A stretch of 64,000 bases of DNA from Halichondria panicea (lineage: Eukaryota; Porifera; Demospongiae; Suberitida; Halichondriidae): assembly GCF_963675165.1 (NCBI RefSeq), contig NC_087382.1, positions 4,689,963 through 4,753,962 of the forward strand, written 5' to 3'. The position numbers and the translations under genes were made by a program. A model generated the notes under the pieces. It had not been told where the DNA came from, made no database searches, and was given only the letters and a program-made list of their open reading frames with translations. Shown here in pieces: positions 1 to 64,000 of this stretch. The number at the start of each line of letters is the position of its first letter. The first letter of the stretch is position 1.

Positions 1-640
1 TCTAATATACATATATAGTTGCGTGCATTGCATAGCATACACCCTATAGTTTTACTGCATATGATTGTAATCTTTAACTCACTGTTTAAAATGGACGCAC
101 TTTTTTCTGTACAATGCATGTTTGCTAGTTCATCTTCTTTTGAAACTGTTGTATACTAAGGATTGCATATATACACATAGCACGAATATCTGACCTATAT
201 GCAGTAGACTTAACATCCTTCTCATAAAAGTTCCCGCAGCTTTCGAAATTATTGTTGGATGCTAACATGTAAAACCATGCACTGAATCCTTACTTGGTGT
301 GAGTAGATAGATATTGATTGTGTTATGACCTCCTAAAGCTAGCCAAACCGGGAGTTTTATGTATTAACTATAAGTAATGTATTAACTATAAGTACCTTAT
401 CAAAATAGACTACGTCACTTTCATCCAGCCTGTCCTAGATTTGAGCATATACGATGTAATAGGTCTTTACAAAAGCTTTTAGAGTGCATATAATCATAGG
501 TATAGGGTATAATAATTATGATTTTTCTCTGCAGTCAGTTGGACTGCTTTGACTGGATCAAGCATCAAGGCATCTCCATTCGATTCAGTATCACATCACA
601 TGATCGGACTATAGCACCTAGACCCCAGTACCATCATGCA
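1..640 (-). promoter_or_regulatory. Inverted copy of the paralogue promoter/5' leader (probable divergent fifth gene off the left edge)
   Basis: Read on the minus strand, this segment matches the upstream region of genes 1 and 2 in order. About 77-108 is the reverse complement of the conserved first-exon end and splice donor (gtgcatccattttaaacagt then gagtt). About 150-185 matches the TATA block (gtgctatgtgtatatatg). About 209-240 matches the conserved block agctgcgggaactt...gaggatgttaagtcta. About 405-480 matches the tract at 4300-4390, and 530-620 matches 4170-4260. By analogy with genes 1 and 2, the corresponding minus-strand ATG would lie a few tens of bases left of position 1. The similarity is read directly; the existence of the gene is inference. 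Confidence 0.6.
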
Positions 641-761
641 GGTCCCCCTGCTGCTGAGTACATACTAGAGTATAACGGACTAGAGTACAGGCAGCATAAT
701 TATTATAGGCACATTTTTTGGTAAGAATTATATGCAGGATAAATAATGGGCGGGCAGTAAC

Positions 762-1569
762 CAGTGGCGTGTACAATGGGGGGCTTTGGGGGCTTGAGCA
801 CCCCCATGTCCTCCCAGACAACCATGAAATATCACTCAGTAGCTAGCTAGCTAACTGTGCAGCTCCAGAGATACGTGCAGCTCTATCTCGTTGACAACGA
901 CAAGTCATGATCGACCACGCCCAATTGAGCATGCGCAATCAGTATTGCCATTCCAATGGTTATGTAATGCTAAATAGCTGATCAAGATCCTCTGCACTCT
1001 CCCAGTCACCTCTTGCTCCACTGAGAGATACTGAGAAGCAATGACTAACACCAGAATGACTGGAAATCCCCATTGCAGTGATTGACCAGTTTGCTAGGAT
1101 GTATCCCAGGAGAATAGTGCATGGAGATCCTACAAGATGACTGACTCATAATTATCATGCTATGAGATCCCATTTGAGTGTATTTAGCAGGGAACTATGA
1201 GCTATAGTACCGGTACTATAGATTGCTCTGGGCTACAAACTACAACATTATACATTGTATTGTCATTTACAAGAAGATACACATGTAATAACATAAAAAT
1301 GACTGTAGCTAGATGCTTTATCTAGTAACATAGTAACAGAACTATAGAATGGAAGAGAGAAGCTCTAGAGGAGAATAGTAGGAGCTGCTCTTTTCTTGGG
1401 CAGTGTGCTGTACTTTTTTGCTGCAAGGCTGCATGGGGGAGGAGCTGGATGTATGAAAGATGCGCCGCAATAAATGAGGGGGTGTAAAATCGCGCGCGCG
1501 CTATGCGCGCGGCCCCATTTTTCTGTATTCTTGAGCACCCTCCTGCTTCAATCTCTAGAAACGCCCCTG
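762..1569. mobile_element. Putative non-autonomous DNA transposon with 5-bp target duplication
   Basis: The left end reads CAGTGGCGTG and the right end, on the opposite strand, CAGGGGCGTT, giving imperfect terminal inverted repeats. Both ends are flanked by GTAAC (757-761 and 1570-1574), which looks like a target-site duplication. Just inside each end there is a G-rich tract with the shared phrase gagcaccc/gggtgctc. The interior has no convincing coding capacity; the short ORFs in it have no protein-like features. The superfamily is uncertain, since a 5-bp duplication does not fit hAT (8 bp) or mariner (TA). Confidence 0.45.
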
Positions 1570-1574
1570 GTAAC

Positions 1575-4560
1575 ATTAACGTCTGTAGGCGTTACAGGTA
1601 CTTTCTCATAGAATTGTTGCGATCCTTGACATGGAATATAATTGTAATGATTCTAGACTACAGTGTCAACAGTCATGCATTGGCTATTATAATGTTTGTG
1701 ACAATTTATTTATTAAATTGTGTAATGTCAATGTGAGGCCCTAGCTCTGTATGCATTGGTGTATGCAGTGTTTTGAAAACCTCTGTAGTTCAGTAGCAAA
1801 GAGCTGATACAACACACCGCATTATTGTGTATCTACATACTGTTTTCTCATGCAGGCTTAGTGCTCAAGTTAATTATTGCTTTTTTCCTGCAGGTCCTTC
1901 TATTATGTCACATTGGTGGATATAATAGCATCAACGTTATTGATTCATGTACTGTCAGCAATCCACAATAATCAACATGCATCAGTTGGTCCCTCCGCGA
2001 TGTCTGGTAACGATATGATGGTTCTCTACTTGGCTGACCTGCAAATTGGAACAAGGTGTTAGTCCCGTTTGCATAGTAATTATGAGAATAATACGTTAAT
2101 ATCAACCTATCTATTGGATAAGGCGCGGATCTCCTAAACCAAATGTGTATTCCCATGTCAAGAATGTCGAAAGACAACATCCTTTTCTCGTTAGCAAAGT
2201 TACTGAGTCGATTCCGTCCACAAAGACCATGCATGTATGTATATACAGAACTTCTTATAACAAGGACAAATTGGCTGCTTTCCAGTACGTTGAACAGATT
2301 GTCAAACCTATAGAAGTATAAATATGCAGCTTGTATAAATATGATGTGTGCATGATGTGTATCTAGTATATTTTATTAGCCACTTACCTTGAAATTAATT
2401 TTAAAGCTGGTGGCTGCATTGTAGACAGTAGTGACTGACCAAGCATTCATTTGTTAGGTGTGTATCACAATAAAACATTCATAGACCAAGCATTCATGTG
2501 TGGGTATACATTAATTGGCTGGGAGCTTTTGGTTAATTGCACTGCCTTTACTTAGACAAACCACTCACTTACAGACACTCACTGACAGACACAAAACAAC
2601 CTTTTAGATGCATGACTAATTAAGTGCATTGTGATTTATATGCTATCCCTATAGTGATTGTGTGTCCTACAATAATTATCGGGTATAAGCTGGAGCAATA
2701 CGGACTCTATAACCAGTGCATGGCTATATATACGTCCGTCCATATATACAGCATATTTTAATACATAACTATAATTATACATGTCCAGTTAGACACTTTT
2801 TCGAGTTGTCTATCCTAAAAGCACTGCTGTAGCATAGTTTGATTTTACTTGTGATGGACATGGGGTCTAGGTTGTGTTTTGAAATAATGAAGATGCTCTG
2901 CAGAGCCATGGGTTGAAACAAATTGCAGGAGGAGTAGGAGAGAACAATAATATACTGGTTGTAGTGTGAGCCACTGGTTCCAGAGTCTGTATTGCTCGAG
3001 TTCTGTCCGATACGATAGAACATACTCTGTATACTGTGAGGGGAAGTAACATATTCAATGCACTTAAACAGTCATCTCCTCCTTGGACATGCATCTAAAA
3101 CGTGGCCACTCAGGAAGCCATTACTATACTATTTGTGTCTGAAAGGTTTGTCTTATGTATAGCTAAATCTAATCCTAGATTTGAGCCTACCATGTAATAG
3201 TCCTTTTTCCAAGAGCTTTAGAGTACATCTTTATTCCATTGCATATATATTGCATACATATAGTATAGGGTTTGATATTTCAATGTTTGCCCTGCAGCAG
3301 TTGGATTGCTTTGACCTCTGTTTTGTAACACATCACATGATCCGACTCCAGCACTACTCTCCCAGCATGAAATCAGAATTAATGTGTGGGGCGGGCATGA
3401 TACTAATGGATGATTGGTCTATGAATGACACACACCCAACAAATGAACGCTTGGTAAACCTATATATATCTATTGGATAAGGCACGGATCTCCTAAACCA
3501 AATGTGTATTCCCATATCAAGAATGTTGAAGGACAACAGTTCCTGAGTCAATTTCGTCCACAAGGACCATGCATGTATACAGAACTTCTTATATACAAGG
3601 ACAAACTGGCTCAGGCTTTCTGAACAGATTGTCAAACCTAGTAATACAAATATGCAGCTAGTATAAAAATTATGTGCATCTGTCCGATACGATAGAACAT
3701 ACTCTGTATACTGTGAGGGGAGGTAACATATTCAATGCACTTAATAATAGTTATCTCCTCCTTGGACATGCATCTAAAACGTGGCCACTCAGGAAGCCAT
3801 TACTATACTATTTGTGTCTGAAAGGTTTGTCTTATGTATAGCATTATTTACTAAGTTCAAACTACTCTCCCAGCATGAAATCAGAATTAATGTGTGGGGC
3901 GGGCATGATACTAATGGATGATTGGTCTATGAATGACACACACCCAACAAATGAACGCTTGGTCAATCCCCACTGTCTGCAATATATATATTATAAGCAT
4001 GCACATTAATTAGTAGAGAAATTACCTACAGATGTACTCCAATATGCCTACTTGCCCATTTCTTTTAAATTTATCCAGCATAATTCTCACCAAAAAAGGC
4101 TGGTGCCTATAATGAAAATTTTGCTAGCATAATACCAATCAGTATGTACTCACCAGGGGGACAAGGGGACCCGGTGCTGGAGTCGGATCATGTGATGTGT
4201 TACAAAACAGAGGTCAAAGCAATCCAACTGCTGCAGGGCAAACATTGAAATATCAAACCCTATACTATGTATGCAATATATATGCAATGGAATAAAGATG
4301 TACTCTAAAGCTCTTGGAAAAAGGCCTATTACATAGTAAGCTCAAATCTAGGACAGGCTGAATGAAAGTGGCATATTTTGATAAGGCCTACCTAATTAGG
4401 ATGTTGATTGTATTGGTTTGATTGTGATGGCCTCCTAAAGGTAGCTTTAGCCAAACTAGGTGCTTTCGGTGTAAACAATTAGAGTTTTGCTGCTACATTC
4501 AGAAGGTCATAACACTTGTCTAAGGCTTCTCAGTGCATGCTTTTACATGTTATAGTCCAA
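1575..4560. repeat. Non-coding mosaic of direct and inverted repeats upstream of gene 1
   Basis: No gene is seen here. Three segments occur twice in direct orientation: about 2104-2290 with 3464-3625 (the phrase ggatctcctaaaccaaatgt), 3003-3163 with 3680-3842 (near-identical), and 3351-3464 with 3859-3963. A further pair is inverted, 3171-3362 against about 4165-4354, each arm about 190 bp with an 800-bp interior, resembling a foldback element. The arm at 4165-4390 is also present near 12040-12160 and, inverted, near 405-620. The region appears to be built from repeated insertion and rearrangement of promoter-proximal DNA of the paralogue family. Confidence 0.65.
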
Positions 4561-4571
4561 TTAAAAGATTA

Positions 4572-4680
4572 ACAGCTGCGGGAACTTCATGAGAGGATGT
4601 TAAGTCTAACTCGTAGACTACAGTACAGTACATATAGTCATACTATGTGTATATATATGTGCATGATGAGGCAATCACTA
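4572..4680 (+). promoter_or_regulatory. Type A promoter of gene 1
   Basis: A block at about 4572-4603 (agctgcgggaactt, then gagaggatgttaagtct) is conserved at the same relative place before gene 2 (12359-12392). It is followed by a TATA-like run tgtgtatatatatg (about 4646-4659) and the element aggcaatcact (4669-4679), also shared with gene 2 (12451-12461). The TATA run is about 120 nt before the predicted splice donor, so transcription probably starts around 4680-4690. The promoter role is inferred from conservation between paralogues. Confidence 0.5.
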
Positions 4681-4776
4681 GGAGATGGTAGATTAAAAAC
4701 ATGCTTTTTCCCACGATTCAAACTAGCGTATAGCCGAAGTGATAAAACAGAAAAGAGTGCATCCATTTTAAAAACA

Positions 4777-4877
4777 GTGAGTCCAATAGTTATACATATA
4801 ATTATAGGGTATATATATGCATTGCAATATAGTCATAGTAGTACGATCTTTACAATCATCATTACACGGCACCTCAG
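4777..4877 (+). other. Predicted 5'UTR intron of gene 1 (101 bp)
   Basis: The donor is aca|GTGAGT at 4777 and the acceptor cacctcAG ends at 4877, 14 nt before the ATG at 4892. The same donor and acceptor context is found before genes 2, 3 and 4 with intron lengths of 106, 90 and 86 bp. Splicing would remove an upstream in-frame ATG at 4817 that otherwise adds 25 residues ahead of the signal peptide. Confidence 0.55.
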
Positions 4878-4891
4878 ATATACGGCTAGAC

Positions 4892-7800
4892 ATGCTGTCT
4901 AGAAATATTCTCAGCTGGTTAGTGCTACTGACCATAGCTACTGTTACCAGGAGTGAGCACTATCACATTGTGCCAGTGAATTCAACTGACTTGTGTAATG
5001 ACTATCGAAATGGAACTTGTTTTACTCTCGAGCAGCTTGTTCGAACCGACTTGTTATCTGGTGGAGACAATCTCACCTTGAGCTTTCTACCTGGAGATCA
5101 TGTGTTAACTGAGCAGTTATTGATTCTTAACTTCTCACATGTGCATCTAACTGGCCTGACGGAAAATACAACTGTAGTGAGATTCAATAGCAATGGTGTA
5201 ATACGTTTTGTTAGTATTACCAGATTGAGTATTGAACGTTTTGGTTTCATTGGAGCGAATCTTGGACCACCAAACTCACATCAAGTATTGATCGTTGACA
5301 GTGCCCATGATGTCTATATCAATGACTGCTACTTCCTGGACTTTGATTTACTCATTCAGGCAGAACGGAACATAGTTAAGATTACTAAAACTGAAACTGC
5401 GACAATTGAGAGCACTCTCTTTATGAACAACACTGGACTGGCACTGCACCTTGAGGCTGATAATGTGTACATAACAAATAGTGTGTTCACTAGAAATGAT
5501 GGAGGTGCAGTTAACATTGAATCAAACAACGTACTGATCAACAACACAGAGTTCAACTACAACAGTGCTAAGAAAAGAGGAGCATTAAAAGTTGTATCTG
5601 GAACAGTAGTGATCACTTGGAGCACCTTCACAAATAACAATGTTTATCGGCGGTATGGTGGAGCGATTTATGTTGCCTCAGGCAGTAATGTGTCCATCTC
5701 CAATTGTGAGCTGACAAATAACAGTGCTGGCTGGAATGGTGGAGCAATTTATGTTAGATCAAGTAGTGTGTCTATTTCCGGTAGCACATTGACCAATAAC
5801 AGTGCTGACAAATTTGGTGGAGCAATTGATGTTTACTCAAGCAATGTGTCTATCTCCGACAGCATGCTGAAAAACAACACAGCTGATAATAGTGGTGGAG
5901 CGATTGGTATTTTTAAAGGGAGTGTGACCATTTCCGATAGCAACCTGACAAACAACAGAGCTAATTCCAATAGTGGAGTGATTAATGCTGACTTGGGAAA
6001 TATTTCTATCTCCAACAGCACGCTGACAAAAAACAGTGCTGGCTTGAACGGTGGAGCGATTCGTGTTATATCAGGATATGTGTCTATCTCAGACAGCACA
6101 CTGACAAACAACAGAGCTAATCGCTATGGTGGTGTGATCGATATTCAAAAAGGCAATGTTTCTATTTCCAACAGCATACTGACAAACAACAGTGGTGGCA
6201 AGAATGGTGGCGCTATTGACAATTTTTCAAGCAGTTTGTCTATCTACGACAGCAGACTGACAAACAACACTGCTCACTGGAGTGGTGGAGCGATTCATGT
6301 TAAGTCAGGGAATGTTTCTATCTCAGACAGCACACTGACAAACAACAGAGCTGACAGGAATGGTGGAGCAATTGATACTTCTTCAAGCATTGTGTCTATC
6401 TCAGACAGTAGACTGACAAAAAACAGTGCTCACTTGAGTGGTGGAGGGATCGGTGTTTACTCAGGCAGTGTGACCATCTCTGATAGCTCACTGACAAACA
6501 ATAGAGCTGATAACCATGGTGGAGCGATTGATATTGATTCAGGCATTGTTTCTATTTCCAACAGCACACTGATAAAAAATAGTTGTGGCAAGAACGGTGG
6601 AGCGATTGACAATTTTTCAGGCATTTTGTTTATCTACGACTGTACCCTGACAAACAACACTGCTAATAAGAGTGGTGGAGCGATTGGTGTTCAATCAGGC
6701 AATGTGTCCATCTCCGATAGTACGCTGACAAACAACAGTGCTCATATTGGTGGAGCGATTAATATTGACTCAGGAAGTGTATCTATCTCTGACAGCACAC
6801 TGGCAAGTAACTATGCGGATGGGAATGGTGGAGCAATTCATACTTACTCAGGCGGTGTATCCATCTTCAATAGCACACTGACAAGTAACAATGCTGCCGG
6901 GAATGGTGGAGCGATTGGTGTTTACTCAGGCAATGTGTCTATCTCAGATAGCTCACTGACAAACAACACTGCTGACGGGAATGGTGGAGTGATTCATGGT
7001 GACCTTGGCAGTATTGTGTCGATCTCTGACAGTATGCTGAACAACAACACAGCTACCTCTGGAGGAGGGATATTTCTGAGAGTAAGTACACTCTTTGTAA
7101 ATGAGCCAACAACGATCAATCTCAACACAGCACACCAGGATGGTGGAGGAATTTATGCTCATTCAAGTAGAGTTGAATTTGAATCTGCTTTACCGATTCC
7201 ATCAAATATACGAAGTGAGATTATTGAAAACATTGCTGAGAATGGTGGAGGTATTTATGCAGTAGCTACAACCATTAAACTAACTCGATCACACGTTAAC
7301 ATTGACTCAAACACAGCAACCGCTAGTGGAGGTGGAGTGTTTCTACGGCAAAGTTCAAGACTGTACTTGTTTAAAAAAAACTATGAAAGTGCAAATCAAT
7401 TATATGTCAAGCTAGCGATTAACAACAACTTGGCTCAGTACGGAGGGGGAATATTTGTGGCGGATGACACAGAGAGTGGTGCCTGCAGAGGAGGAGTTAT
7501 AGAAAATGGTGCTACTCAAACCATTTTTGAGGACTGTTTTATTCAAACAATCAATTTGAATGAAATCAAGTCGAAAATAAACCACTTCAACACATTCATG
7601 ACTAACAACACAGCTACCCTGTCAGGAGCAGACATCTATGGAGGTTTGTTGGACAGGTGTACAGCAGAACAAAATGCTGAATATCACAATTCTTCCAATG
7701 GATTGGACTACATATACAAAACTGTAAAACTGTCCACTGAGTTATCAATCTCCTCTTCACCTGTTCAAGTAACTTTTTGTAACTATACACAACGCGAAAA

Positions 7801-9817
7801 CGTTTTCACGAAAAAAGGACACACGTACAAAATTAGTGTTATGGCTTTTGACCAAATTAGAAATCCAATCAATGTCACAATTATCAGTTCTGTTATCACT
7901 AATAGTGGTGTTGGTCGTCTCAAAGAAGGACAGGCTGAACAAGTAGTTGGCAATCAATGCACAGAATTAGAGTACAATGTATTCTCACAAGACAGCTCTG
8001 CTCAAGTGGAACTCTATGCTGATGGTCCATGCATGAATTTGGGAATTTCGAGACAACTTATTAATATTTCTTTTCTACCCTGCACATGCCCTGTCGGGCT
8101 AAAACCAATTCAGTCCGATATTGAGTGCAAATGTGACTGTGATCCAGACTTGCAACAACTATATCAGATAACAAATTGTTCTGAGGAAAATGGGACCATA
8201 AAGCTTGAAAGTAATAACAACATATGGATAGATACTACCAACGGAACAGGTTATGTTGTTAGTAACTGTGCATTTAACTATTGTGTAGAAAAACCAGTTC
8301 ACATCAGTCTAAGCAACCCTGACGAACAGTGTGCTTTCAATCGAAGTGGTGTCTTGTGTGGAGAATGTGAACCAGGACTAAGTCTTGTGTTGGCTACGTC
8401 AAGATGTGCACAATGCTCTGATGTTTACCTTCTTCTACTAATACCATTTGCGCTGGCAGGCATATTATTAGTTGTTGTAATTCTCGTGCTCAACATCACT
8501 ATAGCAACTGGAAATATTCATGGCCTCATTTTTTACGCTAACATAGTAGCTGCTAATAGAGCAATTTTCTATTCTAGAAACAACTTTTTAACAGTTTTTA
8601 TATCATGGGTGAATCTTGACCTGGGAATCGAGACTTGCTTTTACGATGGAATGAACGCTCAAGGAAAAGTGCTCCTTCAACTTGTCTTTCCCACTTACCT
8701 GTTTCTTCTAATGCTTTTTATTATACTTTTGAGCAAGTACTTTGACTCATTTGCAAAGCTCCTCTCCAACAGGAACCCAGTTGCTGCCCTAGGCACACTC
8801 GTCCTACTCTCTTATTCTAAATTTTTACGGTTTATTGTTGCAGCACTACAATTCACAGAATTGCATTATCCTGACGGTTCAACCAAGACTGTTTGGTTGT
8901 TTGACGGCAATGTACAATACTTCACTCCCATTCGCATCCCTCAGTTTGTTGCTGCTATTATAATCCTCATTGCTGGTGTATTGTTCACTGTGCTGCTCTT
9001 CTTTGGACAATGGTTTCCTCGCTGTTCGAAGGTTATGATATGGACCAAGAACACATACTACAATGGTTTCATGGACGCATACCATGCTCCATTCACTCCC
9101 AAGCATCGCTACTGGGTGGGACTGCTCCTCTTTGCTCTGATTGCTCATAATCTAGTAGCTGCCATGGCTACAGACACTTCTCTCCCTGTTCTATCTGCTG
9201 GGTGTATTGCATTCGGACTGATAGCATTGAACAACCGAGTGTATAAAAAGCGACTTAATGAATATTTAGAAGCACTATTTCTGCTTAATCTCGGCATTCT
9301 ATCTATTGGCACTTCATATGTTGTTGAAACACAACAGCAAGACACACTCACAAATGTTTCAATGTCCATAGCTTTCATCCTCTTTGTGATAATAATCAGC
9401 TACCATTTCTACCACTTCATACTAAAGAGCACCAAGATATGGCTTAAGATAAAGGGAGTCATCAAAAACTTGAGAATTGGTGCTGCAGACAATAAGAATC
9501 AACCACCTAACAATGCCATGGCAATGCATCAGCGTGCAGCCAATGATCATGATGAGCAATTTAAAGCTGAGCAAATAGATCTAGACATTGTGGACCCACC
9601 ACCTTACACTGATGGAGCAGTGGAAGAAGCTGACCCTGATCGTTACATCACTCCTCCCGTGATCAGACTAGCCACGAGACCCGAACAGCTGAGACTATCC
9701 TACATGGATGAGCTAGCCCCCCTCACCACAGAGGACTACAGACAAGCCCCTCCCCCTCCAAAAGTCAACCGTCGTCCTGTTGTTACATACACAGAAATCG
9801 GCCTTGTGCACAATTAA
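4892..9817 (+). CDS. Pmp-like beta-helix repeat, multi-pass membrane receptor-like protein, paralogue 1
   Basis: This single open reading frame encodes 1641 residues. The start at 4892 is chosen because all four paralogues begin MLSRNIL...; an earlier in-frame ATG lies inside the predicted 5'UTR intron. A signal peptide (about 1-21, cleavage near TRS|EHYH) is followed by a conserved N-terminal region with CFTLEQLV and LSFLPGDHVLTEQ. From about residue 205 there are some 20 coils of about 26 residues with the pattern GGAI...VSISxSxLxNN, close to the chlamydial polymorphic outer-membrane-protein repeat (GGAI plus FxxN), which folds as a right-handed beta-helix. A Cys-rich module (about 1065-1175, with LCGECEPGLS) precedes 8-10 hydrophobic segments (about 1176-1515, including DAYHAPFTPKHRYWVGLL). 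The cytoplasmic tail carries PPPY and, near the C terminus, VTYTEI. Ligand and function are unknown; a cell-surface receptor or adhesion role is inference. Confidence 0.88.
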   Translation: MLSRNILSWLVLLTIATVTRSEHYHIVPVNSTDLCNDYRNGTCFTLEQLVRTDLLSGGDNLTLSFLPGDHVLTEQLLILNFSHVHLTGLTENTTVVRFNSNGVIRFVSITRLSIERFGFIGANLGPPNSHQVLIVDSAHDVYINDCYFLDFDLLIQAERNIVKITKTETATIESTLFMNNTGLALHLEADNVYITNSVFTRNDGGAVNIESNNVLINNTEFNYNSAKKRGALKVVSGTVVITWSTFTNNNVYRRYGGAIYVASGSNVSISNCELTNNSAGWNGGAIYVRSSSVSISGSTLTNNSADKFGGAIDVYSSNVSISDSMLKNNTADNSGGAIGIFKGSVTISDSNLTNNRANSNSGVINADLGNISISNSTLTKNSAGLNGGAIRVISGYVSISDSTLTNNRANRYGGVIDIQKGNVSISNSILTNNSGGKNGGAIDNFSSSLSIYDSRLTNNTAHWSGGAIHVKSGNVSISDSTLTNNRADRNGGAIDTSSSIVSISDSRLTKNSAHLSGGGIGVYSGSVTISDSSLTNNRADNHGGAIDIDSGIVSISNSTLIKNSCGKNGGAIDNFSGILFIYDCTLTNNTANKSGGAIGVQSGNVSISDSTLTNNSAHIGGAINIDSGSVSISDSTLASNYADGNGGAIHTYSGGVSIFNSTLTSNNAAGNGGAIGVYSGNVSISDSSLTNNTADGNGGVIHGDLGSIVSISDSMLNNNTATSGGGIFLRVSTLFVNEPTTINLNTAHQDGGGIYAHSSRVEFESALPIPSNIRSEIIENIAENGGGIYAVATTIKLTRSHVNIDSNTATASGGGVFLRQSSRLYLFKKNYESANQLYVKLAINNNLAQYGGGIFVADDTESGACRGGVIENGATQTIFEDCFIQTINLNEIKSKINHFNTFMTNNTATLSGADIYGGLLDRCTAEQNAEYHNSSNGLDYIYKTVKLSTELSISSSPVQVTFCNYTQRENVFTKKGHTYKISVMAFDQIRNPINVTIISSVITNSGVGRLKEGQAEQVVGNQCTELEYNVFSQDSSAQVELYADGPCMNLGISRQLINISFLPCTCPVGLKPIQSDIECKCDCDPDLQQLYQITNCSEENGTIKLESNNNIWIDTTNGTGYVVSNCAFNYCVEKPVHISLSNPDEQCAFNRSGVLCGECEPGLSLVLATSRCAQCSDVYLLLLIPFALAGILLVVVILVLNITIATGNIHGLIFYANIVAANRAIFYSRNNFLTVFISWVNLDLGIETCFYDGMNAQGKVLLQLVFPTYLFLLMLFIILLSKYFDSFAKLLSNRNPVAALGTLVLLSYSKFLRFIVAALQFTELHYPDGSTKTVWLFDGNVQYFTPIRIPQFVAAIIILIAGVLFTVLLFFGQWFPRCSKVMIWTKNTYYNGFMDAYHAPFTPKHRYWVGLLLFALIAHNLVAAMATDTSLPVLSAGCIAFGLIALNNRVYKKRLNEYLEALFLLNLGILSIGTSYVVETQQQDTLTNVSMSIAFILFVIIISYHFYHFILKSTKIWLKIKGVIKNLRIGAADNKNQPPNNAMAMHQRAANDHDEQFKAEQIDLDIVDPPPYTDGAVEEADPDRYITPPVIRLATRPEQLRLSYMDELAPLTTEDYRQAPPPPKVNRRPVVTYTEIGLVHN

Positions 9818-10030
9818 GTGTGAACTGCCTTACTTGGTACAATTTACATGTGCATGTACAGCTTAAAACAATGTCATTAATTAGCTGAATAGTTACATGT
9901 ACTATATATGTAGCTGTTGTATAATTATGTTAGAGAGATAGGCTTTTTGTAGAAACAAAAACTGTTATGATTTGTTTTGATACAACAGTCCCATGTACAC
10001 TAACAATAAAATCCCCACTGAATTATCACT
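9818..10030 (+). terminator. 3'UTR and candidate polyadenylation signal of gene 1
   Basis: The first roughly 150 nt after the stop are similar to the 3' flanks of genes 2-4 (tgtgaactgccttacttggt, later gagagataggcttt). An AATAAA at 10005-10010, about 190 nt after the stop, is a candidate polyadenylation signal. Similarity to the other 3' flanks is lost beyond about 9960, so gene 1 does not share the large duplicated spacer. Confidence 0.4.
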
Positions 10031-10214
10031 CTCCTATGCCTGATCATGCAGTATAATGTCTATAAAATTATATCAACAGGGAATGGCGACTCGTGTTTAA
10101 AATAGTGTTACGGCTGTTGACAAGTTAGAAATCCAATGAAATATGAACTCAGTCTATCTCTATTATAACCATTCACCTGCCAAATGAAATTTCAGTCTCT
10201 CTATCTCGCCCGAT

Positions 10215-10510
10215 TCACGTGCAGATTTCTGCAACAAGCTGCAACTCACTGACCTCAATTTTAGCCCTTTCTTTGCACATTGATAACCCAATCCAACCAC
10301 ACCCAATACCCCAATGAAACCCTCCCTTTTTCCACATAATGGTCGGAATGTGAAGGGGATCCTTGATGTTCTCGGCGGCCTTAAAGTACTCTTGGAGCTG
10401 TATACCTATATCATGAGATGAGGTTGGCACAACACTAAAACTGTATACATTATATATTCAGCTACTCACCAAATGACGGCTCGGGGGTGAAACCTTAAAA
10501 GTGCCAAACC
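10215..10510 (-). pseudogene. Possible remnant of a spliced minus-strand gene
   Basis: On the minus strand, a reading frame (about 10280-10390) with protein-like composition (phrases LQEYFKAAENIKDPLHIPT and MWKKGGFHWGIG) is preceded by an AG acceptor. Upstream, a short segment ending CCGTCATTTG is followed by a GTGAGT donor near 10474. Joining the two keeps one frame open across an intron of about 80 nt. No further exons are recognised on either side and no family is recognised, so this could be a gene fragment, a transposon exon or chance. Confidence 0.25.
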
Positions 10511-10979
10511 AAATCCCCACACCAAAACACAAGGGAAAAATTACGCTTTATAACATGCATTGATTTTAGCAACTCTCTGTGACACTTCTGATGGTAGGGC
10601 ACGCGTTTATACGACTCAATAATAATTATTATATCGAGTCAATGGCTAGTAAAGGGTTAAAATAGGTTAGCTACCCCATAGGAGGCTACACAAATTATTG
10701 TCCACTACATCAAAACCGAGGGCGAATCTATACTGTAAAAAATAGAGTGTGCTGAGCACAAAAAAACACTAAAAAGTATGCTATATGCGACAAAAAGTAT
10801 GCAACACACGACGGCCTATAAAGCATTTGGCATCTTCCATGTTCAAGATACCAAGAACAGGTAGTCAGCACTAGCCATTACTTTATCGAATCGATGACTA
10901 TAATTATATCCTTCACCTTATTGTGGTAACACTTTGATATATCACTTTTACCAATTTGTGTACTCAAGAAGAACAATAC

Positions 10980-11330
10980 GTCTACATTGTCCCACGTATG
11001 AATGCTTGGTCGTGAGCAGTGCACACACCCCACATATGAATGTTTGGTCAGTCCCTACTGTCTACAATGACTTGTAGCCACATTTACAAAGCTTCAAAAT
11101 CTCCCAGCATGAAATTAAAATTAATTTGTGCATCCCACACATGAATGCTTGGTCTACGAATGCTTGGTTGTGACATGCACGCAGAACAAATGAATGCTTG
11201 GTCAGTCCTCACAGTCTGCAAAGTGTAGCTACATTTATACTAAGCCCATGCAGCATGAAATCAGAATTAATTTACGTATCCCACACATGAATGCTTGGCC
11301 AGCCCCTACTGTCTACAACAAAGCCATGCA
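10980..11330. repeat. Cluster of ATGAATGCTTGGTC-type repeat monomers
   Basis: Four to five imperfect units of about 85-110 bp carry the phrases cacatatgaatgcttggtca, gtccccactgtctacaa and tctcccagcatgaaat. Relatives occur at about 2437-2500 (inverted), 3351-3464, 3859-3963, 20990-21240, 21880-22020, 29350-29600 and 30290-30500. The family appears only in the spacers of the receptor array within this window. No coding function is seen. Confidence 0.6.
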
Positions 11331-12358
11331 CATTTAGTAAGAATCTCCCACTGAATTAATTATGAACCCACACGCAGCCACTGCCCATGATCTATAGCCA
11401 CATATTTAAAAATGTTGCCACCTTTATTACAGTATAGATAATAGTTGTTTTTTGCCCAAGAACGATCACCATAAACACATTTCACAGCACTGAGCTCATT
11501 ATAAACCGTGCAGGAATTAGAATGCTTAAACAGTACATGCACGATTGTCATGTGTACAGAAACAAGAGCTGGTGCAGTTGAACACTGCACACTTTGGTCC
11601 CATTACAATTATGTTTTTTATACTCAGCGGCATCATATTTTAGTGATGCCTGTCTATCAGTCATAACTTGTCAAGCCATTCCCATCACCACCTCACTGAC
11701 ACACAGTGACTGTAAAGCTTGAATTAACACCGGGTGATCCAAGCGCTAAACTGTTCTCATAGACATATTGTATCTCTGTCTTGAAGTCCAGGTGGAACCT
11801 CCGGAGGGGAGTGGTCATACGAATAGTCCTCAGGCCGGGGAACCTAGTATATCTAATAGGTTAACTGTATCTGAACTATACCGGTATGTTTGCATGTGTG
11901 TGCGTGTGTGTTTGAGGATTCCAAATAAAATAAAAGGTGGGTGGAATTGTGTTAAACTGCAACGTATTTTCTCGGGTATTAGAGGCTCAAACTAACTTCT
12001 GACCTTGAGTACAAGACAGTATTGTCTGACCAGTTAACCCTACCAATATAAAAAATATGCAATGGAGTAAAGATGTACTTTAAAGCTCTTGGAAAGGCCT
12101 ATTGTATGGTATGTTCAGATCTGGGACAAACTGAAAGTGGCATGCACATTTTGATAGATCTAATTAGGTTGTTGATGCTATTGGTTATTATGGCCTCCTA
12201 CGTAGCTACCCACACTAGGTGTTTCATGTTTATTTCCCGAAAACACCCGGTTTGGCTGGGAGATCATAACACAATCAATAATTAAGATTTTTACCACACA
12301 TAAAGTGAGGCTTCAGTGCATGCTTTTACATGTTCCAGCTTTGTACGATGATTTCGGC
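11331..12358. other. Non-coding spacer before gene 2
   Basis: There is no convincing gene. The stretch at about 12040-12160 is similar to 4280-4395 upstream of gene 1, and the stretch at 12230-12290 (acacccggtttggctggg) is the inverse of 310-355. The rest of the stretch shows nothing recognisable. Confidence 0.5.
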
Positions 12359-12461
12359 AGCTGCGGGAACTTTATGAGAGGATGTTAAGTCTACTTCCTT
12401 ATAGATATCAGACAACACAGCAGAGTCGTGCTATGTGTATATATATGATGAGGCAATCACT
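12359..12461 (+). promoter_or_regulatory. Type A promoter of gene 2
   Basis: The block agctgcgggaacttt/gagaggatgttaagtct (12359-12392), a TATA-like run (about 12434-12447, tgtgtatatatatg) and aggcaatcact (12451-12461) occur in the same order as before gene 1. Beyond this block the two upstream regions diverge, so the conserved part likely marks the core promoter. Confidence 0.5.
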
Positions 12462-12528
12462 AGGATTCAAAAGAAGGCTAACTTGGTACAGCAGAAAATT
12501 AAAGAGAGAGAGGCATCCATTTTAAACA

Positions 12529-12634
12529 GTGAGTTGAAGACAGTATAGATCTACAGGGTATATGCAGTATGCACTTTAATAGCTATTCTGGGAGTAGTAC
12601 GATCTTTTACAATCATCATCCACATGCACCTCAG
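12529..12634 (+). other. Predicted 5'UTR intron of gene 2 (106 bp)
   Basis: The donor is aaca|GTGAGT at 12529; the acceptor cacctcAG ends at 12634. The ATG follows 14 nt later at 12649. The structure is the same as for gene 1. Confidence 0.55.
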
Positions 12635-12648
12635 GTATACGGCTAGAC

Positions 12649-15600
12649 ATGCTGTCTAGAAATATTCTCAACTGGGTGGTGCTACTGACCCTAGCTACCG
12701 TTACCAGGAGCGAGCACTATCACATTGTGCCAGTGGATTCAACTGACTTATGTAATGGATATCGAAATGGAACTTGTTTTACTCTCGAGCAGTTTGTTGA
12801 AACCGACTTGTTATCTGGTGGAGACAATCTCGCCTTGAGCTTTCTACCTGGAGATCATGTGTTAACTGAGCAGTTATGGATTCGTAACTTCTCACATGTG
12901 CATCTCACTGGCCTGCCGGAAAATACAACTGTAGTCAGATTCCATAGCAATGGTGTAATACGTTTTGTTAGTATTACCAAATTGAGCATTGAACGTTTTG
13001 GTTTCATTGGAGTGAATTTGGGATCACCAAACTCACATCCAGGATTGATCGTTGACAGTGCCCACGATGTCTATATCAACGACTGCTACTTTACGAACTT
13101 TGATTTACTCAATCAGGCAGATATAGTTAAGATTACTAATACTCAAACTGCAACAATTGAAAGCACTCTCTTTATGAAGAACATTGATCGGGCACTGCAC
13201 ATCGAGGCTGATGATGTGTACATAACAAAGAGTGTGTTCACTAGAAATGATGGAGGTGCAGTTGACATTCAATCAAACAACACACAGATCAACAACACAG
13301 AGTTCAACTACAACAGTGCTGAGAATGGAGGAGCAGTAGAAGTGATATCTGGTACTGTAGTGATCACTTGGTGTAACTTTACAAATAACAAAGCTTCTCA
13401 GGATGGTGGAGCGCTTTATGTTACTTCAGGCAGCAGTGTGACCATATCCGATAGCAACCTGAAAAACAATGGAGCTAATTGGGGTGGAGCGATAAATGTT
13501 GATTCAGGCAATGTATCTATTTCCGGCAGCACACTGATAAACAACACTGCTATAATGAATGGTGGAGCTGTTGATGCTTCTTCCTCAAGCATTGTGTCCA
13601 TCTTTAACAGTATATTAACAAACAACACCGCTGACAGGAGTGGTGGAGCGTTTGGTGTTACTTCAAACAGCCGTGTGACTATATCCGATAGCAACCTGAC
13701 AAACAACGGAGCTAAAATTTCAGGTGGAGTGATAAATGTTGATTTAGGCAGTGTATCTATTTCCGGCAGCACACTGACAAACAACATTGCTGCAAAGAAT
13801 GGTGGAGCTATTGATGCTTCTTCCACCAGCCGTGTGACCATATATGATAGTAACCTGAAAAACAATGGAGCTAATTGGGGTGGAGCAATAAATGTTAATT
13901 CAGGCAATGTATCTATTTCCGGCAGCACACTGACAAACAACATTGCTGCAATGAATGGTGGAGCTATTGATGCTTCTTCCTCAAGCATTGTGTCCATCTT
14001 CAACAGTATATTAAGAAACAACACCGCTGATGGGAGTGGTGGAGCGATTGGTGTTCAATCAGGCAATTTGAACATATTTGATAGCAACTTGACGAACAAC
14101 AGAGCTAAAATTTGGGGTGGAGCGATAAATGTTGACTCAAGCCGTGTGTCTATCTCCGACAGTATACTGACAGATAACACTGCTGACAGTAGTGGTGGAG
14201 CTATTGATGCTTCCTCAAGCATTATGTCCATCTTCAACAGCACACTGACAAACAACAGTGCTAAAAGGAATGGTGGAGCAATTGGTGTTACTTCAGACAG
14301 CAGCGTGACCATATCCAATAGCAACTTGACGAACAACAGAGCTAAAATTTCAGGTGGAGCGATAAATGTTGATTCAGGCAATGTATCTATTTCCGGGAGC
14401 ACACTGACGAACAACATTGCTGCAATGAATGGTGGAGCTATTGATGCTTCTTCCTTAAGCATTGTGTCCATCTTCAACAGTATATTAAGAAACAACACCG
14501 CTGACGGGAGTGGTGGAGCGTTTGGTGTTACTTCAGGCAGCCGTGTGACCATATCCGATAGCAACCTGACAAACAACAGAGCTAAAATTTGGGGTGGAGC
14601 GATAAATGTTGAATCAGGCAGTGTATCTATTTCCAATAACACAACACTGACAAACAACACTGCTGATGGGAGTGGTGGAGCGATTCGTGTTCAATCAGGC
14701 AATTTGAACATATTTGATAGCAACTTGACGAACAACAGAGCTAAAATTTGGGGTGGAGCGATAAATGTTGATTCAGGCAATGTATCTATTTCCGGCAGCA
14801 CACTGACAAACAACATTGCTACAATGAATGGTGGAGCTATTGATGCTTCTTCCTCAAGCATTGTGTCCATCTTCAACAGTATATTAAGAAACAACACCGC
14901 TGACGGGAGCGGTGGAGCATTTGGTGTTACTTCAAGCAGCCGTGTGACTATATCCGATAGCAACCTGACAAAAAACGGAGCTAAAATTTCAGGTGGAGTG
15001 ATAAATGTTGATTTAGGCAGTGTATCTATTTCCGACAGCACACTGACAAACAACATTGCTACAATGAATGGTGGAGCTATTGATGCTTCTTCCTCAAGCA
15101 TTGTGTCCATCTTCAACAGTATATTAAGAAACAACACCGCTGACGGGAGCGGTGGAGCATTTGGTGTTACTTCAAGCAGCCGTGTGACTATATCCGATAG
15201 CAACCTGACAAAAAACGGAGCTAAAATTTCAGGTGGAGTGATAAATGTTGATTTAGGCAGTGTATCTATTTCCGACAGCACACTGACAAACAACATTGCT
15301 ACAATGAATGGTGGAGCTATTGATGCTTCTTTCTCAAGCATTGTGTCCATCTTCAACAGTATATTAAGAAACAACACCGCTGACGAGAGTGGTGGAGCGT
15401 TTGGTGTTACTTCAGGCAGCCGTGTGACCATATCCGATAGCAACCTGACAAACAACAGAGCTAAAATTTGGGGTGGAGCGATAAATGTTGAATCAGGCAG
15501 TGTATCTATTTCCAATAACACAACACTAACAAACAACACTGCTGATGGGAGTGGTGGAGCGATTGGTGTTCAATCAGGCAATTTGAACATATTTGATAGC

Positions 15601-18600
15601 AACTTAACGAACAACAGAGCTAAAATTTGGGGTGGAGTGATAAATGTTGATTCAGGCAATGTATCTATTTCCGGCAGCACACTGATAAACAACAGTGCTA
15701 TAATGTATGGTGGACCTGTTTACAACATTGCTGCAATGAATGGTGGAGCTATTGATGCTTCTTCCTCAAGCATTGTGTCCATCTTCAACAGTATATTAAG
15801 AAACAACACCGCTGATGGGAGTGGTGGAGCGATTGGTGTTCAATCAGGCAATTTGAACATATTTGATAGCAACTTGACGAACAACAGAGCTAACATTTGG
15901 GGTGGAGCGATAAATGTTGACTCAAGCCGTGTGTCTATCTCCGACAGCATACTGACAGATAACACTGCTGACTACGGTGGAGCGATTGATGCTTCCTCAA
16001 GCATTATGTTCATCTTCAACAGCACACTGACAAACAACAGTGCTAAAAGGAATGGTGGAGCGATTGGTGTTACTTCAAACAGCAGCGTGACCATATCCGA
16101 TAGCAATCTGATAAACAATAGAGCTGAAATTTGGGGTGGAGCGATAAATATTGACTCAGGCAATGTGTCTATCTCTGACAGCATACTAGAAAAGAACAGT
16201 GCTAAGAGGAATGGTGGAGCAATTGATACTTACTCAGGAAGTGTGTCCATCTCCAACAGCACACTTACAAACAACATTGCTGACAGGAGTGGTGGAGCGA
16301 TCGGTGTTTACTCAAGCAGTGTGTCTATCTCAGACAGCACACTGACAAACAATCGTGCTGTCGCGAATGGTGGATTGATCCATTGTGACCTTGGCAGTAC
16401 TGTGTCCATTTCGGACAGTATGCTGAAAAACAACACAGCTACCTCTGGAGGAGGAATATTTCTAAGAGTGAGTACACTCTCTGTAAATGAGCCAATAAAG
16501 ATCAATCTCAACACAGCACACCAGGATGGTGCAGGAATTTATGCTCATTCTAGTAGAGTTGATTTTCAATCTGCGTCTGCAAATATACGAAGTGAGATTG
16601 TTGACAACATTGCTGGAAATGGTGGAGGTATTTATGCAGTAGCTACAACCATTAAACTAACACACTCACACGTCAGCATCGGCTCAAACACCGCAACTGC
16701 TAGTGGAGGTGGAGTGTTTCTACGGCAAAGTTCAAGACTGTACTTATTTAAAAAAGACCATGAACATGTAGCAAAAAAGAATCAGCATAAAATGACGTTC
16801 GTATCATTATTGATCAACAACAACTCGGCTCAGTATGGAGGGGGAATATTTGTGGCGGATGACACAGAGAGTGGTGCCTGCAGAGGAGGGGTCACAGAAA
16901 CTGGTGCTATTCAAACTATTTTTGAGGACTGCTTTATTCAAACAATAAACTTAATGGAACCCGAACCCAAAATAAACCATTTCAACACATTCATGACTAA
17001 TAACACAGCTACTCAGTCAGGAGCAGATATCTATGGAGGTCTGTTGGACAGGTGCACAGCAGAACAAAATGCTGAATATTACAATTCTTCAAATGGATTG
17101 GACTACATAAAAAGAACCGTAAAACCATATACTGAGTTATCAATTTCCTCTTCGCCTATTCAAGTAACTTTTTGCAACCATTCACAAAGTGACTATGTTT
17201 TCACGAAAAAGGGACACACATACAAAATCAATGTTATGGCTTTTGACCAAGTTGGAAATCCAATCAATGCCACAATTCGCAGTTCTGTTATCACTAATAG
17301 TGGTGTTGGTCGTCTCAAAGAAGGACAATCTGAACAAGTAGTTGGCAATCAATGCACAGAATTAGAGTACAATGTATTCTCACAAGACAGCTCTGCTCAA
17401 GTAGAACTCTATGCTGATGGTCCATGCATGAATTTGGGAATTTCGAGACAAGTTATTAATATTTCTTTTCTACCCTGCACATGCCCTGTCGGACTAAAAC
17501 CAATTCAGTCCGATATTGAGTGCAAATGTGACTGTGATCCAGACTTGCAACAACTATATCAGATAACAAATTGTTCTGAGGAAAATGGGTCCATAAAGCT
17601 GGAAAGTAATAACAACATATGGATAGAATTCATAAATACTCCCAACAAAACAGGGTATGTTGTTAGTAACTGTGCATTTGACTATTGTGTAGAAAAACCA
17701 ATCAACATCAGTCTAAGCAACCCTGACGAACAGTGTGCCTTCAATCGAAGTGGTGTCTTGTGTGGAGAATGTGAACCAGGACTCAGTCTTGTGTTGGCTA
17801 CGTCAAACTGTAAAGAATGCTCTAATCTCTACCTTCTTCTACTAATTCCATTTGCACTGGCAGGCATATTGCTAGTTGCTTCAATTCTCGTACTCAATAT
17901 CACTATAGCAACTGGAAATATTCATGGCCTCATTTTTTACGCCAACATAGTAGCTGCTAATAGAGCAATTTTCCTTCCTAGTGTAAAAAATGTTTTAACA
18001 GTTTTTGTATCATGGGTGAATCTTGACTTGGGAATCGAGACTTGCTTTTACGATGGAATGAACTCTCAAGGAAAAGCGCTCATTCAACTTGTCTTTCCCA
18101 CTTACCTATTTGTTCTAATGCTTCTTATTATACTTTTGAGCAAGTACTTTGACTCATTTGCAAAGCTCCTCTCCAACAGGAACCCAGTTGCTGCCCTAGG
18201 CACACTTGTCCTACTCTCTTATTCTAAATTTTTACGGTTTATTGTTGCAGCACTACAATTCACAGAATTGCATTATCCTGACGGTTCGACCAAAGTTGTT
18301 TGGCTGTACGACGGCAATGTGCAATACTTCACTCCCATTCGCATCCCTCAGTTTGTTGCTGCTATCATAATCCTCATTGCCGGTGTATTGTTCACTGTAC
18401 TGCTCTTCTTTGGACAATGGTTTCCTCGCTGTTCCAAGGTTATGATATGCACCAAGAACACATACTACAATGGTTTCATGGACGCATACCATGCTCCATT
18501 CACTCCCAAGCATCGCTACTGGGTGGGACTGCTTCTCTTTGCTCTGATTGTTTATAATTTAGTAGCTGCTATGGATACAGACACTTCTCTCCCTGTTCTA

Positions 18601-19218
18601 TCAGCTGGGTGTATTGCATTCGGACTGATAGCATTGAACAACCGAGTGTATAAAAAGCGATTTAATGAATATTTAGAAGCATTATTTCTACTTAATCTCG
18701 GTATTCTATCTATTGGGACTTCGTATGTTGTTGAAACACACCAACAGCAAGAAACACTGACCATTGTTTCGATGCCTATAGCTTTCATCCTTTTTGTGAT
18801 AATAATCAGCTACCATTTCCACCACTTCATACTAAAGAACACCAAAATATGGCTTAAGATAAAGGAAGTCACAAGAACTGGTACTGCAGACAAAAAGAAT
18901 CAACAACCTAACAACGCCATGGCAATGCATCAGCTTGCAGCCAATGATGATGATGAGCAATTTAATAATGCTGAGCAAATACACATTGTGAATCCACCCC
19001 TTTACACTGGTGGAGCCGTGGAAGAAGCTGACCCTGATCGCTACATCACTCCTCCCATCATCAGACCAGCCACGAGGCCGGAACAGCTGAGACTCTCCTA
19101 CATGGATGAACTAGCCCCCATCACCACAGAGAACTACAGACCAGCCCCTCTCCCTCAAAGAGTCAACCGTCGTCCTACTGTTACACACACAGAAATCGCC
19201 GGGCCCTTTGCGCAATGA
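12649..19218 (+). CDS. Pmp-like beta-helix repeat, multi-pass membrane receptor-like protein, paralogue 2 (longest)
   Basis: An uninterrupted frame of 2189 residues, about 550 longer than paralogue 1, with the extra length almost wholly in the coil array. Roughly 40 coils of 25-27 residues run from about residue 205 to 1265. They form a higher-order pattern of three (GGAINVDSG..., GGAIDASSS..., GGAFGVTS...), with exact or near-exact duplications described under findings. One coil is truncated and reads GGPV instead of GGAI (about 15711-15740). The Cys-rich module (about 1610-1725) and hydrophobic segments (about 1726-2065) match the other paralogues. In the tail PPxY survives as PPLY, but the terminal motif reads VTHTEI, losing the tyrosine kept in the other three copies. 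Signal peptide as in gene 1. The frame is intact and no pseudogene sign is seen; function is unknown. Confidence 0.88.
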   Translation: MLSRNILNWVVLLTLATVTRSEHYHIVPVDSTDLCNGYRNGTCFTLEQFVETDLLSGGDNLALSFLPGDHVLTEQLWIRNFSHVHLTGLPENTTVVRFHSNGVIRFVSITKLSIERFGFIGVNLGSPNSHPGLIVDSAHDVYINDCYFTNFDLLNQADIVKITNTQTATIESTLFMKNIDRALHIEADDVYITKSVFTRNDGGAVDIQSNNTQINNTEFNYNSAENGGAVEVISGTVVITWCNFTNNKASQDGGALYVTSGSSVTISDSNLKNNGANWGGAINVDSGNVSISGSTLINNTAIMNGGAVDASSSSIVSIFNSILTNNTADRSGGAFGVTSNSRVTISDSNLTNNGAKISGGVINVDLGSVSISGSTLTNNIAAKNGGAIDASSTSRVTIYDSNLKNNGANWGGAINVNSGNVSISGSTLTNNIAAMNGGAIDASSSSIVSIFNSILRNNTADGSGGAIGVQSGNLNIFDSNLTNNRAKIWGGAINVDSSRVSISDSILTDNTADSSGGAIDASSSIMSIFNSTLTNNSAKRNGGAIGVTSDSSVTISNSNLTNNRAKISGGAINVDSGNVSISGSTLTNNIAAMNGGAIDASSLSIVSIFNSILRNNTADGSGGAFGVTSGSRVTISDSNLTNNRAKIWGGAINVESGSVSISNNTTLTNNTADGSGGAIRVQSGNLNIFDSNLTNNRAKIWGGAINVDSGNVSISGSTLTNNIATMNGGAIDASSSSIVSIFNSILRNNTADGSGGAFGVTSSSRVTISDSNLTKNGAKISGGVINVDLGSVSISDSTLTNNIATMNGGAIDASSSSIVSIFNSILRNNTADGSGGAFGVTSSSRVTISDSNLTKNGAKISGGVINVDLGSVSISDSTLTNNIATMNGGAIDASFSSIVSIFNSILRNNTADESGGAFGVTSGSRVTISDSNLTNNRAKIWGGAINVESGSVSISNNTTLTNNTADGSGGAIGVQSGNLNIFDSNLTNNRAKIWGGVINVDSGNVSISGSTLINNSAIMYGGPVYNIAAMNGGAIDASSSSIVSIFNSILRNNTADGSGGAIGVQSGNLNIFDSNLTNNRANIWGGAINVDSSRVSISDSILTDNTADYGGAIDASSSIMFIFNSTLTNNSAKRNGGAIGVTSNSSVTISDSNLINNRAEIWGGAINIDSGNVSISDSILEKNSAKRNGGAIDTYSGSVSISNSTLTNNIADRSGGAIGVYSSSVSISDSTLTNNRAVANGGLIHCDLGSTVSISDSMLKNNTATSGGGIFLRVSTLSVNEPIKINLNTAHQDGAGIYAHSSRVDFQSASANIRSEIVDNIAGNGGGIYAVATTIKLTHSHVSIGSNTATASGGGVFLRQSSRLYLFKKDHEHVAKKNQHKMTFVSLLINNNSAQYGGGIFVADDTESGACRGGVTETGAIQTIFEDCFIQTINLMEPEPKINHFNTFMTNNTATQSGADIYGGLLDRCTAEQNAEYYNSSNGLDYIKRTVKPYTELSISSSPIQVTFCNHSQSDYVFTKKGHTYKINVMAFDQVGNPINATIRSSVITNSGVGRLKEGQSEQVVGNQCTELEYNVFSQDSSAQVELYADGPCMNLGISRQVINISFLPCTCPVGLKPIQSDIECKCDCDPDLQQLYQITNCSEENGSIKLESNNNIWIEFINTPNKTGYVVSNCAFDYCVEKPINISLSNPDEQCAFNRSGVLCGECEPGLSLVLATSNCKECSNLYLLLLIPFALAGILLVASILVLNITIATGNIHGLIFYANIVAANRAIFLPSVKNVLTVFVSWVNLDLGIETCFYDGMNSQGKALIQLVFPTYLFVLMLLIILLSKYFDSFAKLLSNRNPVAALGTLVLLSYSKFLRFIVAALQFTELHYPDGSTKVVWLYDGNVQYFTPIRIPQFVAAIIILIAGVLFTVLLFFGQWFPRCSKVMICTKNTYYNGFMDAYHAPFTPKHRYWVGLLLFALIVYNLVAAMDTDTSLPVLSAGCIAFGLIALNNRVYKKRFNEYLEALFLLNLGILSIGTSYVVETHQQQETLTIVSMPIAFILFVIIISYHFHHFILKNTKIWLKIKEVTRTGTADKKNQQPNNAMAMHQLAANDDDEQFNNAEQIHIVNPPLYTGGAVEEADPDRYITPPIIRPATRPEQLRLSYMDELAPITTENYRPAPLPQRVNRRPTVTHTEIAGPFAQ
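14821..15300 (+). repeat. Perfect 240-bp tandem duplication inside gene 2
   Basis: By eye, 14821-15060 and 15061-15300 are identical over 240 bp. The unit encodes 80 residues, exactly three beta-helix coils, so the duplication keeps both the reading frame and the helical register. Identity without silent changes indicates a very recent event, gene conversion or an assembly artefact. Confidence 0.9.
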
Positions 19219-21289
19219 AGTGTGAACTGCCTTACTTGGTACAATTTTACATGTACAGCTTAAAACAATGTTCGTTTTCACTAGTTATCTGCATGAATAG
19301 TTATTTGCTGTTGTTGACAATTTTAGTTTAAAGAGAGATTGGCTTTCTGTATTAACACTGAAAAAATGGTTGTGCTACATGTATATATAATTATGATTTG
19401 TATTGAATATTTCATTTCCACAAAATGTTGGCTATCGAAAATTAATGCATGTTCCCTTCCCGGTTATAGTCTTAGCTATTTTTACCATTTTGTTCAATTG
19501 ACGCGTTAGAGAATATTTTAGCTTTTCTGATTCGGGTCAAACAGTGAAGAATTACTGAGCAATGATCTATAGATAGGCCAACCTCTCAAATATTCAAGAA
19601 CAAACTCATTGTATAATTATAATCTACGAATCTGACATAGCAAAGTTGACTTTCCGAAATATATTTAAGTAGCATGCTGGGCAACTAACATTGTTAGTGT
19701 TGTGTCTTCCTTTTGGGTACAACAATTGTATTTCAATGTTTTGAAACTCCAGCTCCGTTGTTGGTGTTACAGCGGATGGTAGCAATCATCCCTATGGCCC
19801 ATACTAGCTGTAATGGGATCAAAAGTACAGCTACGTATAATGTTAAATTATCTTGTACCATCAGGACATAATTATGCAATAATTATGTGACAGACAGTAT
19901 TATGAATTAATCATCCAAGTAATAAGACAGTACAGTCATGTATGCTTAGTCTCGAATACCCGCCTCAACCTGTTTACTTTTGGGATACTTTAATCATTAA
20001 TTTTTGAATTGAGCAGTCTCTTATACAAACTCACAGATGTTGGATTGTTTAATCGAAATCATTCACTGTTTTTTGATAGTAAAATATTATAATTATATAG
20101 CTCTGACACGTCTTCAGTTGGTAGCGCATTAGCAGATTCCCTTAGCATGGACATTCCTTAATTCTCATCATTATACTGAGACCATTATTTGTACCTCTCT
20201 CAAAATTAGTACATACAGGAATTTGCATTGAGAGCATTGCTTCGAGAGCTTGTTTACCTTGTGTACATCGGTAATATTAGCTGACACTAGCTCCAAAATA
20301 TTTGACAGTAGATCTAGCAAGGGGTATACTTTCTGCAATATCTGCTCCAATTGAATGGCTGTTGTATAGACGTAACTTCCATGGACTGAGCCCTTCTTTT
20401 TCCTGCTTTATGATATAGTCATCAATTGGGTACATGTTGTGCCTCACTTTTGATCTCAAATACATCTCGCTCGAATAATTATAGCATTGTTTTATAGTAC
20501 TGCAAACTAAGTTCAGTTCACAGACTAAAATCTCGGGAGCATCATGTATATACTGAATAAATTTTTTGCTGTAGTAACCATAACAACAGTGTAAGCATAA
20601 TTATGGTTGCCAATAGTGTGAGTGACTGGTTCTAGTCTGTTGCTTCAGCTTCTGTCTGATATGATGAAGGGGGGTAACGTGTTCAATGCACTTAATTATA
20701 GGGAAAGCAATATTAATGTGTTCTGTACATGCAATTAATTTGTGTCTAAGAGCATGGCTTGTCTAAACTGAATGTACATTGTCATAACAATTAATGTGTA
20801 CAGGAAGTGTATAGCTTATATAAGTAGCTTCCAGTATAAATTAGTCTATGCTGCACGATGTTTATATATAGTTGTGAGGATGCACACGCACGTCCCACAT
20901 TTATGATCTGATAGTCATCAATTGGGTATGTGCTGTGCGTCACTTTTGATCTTAAATACGTCTCACTCGAATATAATTCCCAACCTGTCTACTTAATTTA
21001 TGTGCCCCACATGATTAGGAATGTGTGGTCTATGAATGCTTTGTTGGTCACGGTTGTTGTGACATGTACACACCCAAGGCCACATATGAATGCTTGGTTA
21101 GTCCCCACTGTCAATCTCCATTAGTATGAATGTTTGGTCTATGAATGCTTTTTTGGTGTTTGGTTGTGACACGTACACACATATGAATGCTTGGTCAGCC
21201 CCCACTGTCAATCCCCTAATGTTTGGTCTATGAATGCTTTGTTTGTTCAATGCAATAATACAGGGAAAGCAATAATTACTAAAGTCTGA

Positions 21290-21850
21290 GTTCAACCTTC
21301 ATAAAGTTGTCATAATTTTGTCATACTTCACTGAAATTCAAAGTTTCATTGGATTCCTTGCTGAAAAGCGCTTCTATCTATATGCTATAGAGCTGGTAAG
21401 CTCCAACCGGTTAAAAGTTAGCATTTTCCATGCTGAAGTCCCTGGCATACAGTACGTACTTGTCCACCACATGCACATAAAAGCATTAATGAAGCCATAA
21501 TTGACTACATAACTTCCGGGGCCGCAAATAGACTTTAACCTGTTTGTCTGAGAGCATGATTTCTGGTCATAACAATTAATTTGTGCAGGAAGTTAAGCTT
21601 CCAGCATAAGTCTATATGTGCGTTGAGTTTGACCCCGGAAGATATGTGGTCAACTGATTATGGCTTCATTTATGCTTTATGTGGTTGAGAGGGAGTTCTA
21701 CATGGAAAATGCTAAGGTTACAGCTTTTCAGCTCTACAGCATATAGATAGAAGTGCTTTTTAACAAGGAATTAATCTATGAAACTTTGAAATTTCAGTAA
21801 AGTATGACAAAGTTTATGAAGGTCAAACTCAACACAAATAGACTTTAGTC
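21290..21850. mobile_element. Foldback element with about 215-bp inverted arms
   Basis: The left arm (about 21290-21525) and right arm (about 21632-21840) are imperfect reverse complements around a spacer of about 105 bp. Matching phrases are gtcatacttcactgaaat with its inverse, and the sequence around cttctatctatatgct. The same element sits in the duplicated spacer at about 29655-30225. No coding capacity is seen. It resembles a MITE or foldback element, but no target-site duplication was identified. Confidence 0.55.
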
Positions 21851-22572
21851 AGCCTCTATTGTGTTGCATGATACGTTGTGACACAGGTCCATGCAGGGCC
21901 ACATTTGAATGCTTGTCTATACACATGCAATGTAGCCACATTTACAAAATCTCCCAGCGTGAAATCAGTGTGTACCCCACATATGAATGCTTGGTCAATC
22001 CCCACACTCTATACAACTAGGTAAATAAAGTGAAGTGGGCTGGCTTCTGACACACTAAATAATAATGGCTGCATGCGCAACATTGTGATAGTATAGATAG
22101 AAAAAAAATGCTCTCTAATATTTTTCTGACTGTTTATATCAATTTTTTTTATTGTGATATTATTATAACGGGAAAATTTGGCAAGTATTGTATTTGACAA
22201 ATGAAGCATTTGAACAAGTCCACTGGTAAACTTATCATTTTGGCAAAATTCACCAAAATCGCCAAAATAATTAAGACGCTCGCCAACTTTTCCTGTTATA
22301 CAGTTCAATTAAATGGGCAGGGAAGGGGGCGTGTCTCCAACACATTTTGCGCGGCCCTGTTCAACAACCTCACCAATGTGCTAAATTTCCTGGATCTGCT
22401 CCTGCAGTTCATTGTGTACACATCACCAAGACTCTATATATGCACGCCTAAAGCACATTGCACCAACGCACAATGAATGCAATCGCTTGAAGCATGTGGT
22501 ATCAATGCAGGAAATCTCCAAATGCAGCACATATACCTAGTCTAAAGTAGAACCATTGTACAGATAGTGACA

Positions 22573-22673
22573 ATGGTATTGTACGTGTGGGGAGTGGTGA
22601 TTGTGTGCTCCCTACTACTCACTCATCACAATGGCGCACTATCAATGGGCCCCACTGAAAAGAAACACTACAA
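22573..22673 (+). CDS. Orphan candidate signal-peptide exon
   Basis: An ATG opens 33 codons plus two bases ending at a strong donor (AA|GTAAGT at 22674). The product starts MVLYVWGVVIVCSLLLTHH, a good signal-peptide-like hydrophobic core, followed by a polar segment. No partner exon is identified: joining to the AG before gene 3 gives a stop after three codons. The segment of about 275 bp that holds it (about 22520-22795) is absent from the other spacer copy (near 30990). It may be the first exon of a small secreted protein, a relic, or chance. Confidence 0.25.
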
Positions 22674-22726
22674 GTAAGTGTGTGTGTGTACACATTACCC
22701 TAGTCCTAATTAGGCATCCAGATCAG

Positions 22727-22748
22727 CCTAGACACAGTTGTGTCTAGG
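22727..22748. repeat. Perfect 10-bp-stem palindrome
   Basis: cctagacaca and tgtgtctagg are perfect inverted arms separated by 2 bp. It lies in the same spacer-A-specific segment as the orphan exon. Function is unknown. Confidence 0.5.
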
Positions 22749-22894
22749 TTACTACCTAGGGGAGAACCTTCCAAAAATTAATTAACAGCCAGGTGATGCT
22801 GCAATGTTTATAGTACAACACTGATATTGGAATAACACTGTTATATAACCACAGAAAATATTGGAAGAACACTATTACATACATGTATGATAAC

Positions 22895-22990
22895 TGTGTA
22901 TTTATAGAGTGATTGCCTTCAAAGAAGAGCATTAACTAGCAGAAGTGGTAGAACAGAAAGGAGTGCAACATCCATTATTAACAGTGAGTT
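22895..22990 (+). promoter_or_regulatory. Type B promoter of gene 3
   Basis: The region upstream of gene 3 (about 22800-22983) is nearly identical to that of gene 4 (31005-31197) but differs from genes 1-2. It has a weak TATA-like run (tgtatttataga, about 22897-22908) directly followed by agtgattgcct (22908-22918). That element is the reverse complement of aggcaatcact found next to the TATA run of genes 1-2. The stretch gcagaagtggtagaacag (about 22940-22957) resembles gene 1's gccgaagtgataaaacag. Confidence 0.5.
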
Positions 22991-23073
22991 GATGCAGTAG
23001 CATCTATATTATACAATCTGGAAGCAGTATAATTATTATAATCATTATACAACCATCATTATACATTCACCAG
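22984..23073 (+). other. Predicted 5'UTR intron of gene 3 (90 bp)
   Basis: The donor is aaca|GTGAGT at 22984; the acceptor AG ends at 23073, two bases before the ATG at 23076. The 12-bp insert between acceptor and ATG in genes 1-2 is absent. Confidence 0.5.
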
Positions 23074-23075
23074 AT

Positions 23076-26000
23076 ATGCTGTCTAGAAATATTCTCAGCT
23101 GGTTAGTGCTACTGACCCTGGCTGCTGTTACCAGGAGCGAGCACTATCACATTGTGCCAGTGGATTCAACTGACTTGTGTAATGACTATCGAAATGGAAC
23201 TTGTTTCACTCTCGAGCAACTTGTTCAAACAGACCTGTTATCTGGTGGAGACAATCTCACCTTGAGCTTTCTACCTGGAAATCATATGTTAACTGAGCAG
23301 TTATTGATTCGTAACTTTTCACACGTGCATATCACCGGCCAGAAAAAAAGTACAACTATAGTCATATTCCATAGCAATGGTGTGATACATTTTATTAGTA
23401 TTACTGAATTGAGTATTGACAACTTGGGTTTCGTTGGAGCGAATGTTGGACCACAAAACTCACATCAAATGTTGATCATTGATAGTGCCAATAATATCTA
23501 TATTGACAACTGCAAATTTTCGGACTTTGATCAAGCGGAACATTTAGTACTCAATATCTTTGCATTACTCGATCAGGTGGAAACCCACATAGTTAAGATT
23601 GCTAATACTCAAACTGCAATAATTGAGAGCACTCTCTTTATAAACAACACTGGTCGGGCACTGCACGTTGAGGCTGATAATGTGTACATAACAAATAGTG
23701 AGTTCACTAGAAATGATGGAGGTGCAGTTTACATTAAATCAAACAATATACTGATCAACATCAACAACGCGGAGTTCAACTACAACAGTGCTGAAAACGG
23801 GGGAGCAGTAGAAGTGGTATCTGGTACTGTAGTGATCACTCGGTGTACCTTCACAAATAATAAAGCTTCTCAGTTTGGTGGAGGGATTAATGTTGGCTCA
23901 GGCAGTAGTGTGTCCATCTCTGACAGTACGCTGACAAACAACGCAGCTGACTATGGTGGAGCGATTTATGCTAGATCAAGAAGTGTGTTCATCTCTGACT
24001 GTGAACTGACTAACAACAGAGCTAGAAGGAGAGGTGGAGCGATTCATGTTTACAAAGGCAAAAACGTGTCCATCTCCAACAGCACGCTGACAAACAACAA
24101 AGCTGGTGGGTCTGGTGGAGCAATTCGTGTGGAATCAAGCAGTTTGTCGATCTTTGAAAGTGAACTGACTAACAACAGAGCTAGAAGGAGAGGTGGAGCG
24201 ATTCATGTTTACAAAGGCAAAAACGTGTCCATCTCCAACAGCACGCTGACAAACAACAAAGCTGGTGGGTCTGGTGGAGCAATTCGTGTGGAATCAAGCA
24301 GTTTGTCGATCTTTGAAAGTGAGCTGACAAACAACAGCGCTAAGAGGAACGGTGGAGCGATTCGTATGCTGTCAGGCAACATGTTCATCTCCAAATGTGA
24401 GGTTACAAACAACAGAGTAGAACAAAATGGTGGAGGAGCAATTCGTGTAGGGTCAGGCAACGTGTCTATCTCCGAATGTAAGCTGACTAACAATAGAGCT
24501 AAGAAGAGTGGTGGAGCAATTTATGTTAGCTCAGGCAACGTGTCCATCTCTGACTGTACGTTCTCAGGAAATGTGTCCATCTCCGAACACAACGGTGGTG
24601 TCTATGAGGGTAAAGCCATTTCAGACAGCACCCTAACAAACAACTATGGTACAGTGATTGCTGTTTTTCGTCAATCCACCTTGATCATCAACAATACTAA
24701 TATTACTAATAGTAATGGCCCCATCTATGCTTTTGGCAGTCGAGTCGAGTTTATTGGACCTACAACACTCAGTAACAATCGCGGTGTGTTGGGTGGAACT
24801 ATAAGCCTTGACCGGAGTCAAATGTACATTAACACAGAAGGAGTTATCATCACCAACAACACAGCTATCTCTGGAGGAGGGATATTTCTGAGAGAAAGTA
24901 CACTTTTTGTGAATAAGCCAATAGAGATCTACCACAACACAGCACATAATGGCGGAGGGATTTATGCTTATTCAAGCATAATTAAATTTAATAAACCATA
25001 TTCGTCTAAACAAAGTGAAATTGCTAACAACACTGCTAAGAATGGTGGAGGCATACAAGCAGTATCTTCAACTATTGAACTTATTCAATCATACGTCAAC
25101 ATCGACTCAAACACAGCTAAAGCTAGTGGAGGTGGAATGTATTTACAGCAAAGTTCGAAATTATACCACCTTTTTAAAAAAATCGATAAATTAAAAAATA
25201 CGATTGATGTCAAGTTAATGATTAACAACAACTTGGCTCAGTACGGAGGGGGAATATTTGTGGAAGATGACACACAGACGAGTGCGTGTGGAAGAGAGGC
25301 CACAGAAACAATTTTTTCTGAATGTTTTATTCAAACTATTGAGCTTAATCAAAGAAAAACTAAAACTCTAAGCTATTTCATCACATTCATGGCTAACAAC
25401 ACAGCTACCCAGTCAGGAGCAGACATCTATGGAGGTCTGTTGGACAGGTGTATAGCAAAATATCACATCTATTCTTTAAATGGATTGGAATACATAATTA
25501 AAACTGTGAAATCCTCCTCCAAATTATCAATCTCCTCTAGGCCTGTTCAAGTAATTATTTGCAATAATGACCATATTTCTTCAAGAAAGGGGCACATGTT
25601 TAGAATCAGTGTTATGGCTATTGACCAAGTTGGAAATCCTACAAATGCCACAATTCACAGTTCTGTTATCAGTGAAAGTGGATTTGTTCGTCTCAAAGAA
25701 GGACAGGCAAAACAAGAAGTTGGCAATCAGTGCACAGAATTAGAGTACAATGTGTTCTCACAAGACAGGTCTGCTCAAGTGGAACTCTATGCTGAAGGTC
25801 CATGCATCAATTTGGGAATTTCAAGACAACTTATTAATATTTCTTTTCTACCCTGCACATGCCTTATTGGGCTCAAGCCAATTCAGTCGGATATTGAGTG
25901 CAAGTGTGACTGTGATCCAGACTTGCAAGTATATCAGATAACAAACTGTTCTGAGGAAAATGGGACCATAAAGCTGGAAAGTAATAACAACATATGGATA

Positions 26001-27602
26001 CAGTTCATAAATACTACCAATGAAACAGGGTATGTTGTTAGTAACTGTGCATTTGACTATTGTGTAGAAAAACCAGTCCACATCAGTCTAAGCAACCCTG
26101 ACGAACAATGTGCTTACAATCGAAGTGGTGTCTTGTGTGGAGAATGTGAACCAGGACTAAATCTTGTGCTGGCTACGTCAAACTGTAAAGAATGCTCTAA
26201 TCTTTACCTTCTTCTACTAATTCCATTTGCGCTGGCAGGCATATTGCTAGTTGCTTTAATTCTCGTGCTCAACATCACTATAGCAACTGGAAATATTCAT
26301 GGCCTCATTTTTTATGCCAACGTAGTAGCTGCTAATAGAGCAATTTTCTTTCCTAGTGTAAAAAACTTTTTAACAGTTTTTGTATCATGGGTGAATCTTG
26401 ACCTGGGAATCGAGATATGCTTTTACAATGGAATGAACTCTCAAGGAAAAGCGCTCATTCAACTTGTCTTTCCCACTTACCTATTTTTTCTAATGCTTCT
26501 TATTATACTTTTGAGCAAGTACTTTGACTCATTTTCAAAGCTCCTCTCCAACAGGAACCCAGTTGCTGCCCTAGGCACACTCGTCCTACTCTCTTATTCT
26601 AAATTCTTACGATTTATTGTTGCAGCACTACAATACACAGAATTGCATTATCCTGATGGTTCAACCAAGACTGTTTGGTTGTTTGACGGCAATGTGCAAT
26701 ATTTCACTTTCATTCACATTCCTCAGTTTATTGCTGCTATCATAATCCTCATTGCTGGTGGATTGTTCACTGTAATGCTCTTCTTTGGACAATGGTTTCC
26801 TCGCTGTTCGAAGGTTATAATATGGACCAAGAACACATACTACAATGGTTTCATGGACGCATACCATGCTCCATTCACTCCCAAGCATCGCTACTGGGTG
26901 GGACTGCTCCTCTTTGCTCTGATTGCTCATAATCTAGTAGTTTCCATGGCTCCAAACACGTCTCTTCCTGTTTTATCTGCTGGATGCATTGCATTCGGAC
27001 TGATAACATTGACCAACCGAGTGCACAAAAAGCAATTTAATGAATATATAGAAACATTCTTTCTGCTTAATCTCGGCATTCTATCTATTGGCACTTCCTA
27101 TGTTGTTGAAACACACCAACAGCAAGAAACATTGACCATTGTTTCAATGTCTATAGCTTTCATCCTTTTTGTGATAATAATCAGCTACCATTTCTACCAT
27201 TTCATACTAAAGACCACCAAGATATGGCTTAAGATAAAGGAAGTCACAAAGAAGTTGAGAATTGGTGCTACAGAGAAAAAGAATCAACAACCTAAGAATG
27301 CCATGGCAATGCATCAGCTTGCAGCCAATGATGACGATGAGCAACTTAATAATGCTGAGCAAATAAACATTGTGAATCCACCCCCGTACACAAATGGAGC
27401 CATGGAAGAAGCTGACCCTGATCGCTACATCACTCCTCCCATCATCAGACCAGCCACGAGGCCGGAACAGCTGAGACTCTCCTACATGGATGAACTAGCC
27501 CCCCTCACCACAGAGGACTACAGACCAGCCCCTCCCCCTCCAAGAGTCAACCGTCGTCCTGCTGTTACATACACAGAAATCACCGGACCCTGTGCGCAAT
27601 GA
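23076..27602 (+). CDS. Pmp-like beta-helix repeat, multi-pass membrane receptor-like protein, paralogue 3
   Basis: Intact frame of 1508 residues, the shortest copy. It has a signal peptide (about 1-21) and a conserved N-terminal region with CFTLEQLV and LSFLPGN. The coil array has about 12 regular coils from about residue 230 to 490, several with cysteine (SDCELTNN, SKCEVTNN), then an irregular coil region up to about 760. The Cys-rich module (about 930-1040, LCGECEPGLN) precedes hydrophobic segments (about 1041-1380). The tail has PPPY (VNPPPYTNG) and VTYTEI, so both candidate signalling motifs are intact. The ectodomain is closest to gene 4, sharing the GGAIHVYKGKN coil type, which agrees with the shared promoter and spacer. 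A perfect 159-bp duplication adds two coils. Ligand and partners are unknown. Confidence 0.88.
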   Translation: MLSRNILSWLVLLTLAAVTRSEHYHIVPVDSTDLCNDYRNGTCFTLEQLVQTDLLSGGDNLTLSFLPGNHMLTEQLLIRNFSHVHITGQKKSTTIVIFHSNGVIHFISITELSIDNLGFVGANVGPQNSHQMLIIDSANNIYIDNCKFSDFDQAEHLVLNIFALLDQVETHIVKIANTQTAIIESTLFINNTGRALHVEADNVYITNSEFTRNDGGAVYIKSNNILININNAEFNYNSAENGGAVEVVSGTVVITRCTFTNNKASQFGGGINVGSGSSVSISDSTLTNNAADYGGAIYARSRSVFISDCELTNNRARRRGGAIHVYKGKNVSISNSTLTNNKAGGSGGAIRVESSSLSIFESELTNNRARRRGGAIHVYKGKNVSISNSTLTNNKAGGSGGAIRVESSSLSIFESELTNNSAKRNGGAIRMLSGNMFISKCEVTNNRVEQNGGGAIRVGSGNVSISECKLTNNRAKKSGGAIYVSSGNVSISDCTFSGNVSISEHNGGVYEGKAISDSTLTNNYGTVIAVFRQSTLIINNTNITNSNGPIYAFGSRVEFIGPTTLSNNRGVLGGTISLDRSQMYINTEGVIITNNTAISGGGIFLRESTLFVNKPIEIYHNTAHNGGGIYAYSSIIKFNKPYSSKQSEIANNTAKNGGGIQAVSSTIELIQSYVNIDSNTAKASGGGMYLQQSSKLYHLFKKIDKLKNTIDVKLMINNNLAQYGGGIFVEDDTQTSACGREATETIFSECFIQTIELNQRKTKTLSYFITFMANNTATQSGADIYGGLLDRCIAKYHIYSLNGLEYIIKTVKSSSKLSISSRPVQVIICNNDHISSRKGHMFRISVMAIDQVGNPTNATIHSSVISESGFVRLKEGQAKQEVGNQCTELEYNVFSQDRSAQVELYAEGPCINLGISRQLINISFLPCTCLIGLKPIQSDIECKCDCDPDLQVYQITNCSEENGTIKLESNNNIWIQFINTTNETGYVVSNCAFDYCVEKPVHISLSNPDEQCAYNRSGVLCGECEPGLNLVLATSNCKECSNLYLLLLIPFALAGILLVALILVLNITIATGNIHGLIFYANVVAANRAIFFPSVKNFLTVFVSWVNLDLGIEICFYNGMNSQGKALIQLVFPTYLFFLMLLIILLSKYFDSFSKLLSNRNPVAALGTLVLLSYSKFLRFIVAALQYTELHYPDGSTKTVWLFDGNVQYFTFIHIPQFIAAIIILIAGGLFTVMLFFGQWFPRCSKVIIWTKNTYYNGFMDAYHAPFTPKHRYWVGLLLFALIAHNLVVSMAPNTSLPVLSAGCIAFGLITLTNRVHKKQFNEYIETFFLLNLGILSIGTSYVVETHQQQETLTIVSMSIAFILFVIIISYHFYHFILKTTKIWLKIKEVTKKLRIGATEKKNQQPKNAMAMHQLAANDDDEQLNNAEQINIVNPPPYTNGAMEEADPDRYITPPIIRPATRPEQLRLSYMDELAPLTTEDYRPAPPPPRVNRRPAVTYTEITGPCAQ
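24003..24320 (+). repeat. Perfect 159-bp tandem duplication inside gene 3
   Basis: 24003-24161 and 24162-24320 read as identical. The unit encodes 53 residues, two coils (a GGAIHVYKGKN type and a GGAIRVESSS type), so helical register and frame are kept. Confidence 0.88.
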
Positions 27603-30600
27603 AGTGTGAACTGCCGCCTTACTTGATACAATTTTACATGTACAGCTTAAAAAACAATGTTCGTTTTCACTAGTTAACTGCATGAATAGTTATTAGCTGT
27701 TGTTGATAATTTTAGTAAAGAGAGATAGGCTTTCTGGTTGTGCTACATGTATATAATTATGATTTGTATTGAATATTTCATTTCCACAAAATGTTGGCTA
27801 TCAAAAATTAATGCATGTTGCCTTCCCGGTTTTAGTCTTAGCTATTTTTACTATTTTGTTTCAATTGACGCGTTAGAGCTTTTCTGATTCGGGTAAAACA
27901 GTGAAGAGTTACTGAACAATGATCTATAGATAGGCCAACCTCTCAAATAGTCAGGAACAAACTCATTGTATATAATGATCTACGAATTTGACATAGCAAA
28001 GTTGACTTTCCGAAATATACTTAAGTATAGCATGCTGGGCAACTAGTGTTGTGTCTTGGGTACAACAATTGTATTTCGAAACTCCAGCTCCGTTGTTGGT
28101 GTTACAGCGGATGGTAGCAATCATCCCTATGGCCCATACTAGCTGTAATGGGATCAAAAGTACAACTACATAATGATTATAATATTAAATTTATGTATAA
28201 TCTTGTACCACCAGGACATATGCAATAATTATGTGACAGACAGTATTATGAATTAATCATCCAAGTAATAAGACAGTACAGTTATGTATGCTTAGTCGAA
28301 TACCCGCCTCAACCTGTTTACTTTTGGGATACTTTAATTAACCATTAATTTTTGAATTGAGCAGTCTCTTATACACACTCACAGATGTTGGATTGTTTAG
28401 TCGAAATCATCCACTGTTTTTTGATAGTAAAATATTATAATTATATAGCTCTGACATGTTTTCAGTTGGTAGCGCATTAGCAGATTCCCTTAGCATGGAC
28501 ATTCCTTAATTCTCATCATTATACTGAAACCATTATTTGTACCTCTCTCAAAATTAGTAGCTATATACATACAGGAATTTGCATTGAGAGCATTGCTTCG
28601 AGAGCTTGTTTACCTTGTGTACATCGGTAATATTAGCTGACACTAGCTCCAAAATATTTGACAGTAGATCTAGCAAGGGGTACTTTCTGCAATATCTGCT
28701 CCAATTGAATGGCTGTAGTATAGACGTAACTTCCATGGACTGAGCCCTTCTTTTTCCTGCTTTATGATCTGATATATAGTCATCAATTGGGTACGTGTTG
28801 TGTCTCACTTTTGATTTCAAATACATCTCGCTCAAATAATTATAGCATTGTTTTATAGTACTGCAAACTAAGTTCAGTTCACAGACTAAAATCTCGGGAG
28901 CATCATGTATATACTGAATAAATTTTTTGCTGTAGTAACCATAACAACAGTGCAAGCATAATTATGGTTGCCAATAGTGTGAGTGACTGGTTCTAGTCTG
29001 TTGCTTCAGCTTCTGTCTGATATGATGAAGGGGGGTAACGTGTTCATTGCACTTAATTATAGGGAAAGCAATATTAACGTGTTCTGTACATGCAATTAAT
29101 TTGTGTCTAAGAGCATGGTTTGCCTAACTGAATGTACATTGTCATAACAATTAATGTTTACAGGAAGTGTATAGCCTGTATAAGTAGCTTCCAGTATAAA
29201 TTAGTCTACGCTGCACGATGTTTATATATAGTTGTGAGGGTGCACACGCACGCCCCACATTTATGATCTGATAGTCATCAATTGGGTATGTGCTGTGCGT
29301 CACTTTTGATCTCAAATACATCTCACTCGAATATAATTCCCAACCAGTCTACTTAATTTATGTGCCCCACATGATTAGGAATGTGTGGTCTATGAATGCT
29401 TTGTTGGTCACGGTTGTTGTGACATGTGCACACCCAAGGCCACATATGAATGCTTGGTTAGTCCCCACTGTCAATCTCCATTAGTATGAATGTTTGGTCT
29501 ATGAATGCTTTTTTGGTGTTTGGTTGTGACACGTACACACATATGAATGCTTGGTTAGTCCCCACTGTCAATCCCCTAATGTTTGGTCGATGAATGCTTT
29601 GTTTGTTCAATGCAATAATACAGGGAAAGCAATAAAAATTATTACTAAAGTCTGAATTCAACCTTCATAAAGTTGTCAATAATTTTGTCATACTTCACTG
29701 AAATTCAAAGTTTCATTGGATTCCTTGCTGAAAAGCGCTTCTATCTATATGCTATAGAGCTGGTAAGCTCCAACCGGTTAAAAGTTAGCATTTTCCATGC
29801 TGAAGTCCCAGGCATACAGTACGTACTTGTCCACCACATGCACATAAAAGCATTAATGAAGCCATAATTGACCACATAACTTCCGGGGCCGCAAATAGAC
29901 TTTAACGTGTTCTGTTTGTCTGAGAGTATGATTTCAATTAATTTGTGCAGGAAGTTAAGCTTCCAGCATAAGTCTATATGTGCGTTGAGTTTTACCCCGG
30001 AAGTTATGTGGTCAACTGATTATGGCTTCATTTATGCTTTATGTGGTTGACAGGGAGTTCTACATGGAAAATGCTAACTTTTAGCTGGTTGCAGCTTATC
30101 AGCTCTACAGCATATAGATAGAAGTGCTTTTTAACAAGGAATTAATCTAATGGTATATGAAAATTTGAAATTTCAGTGAAGTATGACAAAGTTATTACAA
30201 CTTTATGAAGGTCAAACTCAACAAAATAGACTTTAGTCAGCCTCTATTGTGTTGCATGGTATACGTTGTGACACAGGCCCATGCAGGGCCACATTTGAAT
30301 GCTTGTCTACACATGCAATGTAGCCATGCACATTTACAAAATCTCCCAGCATGAAATCAGAATTAATGTGTGTACGGGGACATTATATGGGGTGTGTGCT
30401 CTTGACCGTAACCAAGCATTTGTGACCAAGCATTCATATGTGGGGTACACATGCACATTAATTCTGATTTCAATGAATGCTTGGTCAATCCCCACTGTCT
30501 ATACAACTAGGTAAATAAAGTGAAGTGGGCTGGCTTCTGACACACTAATGGCTGCATGCATGCGCAACATTGGGAGAGTATAGATAGACAAAAATGCTCT

Positions 30601-31100
30601 ACTGTTTATATCAATTTTTTTGTTTGATTGTGACATTATTGTATAACGGGAAAATTTAGCGAGTATTATATTTGACGAATGAAGCATTTGAACAAGTCCA
30701 CTGGTAAACTTATCATTTTGGCAAAATTCACCAAATCGCCAAAATAATTAAGACGCTCGCCAACTTTTCCTGTTATACAGTTCAATTAAATGGGCAGGGA
30801 AGGGGGCGTGTCTCCAACACATTTTGCGCGGCCCTGTTCCACAACCTCACCAATGTGGTAAATTTAATTTCCTGGATCTGCTCCTGCAGTTCATTGTGTA
30901 CACATCACCACGACTCTATATATGCACGCCTAAAGCACACCAATGCACAATGAATGCAACCGCTTGAAGCATGCAGTACCAATGCAGGAACTCTCCAGGA
31001 GATACTGCAATGTTTATAGTACAACACTGATATTGGAATAACACTGTTATATAACCACAGAAAACATTGGAATGACACTATTACACATACATGTATGTTA
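27603..31100. repeat. Spacer copy B between genes 3 and 4
   Basis: This is the second copy of the spacer at 19219-22895, differing by small indels and substitutions and lacking the segment around 22520-22795. It includes the foldback element at about 29655-30225 and repeat monomers at 29350-29600 and 30290-30500. A 133-codon minus-strand frame at 28554-28955 is open here but shifted by a 7-nt indel in copy A. I see no gene in it. Confidence 0.75.
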
Positions 31101-31108
31101 TAACTGCA

Positions 31109-31283
31109 TGTGTATATATAGAGTGATTGCCTTCAAAGAAGAGCATTAACTACCAGAAGTGGTAGAACAGAAAGGAGTGCAACATCCATTATTAACAGTG
31201 AGTTGATGCAGTAGCATCTATAATTATTATACATTCTGGGAGCAGTATAATCATTTTCAATCATCATTATACATGCACCTCAG
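31109..31283 (+). promoter_or_regulatory. Type B promoter and 5'UTR intron of gene 4
   Basis: A TATA-like run tgtgtatatataga (about 31110-31122) is followed by agtgattgcct (31122-31132), as before gene 3. The predicted intron runs from the donor aaca|GTGAGT at 31198 to AG at 31283 (86 bp), two bases before the ATG. Confidence 0.5.
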
Positions 31284-31285
31284 AT

Positions 31286-34200
31286 ATGCTGTCTAGAAAT
31301 ATTCTCAGCTGGTTAGTGCTGCTACTGACCCTAGCTACTGTTACCAGGAGTGAGCACTATCACATTGTGCCAGTGGATTCAACCGACTTGTGTAATGACT
31401 ATCAAAATGGAACTTGTTTTACTCTCGAGCAGCTTGTTCAAACATACCTGTTATCTGGTGGAGACAATCTCACCTTGAGCTTTCTACCTGGAGATCATGA
31501 GTTAACAGAGCAGTTTATGATTCGTAACTTTTCACACGTGCATATCACCGGCCAGAAAGAAAGTACAACTGTGGTCAGATTCCATAGCAATGGTACTATA
31601 CGTTTTGATGGTACTGCTGCATTAAATATTGAACGCTTGGGTTTTGTTGGAGCGAATGTTGGAGAACGAAACTCACGTCAAAGTGTGCTCATTGACGGTT
31701 CCAATGATATCTATATCGACAGCTGCTACTTTTCGGACTTCGAATTACTGAATCAAGTGGAAGCCCATAATAATGATGTACTCCGTATCACTAATACTCA
31801 AACTGCGACAATTGAGAGCACTCTCTTTATGAACAACACTGGTCGGGCACTGCACGTTGAGGCTGATGATGTGCACATAACAAATAGTGTGTTCACTAGA
31901 AATAATGGAGGTGCAGTTGACATTGAATCCAACAACTCTCTGATCAACAACACAGAGTTTAACAATAACAGTGCTGAGATTGGAGGAGCAGTAGAATTGG
32001 CATCTGGTACTGTAGTGATCACTTGGTGTAACTTCACAAATAACAAAGCTTATCTGTACGGTGGAGCGATTTATGTTAGCTCAGGCAATAGTATGTTCAT
32101 CTCTGACTGTACGCTGACAAACAACGCAGCTGACTATGGTGGAGCGATCTATTCTAGATCAAGAAGTATGTTCATCTCTGACAGTACGCTGACAAACAAC
32201 ACAGCTGACTATGGTGGAGCGATTTATGCTAGATCAAGAAATGTATTCATTTCTGACTGTGAGCTGACTAACAACAGAGCTAAGAGAGGCGGTGGGGCAA
32301 TTCATGTTTACAAAGCCAAAAATGTGTCCATCTTCAACAGCACGCTGACAAACAACAAAGCTGACGGGTCTGGTGGAGCGATTCATGTGGAATCAGGCAG
32401 TGTGTCGATCTCTAACTGTGAGCTGACAAAAAACAAAGCTAACTATGATGGTGGAGCAATTCATGTTGGATCAAAAAGTGTGTTCATCACCGACTGTGAG
32501 CTGACTAGCAACAGAGCTAGAAGGAGAGGTGGAGCGATTCATGTTTACAAAGGCCAAAACGTGTCCATCTCCAACAGCACGCTGACAAACAACAAAGCTA
32601 ACAGGAGAGGTGGAGCGATTCATGTTTACAAAGGCCAAAACGTGTCCATCTCCAACAGCACGCTGACAAACAACAAAGCTAACAGGAGAGGTGGAGCGAT
32701 TCATGTTTACAAAGGCCAAAACGTGTCCATCTCCAACAGCACGCTGACAAACAACAAAGCTAACGGGTCTGGTGGAGCGATTCATGTGGAATCAGGCAGT
32801 GTGTCGATCTCTAACTGTGAGTTGACAAAAAACATAGCTGACTATGATGGTGGAGCAATTCATGTTGGATCAAAAAGTGTGTTCATCACCGACTGTGAGC
32901 TGACTAGCAACAGAGCTAGAAGGAGAGGTGGAGCGATTCATGTTTACAAAGGCAAAAACGTGTCCATCTCCAACAGCACGCTGACAAACAACAAAGCAGC
33001 TTACGGGACTGGTGGAGCGATTCGAGTAGAATCAGGCAGTTTTTTATCGATCTTTGAAAGTAAGCTGACAAACAACAGCGCTAAGAGGAGCGGTGGAGCG
33101 ATTTATATGCAGTCAGGTAACGTGTCTATCTCTGAATGTAAGCTGACTAACAACAGAGCTAAGAGGAGTGGTGGAGCAATTTATGTTAGATCAGGCAACG
33201 TGTCCATCTCTGACAGTACGTTCTCAGGAAATGTGTCCATCTCTGAACACAACGTTGGTGTCTATGAGGGTGAAGCCATTTCAGACAGCACGCTAACAAA
33301 CAACTATGGTACAGTGATTGCTGTTTCTCAATCCACCTTGATCATCAACAACACTAATATTACTAATAGTAATGGCCCCATCTATGCTTTGGACAGTCGA
33401 GTAGAGTTTAATGGACCTACAATACTCAGTAACAATCGTGGTGTATTGGGTGGAGCTATAAGCCTTGACCAGAGTCAAATATACATTAACACAGAAGGAG
33501 TAATCATCACCAACAACACAGCTATCTCTGGAGGAGGGATATTTCTGAGAGAGAGTACACTCTTTGTAAATAAGCCAATAAAGATCTATCAAAATACAGC
33601 ACATAATGGCGGAGGGATTTACGCTCATTCAAGCAGAGTTGAGTTCGAATATATGTTAGCAATTCTTCAGAGTACAACTAATCAGAGTGTGATTGCTCAC
33701 AACATTGCTAAGAATAATGGTGGAGGTATACATGCAGTATCTTCAACAATTAAACTTACTCAGTCGTACGTCAACATTGACTCAAACACTGCAAATGCTA
33801 ATGGAGGTGGATTATATCTACAGCACGGTTCAAAACTCTACCTACGTAAACAGACTGAAGAATATAGGTTTGGAAATCAATTATATGTCAAGTTAATGAT
33901 CGACAACAACTCGGCTCAGTATGGAGGGGGAATATTTGTGGAAGATGACACACAGAGGAGTGCTTGTAGAGGAAGGTTAAAAAAAAGTAATGCTATTCAC
34001 ACCATTTTTGCTGGTTGCTTCATTCAAACAATTAAACTGTATGATATCAGCATAATTAATCCTAACAATAAAAACTTTTTAAACACGTTTATGACTAACA
34101 ACACTGCTACCCAGTCAGGAGCAGACATCTACGGTGGTCTGTTGGACAGGTGTACAGCTAATAGAAATGCTGAGTATCACACTTTTTTTAGATTGGACTA

Positions 34201-36313
34201 CATAAAAAGAACTGTTAAACCCTCTACAAAGTTATCAATCTCCTCTTCGCCTGTTCAAGTAATTGTTTGTAACTATTCACAAAGTGATTATAATTCTACA
34301 AGAAAGGGACACACGTATAAAATTAGTGTTATGGCTGTTGACCAAGTTGGAAATCCAATGAATACCACGATTCACAGTTCTGTTATCACTAAGAGTGGTG
34401 TTGGTCGTCTCAAAGAAGGACAGGCTGAACAAACAGTTGGCAATCAGTGCACAGAATTAGAGTACAATGTATTCTCACAAGACAGTTCTGCTCAAGTGGA
34501 ACTCTATGCTGATGGTCCGTGCATCAATTTGGGAATTTCAAGACAACTTATTAATATTTCTTTTCTACCCTGCACATGCTCTATTGGGCTCAAGCCAATT
34601 CAGTCAGATATTGAATGCAAGTGTGACTGTGATCCAGTCTTGCAACAAGATTATCTAATAACACACTGTTCGGAGGAAAATGGAACTATGAAACTGGAAA
34701 GTAACATATGGATAAAAGTCGCAAATACCACCAACGGAAGTGGTTATGTTGTTAGCAATTGTACATTTGACTATTGTGTACAAAAACCAGTCAACATCAA
34801 TCTAAGCAACCCTGACGAACAGTGTGCCTACAATCGAAGTGGTGTCTTGTGTGGAGAATGTAAACCAGGACTCAGTCTTGTGTTGGCTACGTCAAGATGT
34901 GCACAATGCTCTGATGTTTACCTTCTTCTACTAATTCCATTTGCCCTGGCAGGTATATTGCTAGTTGCTTTAATTCTCGTGCTCAACATCACTATAGCAA
35001 CTGGAAATATTCATGGCCTCATTTTTTACGCCAACATAGTAGCTGCTAATAGAGCAATTTTCTTTCCTAGTGTAAACAACTTTTTAACAGTTTTTGTATC
35101 TTGGGTGAATCTTGACCTGGGGATCGAGATATGTTTTTACAATGGAATGAGCTCTCAAGGAAAAGCGCTCATTCAACTTGTCTTCCCCACTTACCTATTT
35201 GTTCTAATGTTTCTTATTATACTTTTGAGCAAGTACTTTGACTCATTTTCAAAGCTCCTCTCCAACAGGAACCCAGTTGCTACCCTAGGCACACTCGTCC
35301 TACTCTCTTATTCTAAATTCTTACGTTTCATTGTTGCAGCACTACAATTCACAGACTTGCATTATCCTGACGGTTCAACCAAAGTTGTTTGGTTGTTTGA
35401 CGGCAATGTGCAATACTTCACTCCCAATCACATCCCTCAGCTTGTTGCTGCTATCATAATCCTCATTGCTGGTGGATTGTTCACTGTAATGCTCTTCTTT
35501 GGACAATGGCTTCCACGCTGTTCCGAGGTTATGATATGGACCAAGAACACATACTACAATGGTTTCATGGACGCATACCATGCTCCATTCACTCCCAAGC
35601 ATCGCTACTGGGTGGGACTGCTCCTCTTTGCTCTGATCACTCATAATCTAGTAGCTGCCATGGATACAGATACTTCTCTCCCTGTTCTATCAGCTGGGTG
35701 TATTGCATTCGGACTGATATCATTGAACAACCGAGTGTATAAAAAGCGCCTTAATGAATATCTAGAAGCATTATTTCTACTTAATCTCGGCATTCTATCT
35801 ATTGGCACTTCCTATGTTGTTGAAACACGACTACAGCAAGAAACACTGACCATTGTTTCAATGTCTATAGCATTCATCCTTTTTGTGACAATTATCAGCT
35901 ACCATTTCCACCACTTCATACTAAACAACACCAAAATATGGCTTAAGATAAAGGAAGCCACAAAGAATTTGAGAACTACTACAGAGAAAAAGAACCAACA
36001 ACCTAAGAACGCCATGGCAATGCATCAGTTCGCAGCCAATGATGACGATGAACAACTTAATAATGCTGAGCAAACAGACATTGTGAATCTACCCCCTTAC
36101 ACAAATGGAGCAGTGGAAGAAGCTGACCCTGATCGCTACATCACTCCTCCCATCATCAGACCAGCCACGAGGCCGGAACAGCTGAGACTCTCTTACATGG
36201 ATGAGCTAGCCCCCCTCACTACAGATGACTACAGACCAGCCCCTCCCCCTCAAAGAGTAAACCGTCGTCCTGTTGTTACGTACACAGAAATCTCCGGGCC
36301 CTGTGCGCAATGA
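31286..36313 (+). CDS. Pmp-like beta-helix repeat, multi-pass membrane receptor-like protein, paralogue 4
   Basis: Intact frame of 1675 residues. The signal peptide has one extra leucine compared with the other copies. About 17 regular coils span residues 210-660. They include a run of three near-identical 27-residue coils (GGAIHVYKGQNVSISNSTL type) and several with cysteine (SDCELTNN, TDCELTSN). An irregular coil region up to about 860 is followed by the Cys-rich module (about 1095-1208; LCGECKPGLS) and the hydrophobic segments (about 1209-1550, DAYHAPFTPKHRYW motif kept). In the tail the PPxY site has become LPPY (VNLPPYTNG), so the classical WW-domain ligand is lost or altered, while VTYTEI is intact. 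Its promoter and upstream spacer are shared with gene 3. Function is unknown; a surface receptor is the likely class. Confidence 0.88.
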   Translation: MLSRNILSWLVLLLTLATVTRSEHYHIVPVDSTDLCNDYQNGTCFTLEQLVQTYLLSGGDNLTLSFLPGDHELTEQFMIRNFSHVHITGQKESTTVVRFHSNGTIRFDGTAALNIERLGFVGANVGERNSRQSVLIDGSNDIYIDSCYFSDFELLNQVEAHNNDVLRITNTQTATIESTLFMNNTGRALHVEADDVHITNSVFTRNNGGAVDIESNNSLINNTEFNNNSAEIGGAVELASGTVVITWCNFTNNKAYLYGGAIYVSSGNSMFISDCTLTNNAADYGGAIYSRSRSMFISDSTLTNNTADYGGAIYARSRNVFISDCELTNNRAKRGGGAIHVYKAKNVSIFNSTLTNNKADGSGGAIHVESGSVSISNCELTKNKANYDGGAIHVGSKSVFITDCELTSNRARRRGGAIHVYKGQNVSISNSTLTNNKANRRGGAIHVYKGQNVSISNSTLTNNKANRRGGAIHVYKGQNVSISNSTLTNNKANGSGGAIHVESGSVSISNCELTKNIADYDGGAIHVGSKSVFITDCELTSNRARRRGGAIHVYKGKNVSISNSTLTNNKAAYGTGGAIRVESGSFLSIFESKLTNNSAKRSGGAIYMQSGNVSISECKLTNNRAKRSGGAIYVRSGNVSISDSTFSGNVSISEHNVGVYEGEAISDSTLTNNYGTVIAVSQSTLIINNTNITNSNGPIYALDSRVEFNGPTILSNNRGVLGGAISLDQSQIYINTEGVIITNNTAISGGGIFLRESTLFVNKPIKIYQNTAHNGGGIYAHSSRVEFEYMLAILQSTTNQSVIAHNIAKNNGGGIHAVSSTIKLTQSYVNIDSNTANANGGGLYLQHGSKLYLRKQTEEYRFGNQLYVKLMIDNNSAQYGGGIFVEDDTQRSACRGRLKKSNAIHTIFAGCFIQTIKLYDISIINPNNKNFLNTFMTNNTATQSGADIYGGLLDRCTANRNAEYHTFFRLDYIKRTVKPSTKLSISSSPVQVIVCNYSQSDYNSTRKGHTYKISVMAVDQVGNPMNTTIHSSVITKSGVGRLKEGQAEQTVGNQCTELEYNVFSQDSSAQVELYADGPCINLGISRQLINISFLPCTCSIGLKPIQSDIECKCDCDPVLQQDYLITHCSEENGTMKLESNIWIKVANTTNGSGYVVSNCTFDYCVQKPVNINLSNPDEQCAYNRSGVLCGECKPGLSLVLATSRCAQCSDVYLLLLIPFALAGILLVALILVLNITIATGNIHGLIFYANIVAANRAIFFPSVNNFLTVFVSWVNLDLGIEICFYNGMSSQGKALIQLVFPTYLFVLMFLIILLSKYFDSFSKLLSNRNPVATLGTLVLLSYSKFLRFIVAALQFTDLHYPDGSTKVVWLFDGNVQYFTPNHIPQLVAAIIILIAGGLFTVMLFFGQWLPRCSEVMIWTKNTYYNGFMDAYHAPFTPKHRYWVGLLLFALITHNLVAAMDTDTSLPVLSAGCIAFGLISLNNRVYKKRLNEYLEALFLLNLGILSIGTSYVVETRLQQETLTIVSMSIAFILFVTIISYHFHHFILNNTKIWLKIKEATKNLRTTTEKKNQQPKNAMAMHQFAANDDDEQLNNAEQTDIVNLPPYTNGAVEEADPDRYITPPIIRPATRPEQLRLSYMDELAPLTTDDYRPAPPPQRVNRRPVVTYTEISGPCAQ
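32528..32763 (+). repeat. Three tandem 81-bp coil units inside gene 4
   Basis: Units start at 32528, 32609 and 32690 with an exact 81-bp period. Each encodes one 27-residue coil, and the copies appear identical up to the end of the third unit, where the linker changes. Larger flanking blocks (about 32400-32527 and 32771-32937) are also duplicated around the triplet. Confidence 0.88.
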
Positions 36314-37228
36314 AGTGTGAACTGATTTTCTTAATTGGTACAATTTTACATGTACAGCTTAAAACAATGTTCGTTTTCACTAGTTAGCTGCATGAATAGT
36401 TATTAGCTGTTGTTGGCAATTTTAGTTTAAAGAGAGATAGGCTTTCTGTATTAACACTGAAAAATGGTTGTGCTACATGTATATATGAATATTTCATTTC
36501 CACAAAATGTTGGCTATCGAAAATTAATACATGTTGCTTTCCCGGTTATAGCTATTTTTACTATTTTGTTCAATTGACGCGTTAGAGAATATTTCAGCTT
36601 TTCTGATTCAGGTCAAACAGTGAAGAATTACTGAACAATGATCTATAGATAGGCCGACCTCTCAAATAGTCAGGACAGGAACAAACTCATTGTATATGTG
36701 ATCTACGAATCTGACATAGCAAATTAAGTTGTCTTTCTGATATATTATTTAAAGCATGCTGGGCAACTATTTTACTAACAATGTTAGTGTTGTGTCTTTT
36801 CCCTTTGGGTAAATTGTAATAATTGTTTCAATGTTTTGCCACTTGAGTTCCATATATTGTTGGTGTTACAGTGGATGGTAACAATCATCCCTATGGCCCA
36901 TAACTGTAATGGGAGCAAAAGTACAGCTACGTAATTAAATTTATGTACACTTATACCACTCAGGACACTTATGTGACAGAGAGTATTACATGTAATTGTG
37001 AATTAATCAAGTAATAAGACAGTAAGTCATGTATGCTTTACTTTTGGTATACTTCAACCATTAATGTTTGAATTGAGCCAAATTGCAGTCTTTTATATAC
37101 ACACTCACAGATGTTGGATTGTTTAATCAAAATCATCCATTGTTTTTTTGATAGTAGAATATTCTATATAGCTCTGACATGTTTTCAGTTAGTGGCCCAT
37201 TAGCAGATTCCCTTAGCATGGACATAAT
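36314..37228. repeat. Truncated third copy of the array spacer
   Basis: The sequence follows spacer copies A and B from the gene 4 stop through the phrase agattcccttagcatggaca, then diverges abruptly after about 37225. It is more diverged and has more indels than A versus B. This marks the right boundary of the duplicated block. Confidence 0.7.
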
Positions 37229-38534
37229 AATAACCTTTGTTGCATTGCTGCATGACTCAAGTTGAGTGTATTCACACTCCTGTCCAACAAAATTAATAAT
37301 GATAATGAGTGTCTCTCATAAAAGCAGTGATTTGACAGTTTGGGTGGGAGGTCGGAAACTTCGCGTATTTAAATGCGGCCTGGAATCGAGGCAAAGCAAA
37401 ACTGGGGCAAAGTGACCTTTTGAGACCTGAGCCTAACATTCTCTATATCGAATACAGTTTTATATGTGATACACTGAATGAGACATTGTGGTTTCTGTAT
37501 AGTAAATATACTAGTCTAAGACAGCAATATGCATGCAGTTACTAATTGTAATTCCAGCCACGTAACCCACCACCCACCTATAGAAATCTCACTGAATAAT
37601 TCCCTCTCTTCCGCAGATCATGCAGCACATGATTCCAGCACAATGCAAATAGCTACAAATTTTTGGGGTATCAATCTGCAAGTATATAGGTGCTGGTTTC
37701 TATATGCAACAAATTAGTATTAGTTATTACATGGCAATTCGTGCCACAAGCAGTTTATTGGCCCTTGTACCAGATAATGATATCCGGCCCTTGACCACAA
37801 TCCTTGACCACAAATAATGATAATGAGTGTCTCTCATAAAAGCAGTGGTCGGAAACTTCACCTAAAGGTCAACTTTCTGTATGTGCCCACTCTGTCCCAC
37901 AAGTAATGAGAATGCTGCTTGATCCCAGGCCGCTCTTCCTTGAAGAGTGGGCCTGGCATCGAGTGCTTGCGCATGCACTAACCATTAGCCAGATACCGGC
38001 TAATACAGGATAACAATGTTTATGTTCAGAAAACAATTACGTCACAGCAAACGGAAGTGGATTAAAGGAAGTAGATAGAAAGTGTGAAGGTTTCTAGCCC
38101 ATCTAATAGCGTTCTGATAGCTACCCCATAGACTGCTATGCTAAAAAGACTGCAACAGTGTGGCACAGTCAGCTTTACCGTATCCCTCGTGCAGCTACAC
38201 CTCGAGGCATAATTATTCATTGACAGGAATGTAAAATGCTGTACACAACATCTACGTTGTAGATCTATTATTAGGCTTCTATAAATCCTTGGATCATTCA
38301 TCAAGCAGTCAGATAGACTTTTGTTCTATTACGCTAGCTCCTCTCCTATAACGACTGTGTGAAAATAATAATTATGACTTGTAGTAACATTATTTGCTTG
38401 TTTTTGACCTCTGAGATCAAAGGAATAGCAGTGATGGCATATTATAGGGCAAAGTGACCTTTTTGGGACCTGAGTCACAATTTTTTTGTGTCTTCTGAGC
38501 CTTGTATAGTAGATAATGATCTCGGGACTAAAGG
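37229..38534. other. Non-coding region with short dispersed repeats
   Basis: No gene is recognised. The phrase aataatgataatgagtgtct followed by cataaaagcagtg occurs at about 37300-37330 and again at 37815-37848, each followed by ggtcggaaacttc. The phrase ggcccttgaccacaat occurs at 37788 and again at 38951. A segment near 38165-38212 matches, in inverse orientation, one at about 53000-53045. Confidence 0.5.
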
Positions 38535-38944
38535 TAGGCCCTGGTAAATTATGCTCCTTTTTCTGCCTATTATGCTTTTGAGCAGTGCCCCAAATTCAGC
38601 CTATTATGCTCGCCGAAACAACCCATTATGCTCCATATTGACGTCATAAATAATCTTTTTTCAGCAGTAGTAACAACTCTTGTTGTATTGTACATTTCAA
38701 TACGACAAGAGATAACTTCATTTGTAACATAACTGAAGACAGAAGATTCTTCTAGATGTAAAAGAGGCATTTAAAAGAGAAAAAACACGTTCAGCAGCAG
38801 CAGAGGAGTGAGAGGACGGACCGTTGCATTTGCACCAAACTGACCAAATTCAAAATTTTAACCCTATTATGCCCCAATTATGCCAGCATAATGACCTAAC
38901 CTATTATGCCCCATATTATGCCGGCATAATTTGCCAGGGCCTAA
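38535..38944. mobile_element. MITE-like element rich in ATTATGC motifs
   Basis: The left end TAGGCCCTGGTAAATTATGC and right end (on the other strand) TAGGCCCTGGCAAATTATGC form near-perfect terminal inverted repeats; the outer TA may be the target duplication. The interior repeats ATTATGC or its complement about ten times. There is no coding potential. The size (about 410 bp), terminal repeats and lack of an ORF fit a non-autonomous DNA transposon. Confidence 0.65.
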
Positions 38945-38971
38945 CTAAAGGCCCTTGACCACAATCTACTA

Positions 38972-39252
38972 CAGTAGAACCTCGATTATCCGGCCCTCCA
39001 TTATCCGGAACCTCGATTATCCGGCTTGGCAGTTTTCTTGTTATCAGATTAGAAAATGGGCGTGTCCCTCAAACGCGCATGCGCGTTGCAGCTGTTACCA
39101 TGGAGACATGCCTGCTTATCTTCTGCGCATGCGCAGACAACCATGTGGCACTGCTGTCAATAAAGTGGGTGTTTATCTATTCGATTATCCGGCATATTCA
39201 CTTATCCGGCCTGCTTCTGGAACCAAGGTGTCCAGATAATCGAGGTTCTACT
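38972..39252. mobile_element. Pogo/Tigger-like MITE
   Basis: The left end CAGTAGAACCTCGATTATCC and the right end gataatcgaggttctact are inverted, with 18 bp perfect. A TA precedes the left end. ttatccgg occurs several times internally. The terminal sequence style (CAGTaGAACCTCgaTTATCCGG) is typical of pogo-type Tc1/mariner non-autonomous elements; that assignment rests on general knowledge. A 94-codon ORF across it is not considered a gene. Confidence 0.65.
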
Positions 39253-39695
39253 CCATAACTAACTTTTGACCTCTGAGATCAAAGGAAACTGTGCACACAT
39301 GGGATACACTGGCTCAGTAGTGCCTTTGCCCTGGGCCTAAGTCACTACTGAGCTATTATATCCCATGTGGCACTATGGCATGTGTCACAACTATTACCTT
39401 AAGCAAACTTAGCGAATTTAAAGCAAAACATGGCGAGAGGCATTAGCACAGCGCAAGCTTGAACTCGTTTGAACAGTTCCAGAATTTGGGAAACAAAATT
39501 AATTCAAAATGACATAAAACTTACAAAATTGACATCAGCTAATAATGCACAAAAAACACTCTCACACTATATACCTAGCTGAACTACAACAGCATAAATT
39601 ATGCATAATAATTAATACTCTGAAAACAGTTGCATGAAATTCCCTATAACAATCTGACTAGCTATACACCTAACAGTCATTAAGTTCAGCCCACC
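39253..39695. other. Spacer downstream of Arp3
   Basis: This region holds the Arp3 3'UTR (minus strand) and intergenic sequence. No gene is recognised. No clear canonical polyadenylation signal was found by eye on the minus strand within the first few hundred bases. Confidence 0.4.
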
Positions 39696-42600
39696 CTAGG
39701 ACATGGTTCCAAACACGGGGTTGTGACGACAGATGCTGGGTCCGTGCTCATCGTAATCTTTCTTTGTGTGGCATACCTCGTAGAACTCGGGCTGGAGGGG
39801 GAGGGGGGGGTTAGTCAAGACATGTACCATAACTGCTCTAATAGATACGTGTAGTAACTAACTATTAAAGCCTATAACTACACTGTACAGCTACTATAAA
39901 TAACTACCCCCTGCATAAGGTAAGTAGCTCACTCAAAATTAACTCTTCTATAGCGAATGAGATTTGAGGGAAATGTATTGGAATGGGACCTTCGAAACTC
40001 CAATACGTGTGATATGGGAACGGTACAGTATATACATGTAGCACATTACATAGTAAGAGGTAGTGTACTACATGCATGACTCACTGTGCTGGCCAACATG
40101 GATCCTCCAAACCAGACAGCGTAGCGCTGCATGTGATGGGTGATCACTGCCACGTCAATGGGCTTGGGCTGGAGGGGTTAAAATAGCACATGTCACAGGA
40201 AAGCACATACAGTATATGTGAACTACAGTATGGGTATACTACTGCACTGCACTAAGCAACAGAGTAATGCAATGTTCTGTACATTTATTTAACACTTGCA
40301 GGTCAGGTACACATGTACAGGAAGCTTCACAATGGATTTGTTAATAGCTTTCCAGCTCAGGCAATTATATCTAAAAAAGAGCCACCTTTTTATACGTAGT
40401 TGTAAGAAGTTTATGATAGGTAAAGATCATGTGACAAGTATTCTCAAATTAACACTGAGCTACCCCTAACCTTCAGTTTTCCTCCACTGAGCTCAAAGCT
40501 GAGTTGTAGTCGAGCCTCCACTGTTCTCTTGAGATCTCTTTGTAGTCGACGCCCAAAGTCACGGAACATGGTTGACCCTCCAGACAGTACTATGTTCTGT
40601 GTGTGTGCATTTGTGTCAGTAACTAAGTAAAAAACATGAGATATAATATGGAGATTTTTAAAGTGAGGCTCAACTTTACTAAATTTGTTTACACATACAG
40701 CATTATAGGCACATGTACACATGTGTAATGTATACGTGTACAATACTGTAAAAACAGCAACACACATCCGAAGTTAAGCCCCACCCACCTTGTAGAGAGG
40801 ACGTCTGACGTCAATGGGGCAGTGCTGAATGACAGTGTCCACCACCTCTGAGATGGGTGTGGTGAAGTCAGGGTTTGAGAACTCGGGGTGGAAGAAAATC
40901 TCTGGCCCAAGAAACCTCTCGTAACCGACATCCACTGAGAAGGGCTGTGTGTGCAAAGAGGTATTTGTAGCGAATGATACACTTTGCTTGCTAATATTGA
41001 TCAGGACTACATTGCAAAAGAGAATTTGTAGCTCCTTACCACATAAATTACACAAATGCAGTAGCAGTGATTTGAAATATTTCGAGACTACATTGCAAAA
41101 GAGAATTTGCAGCTCCTTACCACACCTAAAATACACAATGCATACTACATATAATTATATTGTACATTGTACACCTACATGTAGGCACACTAATTCCATC
41201 GCAATGCAGCTAAAGTCTCCACCCCCACCCCCACCCCCCACCACACCCACACTTACTTTCTTAGTGATAGTGTTGACTCCATCGTACACCTTGAACCACT
41301 TGGACACCTCATTGTCATATTTGTTAAACTCTTTGGCAACGTCGGGACAGATGTATCCGAAACGCTCTTTGATCTGTTTGGCTGTCTCCAAGCTCTGCTC
41401 TGGGGGGATACCCGACTCCCGCTCTCTCAACAGCTGTTGGATGAAGTACGTGATGTCTCGACCAGCGATAGGGATGTGCTTGATACAGCTGCCAATGACA
41501 TAGCCCTCAGCCTGGGTGAGATCAATGGTGTTATTTATGTGATGAAACTCATACGTACATTGTACTGTATATGACACCGTCTACTTTTGACAGCCTATAA
41601 GTAGAGGCTGCAATTTTCTTGTCAACAAGAGGCTAAGTCGCCCTATACATGTAAGCGTAATACAGCCAGGCCCCCAAAATCTCCATAGAACGTGTTTCAA
41701 ACAGGCCACTATAATTATTACAACCACTGCTGGGGTAACTGCTACATGTACAAAAAAGACGTGTATAAGTAGAAACAAATGAAATAGTCACCATGAGTGA
41801 ATTCAATCAGCCACAATCCTATTATTTACTTACATTGTAACCTCCTTTACCATCCATTGTACATGTATGTGTATTATATGCTCATCAAAATGGACGAAAA
41901 GCTACAAAAAATAGAAATAGGTGGCCTAGTTTACATAGAGGCAACATGTTTGGGATAGACACATGCTGGAATGAACACAGCACTTTACATAGTTTGCAGA
42001 TACACACATGACTTCAATATATACGAAACACAACCATGCTCCCTCCAGTGAGCACAGAACCTTGCAAACACATACCACAAAAGAGCTACGTATAATCCAG
42101 TAGTCCTACATGTACAAGCATGCTTTGCACATCAAAGTGATGCCTGTATGTCTATTGTGGTCATTTTATATACACACAGGTTAATAGGCACTGAAGTTTC
42201 CATAGCAACGTGACAGGCCAACTCTTTACAGCTAGTTTAAAAACTTACCACTGGAATGACGTGAGTAACTCCATCCCCAGAGTCGATAACTGTTCCTGTT
42301 AGAGTTCTCTCACCCACCTGACGTGAGGTCCACGAGGCAGCCAACGCCAGAACAGCCTGTGAGGGTGTGAGGGTGTGTTTGTGTAGGGTATTTGCCAGAG
42401 TATATGCACAGGAACATTCAATACAAACATGTGAGCATCACACTTTATATGTGTACAAGAAACGACACAATTCAAACTAATGGATATCATAACCTGCTCT
42501 GGCAACCACTACAATGACTAGTAGGGTACCTATTAGGATACCTACATGTAGCGTAAACATTCATGAACATACAAGTATGTAGTATACACTAAATTGAAAA

Positions 42601-43000
42601 TGAACACAATCAGCCTACACAAATATCACAACCATGAGGTGGACAATGAAAACACACATCACATCAGTTTCGAAAAACACTAGCAACCACACATATAATT
42701 ATAGTAACCAATCACATGACAGTCACGCCCACCTGTACGGCAATATACAATCCAGGGACATTGAAGGTCTCAAACATAATCTCGGCCGTGTATTCGCGAT
42801 TCTCTGGTGTATTTAGCGGAGGCTCTGTGAGCAAGAAATAGTGATCCTCTGGTTCGGCACGGAGGTACTTGAAGATGCACTGCTCCCAGAATCGCTCCAT
42901 GAGATCCCAATCCTCTACCACACCGTGACGAATCGGGTACTTGGAGGCGTAACTGGGCCTGTCAGCCTCGTCACCAATGTAGAAATCTGTAGGTGTGTGT

Positions 43001-43053
<53 letters not shown>

Positions 43054-43528
43054 TAGATTGCCATCAAAACAGACCACGTGATAAGGACCTGCTACAGAAT
43101 ACGCAATTTTTGACAGAATTGATGTTCCAAATGTCAATTACCGCCATTCAAAGCTACTTAACTACTGCTGTAGCTACTTATTTTTCCACAAAACCAAACT
43201 CTCGAAGCTTTACTGGACTCTGGGGTTTTGCTTGGCTAACGGATCAAGTTGTTTGTATCCTTTCACTTGGAGGCTGGGTTCTATTTTTTTTAAGATGTTT
43301 TTTTTCAATTTCTTTCACCTTGTGATAGAGAATCCTAGAATACACAGAAACTTAGATGCTCCAAACGTTAGTTACGGCCATTCAAAGTAAGTTAGTGAAA
43401 CACACTCAAGTCTATATTTGTTTACATGTATAGATATTCAATTGCTCTCTCACCCAAATCGTCCACTCCCTTGCCCATTCTCCTCTGAGCCTGGTCACCA
43501 ACATGAGCCGACTCCTTGATGGCAATGG

Positions 43529-43591
<63 letters not shown>

Positions 43592-44024
43592 CACGCGCGC
43601 GTGGGAGCAAGTTAACCATTAAAGCTACCCCAGTGGTAAAGAAGAGTTCAGTAAATGTGTGAATCTCTCCAAATTATATATCTCCAATTAGAATGAGGGG
43701 GAGGAGAGGGGTTAACAAATAACACCTTCAATGGCAATAACTAATACACAGCAGCTTAGGCAGGATGGATTCTAATGATGTCACTGGTCTTATGCAAAAG
43801 GCCTTAAAAGGGAAAAACTAACGATCAACAATCACATTAGCAACACACACACAAAGAAGGGGATACATTACTGGCAGCTAATAGAGTTATCCAAAAGAAC
43901 CACAACTCAAGTAAAACACACCTTAACATAATAACGATACTTATATCTAAACCCAAAATAAAAAAGACTAACACTCCTTTAAGGAATAGGATATCTCTAC
44001 CCCGAGCTCATAGGCATGGTGTAC

Positions 44025-44056
<32 letters not shown>

Positions 44057-44876
44057 GGGGGGGGGGGTTGGTGATGCTCACTTGACGGTATGATGAACTG
44101 TGGTTCTGTGTTGCCGGCAAAGCCAAGCTTGGTATACCTGTAGAAACAAAGCAAATTGATATTAAGACGACAAAATAACATGTGTGTATGAAGCACAAGC
44201 TCAACTTAGTACAGTACATGGATACTCAAAATCCAGCAATTTTTGCACACGAAAAATAGAGTGGTTAAACTCTGTGCACATGTAGAGACTTGTGTTTCAC
44301 AGTCAGTGTATCGGAAAAGTTTGTGACGTCAGTCTACTGCACATTTTAGTTATACTACCAAAAAAACTAGATACACAAAAGTCTCCTAGTGCTGTATCAG
44401 TAGGTACTATAGCTAGCTTCATTACTTGCTATGCTATGCTATGCTATGCTATGCTATGGTGGTGAGCATCCCGTGCATTTATTAAATATCACTATCATCT
44501 TGTGGTAACTGCATGTGGTTCAGCCACTTGAGTTGCCAGTATTACAGTGGCAAACATTGCACAAGTTCTACACGGAGAGTGACCAGTCTACTTTTCTTCA
44601 TGCAAAAATGACGGCTAGCGAGTCTACAGTACATGGTGTATTTATAGTCTAAGTGTATACATATACGTACACGCAGACACTCATTATCTCTGCACTTTTG
44701 TAATTGAGCTGCATAAATGCACTAGGGAATTACAGCTTCTAGGGATGCTATGAAACACATGCATTGCTAGAACCATGTGTCAGGTACACGTTTCTTCATG
44801 TGTTTGCGTATGTTATAGGCTCTAAATCTCACCCAGTTCCACAGTCAATGACGGCAGCAGGCTGTCGCATCGACAT
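39696..44876 (-). CDS. ACTR3: Actin-related protein 3 (Arp2/3 complex), 10 exons
   Basis: Arp3 is one of the two actin-like subunits of the cytoplasmic Arp2/3 complex that nucleates branched actin filaments. I built ten exons on the minus strand: 44833-44876, 44082-44137, 43454-43528, 42733-42986, 42249-42356, 41257-41511, 40789-40944, 40471-40596, 40085-40168 and 39696-39791. All have GT-AG introns in consistent phase and total 1254 nt (417 residues plus stop), within one residue of the human length. The ATP-binding actin-fold signatures are visible: DCGTG (residues 11-15), DSGDG (168-172) and SGGSTMF (321-327). Arp3-diagnostic stretches include [39 protein letters not shown] and HNPVFGTMS at the C terminus. 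The start [15 protein letters not shown] is supported by alignment to family N termini. Very high sequence conservation makes identity secure. Confidence 0.97.
41004..41125 (-). repeat. Short tandem duplication in Arp3 intron 6
   Basis: A segment of about 40 bp (gactacattgcaaaagagaa, then ttgtagctccttacca) occurs at 41004-41043 and 41086-41125. On the transcript strand each copy contains a donor-like GGTAAGGAG. It lies between exons 6 and 7. Confidence 0.6.
42987..43056 (-). repeat. CA microsatellite abutting Arp3 exon 4 acceptor
   Basis: In transcript orientation a long CA tract runs into CACCTACAG, the acceptor of exon 4 (exon end 42986). There is almost no conventional uridine-rich polypyrimidine tract. 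Confidence 0.8.
43529..43602 (-). repeat. CA/CG-rich microsatellite forming Arp3 exon 3 acceptor
   Basis: In transcript orientation an alternating CG stretch (about 43586-43602) passes into about 27 CA units that end directly in ACAG at the exon 3 boundary (43528). The microsatellite is itself the 3' splice site. Confidence 0.8.
44030..44067 (-). repeat. C-run plus CA microsatellite near Arp3 exon 2 donor
   Basis: In transcript orientation the exon 2 donor (GTGAGC) is followed within about 15 nt by a run of C and then CA repeats. Intron 2 therefore has CA tracts at both ends. Confidence 0.75.
44324..44331. promoter_or_regulatory. Perfect CRE-like palindrome in Arp3 intron 1
   Basis: TGACGTCA, the canonical CREB/ATF site, lies in the first intron about 545 bp from the Arp3 ATG. 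A regulatory role is plausible but unproven; one 8-mer may be chance. Confidence 0.3.
44428..44458. repeat. (CTATG)n microsatellite
   Basis: About six tandem copies of a CTATG unit lie in Arp3 intron 1. Confidence 0.85.
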
Positions 44877-45345
44877 CTTGACTTTGGGGGCTAATGGAGA
44901 CTGGAAACAGATAAATAAAGCCAAGAGAACTTGTGTACAAGATGGCTGCCCTGATGATGGTATCAGTGGTTCACGTGACCTAGCCAAATAAAGTCACTGC
45001 CCATTTTCTACGTCACTAAGCGCAAGCACTTCCCATTTTCTGAGCCACTCCCAATTCCGTGACGTTCTTGGAAACAAGCCACGCCTACATCTGCTTTGCA
45101 GTTTTGAGCCCCTCCTTCTTTTATTTGCATGTGGACTATTTTGAGCTTGTGGAAGTGGAAGTGACATCATGAGAAGGTCAATCAGATAAGCTGCTAGCCG
45201 ACCTACAATTTCAGTCTTAGAATTGTCTACAAGTCTTTATAGAGCTAGCTAGAGTACAGTCATCGTTGTGCAGACTGTGATACAGATCATCACACCAAGA
45301 CCTGAAATTGCAGCTACCTCAGCTCAGCCTTTATTTCGTGAGTCT
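44877..45345. promoter_or_regulatory. Arp3 upstream region, possibly a bidirectional promoter
   Basis: The region directly upstream of the Arp3 ATG contains an E-box (tcacgtgacc near 44972) and CRE-like half sites (tacgtcac near 45009, gtgacgtt near 45060). A possible donor (tttc|gtgagt near 45339) could end a plus-strand 5'UTR exon that joins the acceptor at 51541 of the SH3 adaptor gene. The motifs are read directly; the shared promoter and the non-coding exon are inference. Confidence 0.3.
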
Positions 45346-48300
45346 TGTTAGCTAGCTAGCTCTACATCATCTTGTAAACCACAAAGTACATATGCATATG
45401 CGCATGTAGATGAAACATGCATATGTACAATGCACAATGCAGTGTTGTATACCACCAGGCTTATTAAATTTCATCCTATCACTGGTTAGCTAAAGGTTGT
45501 GATATGTCATTTAATATCTACTGAGCATATCTTAATTAGGCGCATAAGGTTGTGCAAAGCTTTTGCACTCGAGTGTAAATTGTATAAGTTGTATGCCACC
45601 TTTGTTGATGGAATGTAACTTCATTTACATCTTCTGAAGTGCACATGTATGTGTGTTTCTGAAGTGCACATGTATGTGTGTTTCTCACTGCTCTGCACTG
45701 TTAGGCCGTCATGTCTCAAATATCACTGTGTAGCGTTAGCGATTGTGCTCTGGTGTGCAGTCAGTTCGGCATCTTTAGCTGTATCACTGCTGAATTTGAA
45801 TTATTGGTCTATTGGTTATTGGTCTACGTCTAAAGTTGCATTGATAGATAGTGATATGTTCATTGTACACATGTAATGTAGATGAGCTGATTATTGACTA
45901 GCTCTAATCAGTTATTGTCTCAAGAACTGCCATTCTCGTGAAACATTCTTACACTCCACACTATGCAAAATACAAGATAGTGAGAACTTGCAGTAGTGAA
46001 TGTGGGCCTGAGAATCCATTGTCTAGGTAACACTGGCTGTGAATATTGTGTTGACTGTGCTCCCACAAAAGGCTTGCTTAGCGCCTGCACTGCCTGCATG
46101 TGTGTTTAGGGTCTGGAAAAGTTGGGAGCATCTTGACAACAGTTGTGTATTTGATAGCTTATGTATTTGTGTTCCGACCATTATATTTATGTAAAGGTCA
46201 ATATGTGTGTGTGGTTAGGTATGGTCAACAGGTTGCATTGTAATTGTCTGAGGACTATCAATAAAGTTATACTTTGTAAACCATATATTTTATTTACTGT
46301 TGCTAAAAGCTTTGAAATATGATACTGGTTTTTAAATTGGCACAGAGAGGTCCCTATGTAAATTTTTGTTCGTTGTGTATGCAACGACGATAATCTTTAA
46401 ATTTAATTTTAGGCTGGCTGGCGTAGAAAGATGGTTGATCTTTTTGGGTGGCTAGCTGGTTTTGCAATGTGATGCACCTGCAGTATTTCCTGTGCCTCCA
46501 CCTCACAGCTGTTGGAGCACATGTCCGGGCTTCAGTGTACATATCAACTATTCAACAGCCTTTGAAGTTGAATTAGAGCCTTTAGTCTTTGAGTATAACA
46601 GAGCTGTGTCTTGTGAGGTGTACCTCCATTATTATAATACTACCCTGCATAAGCCTAGCTGTGCACTGTGTACCTCCATTACTCTGTTTCACTAACATAA
46701 ATTACGCCCCCGTCATCTTAAAAGGTACTAAGTTAACAAACTACACTCTACAAAGCCATTGCAATTTGGACCCTCTCAGAAATTGGCATCTATTCAAAAA
46801 GCTCACTCTTTGGACTATAATTATTTAAATATCCCTAAGAGTGCTCTCTCGTAGATAGTGTAGCGTTGTTTCTAAGGAGACCAAAGCCGCATTACTTAAA
46901 TTCAAGCAACTATGCTCCAAAAATTGCACATTCATGCCTGAGATAGAATTTCCTTTTTTCTGTCGAGCAATTTTCAAACGGGGCTGGGTAGGCAGTTGGT
47001 ATGTCGTTGTTATCATACCGACAAACCCACTGAGTCAGTGAGTGGGGTGTCAAATGACTTTGATCTCTGACAGTTATTGTAATGCTTTATTTTTTCTTCT
47101 TTGAGCTAGGCCTCTCAATTATGCTCCAACCTTCCGTCACACGGTCTCTAATTAAACAGTTAGTCTCTCGGAAAGGATAATATTTCATTGAATAAAAAAG
47201 ACGTTTTGGGCCAGTAGTTCATTTTCTCTTGTAGCGCTAAAATTCCATTTGTGCAGCTCTGTTCAGGCATTCACCTGAAAGTCATAATAAACATAATTGA
47301 CTTGTACATATGCTTGTGTGTGTATACAGTACATGCATATGTAGTTGATACTACAATATAATTGTGTGAAATCCATTAGTAGAATAAGAAAGGCACTGAA
47401 GAATGTGGCGTAATGGGCTGAAGTTACATGAATCGTGTGCAATATATTAGTCACGTCTTATACACTGTGTAGGTAGCCAGTGTTATTGACCGTATGGTTA
47501 AATGTCATTGTCATACTGACTGGACACATGCATGGTCATTCTAATTAAACGTCTGGTGAGTGACCGATGGCAGTGAGTAATTTCTAACACTGGGTAACTT
47601 GTCCCCACAAGTAGATTCTATATTGCTACCTTAATTGTTAAATGACCTGATTAAACTTTAACGTTTGTGGGTGGCATATTGACCCATCAATTTCCTCGAG
47701 GTTGATTGAGCAATGATGAGTTAGTCCTCTTAGATCTGTTGTCACTAGTTGTCTCAGCCATTAATTATCTCGCCGTGTTTTGCAAGTATGTTTTATGCAA
47801 GATTGAATTGTGTTGACCATGATTCACGGAAAAGTATATCTGATTCGTACGCAAGGGTGACCATCTCCGTGGTGATTGTGTGTGGCCGGCTATAGGAACG
47901 CTATCCCATAATGTACTTTTGAATAATTAATGAGCTATAGTGCTTGAACTATAATGGTTTTACAACACCTGAGCTTTAGGTGTTGTGTTTGTGTTTGCAT
48001 TTGTACACACACCAACTGAAATTCTTCCCACTTGGCTGTACTTTTGTAGCATTTTTATGGGCTTATAGTAATAAGGTTACTGATTGCTCCTGCCATGCAT
48101 CCTTATCCAGGCCAGAGTGCATACATCCTTTATACTCTAGTAATCAGTCATTCAGTGGTGTAGTTGATGGGGTTATTACCAGTGCCTTTGTAGTGAAGGT
48201 AGAAGGAAGGAAAGAGGTCCTCCTTTGATGCTAGTGCTGGTGGATATTGCAACAGTGTAGAATGTGAATGGTGTCAGGAGAGTCCGATGGTTGCTACGGA

Positions 48301-51300
48301 TATTATCTGATCGGTCGTCTAGATTATTCGTTGTTCTAGCTAAGGACGTTCATAAAACACTTACGATTGATTGAGCAAACTAGTGGAAAGAGGTCCTCCT
48401 CTGATGCTAGTGCTGGTGGATATTGCAACAGTGTAGAATGTGAATGGTGTCAGGAGAGTCCGATGGTTGCTACGGATATTATCTGATCGGTCGTCTAGAT
48501 TATTCGTTGTTCTAGCTAAGGACGTTCATAAAACACTTACGATTGATTGAGGAAACTAGTGGTGATAATTATCATAACTATATAGCTATTGTTTTTGTGT
48601 GTCCTTCTTATTCTGGGAATTGATGTAAAATGCTTTTAGTTCTCTCCTATGATAATGTTGTTGGAGCCTCTGGAATGCCTCCCACCAGTAAAGAACTCTG
48701 TGATGTGACCGACCGTGTTTTTATACTTGAGTGCTGTTGTTTTAATAAATCTGGTCCCAACGACGCTTGTACACAACACACCGACAATTCAACAAATGAA
48801 ATCGATACGTATATATATAACTTGCTTAGATATATATAACCAAGAGCTTATAAAGAGAAGTGAAAATCAAAGTTGATGTACGCAACGTATTATTATATTC
48901 ATGCTCTCTCTCTCTAAACAAAAGCCTTGTGTTCTCTTCAGCACTTATTTTATATACAGTGCGCGCTATAGCTTTGTGTACAATTGATAGCTGATTAGTT
49001 CTAGATATTTGGTTGCATACCAGCTAGGAAATTTAAAATTGTATGCAATATTGATAGCTACATGTACAGTGCGTTTCTGTTATGACTCTGTGTCCTCTTT
49101 GCAATGTGAATGCACTGGTGTGGGTATCTTATGTTGATACTGAACTCAACCGATTTTAATGGAGGGAAAATATTGTGAAAGTGGACATGCAGTCATTTGT
49201 ATTTCCACTATCAATGTTGTTCTGGGAAGCAGTATCTTCCCAGGAGAATGCTCTTTGTGTTATGGATGTTTTGACTCCTTATTCTGTATGAACTTCCTCC
49301 TTGAGGTTTATATCGTAACCTCAGTTTTAGTTTAGTGGTCACCATTCTGCAGGAAATGGTGAAAAGTATATTAGTCCATGTGTGTTGCAACATCGTACAC
49401 TTTCATTGTATATACTGCAAGCAGTTGTTTTCATAATTATTGTACGTACATCGTAAAATTGTTCTGTACAAGTATACAGATTTTTTTACTGTCCATATAT
49501 ACACGAGTTGTGATGGAGAGGTTAGCTAAGTGTTTGTGTATAGTGAGGGCACAGCATGTCTGGTTCCCATGCAACGCTCACACCTGGCACTGTCTCAATG
49601 CTATCACTTTCAGCCACTTGCAAAGCTAGTTGTTGTTGTGCACATGCACGTGCTCCATTGCAGCTCACCCTTGTTTTCAGCTATGTTAATCTCTGTGGGC
49701 ATGTGGTGCCAATATAGTTGGAGCTGCCTACAAAAACTTTGTGGCATATATGACAACTTTGTGGCTTATGTCTGTTGGTATGTTGTGTACAGATGCCTCT
49801 GGTCTCTACAAGACTGTGTACACTTTGGTAACCATGGTTTGTGGTAGAGGAATGTGGGAAGAATGCAGATTTCCCCCCATGTTCACTAGTAGCTAGGTCT
49901 GTTGGCCTGTGAGAAAGAAAGCTTACAGTAAAGAAGCACTGTTAGCAGTGTCTGTCAAGAGGCAGTACTAAATATAAATGTACTTGTGATGGCTTTAACT
50001 TACTGTACTTACTTTTTGTGGCCATACTTTATTTTTGAAGATTTTTTTTATAGGATGTATACAAACATGTGGGTTGGTATGATCAGTATTACTACTTTTT
50101 GTATAATTTAATTTTCTTAATTAATTGTATGCTGGCTTACAATACAAACTTTACAAGCTATTATAATTGAATGACAAATGGTATAAATTCATCAAACCTC
50201 AATGCTGCCAGTTTAAAATCGCCAGCTGCAAACTTGGCCCAGACCCAGGGCCACCGGCATGTGATTGCATGTTTGTATCCCATGGTAGTTCCCCAGAGGA
50301 AGTCCCACATGCATGCACTAAATCACTACATGTTTGGGCTCATTTCTGGTCACACGTGACAACATGCACAGGGCCCTGTACACTGCACTTGTAGTGATTC
50401 TTACATGCAATGTCAGACCTCCTCTGGTTCTTCCCCGTACCTTTTAGTTGGTTTTAGTTCTAATGAATCAGTGCGAGTGCTTTGCTTGTGGTGATGAGGC
50501 CCTTTGATATTGAGAGATGTGGAGTAATATGTGGTGTGCCCAGAGGTAAACAGCTACTTGGCAACAACATGACTTGTGTATATTGCCTTCTCCTGAAATT
50601 ATGCTTTGGTCTCTTGACCCCAGTTAACGAAGCACTCTAAGCGCATGTAGTGGGTGGAAATGGAAAAGAGATCATTTCCGTCCCCTATTTGTTAATTGAG
50701 ACAACACCGTAACTATCCTACAATGCATGTTTTGATGTTATGGTGTTTCAGTTTGTATAAAAACCGAATGTGTGCATGTTGTAGACACACACCTAAAATA
50801 ATCCCTTGTCTTAATTCAACGCCCACTCACTAATTTAGACCGGTCATTCAGTTGATAATAGTTCTATTGAGATCATTATAAGTACACACTATGATTTTAG
50901 AAGCCCGGTGGTTGAAATCTCAAATTATTTCATTGCTAATTAACGTATGTCAATTTTGTGTTATGGTTTCCCTCGTCAATAGCTCTCCTATACTTAGTGT
51001 GTTGACCACACCTGTTGATGTTCGTGTATGCAGCTGTCTTAACTGTGCATATTTTGCATGTTTTTGTGTCTACATTATTGTTTGTCTCGGAGGATAGTGT
51101 TGTCTATCAACTGTTGATTCTCTGCTGACCTGTTCGCATTTAGTTTATAATGATCTCAATCAGCATGCATATGCAGTGACATCATGTCCCTAGTGTATTG
51201 CAGGCTGCCTTTGAACAAGCCTTGACAAATTTATAACTGTTTGGCAAGACCATTCAAGATTGCGTATTCATTGATAGATAACTATATTCATACGACGTAA

Positions 51301-51541
51301 AACGGATAGATTTTCGCGGCTGGTGTATTTCAATGCTTATATTCACACTGTGTGTTGTCTAGAGACACTTAGTTGAGAATTTTGATGCACTATAGCTAAT
51401 AGCCTTTTTGTTTGTTAGCTCTATTATGATATCTCTAAGCACATGCATGCATGCTTTACATTTATGTTATAGCAATAAGTTAATGTACATAATTATAATT
51501 ATGTGTATCTATTCTCAATTATGTTTTTCTTTGCATTGCAG
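45346..51541 (+). other. Non-coding region, likely long 5' intron of the SH3 adaptor gene
   Basis: No coding gene is seen. It contains a roughly 28-bp direct duplication at about 45631-45686 (ctgaagtgcacatgtatgtg) and a 176-bp tandem duplication at 48210-48561. Short ORFs here have no protein-like character. Its end is a good acceptor (cttttctttgcattgcag-type tract, AG at 51540-51541). Confidence 0.4.
48210..48561. repeat. 176-bp tandem duplication
   Basis: 48210-48385 and 48386-48561 differ at only a few positions (for example ccttt versus cctct, gagc versus gagg). It is non-coding. Confidence 0.85.
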
Positions 51542-51583
51542 TATAGTTTATAACCTCAAGTCAGTGAGAAACCATATTCAAAG

Positions 51584-54500
51584 ATGTCATTCTTCTGTGC
51601 TGGCTCAACCTCGCAAAATGTGAAGAAGAAAATGAAAGGAGGTAAGTAAACACTGCAATTAATACTGTCATGTTGTGTGAAAGGCCGTGTTGCTTTAACA
51701 AGTGGTTTGATTCTGTGCTGTGCTATATATAGCTAGCTTGTACTATCTTTGCTCTGGTAATTAATGGCCGTCTTGTTTTGTACATACATAAGCAAAATTT
51801 TGGCTACTTGTTATAATTATTTTGACGGACCCCCTCATTTGAAGAGGGAGCCTAAACACATAATGTTATCATGTTTCTATAAAAAACATTTTGTGTCAAT
51901 TTGTTCGTGTTTACTTGCCACTATAGCCGTGTGTACCACATTTGGTGATGTACTTAGCCACTCAAGGGGAATTTCTGGCTTGGTATTGACCAAACATCCT
52001 GATATATTGGACGCCCTAATTCCGAGCATGTTTAGTGCCCATTCATGCGAACAGAGCACACTTCCATAAACTGCAAAGTAGCGTGGTTGAAGTTGTTGTG
52101 TGTACAGTGCCCTCCTATATATAGTTAAAGCTTATTTTTCAGTTTAAGCTTGATAATCGTATAATCAGTGCAGTGATCTATAATCATGCCTGTCCATATA
52201 GTATGTAATTATAGTGGTCACCCTCCTAGACAGTGGCACACATGCTATTAATAGAGACTTTGGGGCCATTAATGTGGCTGAAAGTGGTCACCCTCATAGA
52301 CAGTGGCACACATGCTATGGAGACTTTGGGGCCCATTAATGTGGCTGAAAGTGTCACCCTCATAGACAGTGGCACACATGCTATTAATAGAGACTTTGGG
52401 CCCATTAACACGTGGCTGAAAGTGGTCACCCTCATAGACAGTGGCACACATGCTATGGAGACTTTGGGGCCCATTAATGTGGCTGTGTTGTAGTGCTAAT
52501 GAAAGGTGACCACACTAGACAGGTGTTGTGTGGAGTTAAACCAGGCCATGTTTAATGAATAGTTGAGCTCTTTTTAACTATTGTACCAATGAATACAATT
52601 AGTGCTAACTTGCATGTGGTTCCCATGTTAGACAACTCACAAGCCTGCATGTGACTGTAGTCCTCAAAGCAAAGTTAAAAATGCAGTTTTGATATCATGT
52701 CTATTTCACATCACGTCTTTGTATGGTCATTGTATGGGCAAATAGTGCAAAGACCAAATGTTTAGTCTCACATGTCCTACCCACCTGTACAGCTGTTCCA
52801 TGTAAGTGCCCGTTGCATAGTAACAGCCGATAATTACTCTGTTAAGGATGAATGTGCATGCAGGTAAGAGTCATTAGACGATACGTTTAACCAGGAGTAC
52901 ACGCAGGGTTCAGGGTTCATGCAATCCTGGTTTAGCTAATATAACACTTTGATCGGGGCTGCATGTACCTGTAGCTGTAGCTATCAATAAAGTATCTTTT
53001 TATGCCTCGAGGCGTAGCCGCACGAGGAATACGGTAAAGCTGACTGTCTGTGTGTGTGTGTCTGTTCCAGCTGTAACTGCTCATTTTGAAAGCAATTAGA
53101 CGATTTGGAGTACGTACACCCATGGGATATGTACAGCTGTGCATGTGCGTGCATCCTACACATGTATACTAAGCCTCTCAGTACAGCTAGACTAGGACAG
53201 GTGGTTGTTTGTTTTGATCAAATGCGACAATTGCAGATTATAGAGTTGGCATAAGAGAACACCGCAGCCTGCCATGTTTATGTTATAGCTCTCAAGTGTG
53301 GCGGATAAACACGTGGAAGATGGGATAGTTTTGTTTGATTCAAGCTAGACAGTGTTCCTGCGATTGTCTGGGCTAGTGGGATTGTCTGGCCTATTGGTGT
53401 TTCGTGTCAGAGGTAGCTAGCACATAGTATCTCAGGCACTGGTTAGGAGAACGAACGGTTCCTCTTGCCTGCAAGTATAGTGAAACTCTATTGAAGCCTT
53501 ACCTATACTGAGAATGAGCTGTTGCATTTGACTAATACATTGCAGCTGTTGTTATTATGCTGTGCTGTTTTGTATGTACTAGCTCTGCATTAAAAGTAAA
53601 ATTCTATTTTTTTTTGCAATTTGTGAGCAATTTGTCTAGCCATTCAGTGTTTTAGTGTAGTCCATATGCAGCTGTAGGTGGCACCTCTTATTGTTGCCTG
53701 AAAGGCAGACTTTTAATTACCAATCTCATTGTAGGTCCAAAAGTGGGCTGATTGTCTAACTAGTGTTAGAGTGAAGAGTTAATAAAAGAAGACTGAGTCT
53801 GCCAATTATCCATTGTATGCTGTGTTAGTGTTAGTTGGGCCCATATGGTAGAGGGTGGATTTGGAATATCAGTGGTGGCTTTATCAACTGTTGTGGCCGG
53901 AGGTGTTGTCTGAACTGGGTGTGTGGGATGAACCTGCAGTGCCAGAAATTGCTCTTTATTTTGTCTTTATATCGATTGTTGTGTACTGGTAATTCAGCCT
54001 CAACTTGAGCTAGTTTTGGATGACCGAATTTTAGAAATTTAAGCAGTGAAATTAGAGCCTTAATTCGAAAGCAGCATTTAATGGAAATGAATAATGCTTA
54101 TAATGGATGTTATTGTCTCTGGTGTTGCCATGGTACATTACCTGTTCACTAGACCGTGAGACTGATGTCCTAGCTGCGTGTGTGTATAGTGATGCCACAT
54201 TCCACTGAATTTTTTAACTATAATGTTGCTAAGACCTATACTGTTTGTTGATGAGTATACTTTATACTGACGGGCTTGTTACATACGATACTTATAGGGT
54301 TAATCACTTGTACGCTTATTGCATGCATGGCTTACGTCACGTTACATGTACACCGAAAAAGACCAAGTTTTGAATTAATGCATAGCGTACAACACTGTAC
54401 AAAGTGATTGCGTTTCTAACTATTATGAAGTGAATGTAAAGCATTTATTGTATGCGCACGCTTTCTCCTTTGCGAGTCTTTTATTTTCGATCAATGCAAA

Positions 54501-54989
54501 AACTCGCAATCAAACTGTATAATAGTGTATAAAGTCTCTGGGCCTCTGTTTACTATTTAATGATCTAGGTGCAAATGTGCAACTAGTCCGTTGTATAGGG
54601 CACACCCGAGTTGTGTTTGCATGCAGTCCAATCATTTTAGCAGGTGCTTATTTCAAAGGCGCTTCTAACAATAGATTGCCTCAGCTGCTTCACCAAGATG
54701 GTAGTATAATTTCTCACGGTTATCAAAGCCAAAGTTTGATTGCAGACGTTGTTATCTTTGGCAGTGCATTGAGCACGAGTGTTTCGTTCTGTTAGACTGA
54801 ATTAAGGAATTAATTGTTTTAGGGCCGTCTTAATTATTCATGCACCTTTTCAGGCAAAGGTTTGGCAATAGTTATGATCTATAGTAATTTTCATGGCATA
54901 GGACCTCTAAAATCGTAGTTTGTAGTGCACTTATCCACCTTTGTCGAATACCGATTGCTGTTGCTGTTGCTGGCTGTAATGTACGCGTA

Positions 54990-55044
<55 letters not shown>

Positions 55045-58000
55045 GATGATAAGAATGTGGTGTGTTGATTGTGCAACATGTGTGGATGTAAAATGATAAT
55101 GTGTGACTAGTGACGGCAACAGCCCAGAGGGAATACACAGCCTCATTGATGCATATCACTGTTATCTATGATGTCATATATATATCACTGACTTCATTGC
55201 CTTAATTGATCAATTATCATTTTTCCGTTAAAAATGAGTTCACCGTGATGTACAATATCCAGCTACAACAATAACACGTGGAGAACACATAATAAAAGCA
55301 ATAAGTACGGTACACTATGCAGATGGATAAAGCAGCTTTAGTTCATGCAACTTAGCTAAGTTTGTTATGCGTTAATTGCAAATACATTTTTATTTTTAAG
55401 AGCCAAAAATCTGTTTGAAAATAGCCAATAATTCAATGAATAAAGTGGTGACATGTGAAGCTTTTAGCCAGCCCTTGTTTTGTCACGCTCCACTGGTCAG
55501 TGTCTGGTGTCTCAGATGTGTGGTGAGATAAGACAACAGTGGACTGATAATGGTTTGTGTAGGGCACATGTTTGTGTAGATGAATGAGGAGATAGCTAAT
55601 GATGGAATGGGAATGGGACATGGAAGTATTAGAATGAGTTTTGTCTATACACTCTTGTAATTTGAGCTGTTTGTGGTAATGTGATTCAATCCTTTGAAGC
55701 TGTAGTCTAAGCATTATTCATTGACATAGACAAAGTGTGGTCAACATATACAATAGCAACTTGTATATGAGATGCCCTTTACCAGGACAATTGCCCAGCT
55801 TATGTATCCTGTATTTTTGGCTCTGTGCCACTTGGGGTGTATGATTTCCCCCTGACCACCACAACCCTCTCACATGACCTGTAGTGTCTGAGATACCTTG
55901 ACCACATGAGCAGCTCGTATTTCTCAACCCATACACATTCCCAGGCCACCTGCACTCTCTGTGTCTCTGTGTCTGTGTTGTTCATTAGGTTGTCTAGGTT
56001 GCTCATATGAGTCAGCTTCAGGACATTTACTGGTATATACATGTGCAGTAGATTTACAGCTCCAGTAAAAGTTAAAAAAATATCTGTTCAGTAATAGTCT
56101 GCTTTTTGCATTCAAATGTTCAATGCGCTTGATCTACCTACTGGGTATGTTTTTCTGCATACACGTTTATTGTGACCATGCATGCGCCCTGTAAGCAGGT
56201 CACCCTCGATCTATAATACAGCCAGCTAAGTTAGTGGGCCCTAGCTCTTATTACAGCCACTGTTGATCGCTACCCAAGGTTGCATGACTAGTTTTTACTG
56301 TTGTATGGATTCACAATTCCAGATAGTCCTTCCTCTTTCTACCTTAGCTGTGTTTCCTTGAAAGATGTAATGACGTACATGTAGCTAAGTGTTAATTATT
56401 CTGACTAGCCTAGCCCTAGGGCCAAGCCTTGATATGCGAGCTGTCTGAAACCTGTAATATCTCACATCCTGCATGCAATTAAAGTGCCCCGAGGCTACAT
56501 GTATGATTATAGCCAATCGTTATAGGATGGTCTTCATAATGAACAAATTTGGCTTTTGTTCAAATTTAGACTTGTACTACACTTTGTTTTTTGTTAATCC
56601 TATAGGCGTCAGTTATATCTACTCTGGTTCTAATTGATGCAGTATGTCATTACAGTACATTGTAAACGATATACTATCGAGCACACGCCCACCTATTAGC
56701 TGGGAATCGTCTTGTACAAACCATGTAGGCCACTTGTAGGGTCTCACTGTGTGTGTGTCAGTGTGTGTGCGTGCATATCGAATTAAGGGAAGCCCTACTA
56801 CTGGGCTCGTATAAAAACACATGCACTTTGTTAAGCGTTTACATTCTTGTCAGTGACTTTAGTCAAGGAAGCTATTCACCTAGTTGGCTAGCTATAGCAT
56901 ATTAGTGCTGTAAAGATGTTTTCACATTTACCGGAGGCTTGGCTTAGTTTCAGAGGTGAGATCCCGTACTTGATATAATGGTGACTGTGTGTGTTGTTGA
57001 TTGTGATAGTTGCATGCTTAGCTATACTGCCTGCGTTGCATAATCACGCCCGGTGAACAAAGGCTGGAGGCCAGCCATGCATATGTATTGTTCTATAAGC
57101 TATAGACACTTTTCAAGTGATTCTAAACATGGTTCTGCCACATGGAGGAGTTGGTGTACATGAATAGGAATATGCATGGCTACTGTGATATACATGTATG
57201 CTTGTGATGGTTGTTCAGTGTCGCGTATAATATACACTGTACATGTATATGTAGGTACCGTTGTGATGCCCTTCTGGTTTGCGTAGGTGTACTGTATTGT
57301 ACACGACTGTATAGTTGTGGTCGTGTAGGCAACAATCTAGTGTTGCTATCACTGTCCTCACACGCCACAGTTATATGTAGCTCGTATACATGTACAGTGA
57401 AGTGGTGACTAGCTTTGAGAGCTCATAACTCTAGTATACAAGGTCCAATTTCAGTGGTTTAAAGATGAAGTTGAAACTGAAAGTGAGCTCTTTCCCCCTA
57501 GCTAATATGATTAGCCCTGTATTATTGATACTGCCTCAAAGTTGCGTACATAACACCAATAATTATAAGCGCCTTGTAAACAGCGTACTTATTCCGGGTT
57601 GTGTACATAACCGCCAGCTGTGTGTACAAGGCTTAGACAATGACTTAATGTATGTATACAGTAGAGATTGCATTGATAACAATCGCTAATCACCCTTTGT
57701 GAAGGTCAGAGTGCATGCATGTCATCATGTGATATATGTAAGGCTACAGTTTAGTATATAAATGCTTCGTTAAACAAATACGTGTAGGTGTAGACTAAGC
57801 TAACTGATATGCTGTAGGAATGGTGGTTTCATTTAACTATAGCTTCATTGTGTATAGGATTATGTAGTTGAAGCTTATTGAGACTATATATAGAGTCAGT
57901 GCTATCAAGGGCTTATGAAGAGAAGTTTAAAGTTATAAACTCTTGCTGATGTCTTTTTACTCTGGTATCAAGTCTTCCTTCAAGAGAGGTATGACAATTG

Positions 58001-61000
58001 GCATGGTTGATGCTTATTGTAGCTCTCATAACAATACAGGTTCTGTGTTTCTATGGTATCTCTAATCTCTCCAGGAATAATTATTCCACAAAGTAATACT
58101 AATACCTAGGAATGCTTAACCTTACATGTGTAGCTCTTCTAAGAAGTATATAAATCTCATTTTAATTTCTTGAATGTACAGTTCCCAAGGTACTGTAGCT
58201 ATAGCTACATGTACGTACGTGTATTGACTTTGTCTGGTGCATTATCATAAGCTGATCTCAGAATAATGGACTGCCAGCCATTAAATTTTTATCCCAAAAT
58301 ATTTGGTGTACTAAACGGGTTACTCGAAGTGTTATGTATCTCTTGTATGCTAATATGTTGTCGTCGTTAGTAACGCTTGAGTTAACTGGTAGGATCATTC
58401 CATTTCGTTCCTGATATCATTCAAAAGGTTCCTTCACTGACCTCTCCCTTGTCTGTGATGGTCATCTTTGACCCCTGGGTATAGACCAACAGTGGCTGTA
58501 TTATAGAGGGTGGCCTGCTAACACAGGTCCAAACACATGCTATGGAGAGACTTTGGGGTCCATTAACCTGTCTGTATTATAGATGGTGACCTGCTTACAG
58601 GGTGACCACAATAGGCAAGTGTCAGTATAGCAGCTTGTACTCGTGAACCACACATATGTCCATAAATTAACTGTCTTAATTATGTACCGACTGTCAGTTT
58701 TGATGTCATGATTAGAATCTCTTGAACTGTGTTATTGCACACACCTTGTTAAACGGTACTGTCCGTTGCCATGGAGTACACGTACGGCTTTACCATTTCT
58801 ATTATTACGGGCTTTTGTTGACCGTCTTTGAAGCCCAGTAACTGCATTAGTTACTCGTCCAACTGGCAACATCACTCAGTGTCTGTTGTACTTTACACAT
58901 GAACTGGAAGCAAGTTAAAGCATCATCAGCCGTAAACAAAGTAGTCTTCATTATACAACATGCAGTGCACATTTTGTGTGTAATTTAAACAGATGCTTTT
59001 AGTCTCCACTTTGAAACCACTTTACAGCTCGTGTTATTGGTAATAGTTTTTGTAACTATAGAGTCTAGATAATGGATACCATTATACGGCTGCATTAAGT
59101 TTCATTGAAACTAGAGGCCTCAGAAGTTGGCACATCCAACCCACAATCTTTAGATCATGTCACTAATGGCCCGAGGCTGAGAATTTCTACGTATAGTCTG
59201 AAGCAATTAAATTTTTATGGGTAGTTCTGAGCTTCTTCATTTCTTTTGCATATTACCCTTACTTGACGAAGTTGCCAAGCAGTGTGTAATAACTACATTC
59301 CAGTTCGAGTAGATATTGCACCAAAGGCATAACCTATTGAATAAAATGGTGTCAGTTGTACTCGTCAGAATCAACTGCCAGGTTTGTTGAGACTGCTCTC
59401 ATTACTTTTGATATGATTTTGAAGGACCTCTTTCTTCATCTTAGCCAAAGTTCGATATCATAACTCTTTGGTACAGCCATTACTTTACTGCGGATGATTG
59501 ATTAGACTGAGGGCACTTTGTGTTGGCGTTTATTTTAGCTACTGCCTAAAACTACATGTGCAAATAATGACTTGTGAGTACGAATAAAATTTACACTATA
59601 CATTTACCTCCCCCCCCCCACACACACACACACACACTCACTCCACAGGTTCCAAACCCACCTCTCAACCCATTGGCAAATCATCGAGCAATGGCCGTGT
59701 CGCCGCAAATCCATTCCAAGACAGTAAGAAATCACTTCCAACAATCCCGTTCTCAGATCAGCCCAACACGCGGCGAATGATTGTCCTTCAAGAATACAAA
59801 GCCGTCGACAATCAAGGCCTGACAGTGCAGAGGGGAGAACAAGTTCAAGTCCTGAGCCAAGAAGGGGATTGGTATTATGCTCGAAACGAAACCAAGAAAC
59901 AAGGATTTGTACCGTGCTCACATCTAGTACTCCCGTACTCTGCAACAAGGACGAAGAAATCGCACACACACCCGATACGCCCTGTGGCAAGCAACTCGAC
60001 CATCCATGAAATGGAGCACGTGCACCAGGGTGGGGTGCCTATGTACCCAAGCCACTCGGCCGGTATACCGAGGCCTCAGGACGAGTTTATGAATCGAGCG
60101 AATGCGTTCGCACGACGTGGCAGTTCCCCTCAAGTGCTGGCCGTGAACGAAACGTGTAATAACAACAACGGAACGACCAATGGGATGACAGTAGCGATGT
60201 ACGAACAGAAATATTCGCCGTCCTCTTCGAGCGGTGTTGCCAGTATGAATGGACCGTCCTCTCCCAGTTTTCAGTCGCTACCCGAGAATTACTCACAGGA
60301 CATTAATGGGCCACATTCTAGTGGTAGCAGTGTGACACAGGAACGGACATCTCTCTCGAGCATCGAGGAGAATGGAATCGAACCACCCAACGGTTATCAC
60401 ATGCAGAATGGAGTCGGATTTGAGGAGCCTGGAATGCGATCGCAGCGTACGAACTCTGAATCAAGCCTCATGCACATGCAGGCACGCCCCCTACCACACC
60501 CACCTCCTCTGCCGAACCATGAGGGAGTGTATCTCGACAAGAGAATGCAGCACATTTATAGTACTATCACAAACGGCGAGAACCCACCACCAATCCCCCC
60601 CAGGGAGAGACCCCCTGCGCTCATGTCTCACAGTCAACCTTACCCCGATAGTGACGAGTATATTGCACCTGCTGACGCTGTTTTGGAACAGCCTGGACCA
60701 CATTTGGATAGACCTCGAGTTCAAAGTTTGAGCGATGTACGAGCGAGAGAAGGTCACAGACACGTTCAGTCGAACGTGGACTATTCGGAAGTATTCAAAG
60801 GCAAGAAACGTTCACACAGATCGAACGGATATCACCACGGGAACGATACGGCATCCGAACACAGCGAGGGAGGGTCTAGTAATCTCTCCTCCCGGCGAGG
60901 CAGTGGTTCACGACGAGCTCACGATCAAATTACCACCTCTAGAGAAGTCTTCCCCCACGAGGCTCGACCGAGTCTCGCCCATATACCTACCCAATCAACC

Positions 61001-62501
61001 TCCACACGAGTGGCTAAGTTTAGAAAGTGCCTCTGGGGCGTGTTTGTGGTGATAAAAACTTTTGAGTCCCAGGACGAGAATGAGTTGTCCGTATTGGAAG
61101 GGGAACATGTATCGGTATGGAATCAAGACGATCAGGATTGGTTCTGGATCGTGAAGCACTCTACTTCGGATGAGGGTTTCGTTCCAAGCCGGTTTCTCAA
61201 AGAAGTGGTGGCTTCTGAAGTTCAACCCACAAGTGGTGAGTATTCTCTGTAGACTTTCTGTACAATGCATACCCGAATAGAAACCAGGCACAATTGTTTC
61301 CATTATGATATTTACTTGAAGCAAGGTCTTGTAGTGTGTCTAGAAAAGCTCTAGTGATGCTCAGTATGTTTGGAATGGCCTCTTAAAAGTTGTTGGTTGT
61401 TTTTGCATTAATTTAAGAGCTTGTTTTATGTTTTTTCGATGATACACTCTCTTGAAACCCGAGTTAGGCTAATGTATGCAAAGTCCATTAAAGAAACTTA
61501 ATACAATAATTATATTACTGTCTAGTACGTGTTATAAACAACTCAGAAATTTAAGTCTTGCTTCATTAACTTATCGTCTGATAGTAGCATCAATTTTCCA
61601 AGCTTTGCCAAAGTGCCTGTTCGAATTAAGTGCTTTTGATGGACCATGCCCTAAAATAGAACTTATACGTTTTACAAGAGTGATTAAACTTATTGTTAGC
61701 GATTTAATCGGCGTGTTGTTGGTCCATTAAGTACAAGGTGTTGTGATAGTCCACTGCATGGATTGTGCTGGCTACGTGTAATTAGTGGCTGGAGCTTTTG
61801 GGCCAATTGTGTCAAATGTCGTGACTGTAATTAAATTGTTGGCTGTGTATCTAAAAGCCACGCACACTCCCCCAGAGCTTAGATTGCTATAATTTTTATT
61901 AGCTAATAGTACGTGTTTTCAATGCTCAACTCCTTTACTCTCTCTCTCCCCTATACTTGCAGTTTCTGTGCAATCCCACCAACTACCTCCGATTCCACCC
62001 AAACACCACTCAAACCACACCCACTCAGATACCGGACAATTCCGAAACCGCTCACACTCACAAGAATCCAGCAATCAAGTTAATCAAACCAATCAAGTCA
62101 ATCGCAATCGAGGGCGACTAAACTCAGGCGGAAGTTCTCGATCTCGTTCCAGTCTGAAAGCCAACCACTCTGTGACAAGCATCGAGAAAATGGAGATACC
62201 AGAGAGTCCCTCGACCACACCCCCTCCTCCGTATTGCGAGTACGAGCACACACACTCTCACCAGCCCGCCCCCACACATCCTCACCAGCCCGCCCCCACA
62301 CGTCATCACAGCCTCTCACAGCACGATGGTCACTCGTCACAGCAAGGTGTCGTGGCACAGATGCATCGGACACGCTCGCAAGGTCATGTGATCAGACAGA
62401 GACCACACCCACCCCCACCCATGCAGAGATTTCTGAGCCCACCAGAGACTTACAATTTACGATCTCCTACGACTTCTATTGACGATGGAACTCTTGTTTG
62501 A
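51584..62501 (+). CDS. Two-SH3-domain adaptor protein, 3 coding exons (isoform a)
   Basis: The coding exons are 51584-51641, 59649-61235 and 61963-62501 (phases 1 and 1; all GT-AG), giving 727 residues. Residues 1-20 read MSFFCAGSTSQNVKKKMKGG, a Cys plus basic cluster that could favour membrane association. SH3-1 spans about 63-117 (LQEYKA...GDWYYAR...GFVP). SH3-2 spans about 482-540 (VVIKTFE, ENELSVLEGE, DDQDWFW, GFVPSRFL). Between and after them are Ser/His-rich disordered stretches with class II SH3 ligands PPIPPRER (about 333-340) and LPPIPPKH (556-563), plus PPPPY (about 635-639), a WW-domain ligand. There is no catalytic domain, so it is an adaptor or scaffold. The overall layout recalls SH3 adaptors such as Drosophila Dlish, but I cannot assign an orthologue. 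If intron 2 is retained, the frame stops at 61252. Confidence 0.82.
52214..52484. repeat. Four-unit minisatellite (about 67-71 bp period)
   Basis: Units begin at 52214, 52284, 52351 and 52422 with the phrase gtggtcaccctcatagacag, followed by ggcacacatgctat and gagactttggggcccattaa. Units 1 and 3 carry attaatag where units 2 and 4 do not, so the true repeat is an A-B dimer. Diverged relatives lie at about 58495-58620. Confidence 0.85.
52985..53075 (+). repeat. Dispersed repeat related to 38160-38225
   Basis: The phrases atgcctcgaggcgtagc and acgaggaatacggtaaagct match the reverse complement of 38165-38212. They include the palindromic core gcctcgaggc. Two copies in one 64-kb window in opposite orientations suggest a short interspersed or MITE family. 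Confidence 0.5.
54992..55045. repeat. (GT)n microsatellite
   Basis: About 26 near-perfect GT units lie within the SH3 adaptor gene intron, not next to a predicted splice site. Confidence 0.9.
56810..56955 (+). CDS. Candidate alternative first exon 1b with TATA box (coding 56916-56955)
   Basis: ATG at 56916 opens 13 codons plus one base (MFSHLPEAWLSFR) before a GTGAGA donor at 56956. This phase is the same as exon 1a, so splicing to 59649 would give a 721-residue protein. TATAAAA at 56810-56816 lies about 105 nt before the ATG. It is not supported by anything beyond frame, donor and TATA. Confidence 0.4.
57885..57988 (+). CDS. Candidate alternative first exon 1c with TATA box (coding 57949-57988)
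   Basis: ATG at 57949 opens 13 codons plus one base (MSFYSGIKSSFKR) before a GTATGA donor at 57989, again phase 1. The start MSFY resembles MSFF of exon 1a, and both have a basic end before the junction. A TATATATAG run at 57885-57893 lies about 60 nt upstream. This is the better supported of the two extra first exons. Confidence 0.45.
57989..59648 (+). other. Intron before the large SH3 exon
   Basis: Non-coding. It contains diverged minisatellite relatives at about 58495-58620 (acatgctatggagagacttt). It ends in a C-run, about ten CA units and CTCACTCCACAG (59608-59648), the acceptor for the 1587-nt exon. Confidence 0.55.
61236..61962 (+). other. Last intron of the SH3 adaptor gene
   Basis: GTGAGT donor at 61236; acceptor with a long CT tract (actctctctctcccctatac then ttgcag) ending at 61962. 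There is an in-frame stop 17 nt into the intron. No other feature is seen. Confidence 0.75.
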
Positions 62502-62883
62502 ATTGACTACTTGAACAATTCTTTTTGCTAGTGTGTGACTGTGTGTGTTGTATTTAAGTCGACTTTGTATGTTTGTATAAATTATATACCCAACTTTGTA
62601 ATAATTATTGTGTTATGCGATTTTGTTTTGGTGTTTGATAAGATTATTAATTTTACATACAAATACGTATACCATAGAGACAGGGATTGGAAACGTTCAC
62701 GTGCCCCGGTATAATTATGTGCTCTATATATTATCTATGTGTATACATACCTTCCTAACAATACACGTAGATCTAATGTAATGTACGTATAGGCAGTATA
62801 AATTATGATAGATGATAATTTATTAATTTTTATTAGTGGTTATTAATTAAGATGAACCAACAACAAGCACGAGTTATAACTAT

Positions 62884-62942
62884 AATAAAATAACTATGTC
62901 GAGAATTTGAAAAATGTCAAAAATTAATGTTTATGTAATAAA
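62884..62942 (+). terminator. Candidate polyadenylation signals of the SH3 adaptor gene
   Basis: AATAAA occurs at 62884-62889 and 62937-62942, about 380-440 nt after the stop at 62499-62501, in an AT-rich 3'UTR. Confidence 0.45.
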
Positions 62943-64000
62943 TATTTCCCACCTACTACACTTTTGCCATGTAGTCTAGTGGGGTTTAACTGTCATAAAT
63001 TGGCACCTCAGGGCTATATAAGGGAAAATATGGCTCATAAATTGGCACCTCAAGCATATGCAACTAAAATTAAAATAATGGTGTTTTCGATAAATGAAGA
63101 TGAATGAAATGTCTTGCAAGAGAAACAAAATGTCATAAATGAAACACATAGAGTCGGGTGTAGTCTGTAAGACTAGTTCATCAAAAATTCTGCTGTGTGC
63201 TTGCAGAAGGAGCTGATTTAGAGACACTCTGGGAGACTAGCTGGCTCAGGCAGACTTGCTCACTAGCACTAGTACTGCACGCACTGAACTAGGTCTGTTC
63301 AGCTTCTGTATTCAAAGAAAAAGAAGCCAGTTTAATAATAATATAGGAGTGGCTATTTTAAGCTTACCTTTGCTTGCTTACTAGCCTGGCATAGCCAAAG
63401 AGAGCTAGCTGTGTTATTTTTTCTGGCTGGTTCAGTGCTGCAGTACTAGGTGGAGGGAGGGGCTGGCTAATTGCACAGAGAGGGGGAGTGGCTCTGTACC
63501 GGTCGCTTTGGAGGGAGGGGCTGGCTGCTCATAATATTATTCTGTCGCAAGGTGTGGACTGGAGCCCTGCATGGTACGTGGTGTGGACGAGCTCTCTTTT
63601 TCCTAGTTGTCTTCTTGTTTGAATAGTGTTGCTATGTGGTAGCCATGCGCAAGCTTATATAGCTGGATGGATAGCAACCAGTCAGCCAATCAGATGAGAC
63701 ATATATCAGTTAATGCACAGTGCCTCGGGGTTTATGACAGTAAACCACACCTCTCCCTCGGGCTTACGCCCTCGTAGTCGGGAGGTTTACTGTCATAAAC
63801 CCCTCTACACTGTACATTAACTAATACTTAAAACTACGTACACCAAAAATCGTAATTAGTACATGCACTCAAATCCTAATGGAAGTTATAATTTACGAAA
63901 CATTATTATAAAATTAATTATCAGCTTATACAGTTACTATAGCTACTAACACACACAAGTTATATAACACCGCTACAGTTCATTCGGCAGTTTTATACTT
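62943..64000. repeat. Non-coding right flank with repeats
   Basis: No gene is recognised. A short direct repeat (cataaattggcacctca) occurs at about 62994-63011 and 63034-63051. A second (ggagggaggggctggct) occurs near 63453 and 63510. The palindromic element at 63708-63823 is listed separately. Confidence 0.5.
63708..63823. mobile_element. Compact palindromic element (116 bp)
   Basis: The arms 63727-63746 and 63784-63803 are perfect 20-bp reverse complements (ggggtttatgacagtaaacc). The outer arms (agttaatg.acagtg) continue imperfectly to 63708 and 63823. The loop holds a smaller inverted pair (ccctcgggc/gccctcg). The phrase ggggtttaactgtcataaa near 62979 is related. It is probably a tiny MITE or hairpin element. 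Confidence 0.55.

Follow-up and report, generated by a model that had tools for sequence, protein, structure and literature searches.

The window, the whole 64,000-nucleotide stretch of Halichondria panicea contig NC_087382.1 that was analyzed, carries four single-frame genes on the forward strand, P1 to P4. Their products of 1641, 2189, 1508, and 1675 aa contain no internal stops, and the open reading frames together with the Pfam matches confirmed the initial annotation of four intact frames of 1508-2189 residues sharing one domain order. The start of P1 is most likely the ATG at 4892. In window positions, the genes and their parts are:

4892..9817, + strand: gene P1, 1641 aa from the ATG at 4892 (frame open from 4817)
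about 5655-6998, + strand: P1 regular coils
from 8339, + strand: P1 Cys module and membrane domain
9440-9814, + strand: P1 tail
12649..19218, + strand: gene P2, 2189 aa, with the longest coil array among P1-P4 (43 GGx motifs)
about 13403-16360, + strand: P2 regular coils
from 17743, + strand: P2 Cys module and membrane domain
18850-19215, + strand: P2 tail
19219..23075, no strand: spacer P2-P3 (2.5 kb downstream of P2 and downstream of P3 are 92.6% identical)
23076..27602, + strand: gene P3, 1508 aa
about 23910-24550, + strand: P3 regular coils
26118-27224, + strand: P3 Cys module and membrane domain
27225-27599, + strand: P3 tail
27603..31285, no strand: spacer P3-P4 (1.7 kb upstream of P3 and upstream of P4 are 94% identical)
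31286..36313, + strand: gene P4, 1675 aa
about 32060-33218, + strand: P4 regular coils
from 34832, + strand: P4 Cys module and membrane domain
35939-36310, + strand: P4 tail

The order of parts in all four proteins is N-terminus, conserved N-terminal region, coils, pre-membrane region, an LCGEC four-cysteine module, hydrophobic segments and tail. The N-termini are hydrophobic (MLSRNIL..WLVLLTLATVTRS, ending in TRS before EHYHIVPV) and, judged by eye, look like cleavable signal peptides. After LCGEC there are 8-12 overlapping hydrophobic stretches above threshold, which we interpret as 8-10 segments, and the tail, taken to start at WLKIK, is 122-125 aa long. Each gene is preceded by a GTGAGT 88-120 bases upstream of the start codon and a CAG 5 or 17 bases upstream of it (GTGAGT-to-ATG intervals 4770-4892, 12529-12649, 22984-23076, and 31198-31286); in these four genes, which are paralogs, the pairs possibly mark a short 5' UTR intron, and a GTGAGT-type donor is absent before a further family member, L033. 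The window also holds a 282-aa frame (14691-15539, - strand) that runs antisense through the P2 coils and is most likely incidental to the repeats; pieces similar to actin-related protein 3 (named by eye; about 40444-43137, - strand), which adjoin the array and are apparently split by introns; and a 491-aa frame (59777-61252, + strand) that has SH3 domains toward either end and may be a single exon of a larger adaptor gene.

The description of the coils as Pmp-like GGAI repeats was borne out. Pfam Chlam_PMP matched all four proteins (E 2.4e-30 to 3.2e-52), the right-handed Beta_helix family matched three (not P2), and NCBIfam POMP_repeat scored 61.1 bits in P3 against a cut-off of 15. GGx[ILFVM] motifs number 24, 43, 16, and 23 in P1 to P4, versus means of 0.98, 1.88, 0.64, and 0.83 and maxima of 5, 8, 4, and 6 in 1000 shuffles of each protein. 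Of 72 coils of 24-28 residues, the coil statistics draw on the 40 (38 distinct) whose length is exactly 26 residues. Positions 1-4 (GGAI), 8, 13, 18, 21, and 23 are nearly fixed, while positions 5, 7, 17, 22, 24, 25, and 26 have entropies of 2.4-3.2 bits. At these seven variable positions dN/dS was 1.23 over all 703 pairs, 1.00 over the 131 pairs of at least 75% identity and 1.34 over the 28 pairs of at least 85%, versus 0.34, 0.40, and 0.50 at the remaining positions in the same three sets. With columns picked from P2 only and then applied to P1, P3, and P4, the values were 0.96 for the variable and 0.38 for the other positions. Such a pattern fits a fixed scaffold with what would be a freely varying face, and it falls short of proving positive selection; relaxed constraint would equally give a value near 1 at the variable positions. 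We infer that these seven positions point outward. In published models of chlamydial Pmps the GGA and FxxN motifs are buried inside the coil (PMC10715098), and we see a parallel in the entropy pattern found here.

Coils multiply within genes. Among 26-residue coils, a DNA identity of 97% or more is reached by nine of the 225 within-gene pairs and by none of the 555 between-gene pairs, and the nearest coil lies in the same gene for 29 of the 40 coils, versus 11.5 expected from coil numbers. The coil regions of the window genes show tandem-repeat structure.

P1 to P4 belong to a much larger family. Searches of the 131-Mb genome (39 contigs) with the membrane and tail part gave 91 matches for P3, 109 for the divergent member L032, and 108 for the more divergent L057. 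The union of these searches comprises at least 119 distinct loci (two rows of the P3 search were left out as second pieces of listed loci), 82 of them on contig C6, which holds 5.8% of the genome. A search with L064, a distant member found via the DUF7630 model, returned 106 rows, representing 29 old loci and 77 new ones that were told apart from the 119 by eye; the 77 distant loci are spread over 16 contigs, and 63 have frames of 1100-1400 aa. The membrane module is present at no fewer than 196 loci, broken copies included, and all locus counts are lower bounds, with 89-109 of 398-445 candidates (20-27%) scored per search. The lineage-specific expansion proposed initially is supported by these at least 119 plus 77 loci. 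Decay is common in the family: of the 119 loci, 15 are interrupted by a stop within the match, another 36 have frames shorter than 1250 aa, and 68 have a frame of at least 1250 aa and no stop. Frame and stop values are those of the first listing for each locus (C14:1550604 has stops in the P3 search and none in the L032 search). Many family frames are unbroken over 1100-2847 codons. The wnt family, which is not known outside animals, gave 10 matches on three contigs, in pieces, and none in 14 control genomes, which supports an animal genome; the fragmentation of the wnt and Arp3-like matches suggests ordinary introns elsewhere in this genome. Among matches to Calx-beta, which we take as a stand-in for sponge aggregation factors, there is a tandem at C2:270833-278225, many at a step of about 406 bases with nearly equal scores.

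The four genes had been described as a tandem array of four; they are tandem, but they form the right-hand end of an array of 11 loci (C6:4645126-4724842, neighbors less than 30 kb apart being joined), 10 of which are on the + strand. The sole member in opposite orientation (C6:4685143-4686576, - strand) has a frame of 1087 aa. The identity of the P2 and P3 downstream flanks and of the P3 and P4 upstream flanks (92.6 and 94%, respectively) indicates that each duplication took in the gene along with its spacer. P1-P4 form a clade with L002, a C4 copy (support 0.949), in a tree of 56 membrane domains, and when the same tree is rooted on L064, all members except L064-L068 form one group (support 0.836). 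At five places in C6:1.27-1.48 Mb, a + strand member found with L064 lies end to end with a - strand member of the long-tail type, the matches being 0.7-1.3 kb apart, an arrangement that would fit the copying of convergent pairs as single units.

Coil-like repeats were found upstream of the membrane module in all 17 members whose coil region was read (the four window genes, L031-L035, L056, L057, L061, and L064-L068). The label "chimeric" in the initial annotation, in the sense of a recent fusion, was therefore not borne out, and the combination of coils and membrane module is, on this sequence evidence, old within this genome. A Pfam beta-helix or Pmp repeat scored above cut-off in 12 of 15 scanned members (not in L064, L065, or L066). 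Of the distant members L064-L068, one (L067) has Chlam_PMP and one (L068) has Beta_helix above cut-off, and GGA-type coils are readable in L065-L068. Regular coils are few in the distant members, which suggests that the long-tail clade acquired its regular, expanded coil array secondarily.

The membrane domain most likely makes nine crossings. Loops rich in K and R alternate along it, with the C-terminal side inside, and these loop charges support, as probable, the earlier placement of the tail in the cytosol. Counting against this receptor topology is an N-x-T sequon that 37 of 37 members carry directly behind the first helix, where the predicted loop faces the inside. There is a possible re-entrant segment at H62-78 or H85-102, the latter containing the invariant residues W92, N94, D96, and C102. 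The dN/dS of the membrane part is 0.27-0.52 over the six window-gene pairs, which, along with the coil counts, agrees with the claim of strong coil-number variation on a conserved membrane module.

The membrane module matched no Pfam family up to E 10, with no transporter or channel family among the matches, and it has no relative among PDB sequences. Pattern-based scans gave no prokaryotic or viral sequence relatives; sequences of the same membrane type probably occur in other invertebrate genomes. Structure prediction, as advised in the initial annotation, gave a medium-confidence model of the membrane domain (pLDDT 72.5, pTM 0.73; an earlier model had pLDDT 41.6), for which Foldseek returned no convincing solved fold (best E 0.3). 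A transporter identity, which had been named as an outcome that would count against the receptor reading, thus did not appear in Pfam, PDB sequences or Foldseek. GPCR chains, with their seven-helix fold, head the Foldseek list (E 0.3 or worse, TMq 0.22 or less); the window proteins have no 7tm Pfam match and probably about nine crossings. PF06011 (fungal-type TRP/FLC) is absent among the Pfam matches up to E 10 and had no match genome-wide, in a search in which no control matched either. Among the matches listed, the only one with near-global overlap of the membrane model is A0A5J6VLW6, a Megaviridae environmental protein of 316 aa (TM 0.48/0.54, probability 0.90, E 0.71, 11% identity), and this likeness to a predicted structure is a lead. 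DUF7630 (PF24633), a 45-position Cys module, scored 16.6-19.0 bits in the window proteins against a cut-off of 27; four genome matches were just above cut-off (27.6-27.9). Three of these fall on the CGEC site of family members, and the fourth is in L064, which scored 23.5 by hmmscan.

Tail motifs were counted in 54 distinct tails (61 before copies were removed) among L001-L063 with the frame ending inside the locus, and PPxY and VTHTEI in a smaller set of 35. The initial annotation described a conserved tail of about 125 residues; its length holds, but it is the last ~75 residues that are well conserved, the linker that follows the last helix being variable. A YxxP followed by two branched residues (YxxP-II; mostly DRYITPPII) is present in 49 of the 54 tails and missing from five, and QLR with a spaced D in 49. 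A second tyrosine site (EDYRPAP-like) was found in 50 by an anchored pattern and in L048 (ADY), giving 51 of 54. Between the two tyrosine sites lies an LSYM-type stretch in 36 tails and a REPALD-type stretch in 15. YxxP-II is kept beside a freely varying linker in L056, L059, and L062, whose membrane parts are 51-52% identical to that of P3. Crk-type SH2 adaptors prefer YxxP, and the ITIM consensus is (S/I/V/L)xYxx(I/V/L). The ITIM-like end VTYTEI occurs in P1, P3, P4, and L002, and VTHTEI in 23/35 tails; an ITIM was rejected as a family feature because only 4 of the 54 tails end in this way. Sorting-type motifs are NPxY (15/54, in no window gene), Yxx-hydrophobic (36/54) and acidic dileucine (33/54), and PPxY occurs in 6/35. 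Among the window genes dN/dS ranges from 0.29 to 1.12 in the tail (0.54-0.71 in the N-terminal region) and, since it reaches 1.12, constraint on the tail appears visible over the family and not over the window array. The distant members L064-L068 have short tails without YxxP-II; L065-L068 end in PLLE-like motifs (LQDPLLE, LEKPLLE, LKEPLLE, and YREPLIA), L064 has LRESLLD near its end, and by eye the PLLE-like ends resemble the LREPALD of 15 of the 54 long tails. A reasonable reading would be that a short sorting or adaptor motif is old and that tyrosine sites were added later in the expanded clade.

We put at about even the chance that P1-P4 act as recognition receptors at the cell surface, in a family that has expanded in this lineage and carries a phosphotyrosine-type tail. 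A diversified recognition receptor is favored because of the receptor-like anatomy, which the domain order and the inside tail support as first proposed, the varied face on a fixed scaffold, the recent duplication within the array and the conserved tail sites. The beta-helix would stand out from the cell, its variable face binding ligands, most likely microbial or particle surfaces; we rank such ligands first on two grounds, the adhesion that trichomonad Pmp-like proteins promote and the spread of the family beyond any one locus. Either the membrane domain or clustering would relay binding to the cytosolic tail, where phosphorylated YxxP would dock a Crk-type SH2 adaptor and so drive uptake or an immune-type response. 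New specificities would arise through gene duplication and through gain, loss and substitution of coils, with one chromosome as the main nursery of new copies. This receptor reading is weakened by the loose dN/dS of the tail and N-terminal region among the window genes, the common decay, the gaps in YxxP-II, the small number of tails with PPxY or VTYTEI and the medium-confidence membrane model. The interpretation offered initially is thus supported in part, with anatomy, variable coils, expansion and inside tail upheld and recent fusion not.

We rank the rival explanations, whose probabilities overlap with one another, in the order uptake without signaling, self recognition, gated channel and near-neutral expansion. 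The proteins could serve feeding and the sorting of symbionts as scavenger or endocytic receptors whose tail would direct sorting and would not signal, which we regard as a minority possibility to be taken seriously; this explanation shares its ligand with the preferred one and differs in the role of the tail. The PLLE-like ends of L065-L068 with their resemblance to LREPALD, and the NPxY of 15 tails, speak for it, as does the report that trichomonad Pmps carry NPx[YF] endocytic tails (PMC6701047), but NPxY, Yxx-hydrophobic and acidic dileucine motifs are all less constant than YxxP-II. Allorecognition or homotypic adhesion, in which variable coils would bind the same or sister proteins on neighboring cells and the tail would report match or mismatch, we hold to be rather improbable. 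It is consistent with the clustered, tandem, length-variable genes, 82 of 119 on C6, and their tyrosine-bearing tails, and a graft study indicates a polymorphic genetic system behind sponge graft specificity (PMC5450542). However, cell adhesion genes were reported as not significantly enriched in the same study (PMC5450542), family members lie on at least 16 contigs, unlike a single locus, and Calx-beta lies mostly elsewhere (one C6 row among the matches listed, of 151 matches).

It is unlikely that these are channels or transporters with a large sensor arm, in which the membrane domain would do the work and the coils would be a mechanical or ligand gate. About nine crossings and the possible re-entrant segment with its invariant residues would suit such a protein, but the Pfam, PDB and Foldseek results above argue against it, as does PF06011, for what a model without a matching control can tell. 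Least probable, in our judgment, is a largely neutral tandem expansion, in which an intronless gene would have multiplied through duplication and slippage and most copies would do little. The recent gene-plus-spacer duplication at 92-94% identity, the tandem-repeat coils, the stops and short frames, and dN/dS values that are close to 1 at the variable coil positions and reach 1.12 in one pair's tail are what this would produce, whereas 68 of the 119 loci keep long open frames, the coil framework and membrane part are constrained and tail motifs are kept across clades.

Much of what makes up these proteins has counterparts. PF02415 is reported to include proteins from over 100 non-chlamydial species (PMC10715098), and animal Pmp-repeat proteins may already be among its members. 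The proteins resemble chlamydial Pmps (PF02415) in coil repeat and beta-helix, and differ in their animal genome, helical multi-pass membrane domain and lack of an autotransporter barrel. A bacterial autotransporter was rejected based on this helical C-terminus and on the absence of the barrel PF03797 from all four window proteins in Pfam at E up to 1. Trichomonas vaginalis has 48 Pmp-like surface proteins, and such proteins raise adhesion when expressed (PMC6701047). So far as that source describes them, trichomonad Pmps share with ours the GGA[I/L/V]/FxxN coils, the lack of an autotransporter domain, a membrane anchor and a cytoplasmic tail with tyrosine-type motifs, but they have a C-terminal transmembrane domain and NPx[YF] where we find about nine crossings, a four-Cys module and a 125-residue YxxP tail. 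A trichomonad-type Pmp was rejected because of the 8-10 hydrophobic segments and because NPxY is limited to 15 of the 54 tails, none of them from a window gene. The expanded sponge NLR repertoires (PMC12909245) are likewise a large, species-specific, putative recognition expansion in an early animal; unlike the proteins here, they are NACHT-LRR proteins with other domains. The repeat, eukaryotic Pmp-like surface proteins and sponge NLR expansions (PMC12909245) were thus known already. For animals, our searches of the open-access literature listed neither coils joined to this membrane module and tail nor the size of this family or its concentration on one chromosome. Lamprey VLRs and plant LRR kinases likewise keep the repeat scaffold constant while certain positions and the number of repeats vary; they are built on LRRs and the proteins here on a beta-helix, and nothing points to somatic assembly of these genes.

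Tentatively, and with less confidence than for the receptor reading itself, we suggest that the genome, perhaps that of an early-branching animal, encodes a variable receptor system with close to 200 copies or more, nursed on one chromosome. With a Pmp beta-helix in the role of the LRR, an unsolved membrane fold and a phosphotyrosine tail, it might be an independent route to diversified immune or self recognition. The membrane module is in any case a widespread family in this genome for which no Pfam match or solved structure was found. If the receptor reading is right, a large candidate recognition repertoire would be added to an animal lineage, and the seven coil positions, the YxxP site and one chromosome in which to look for polymorphism would provide handles on it.
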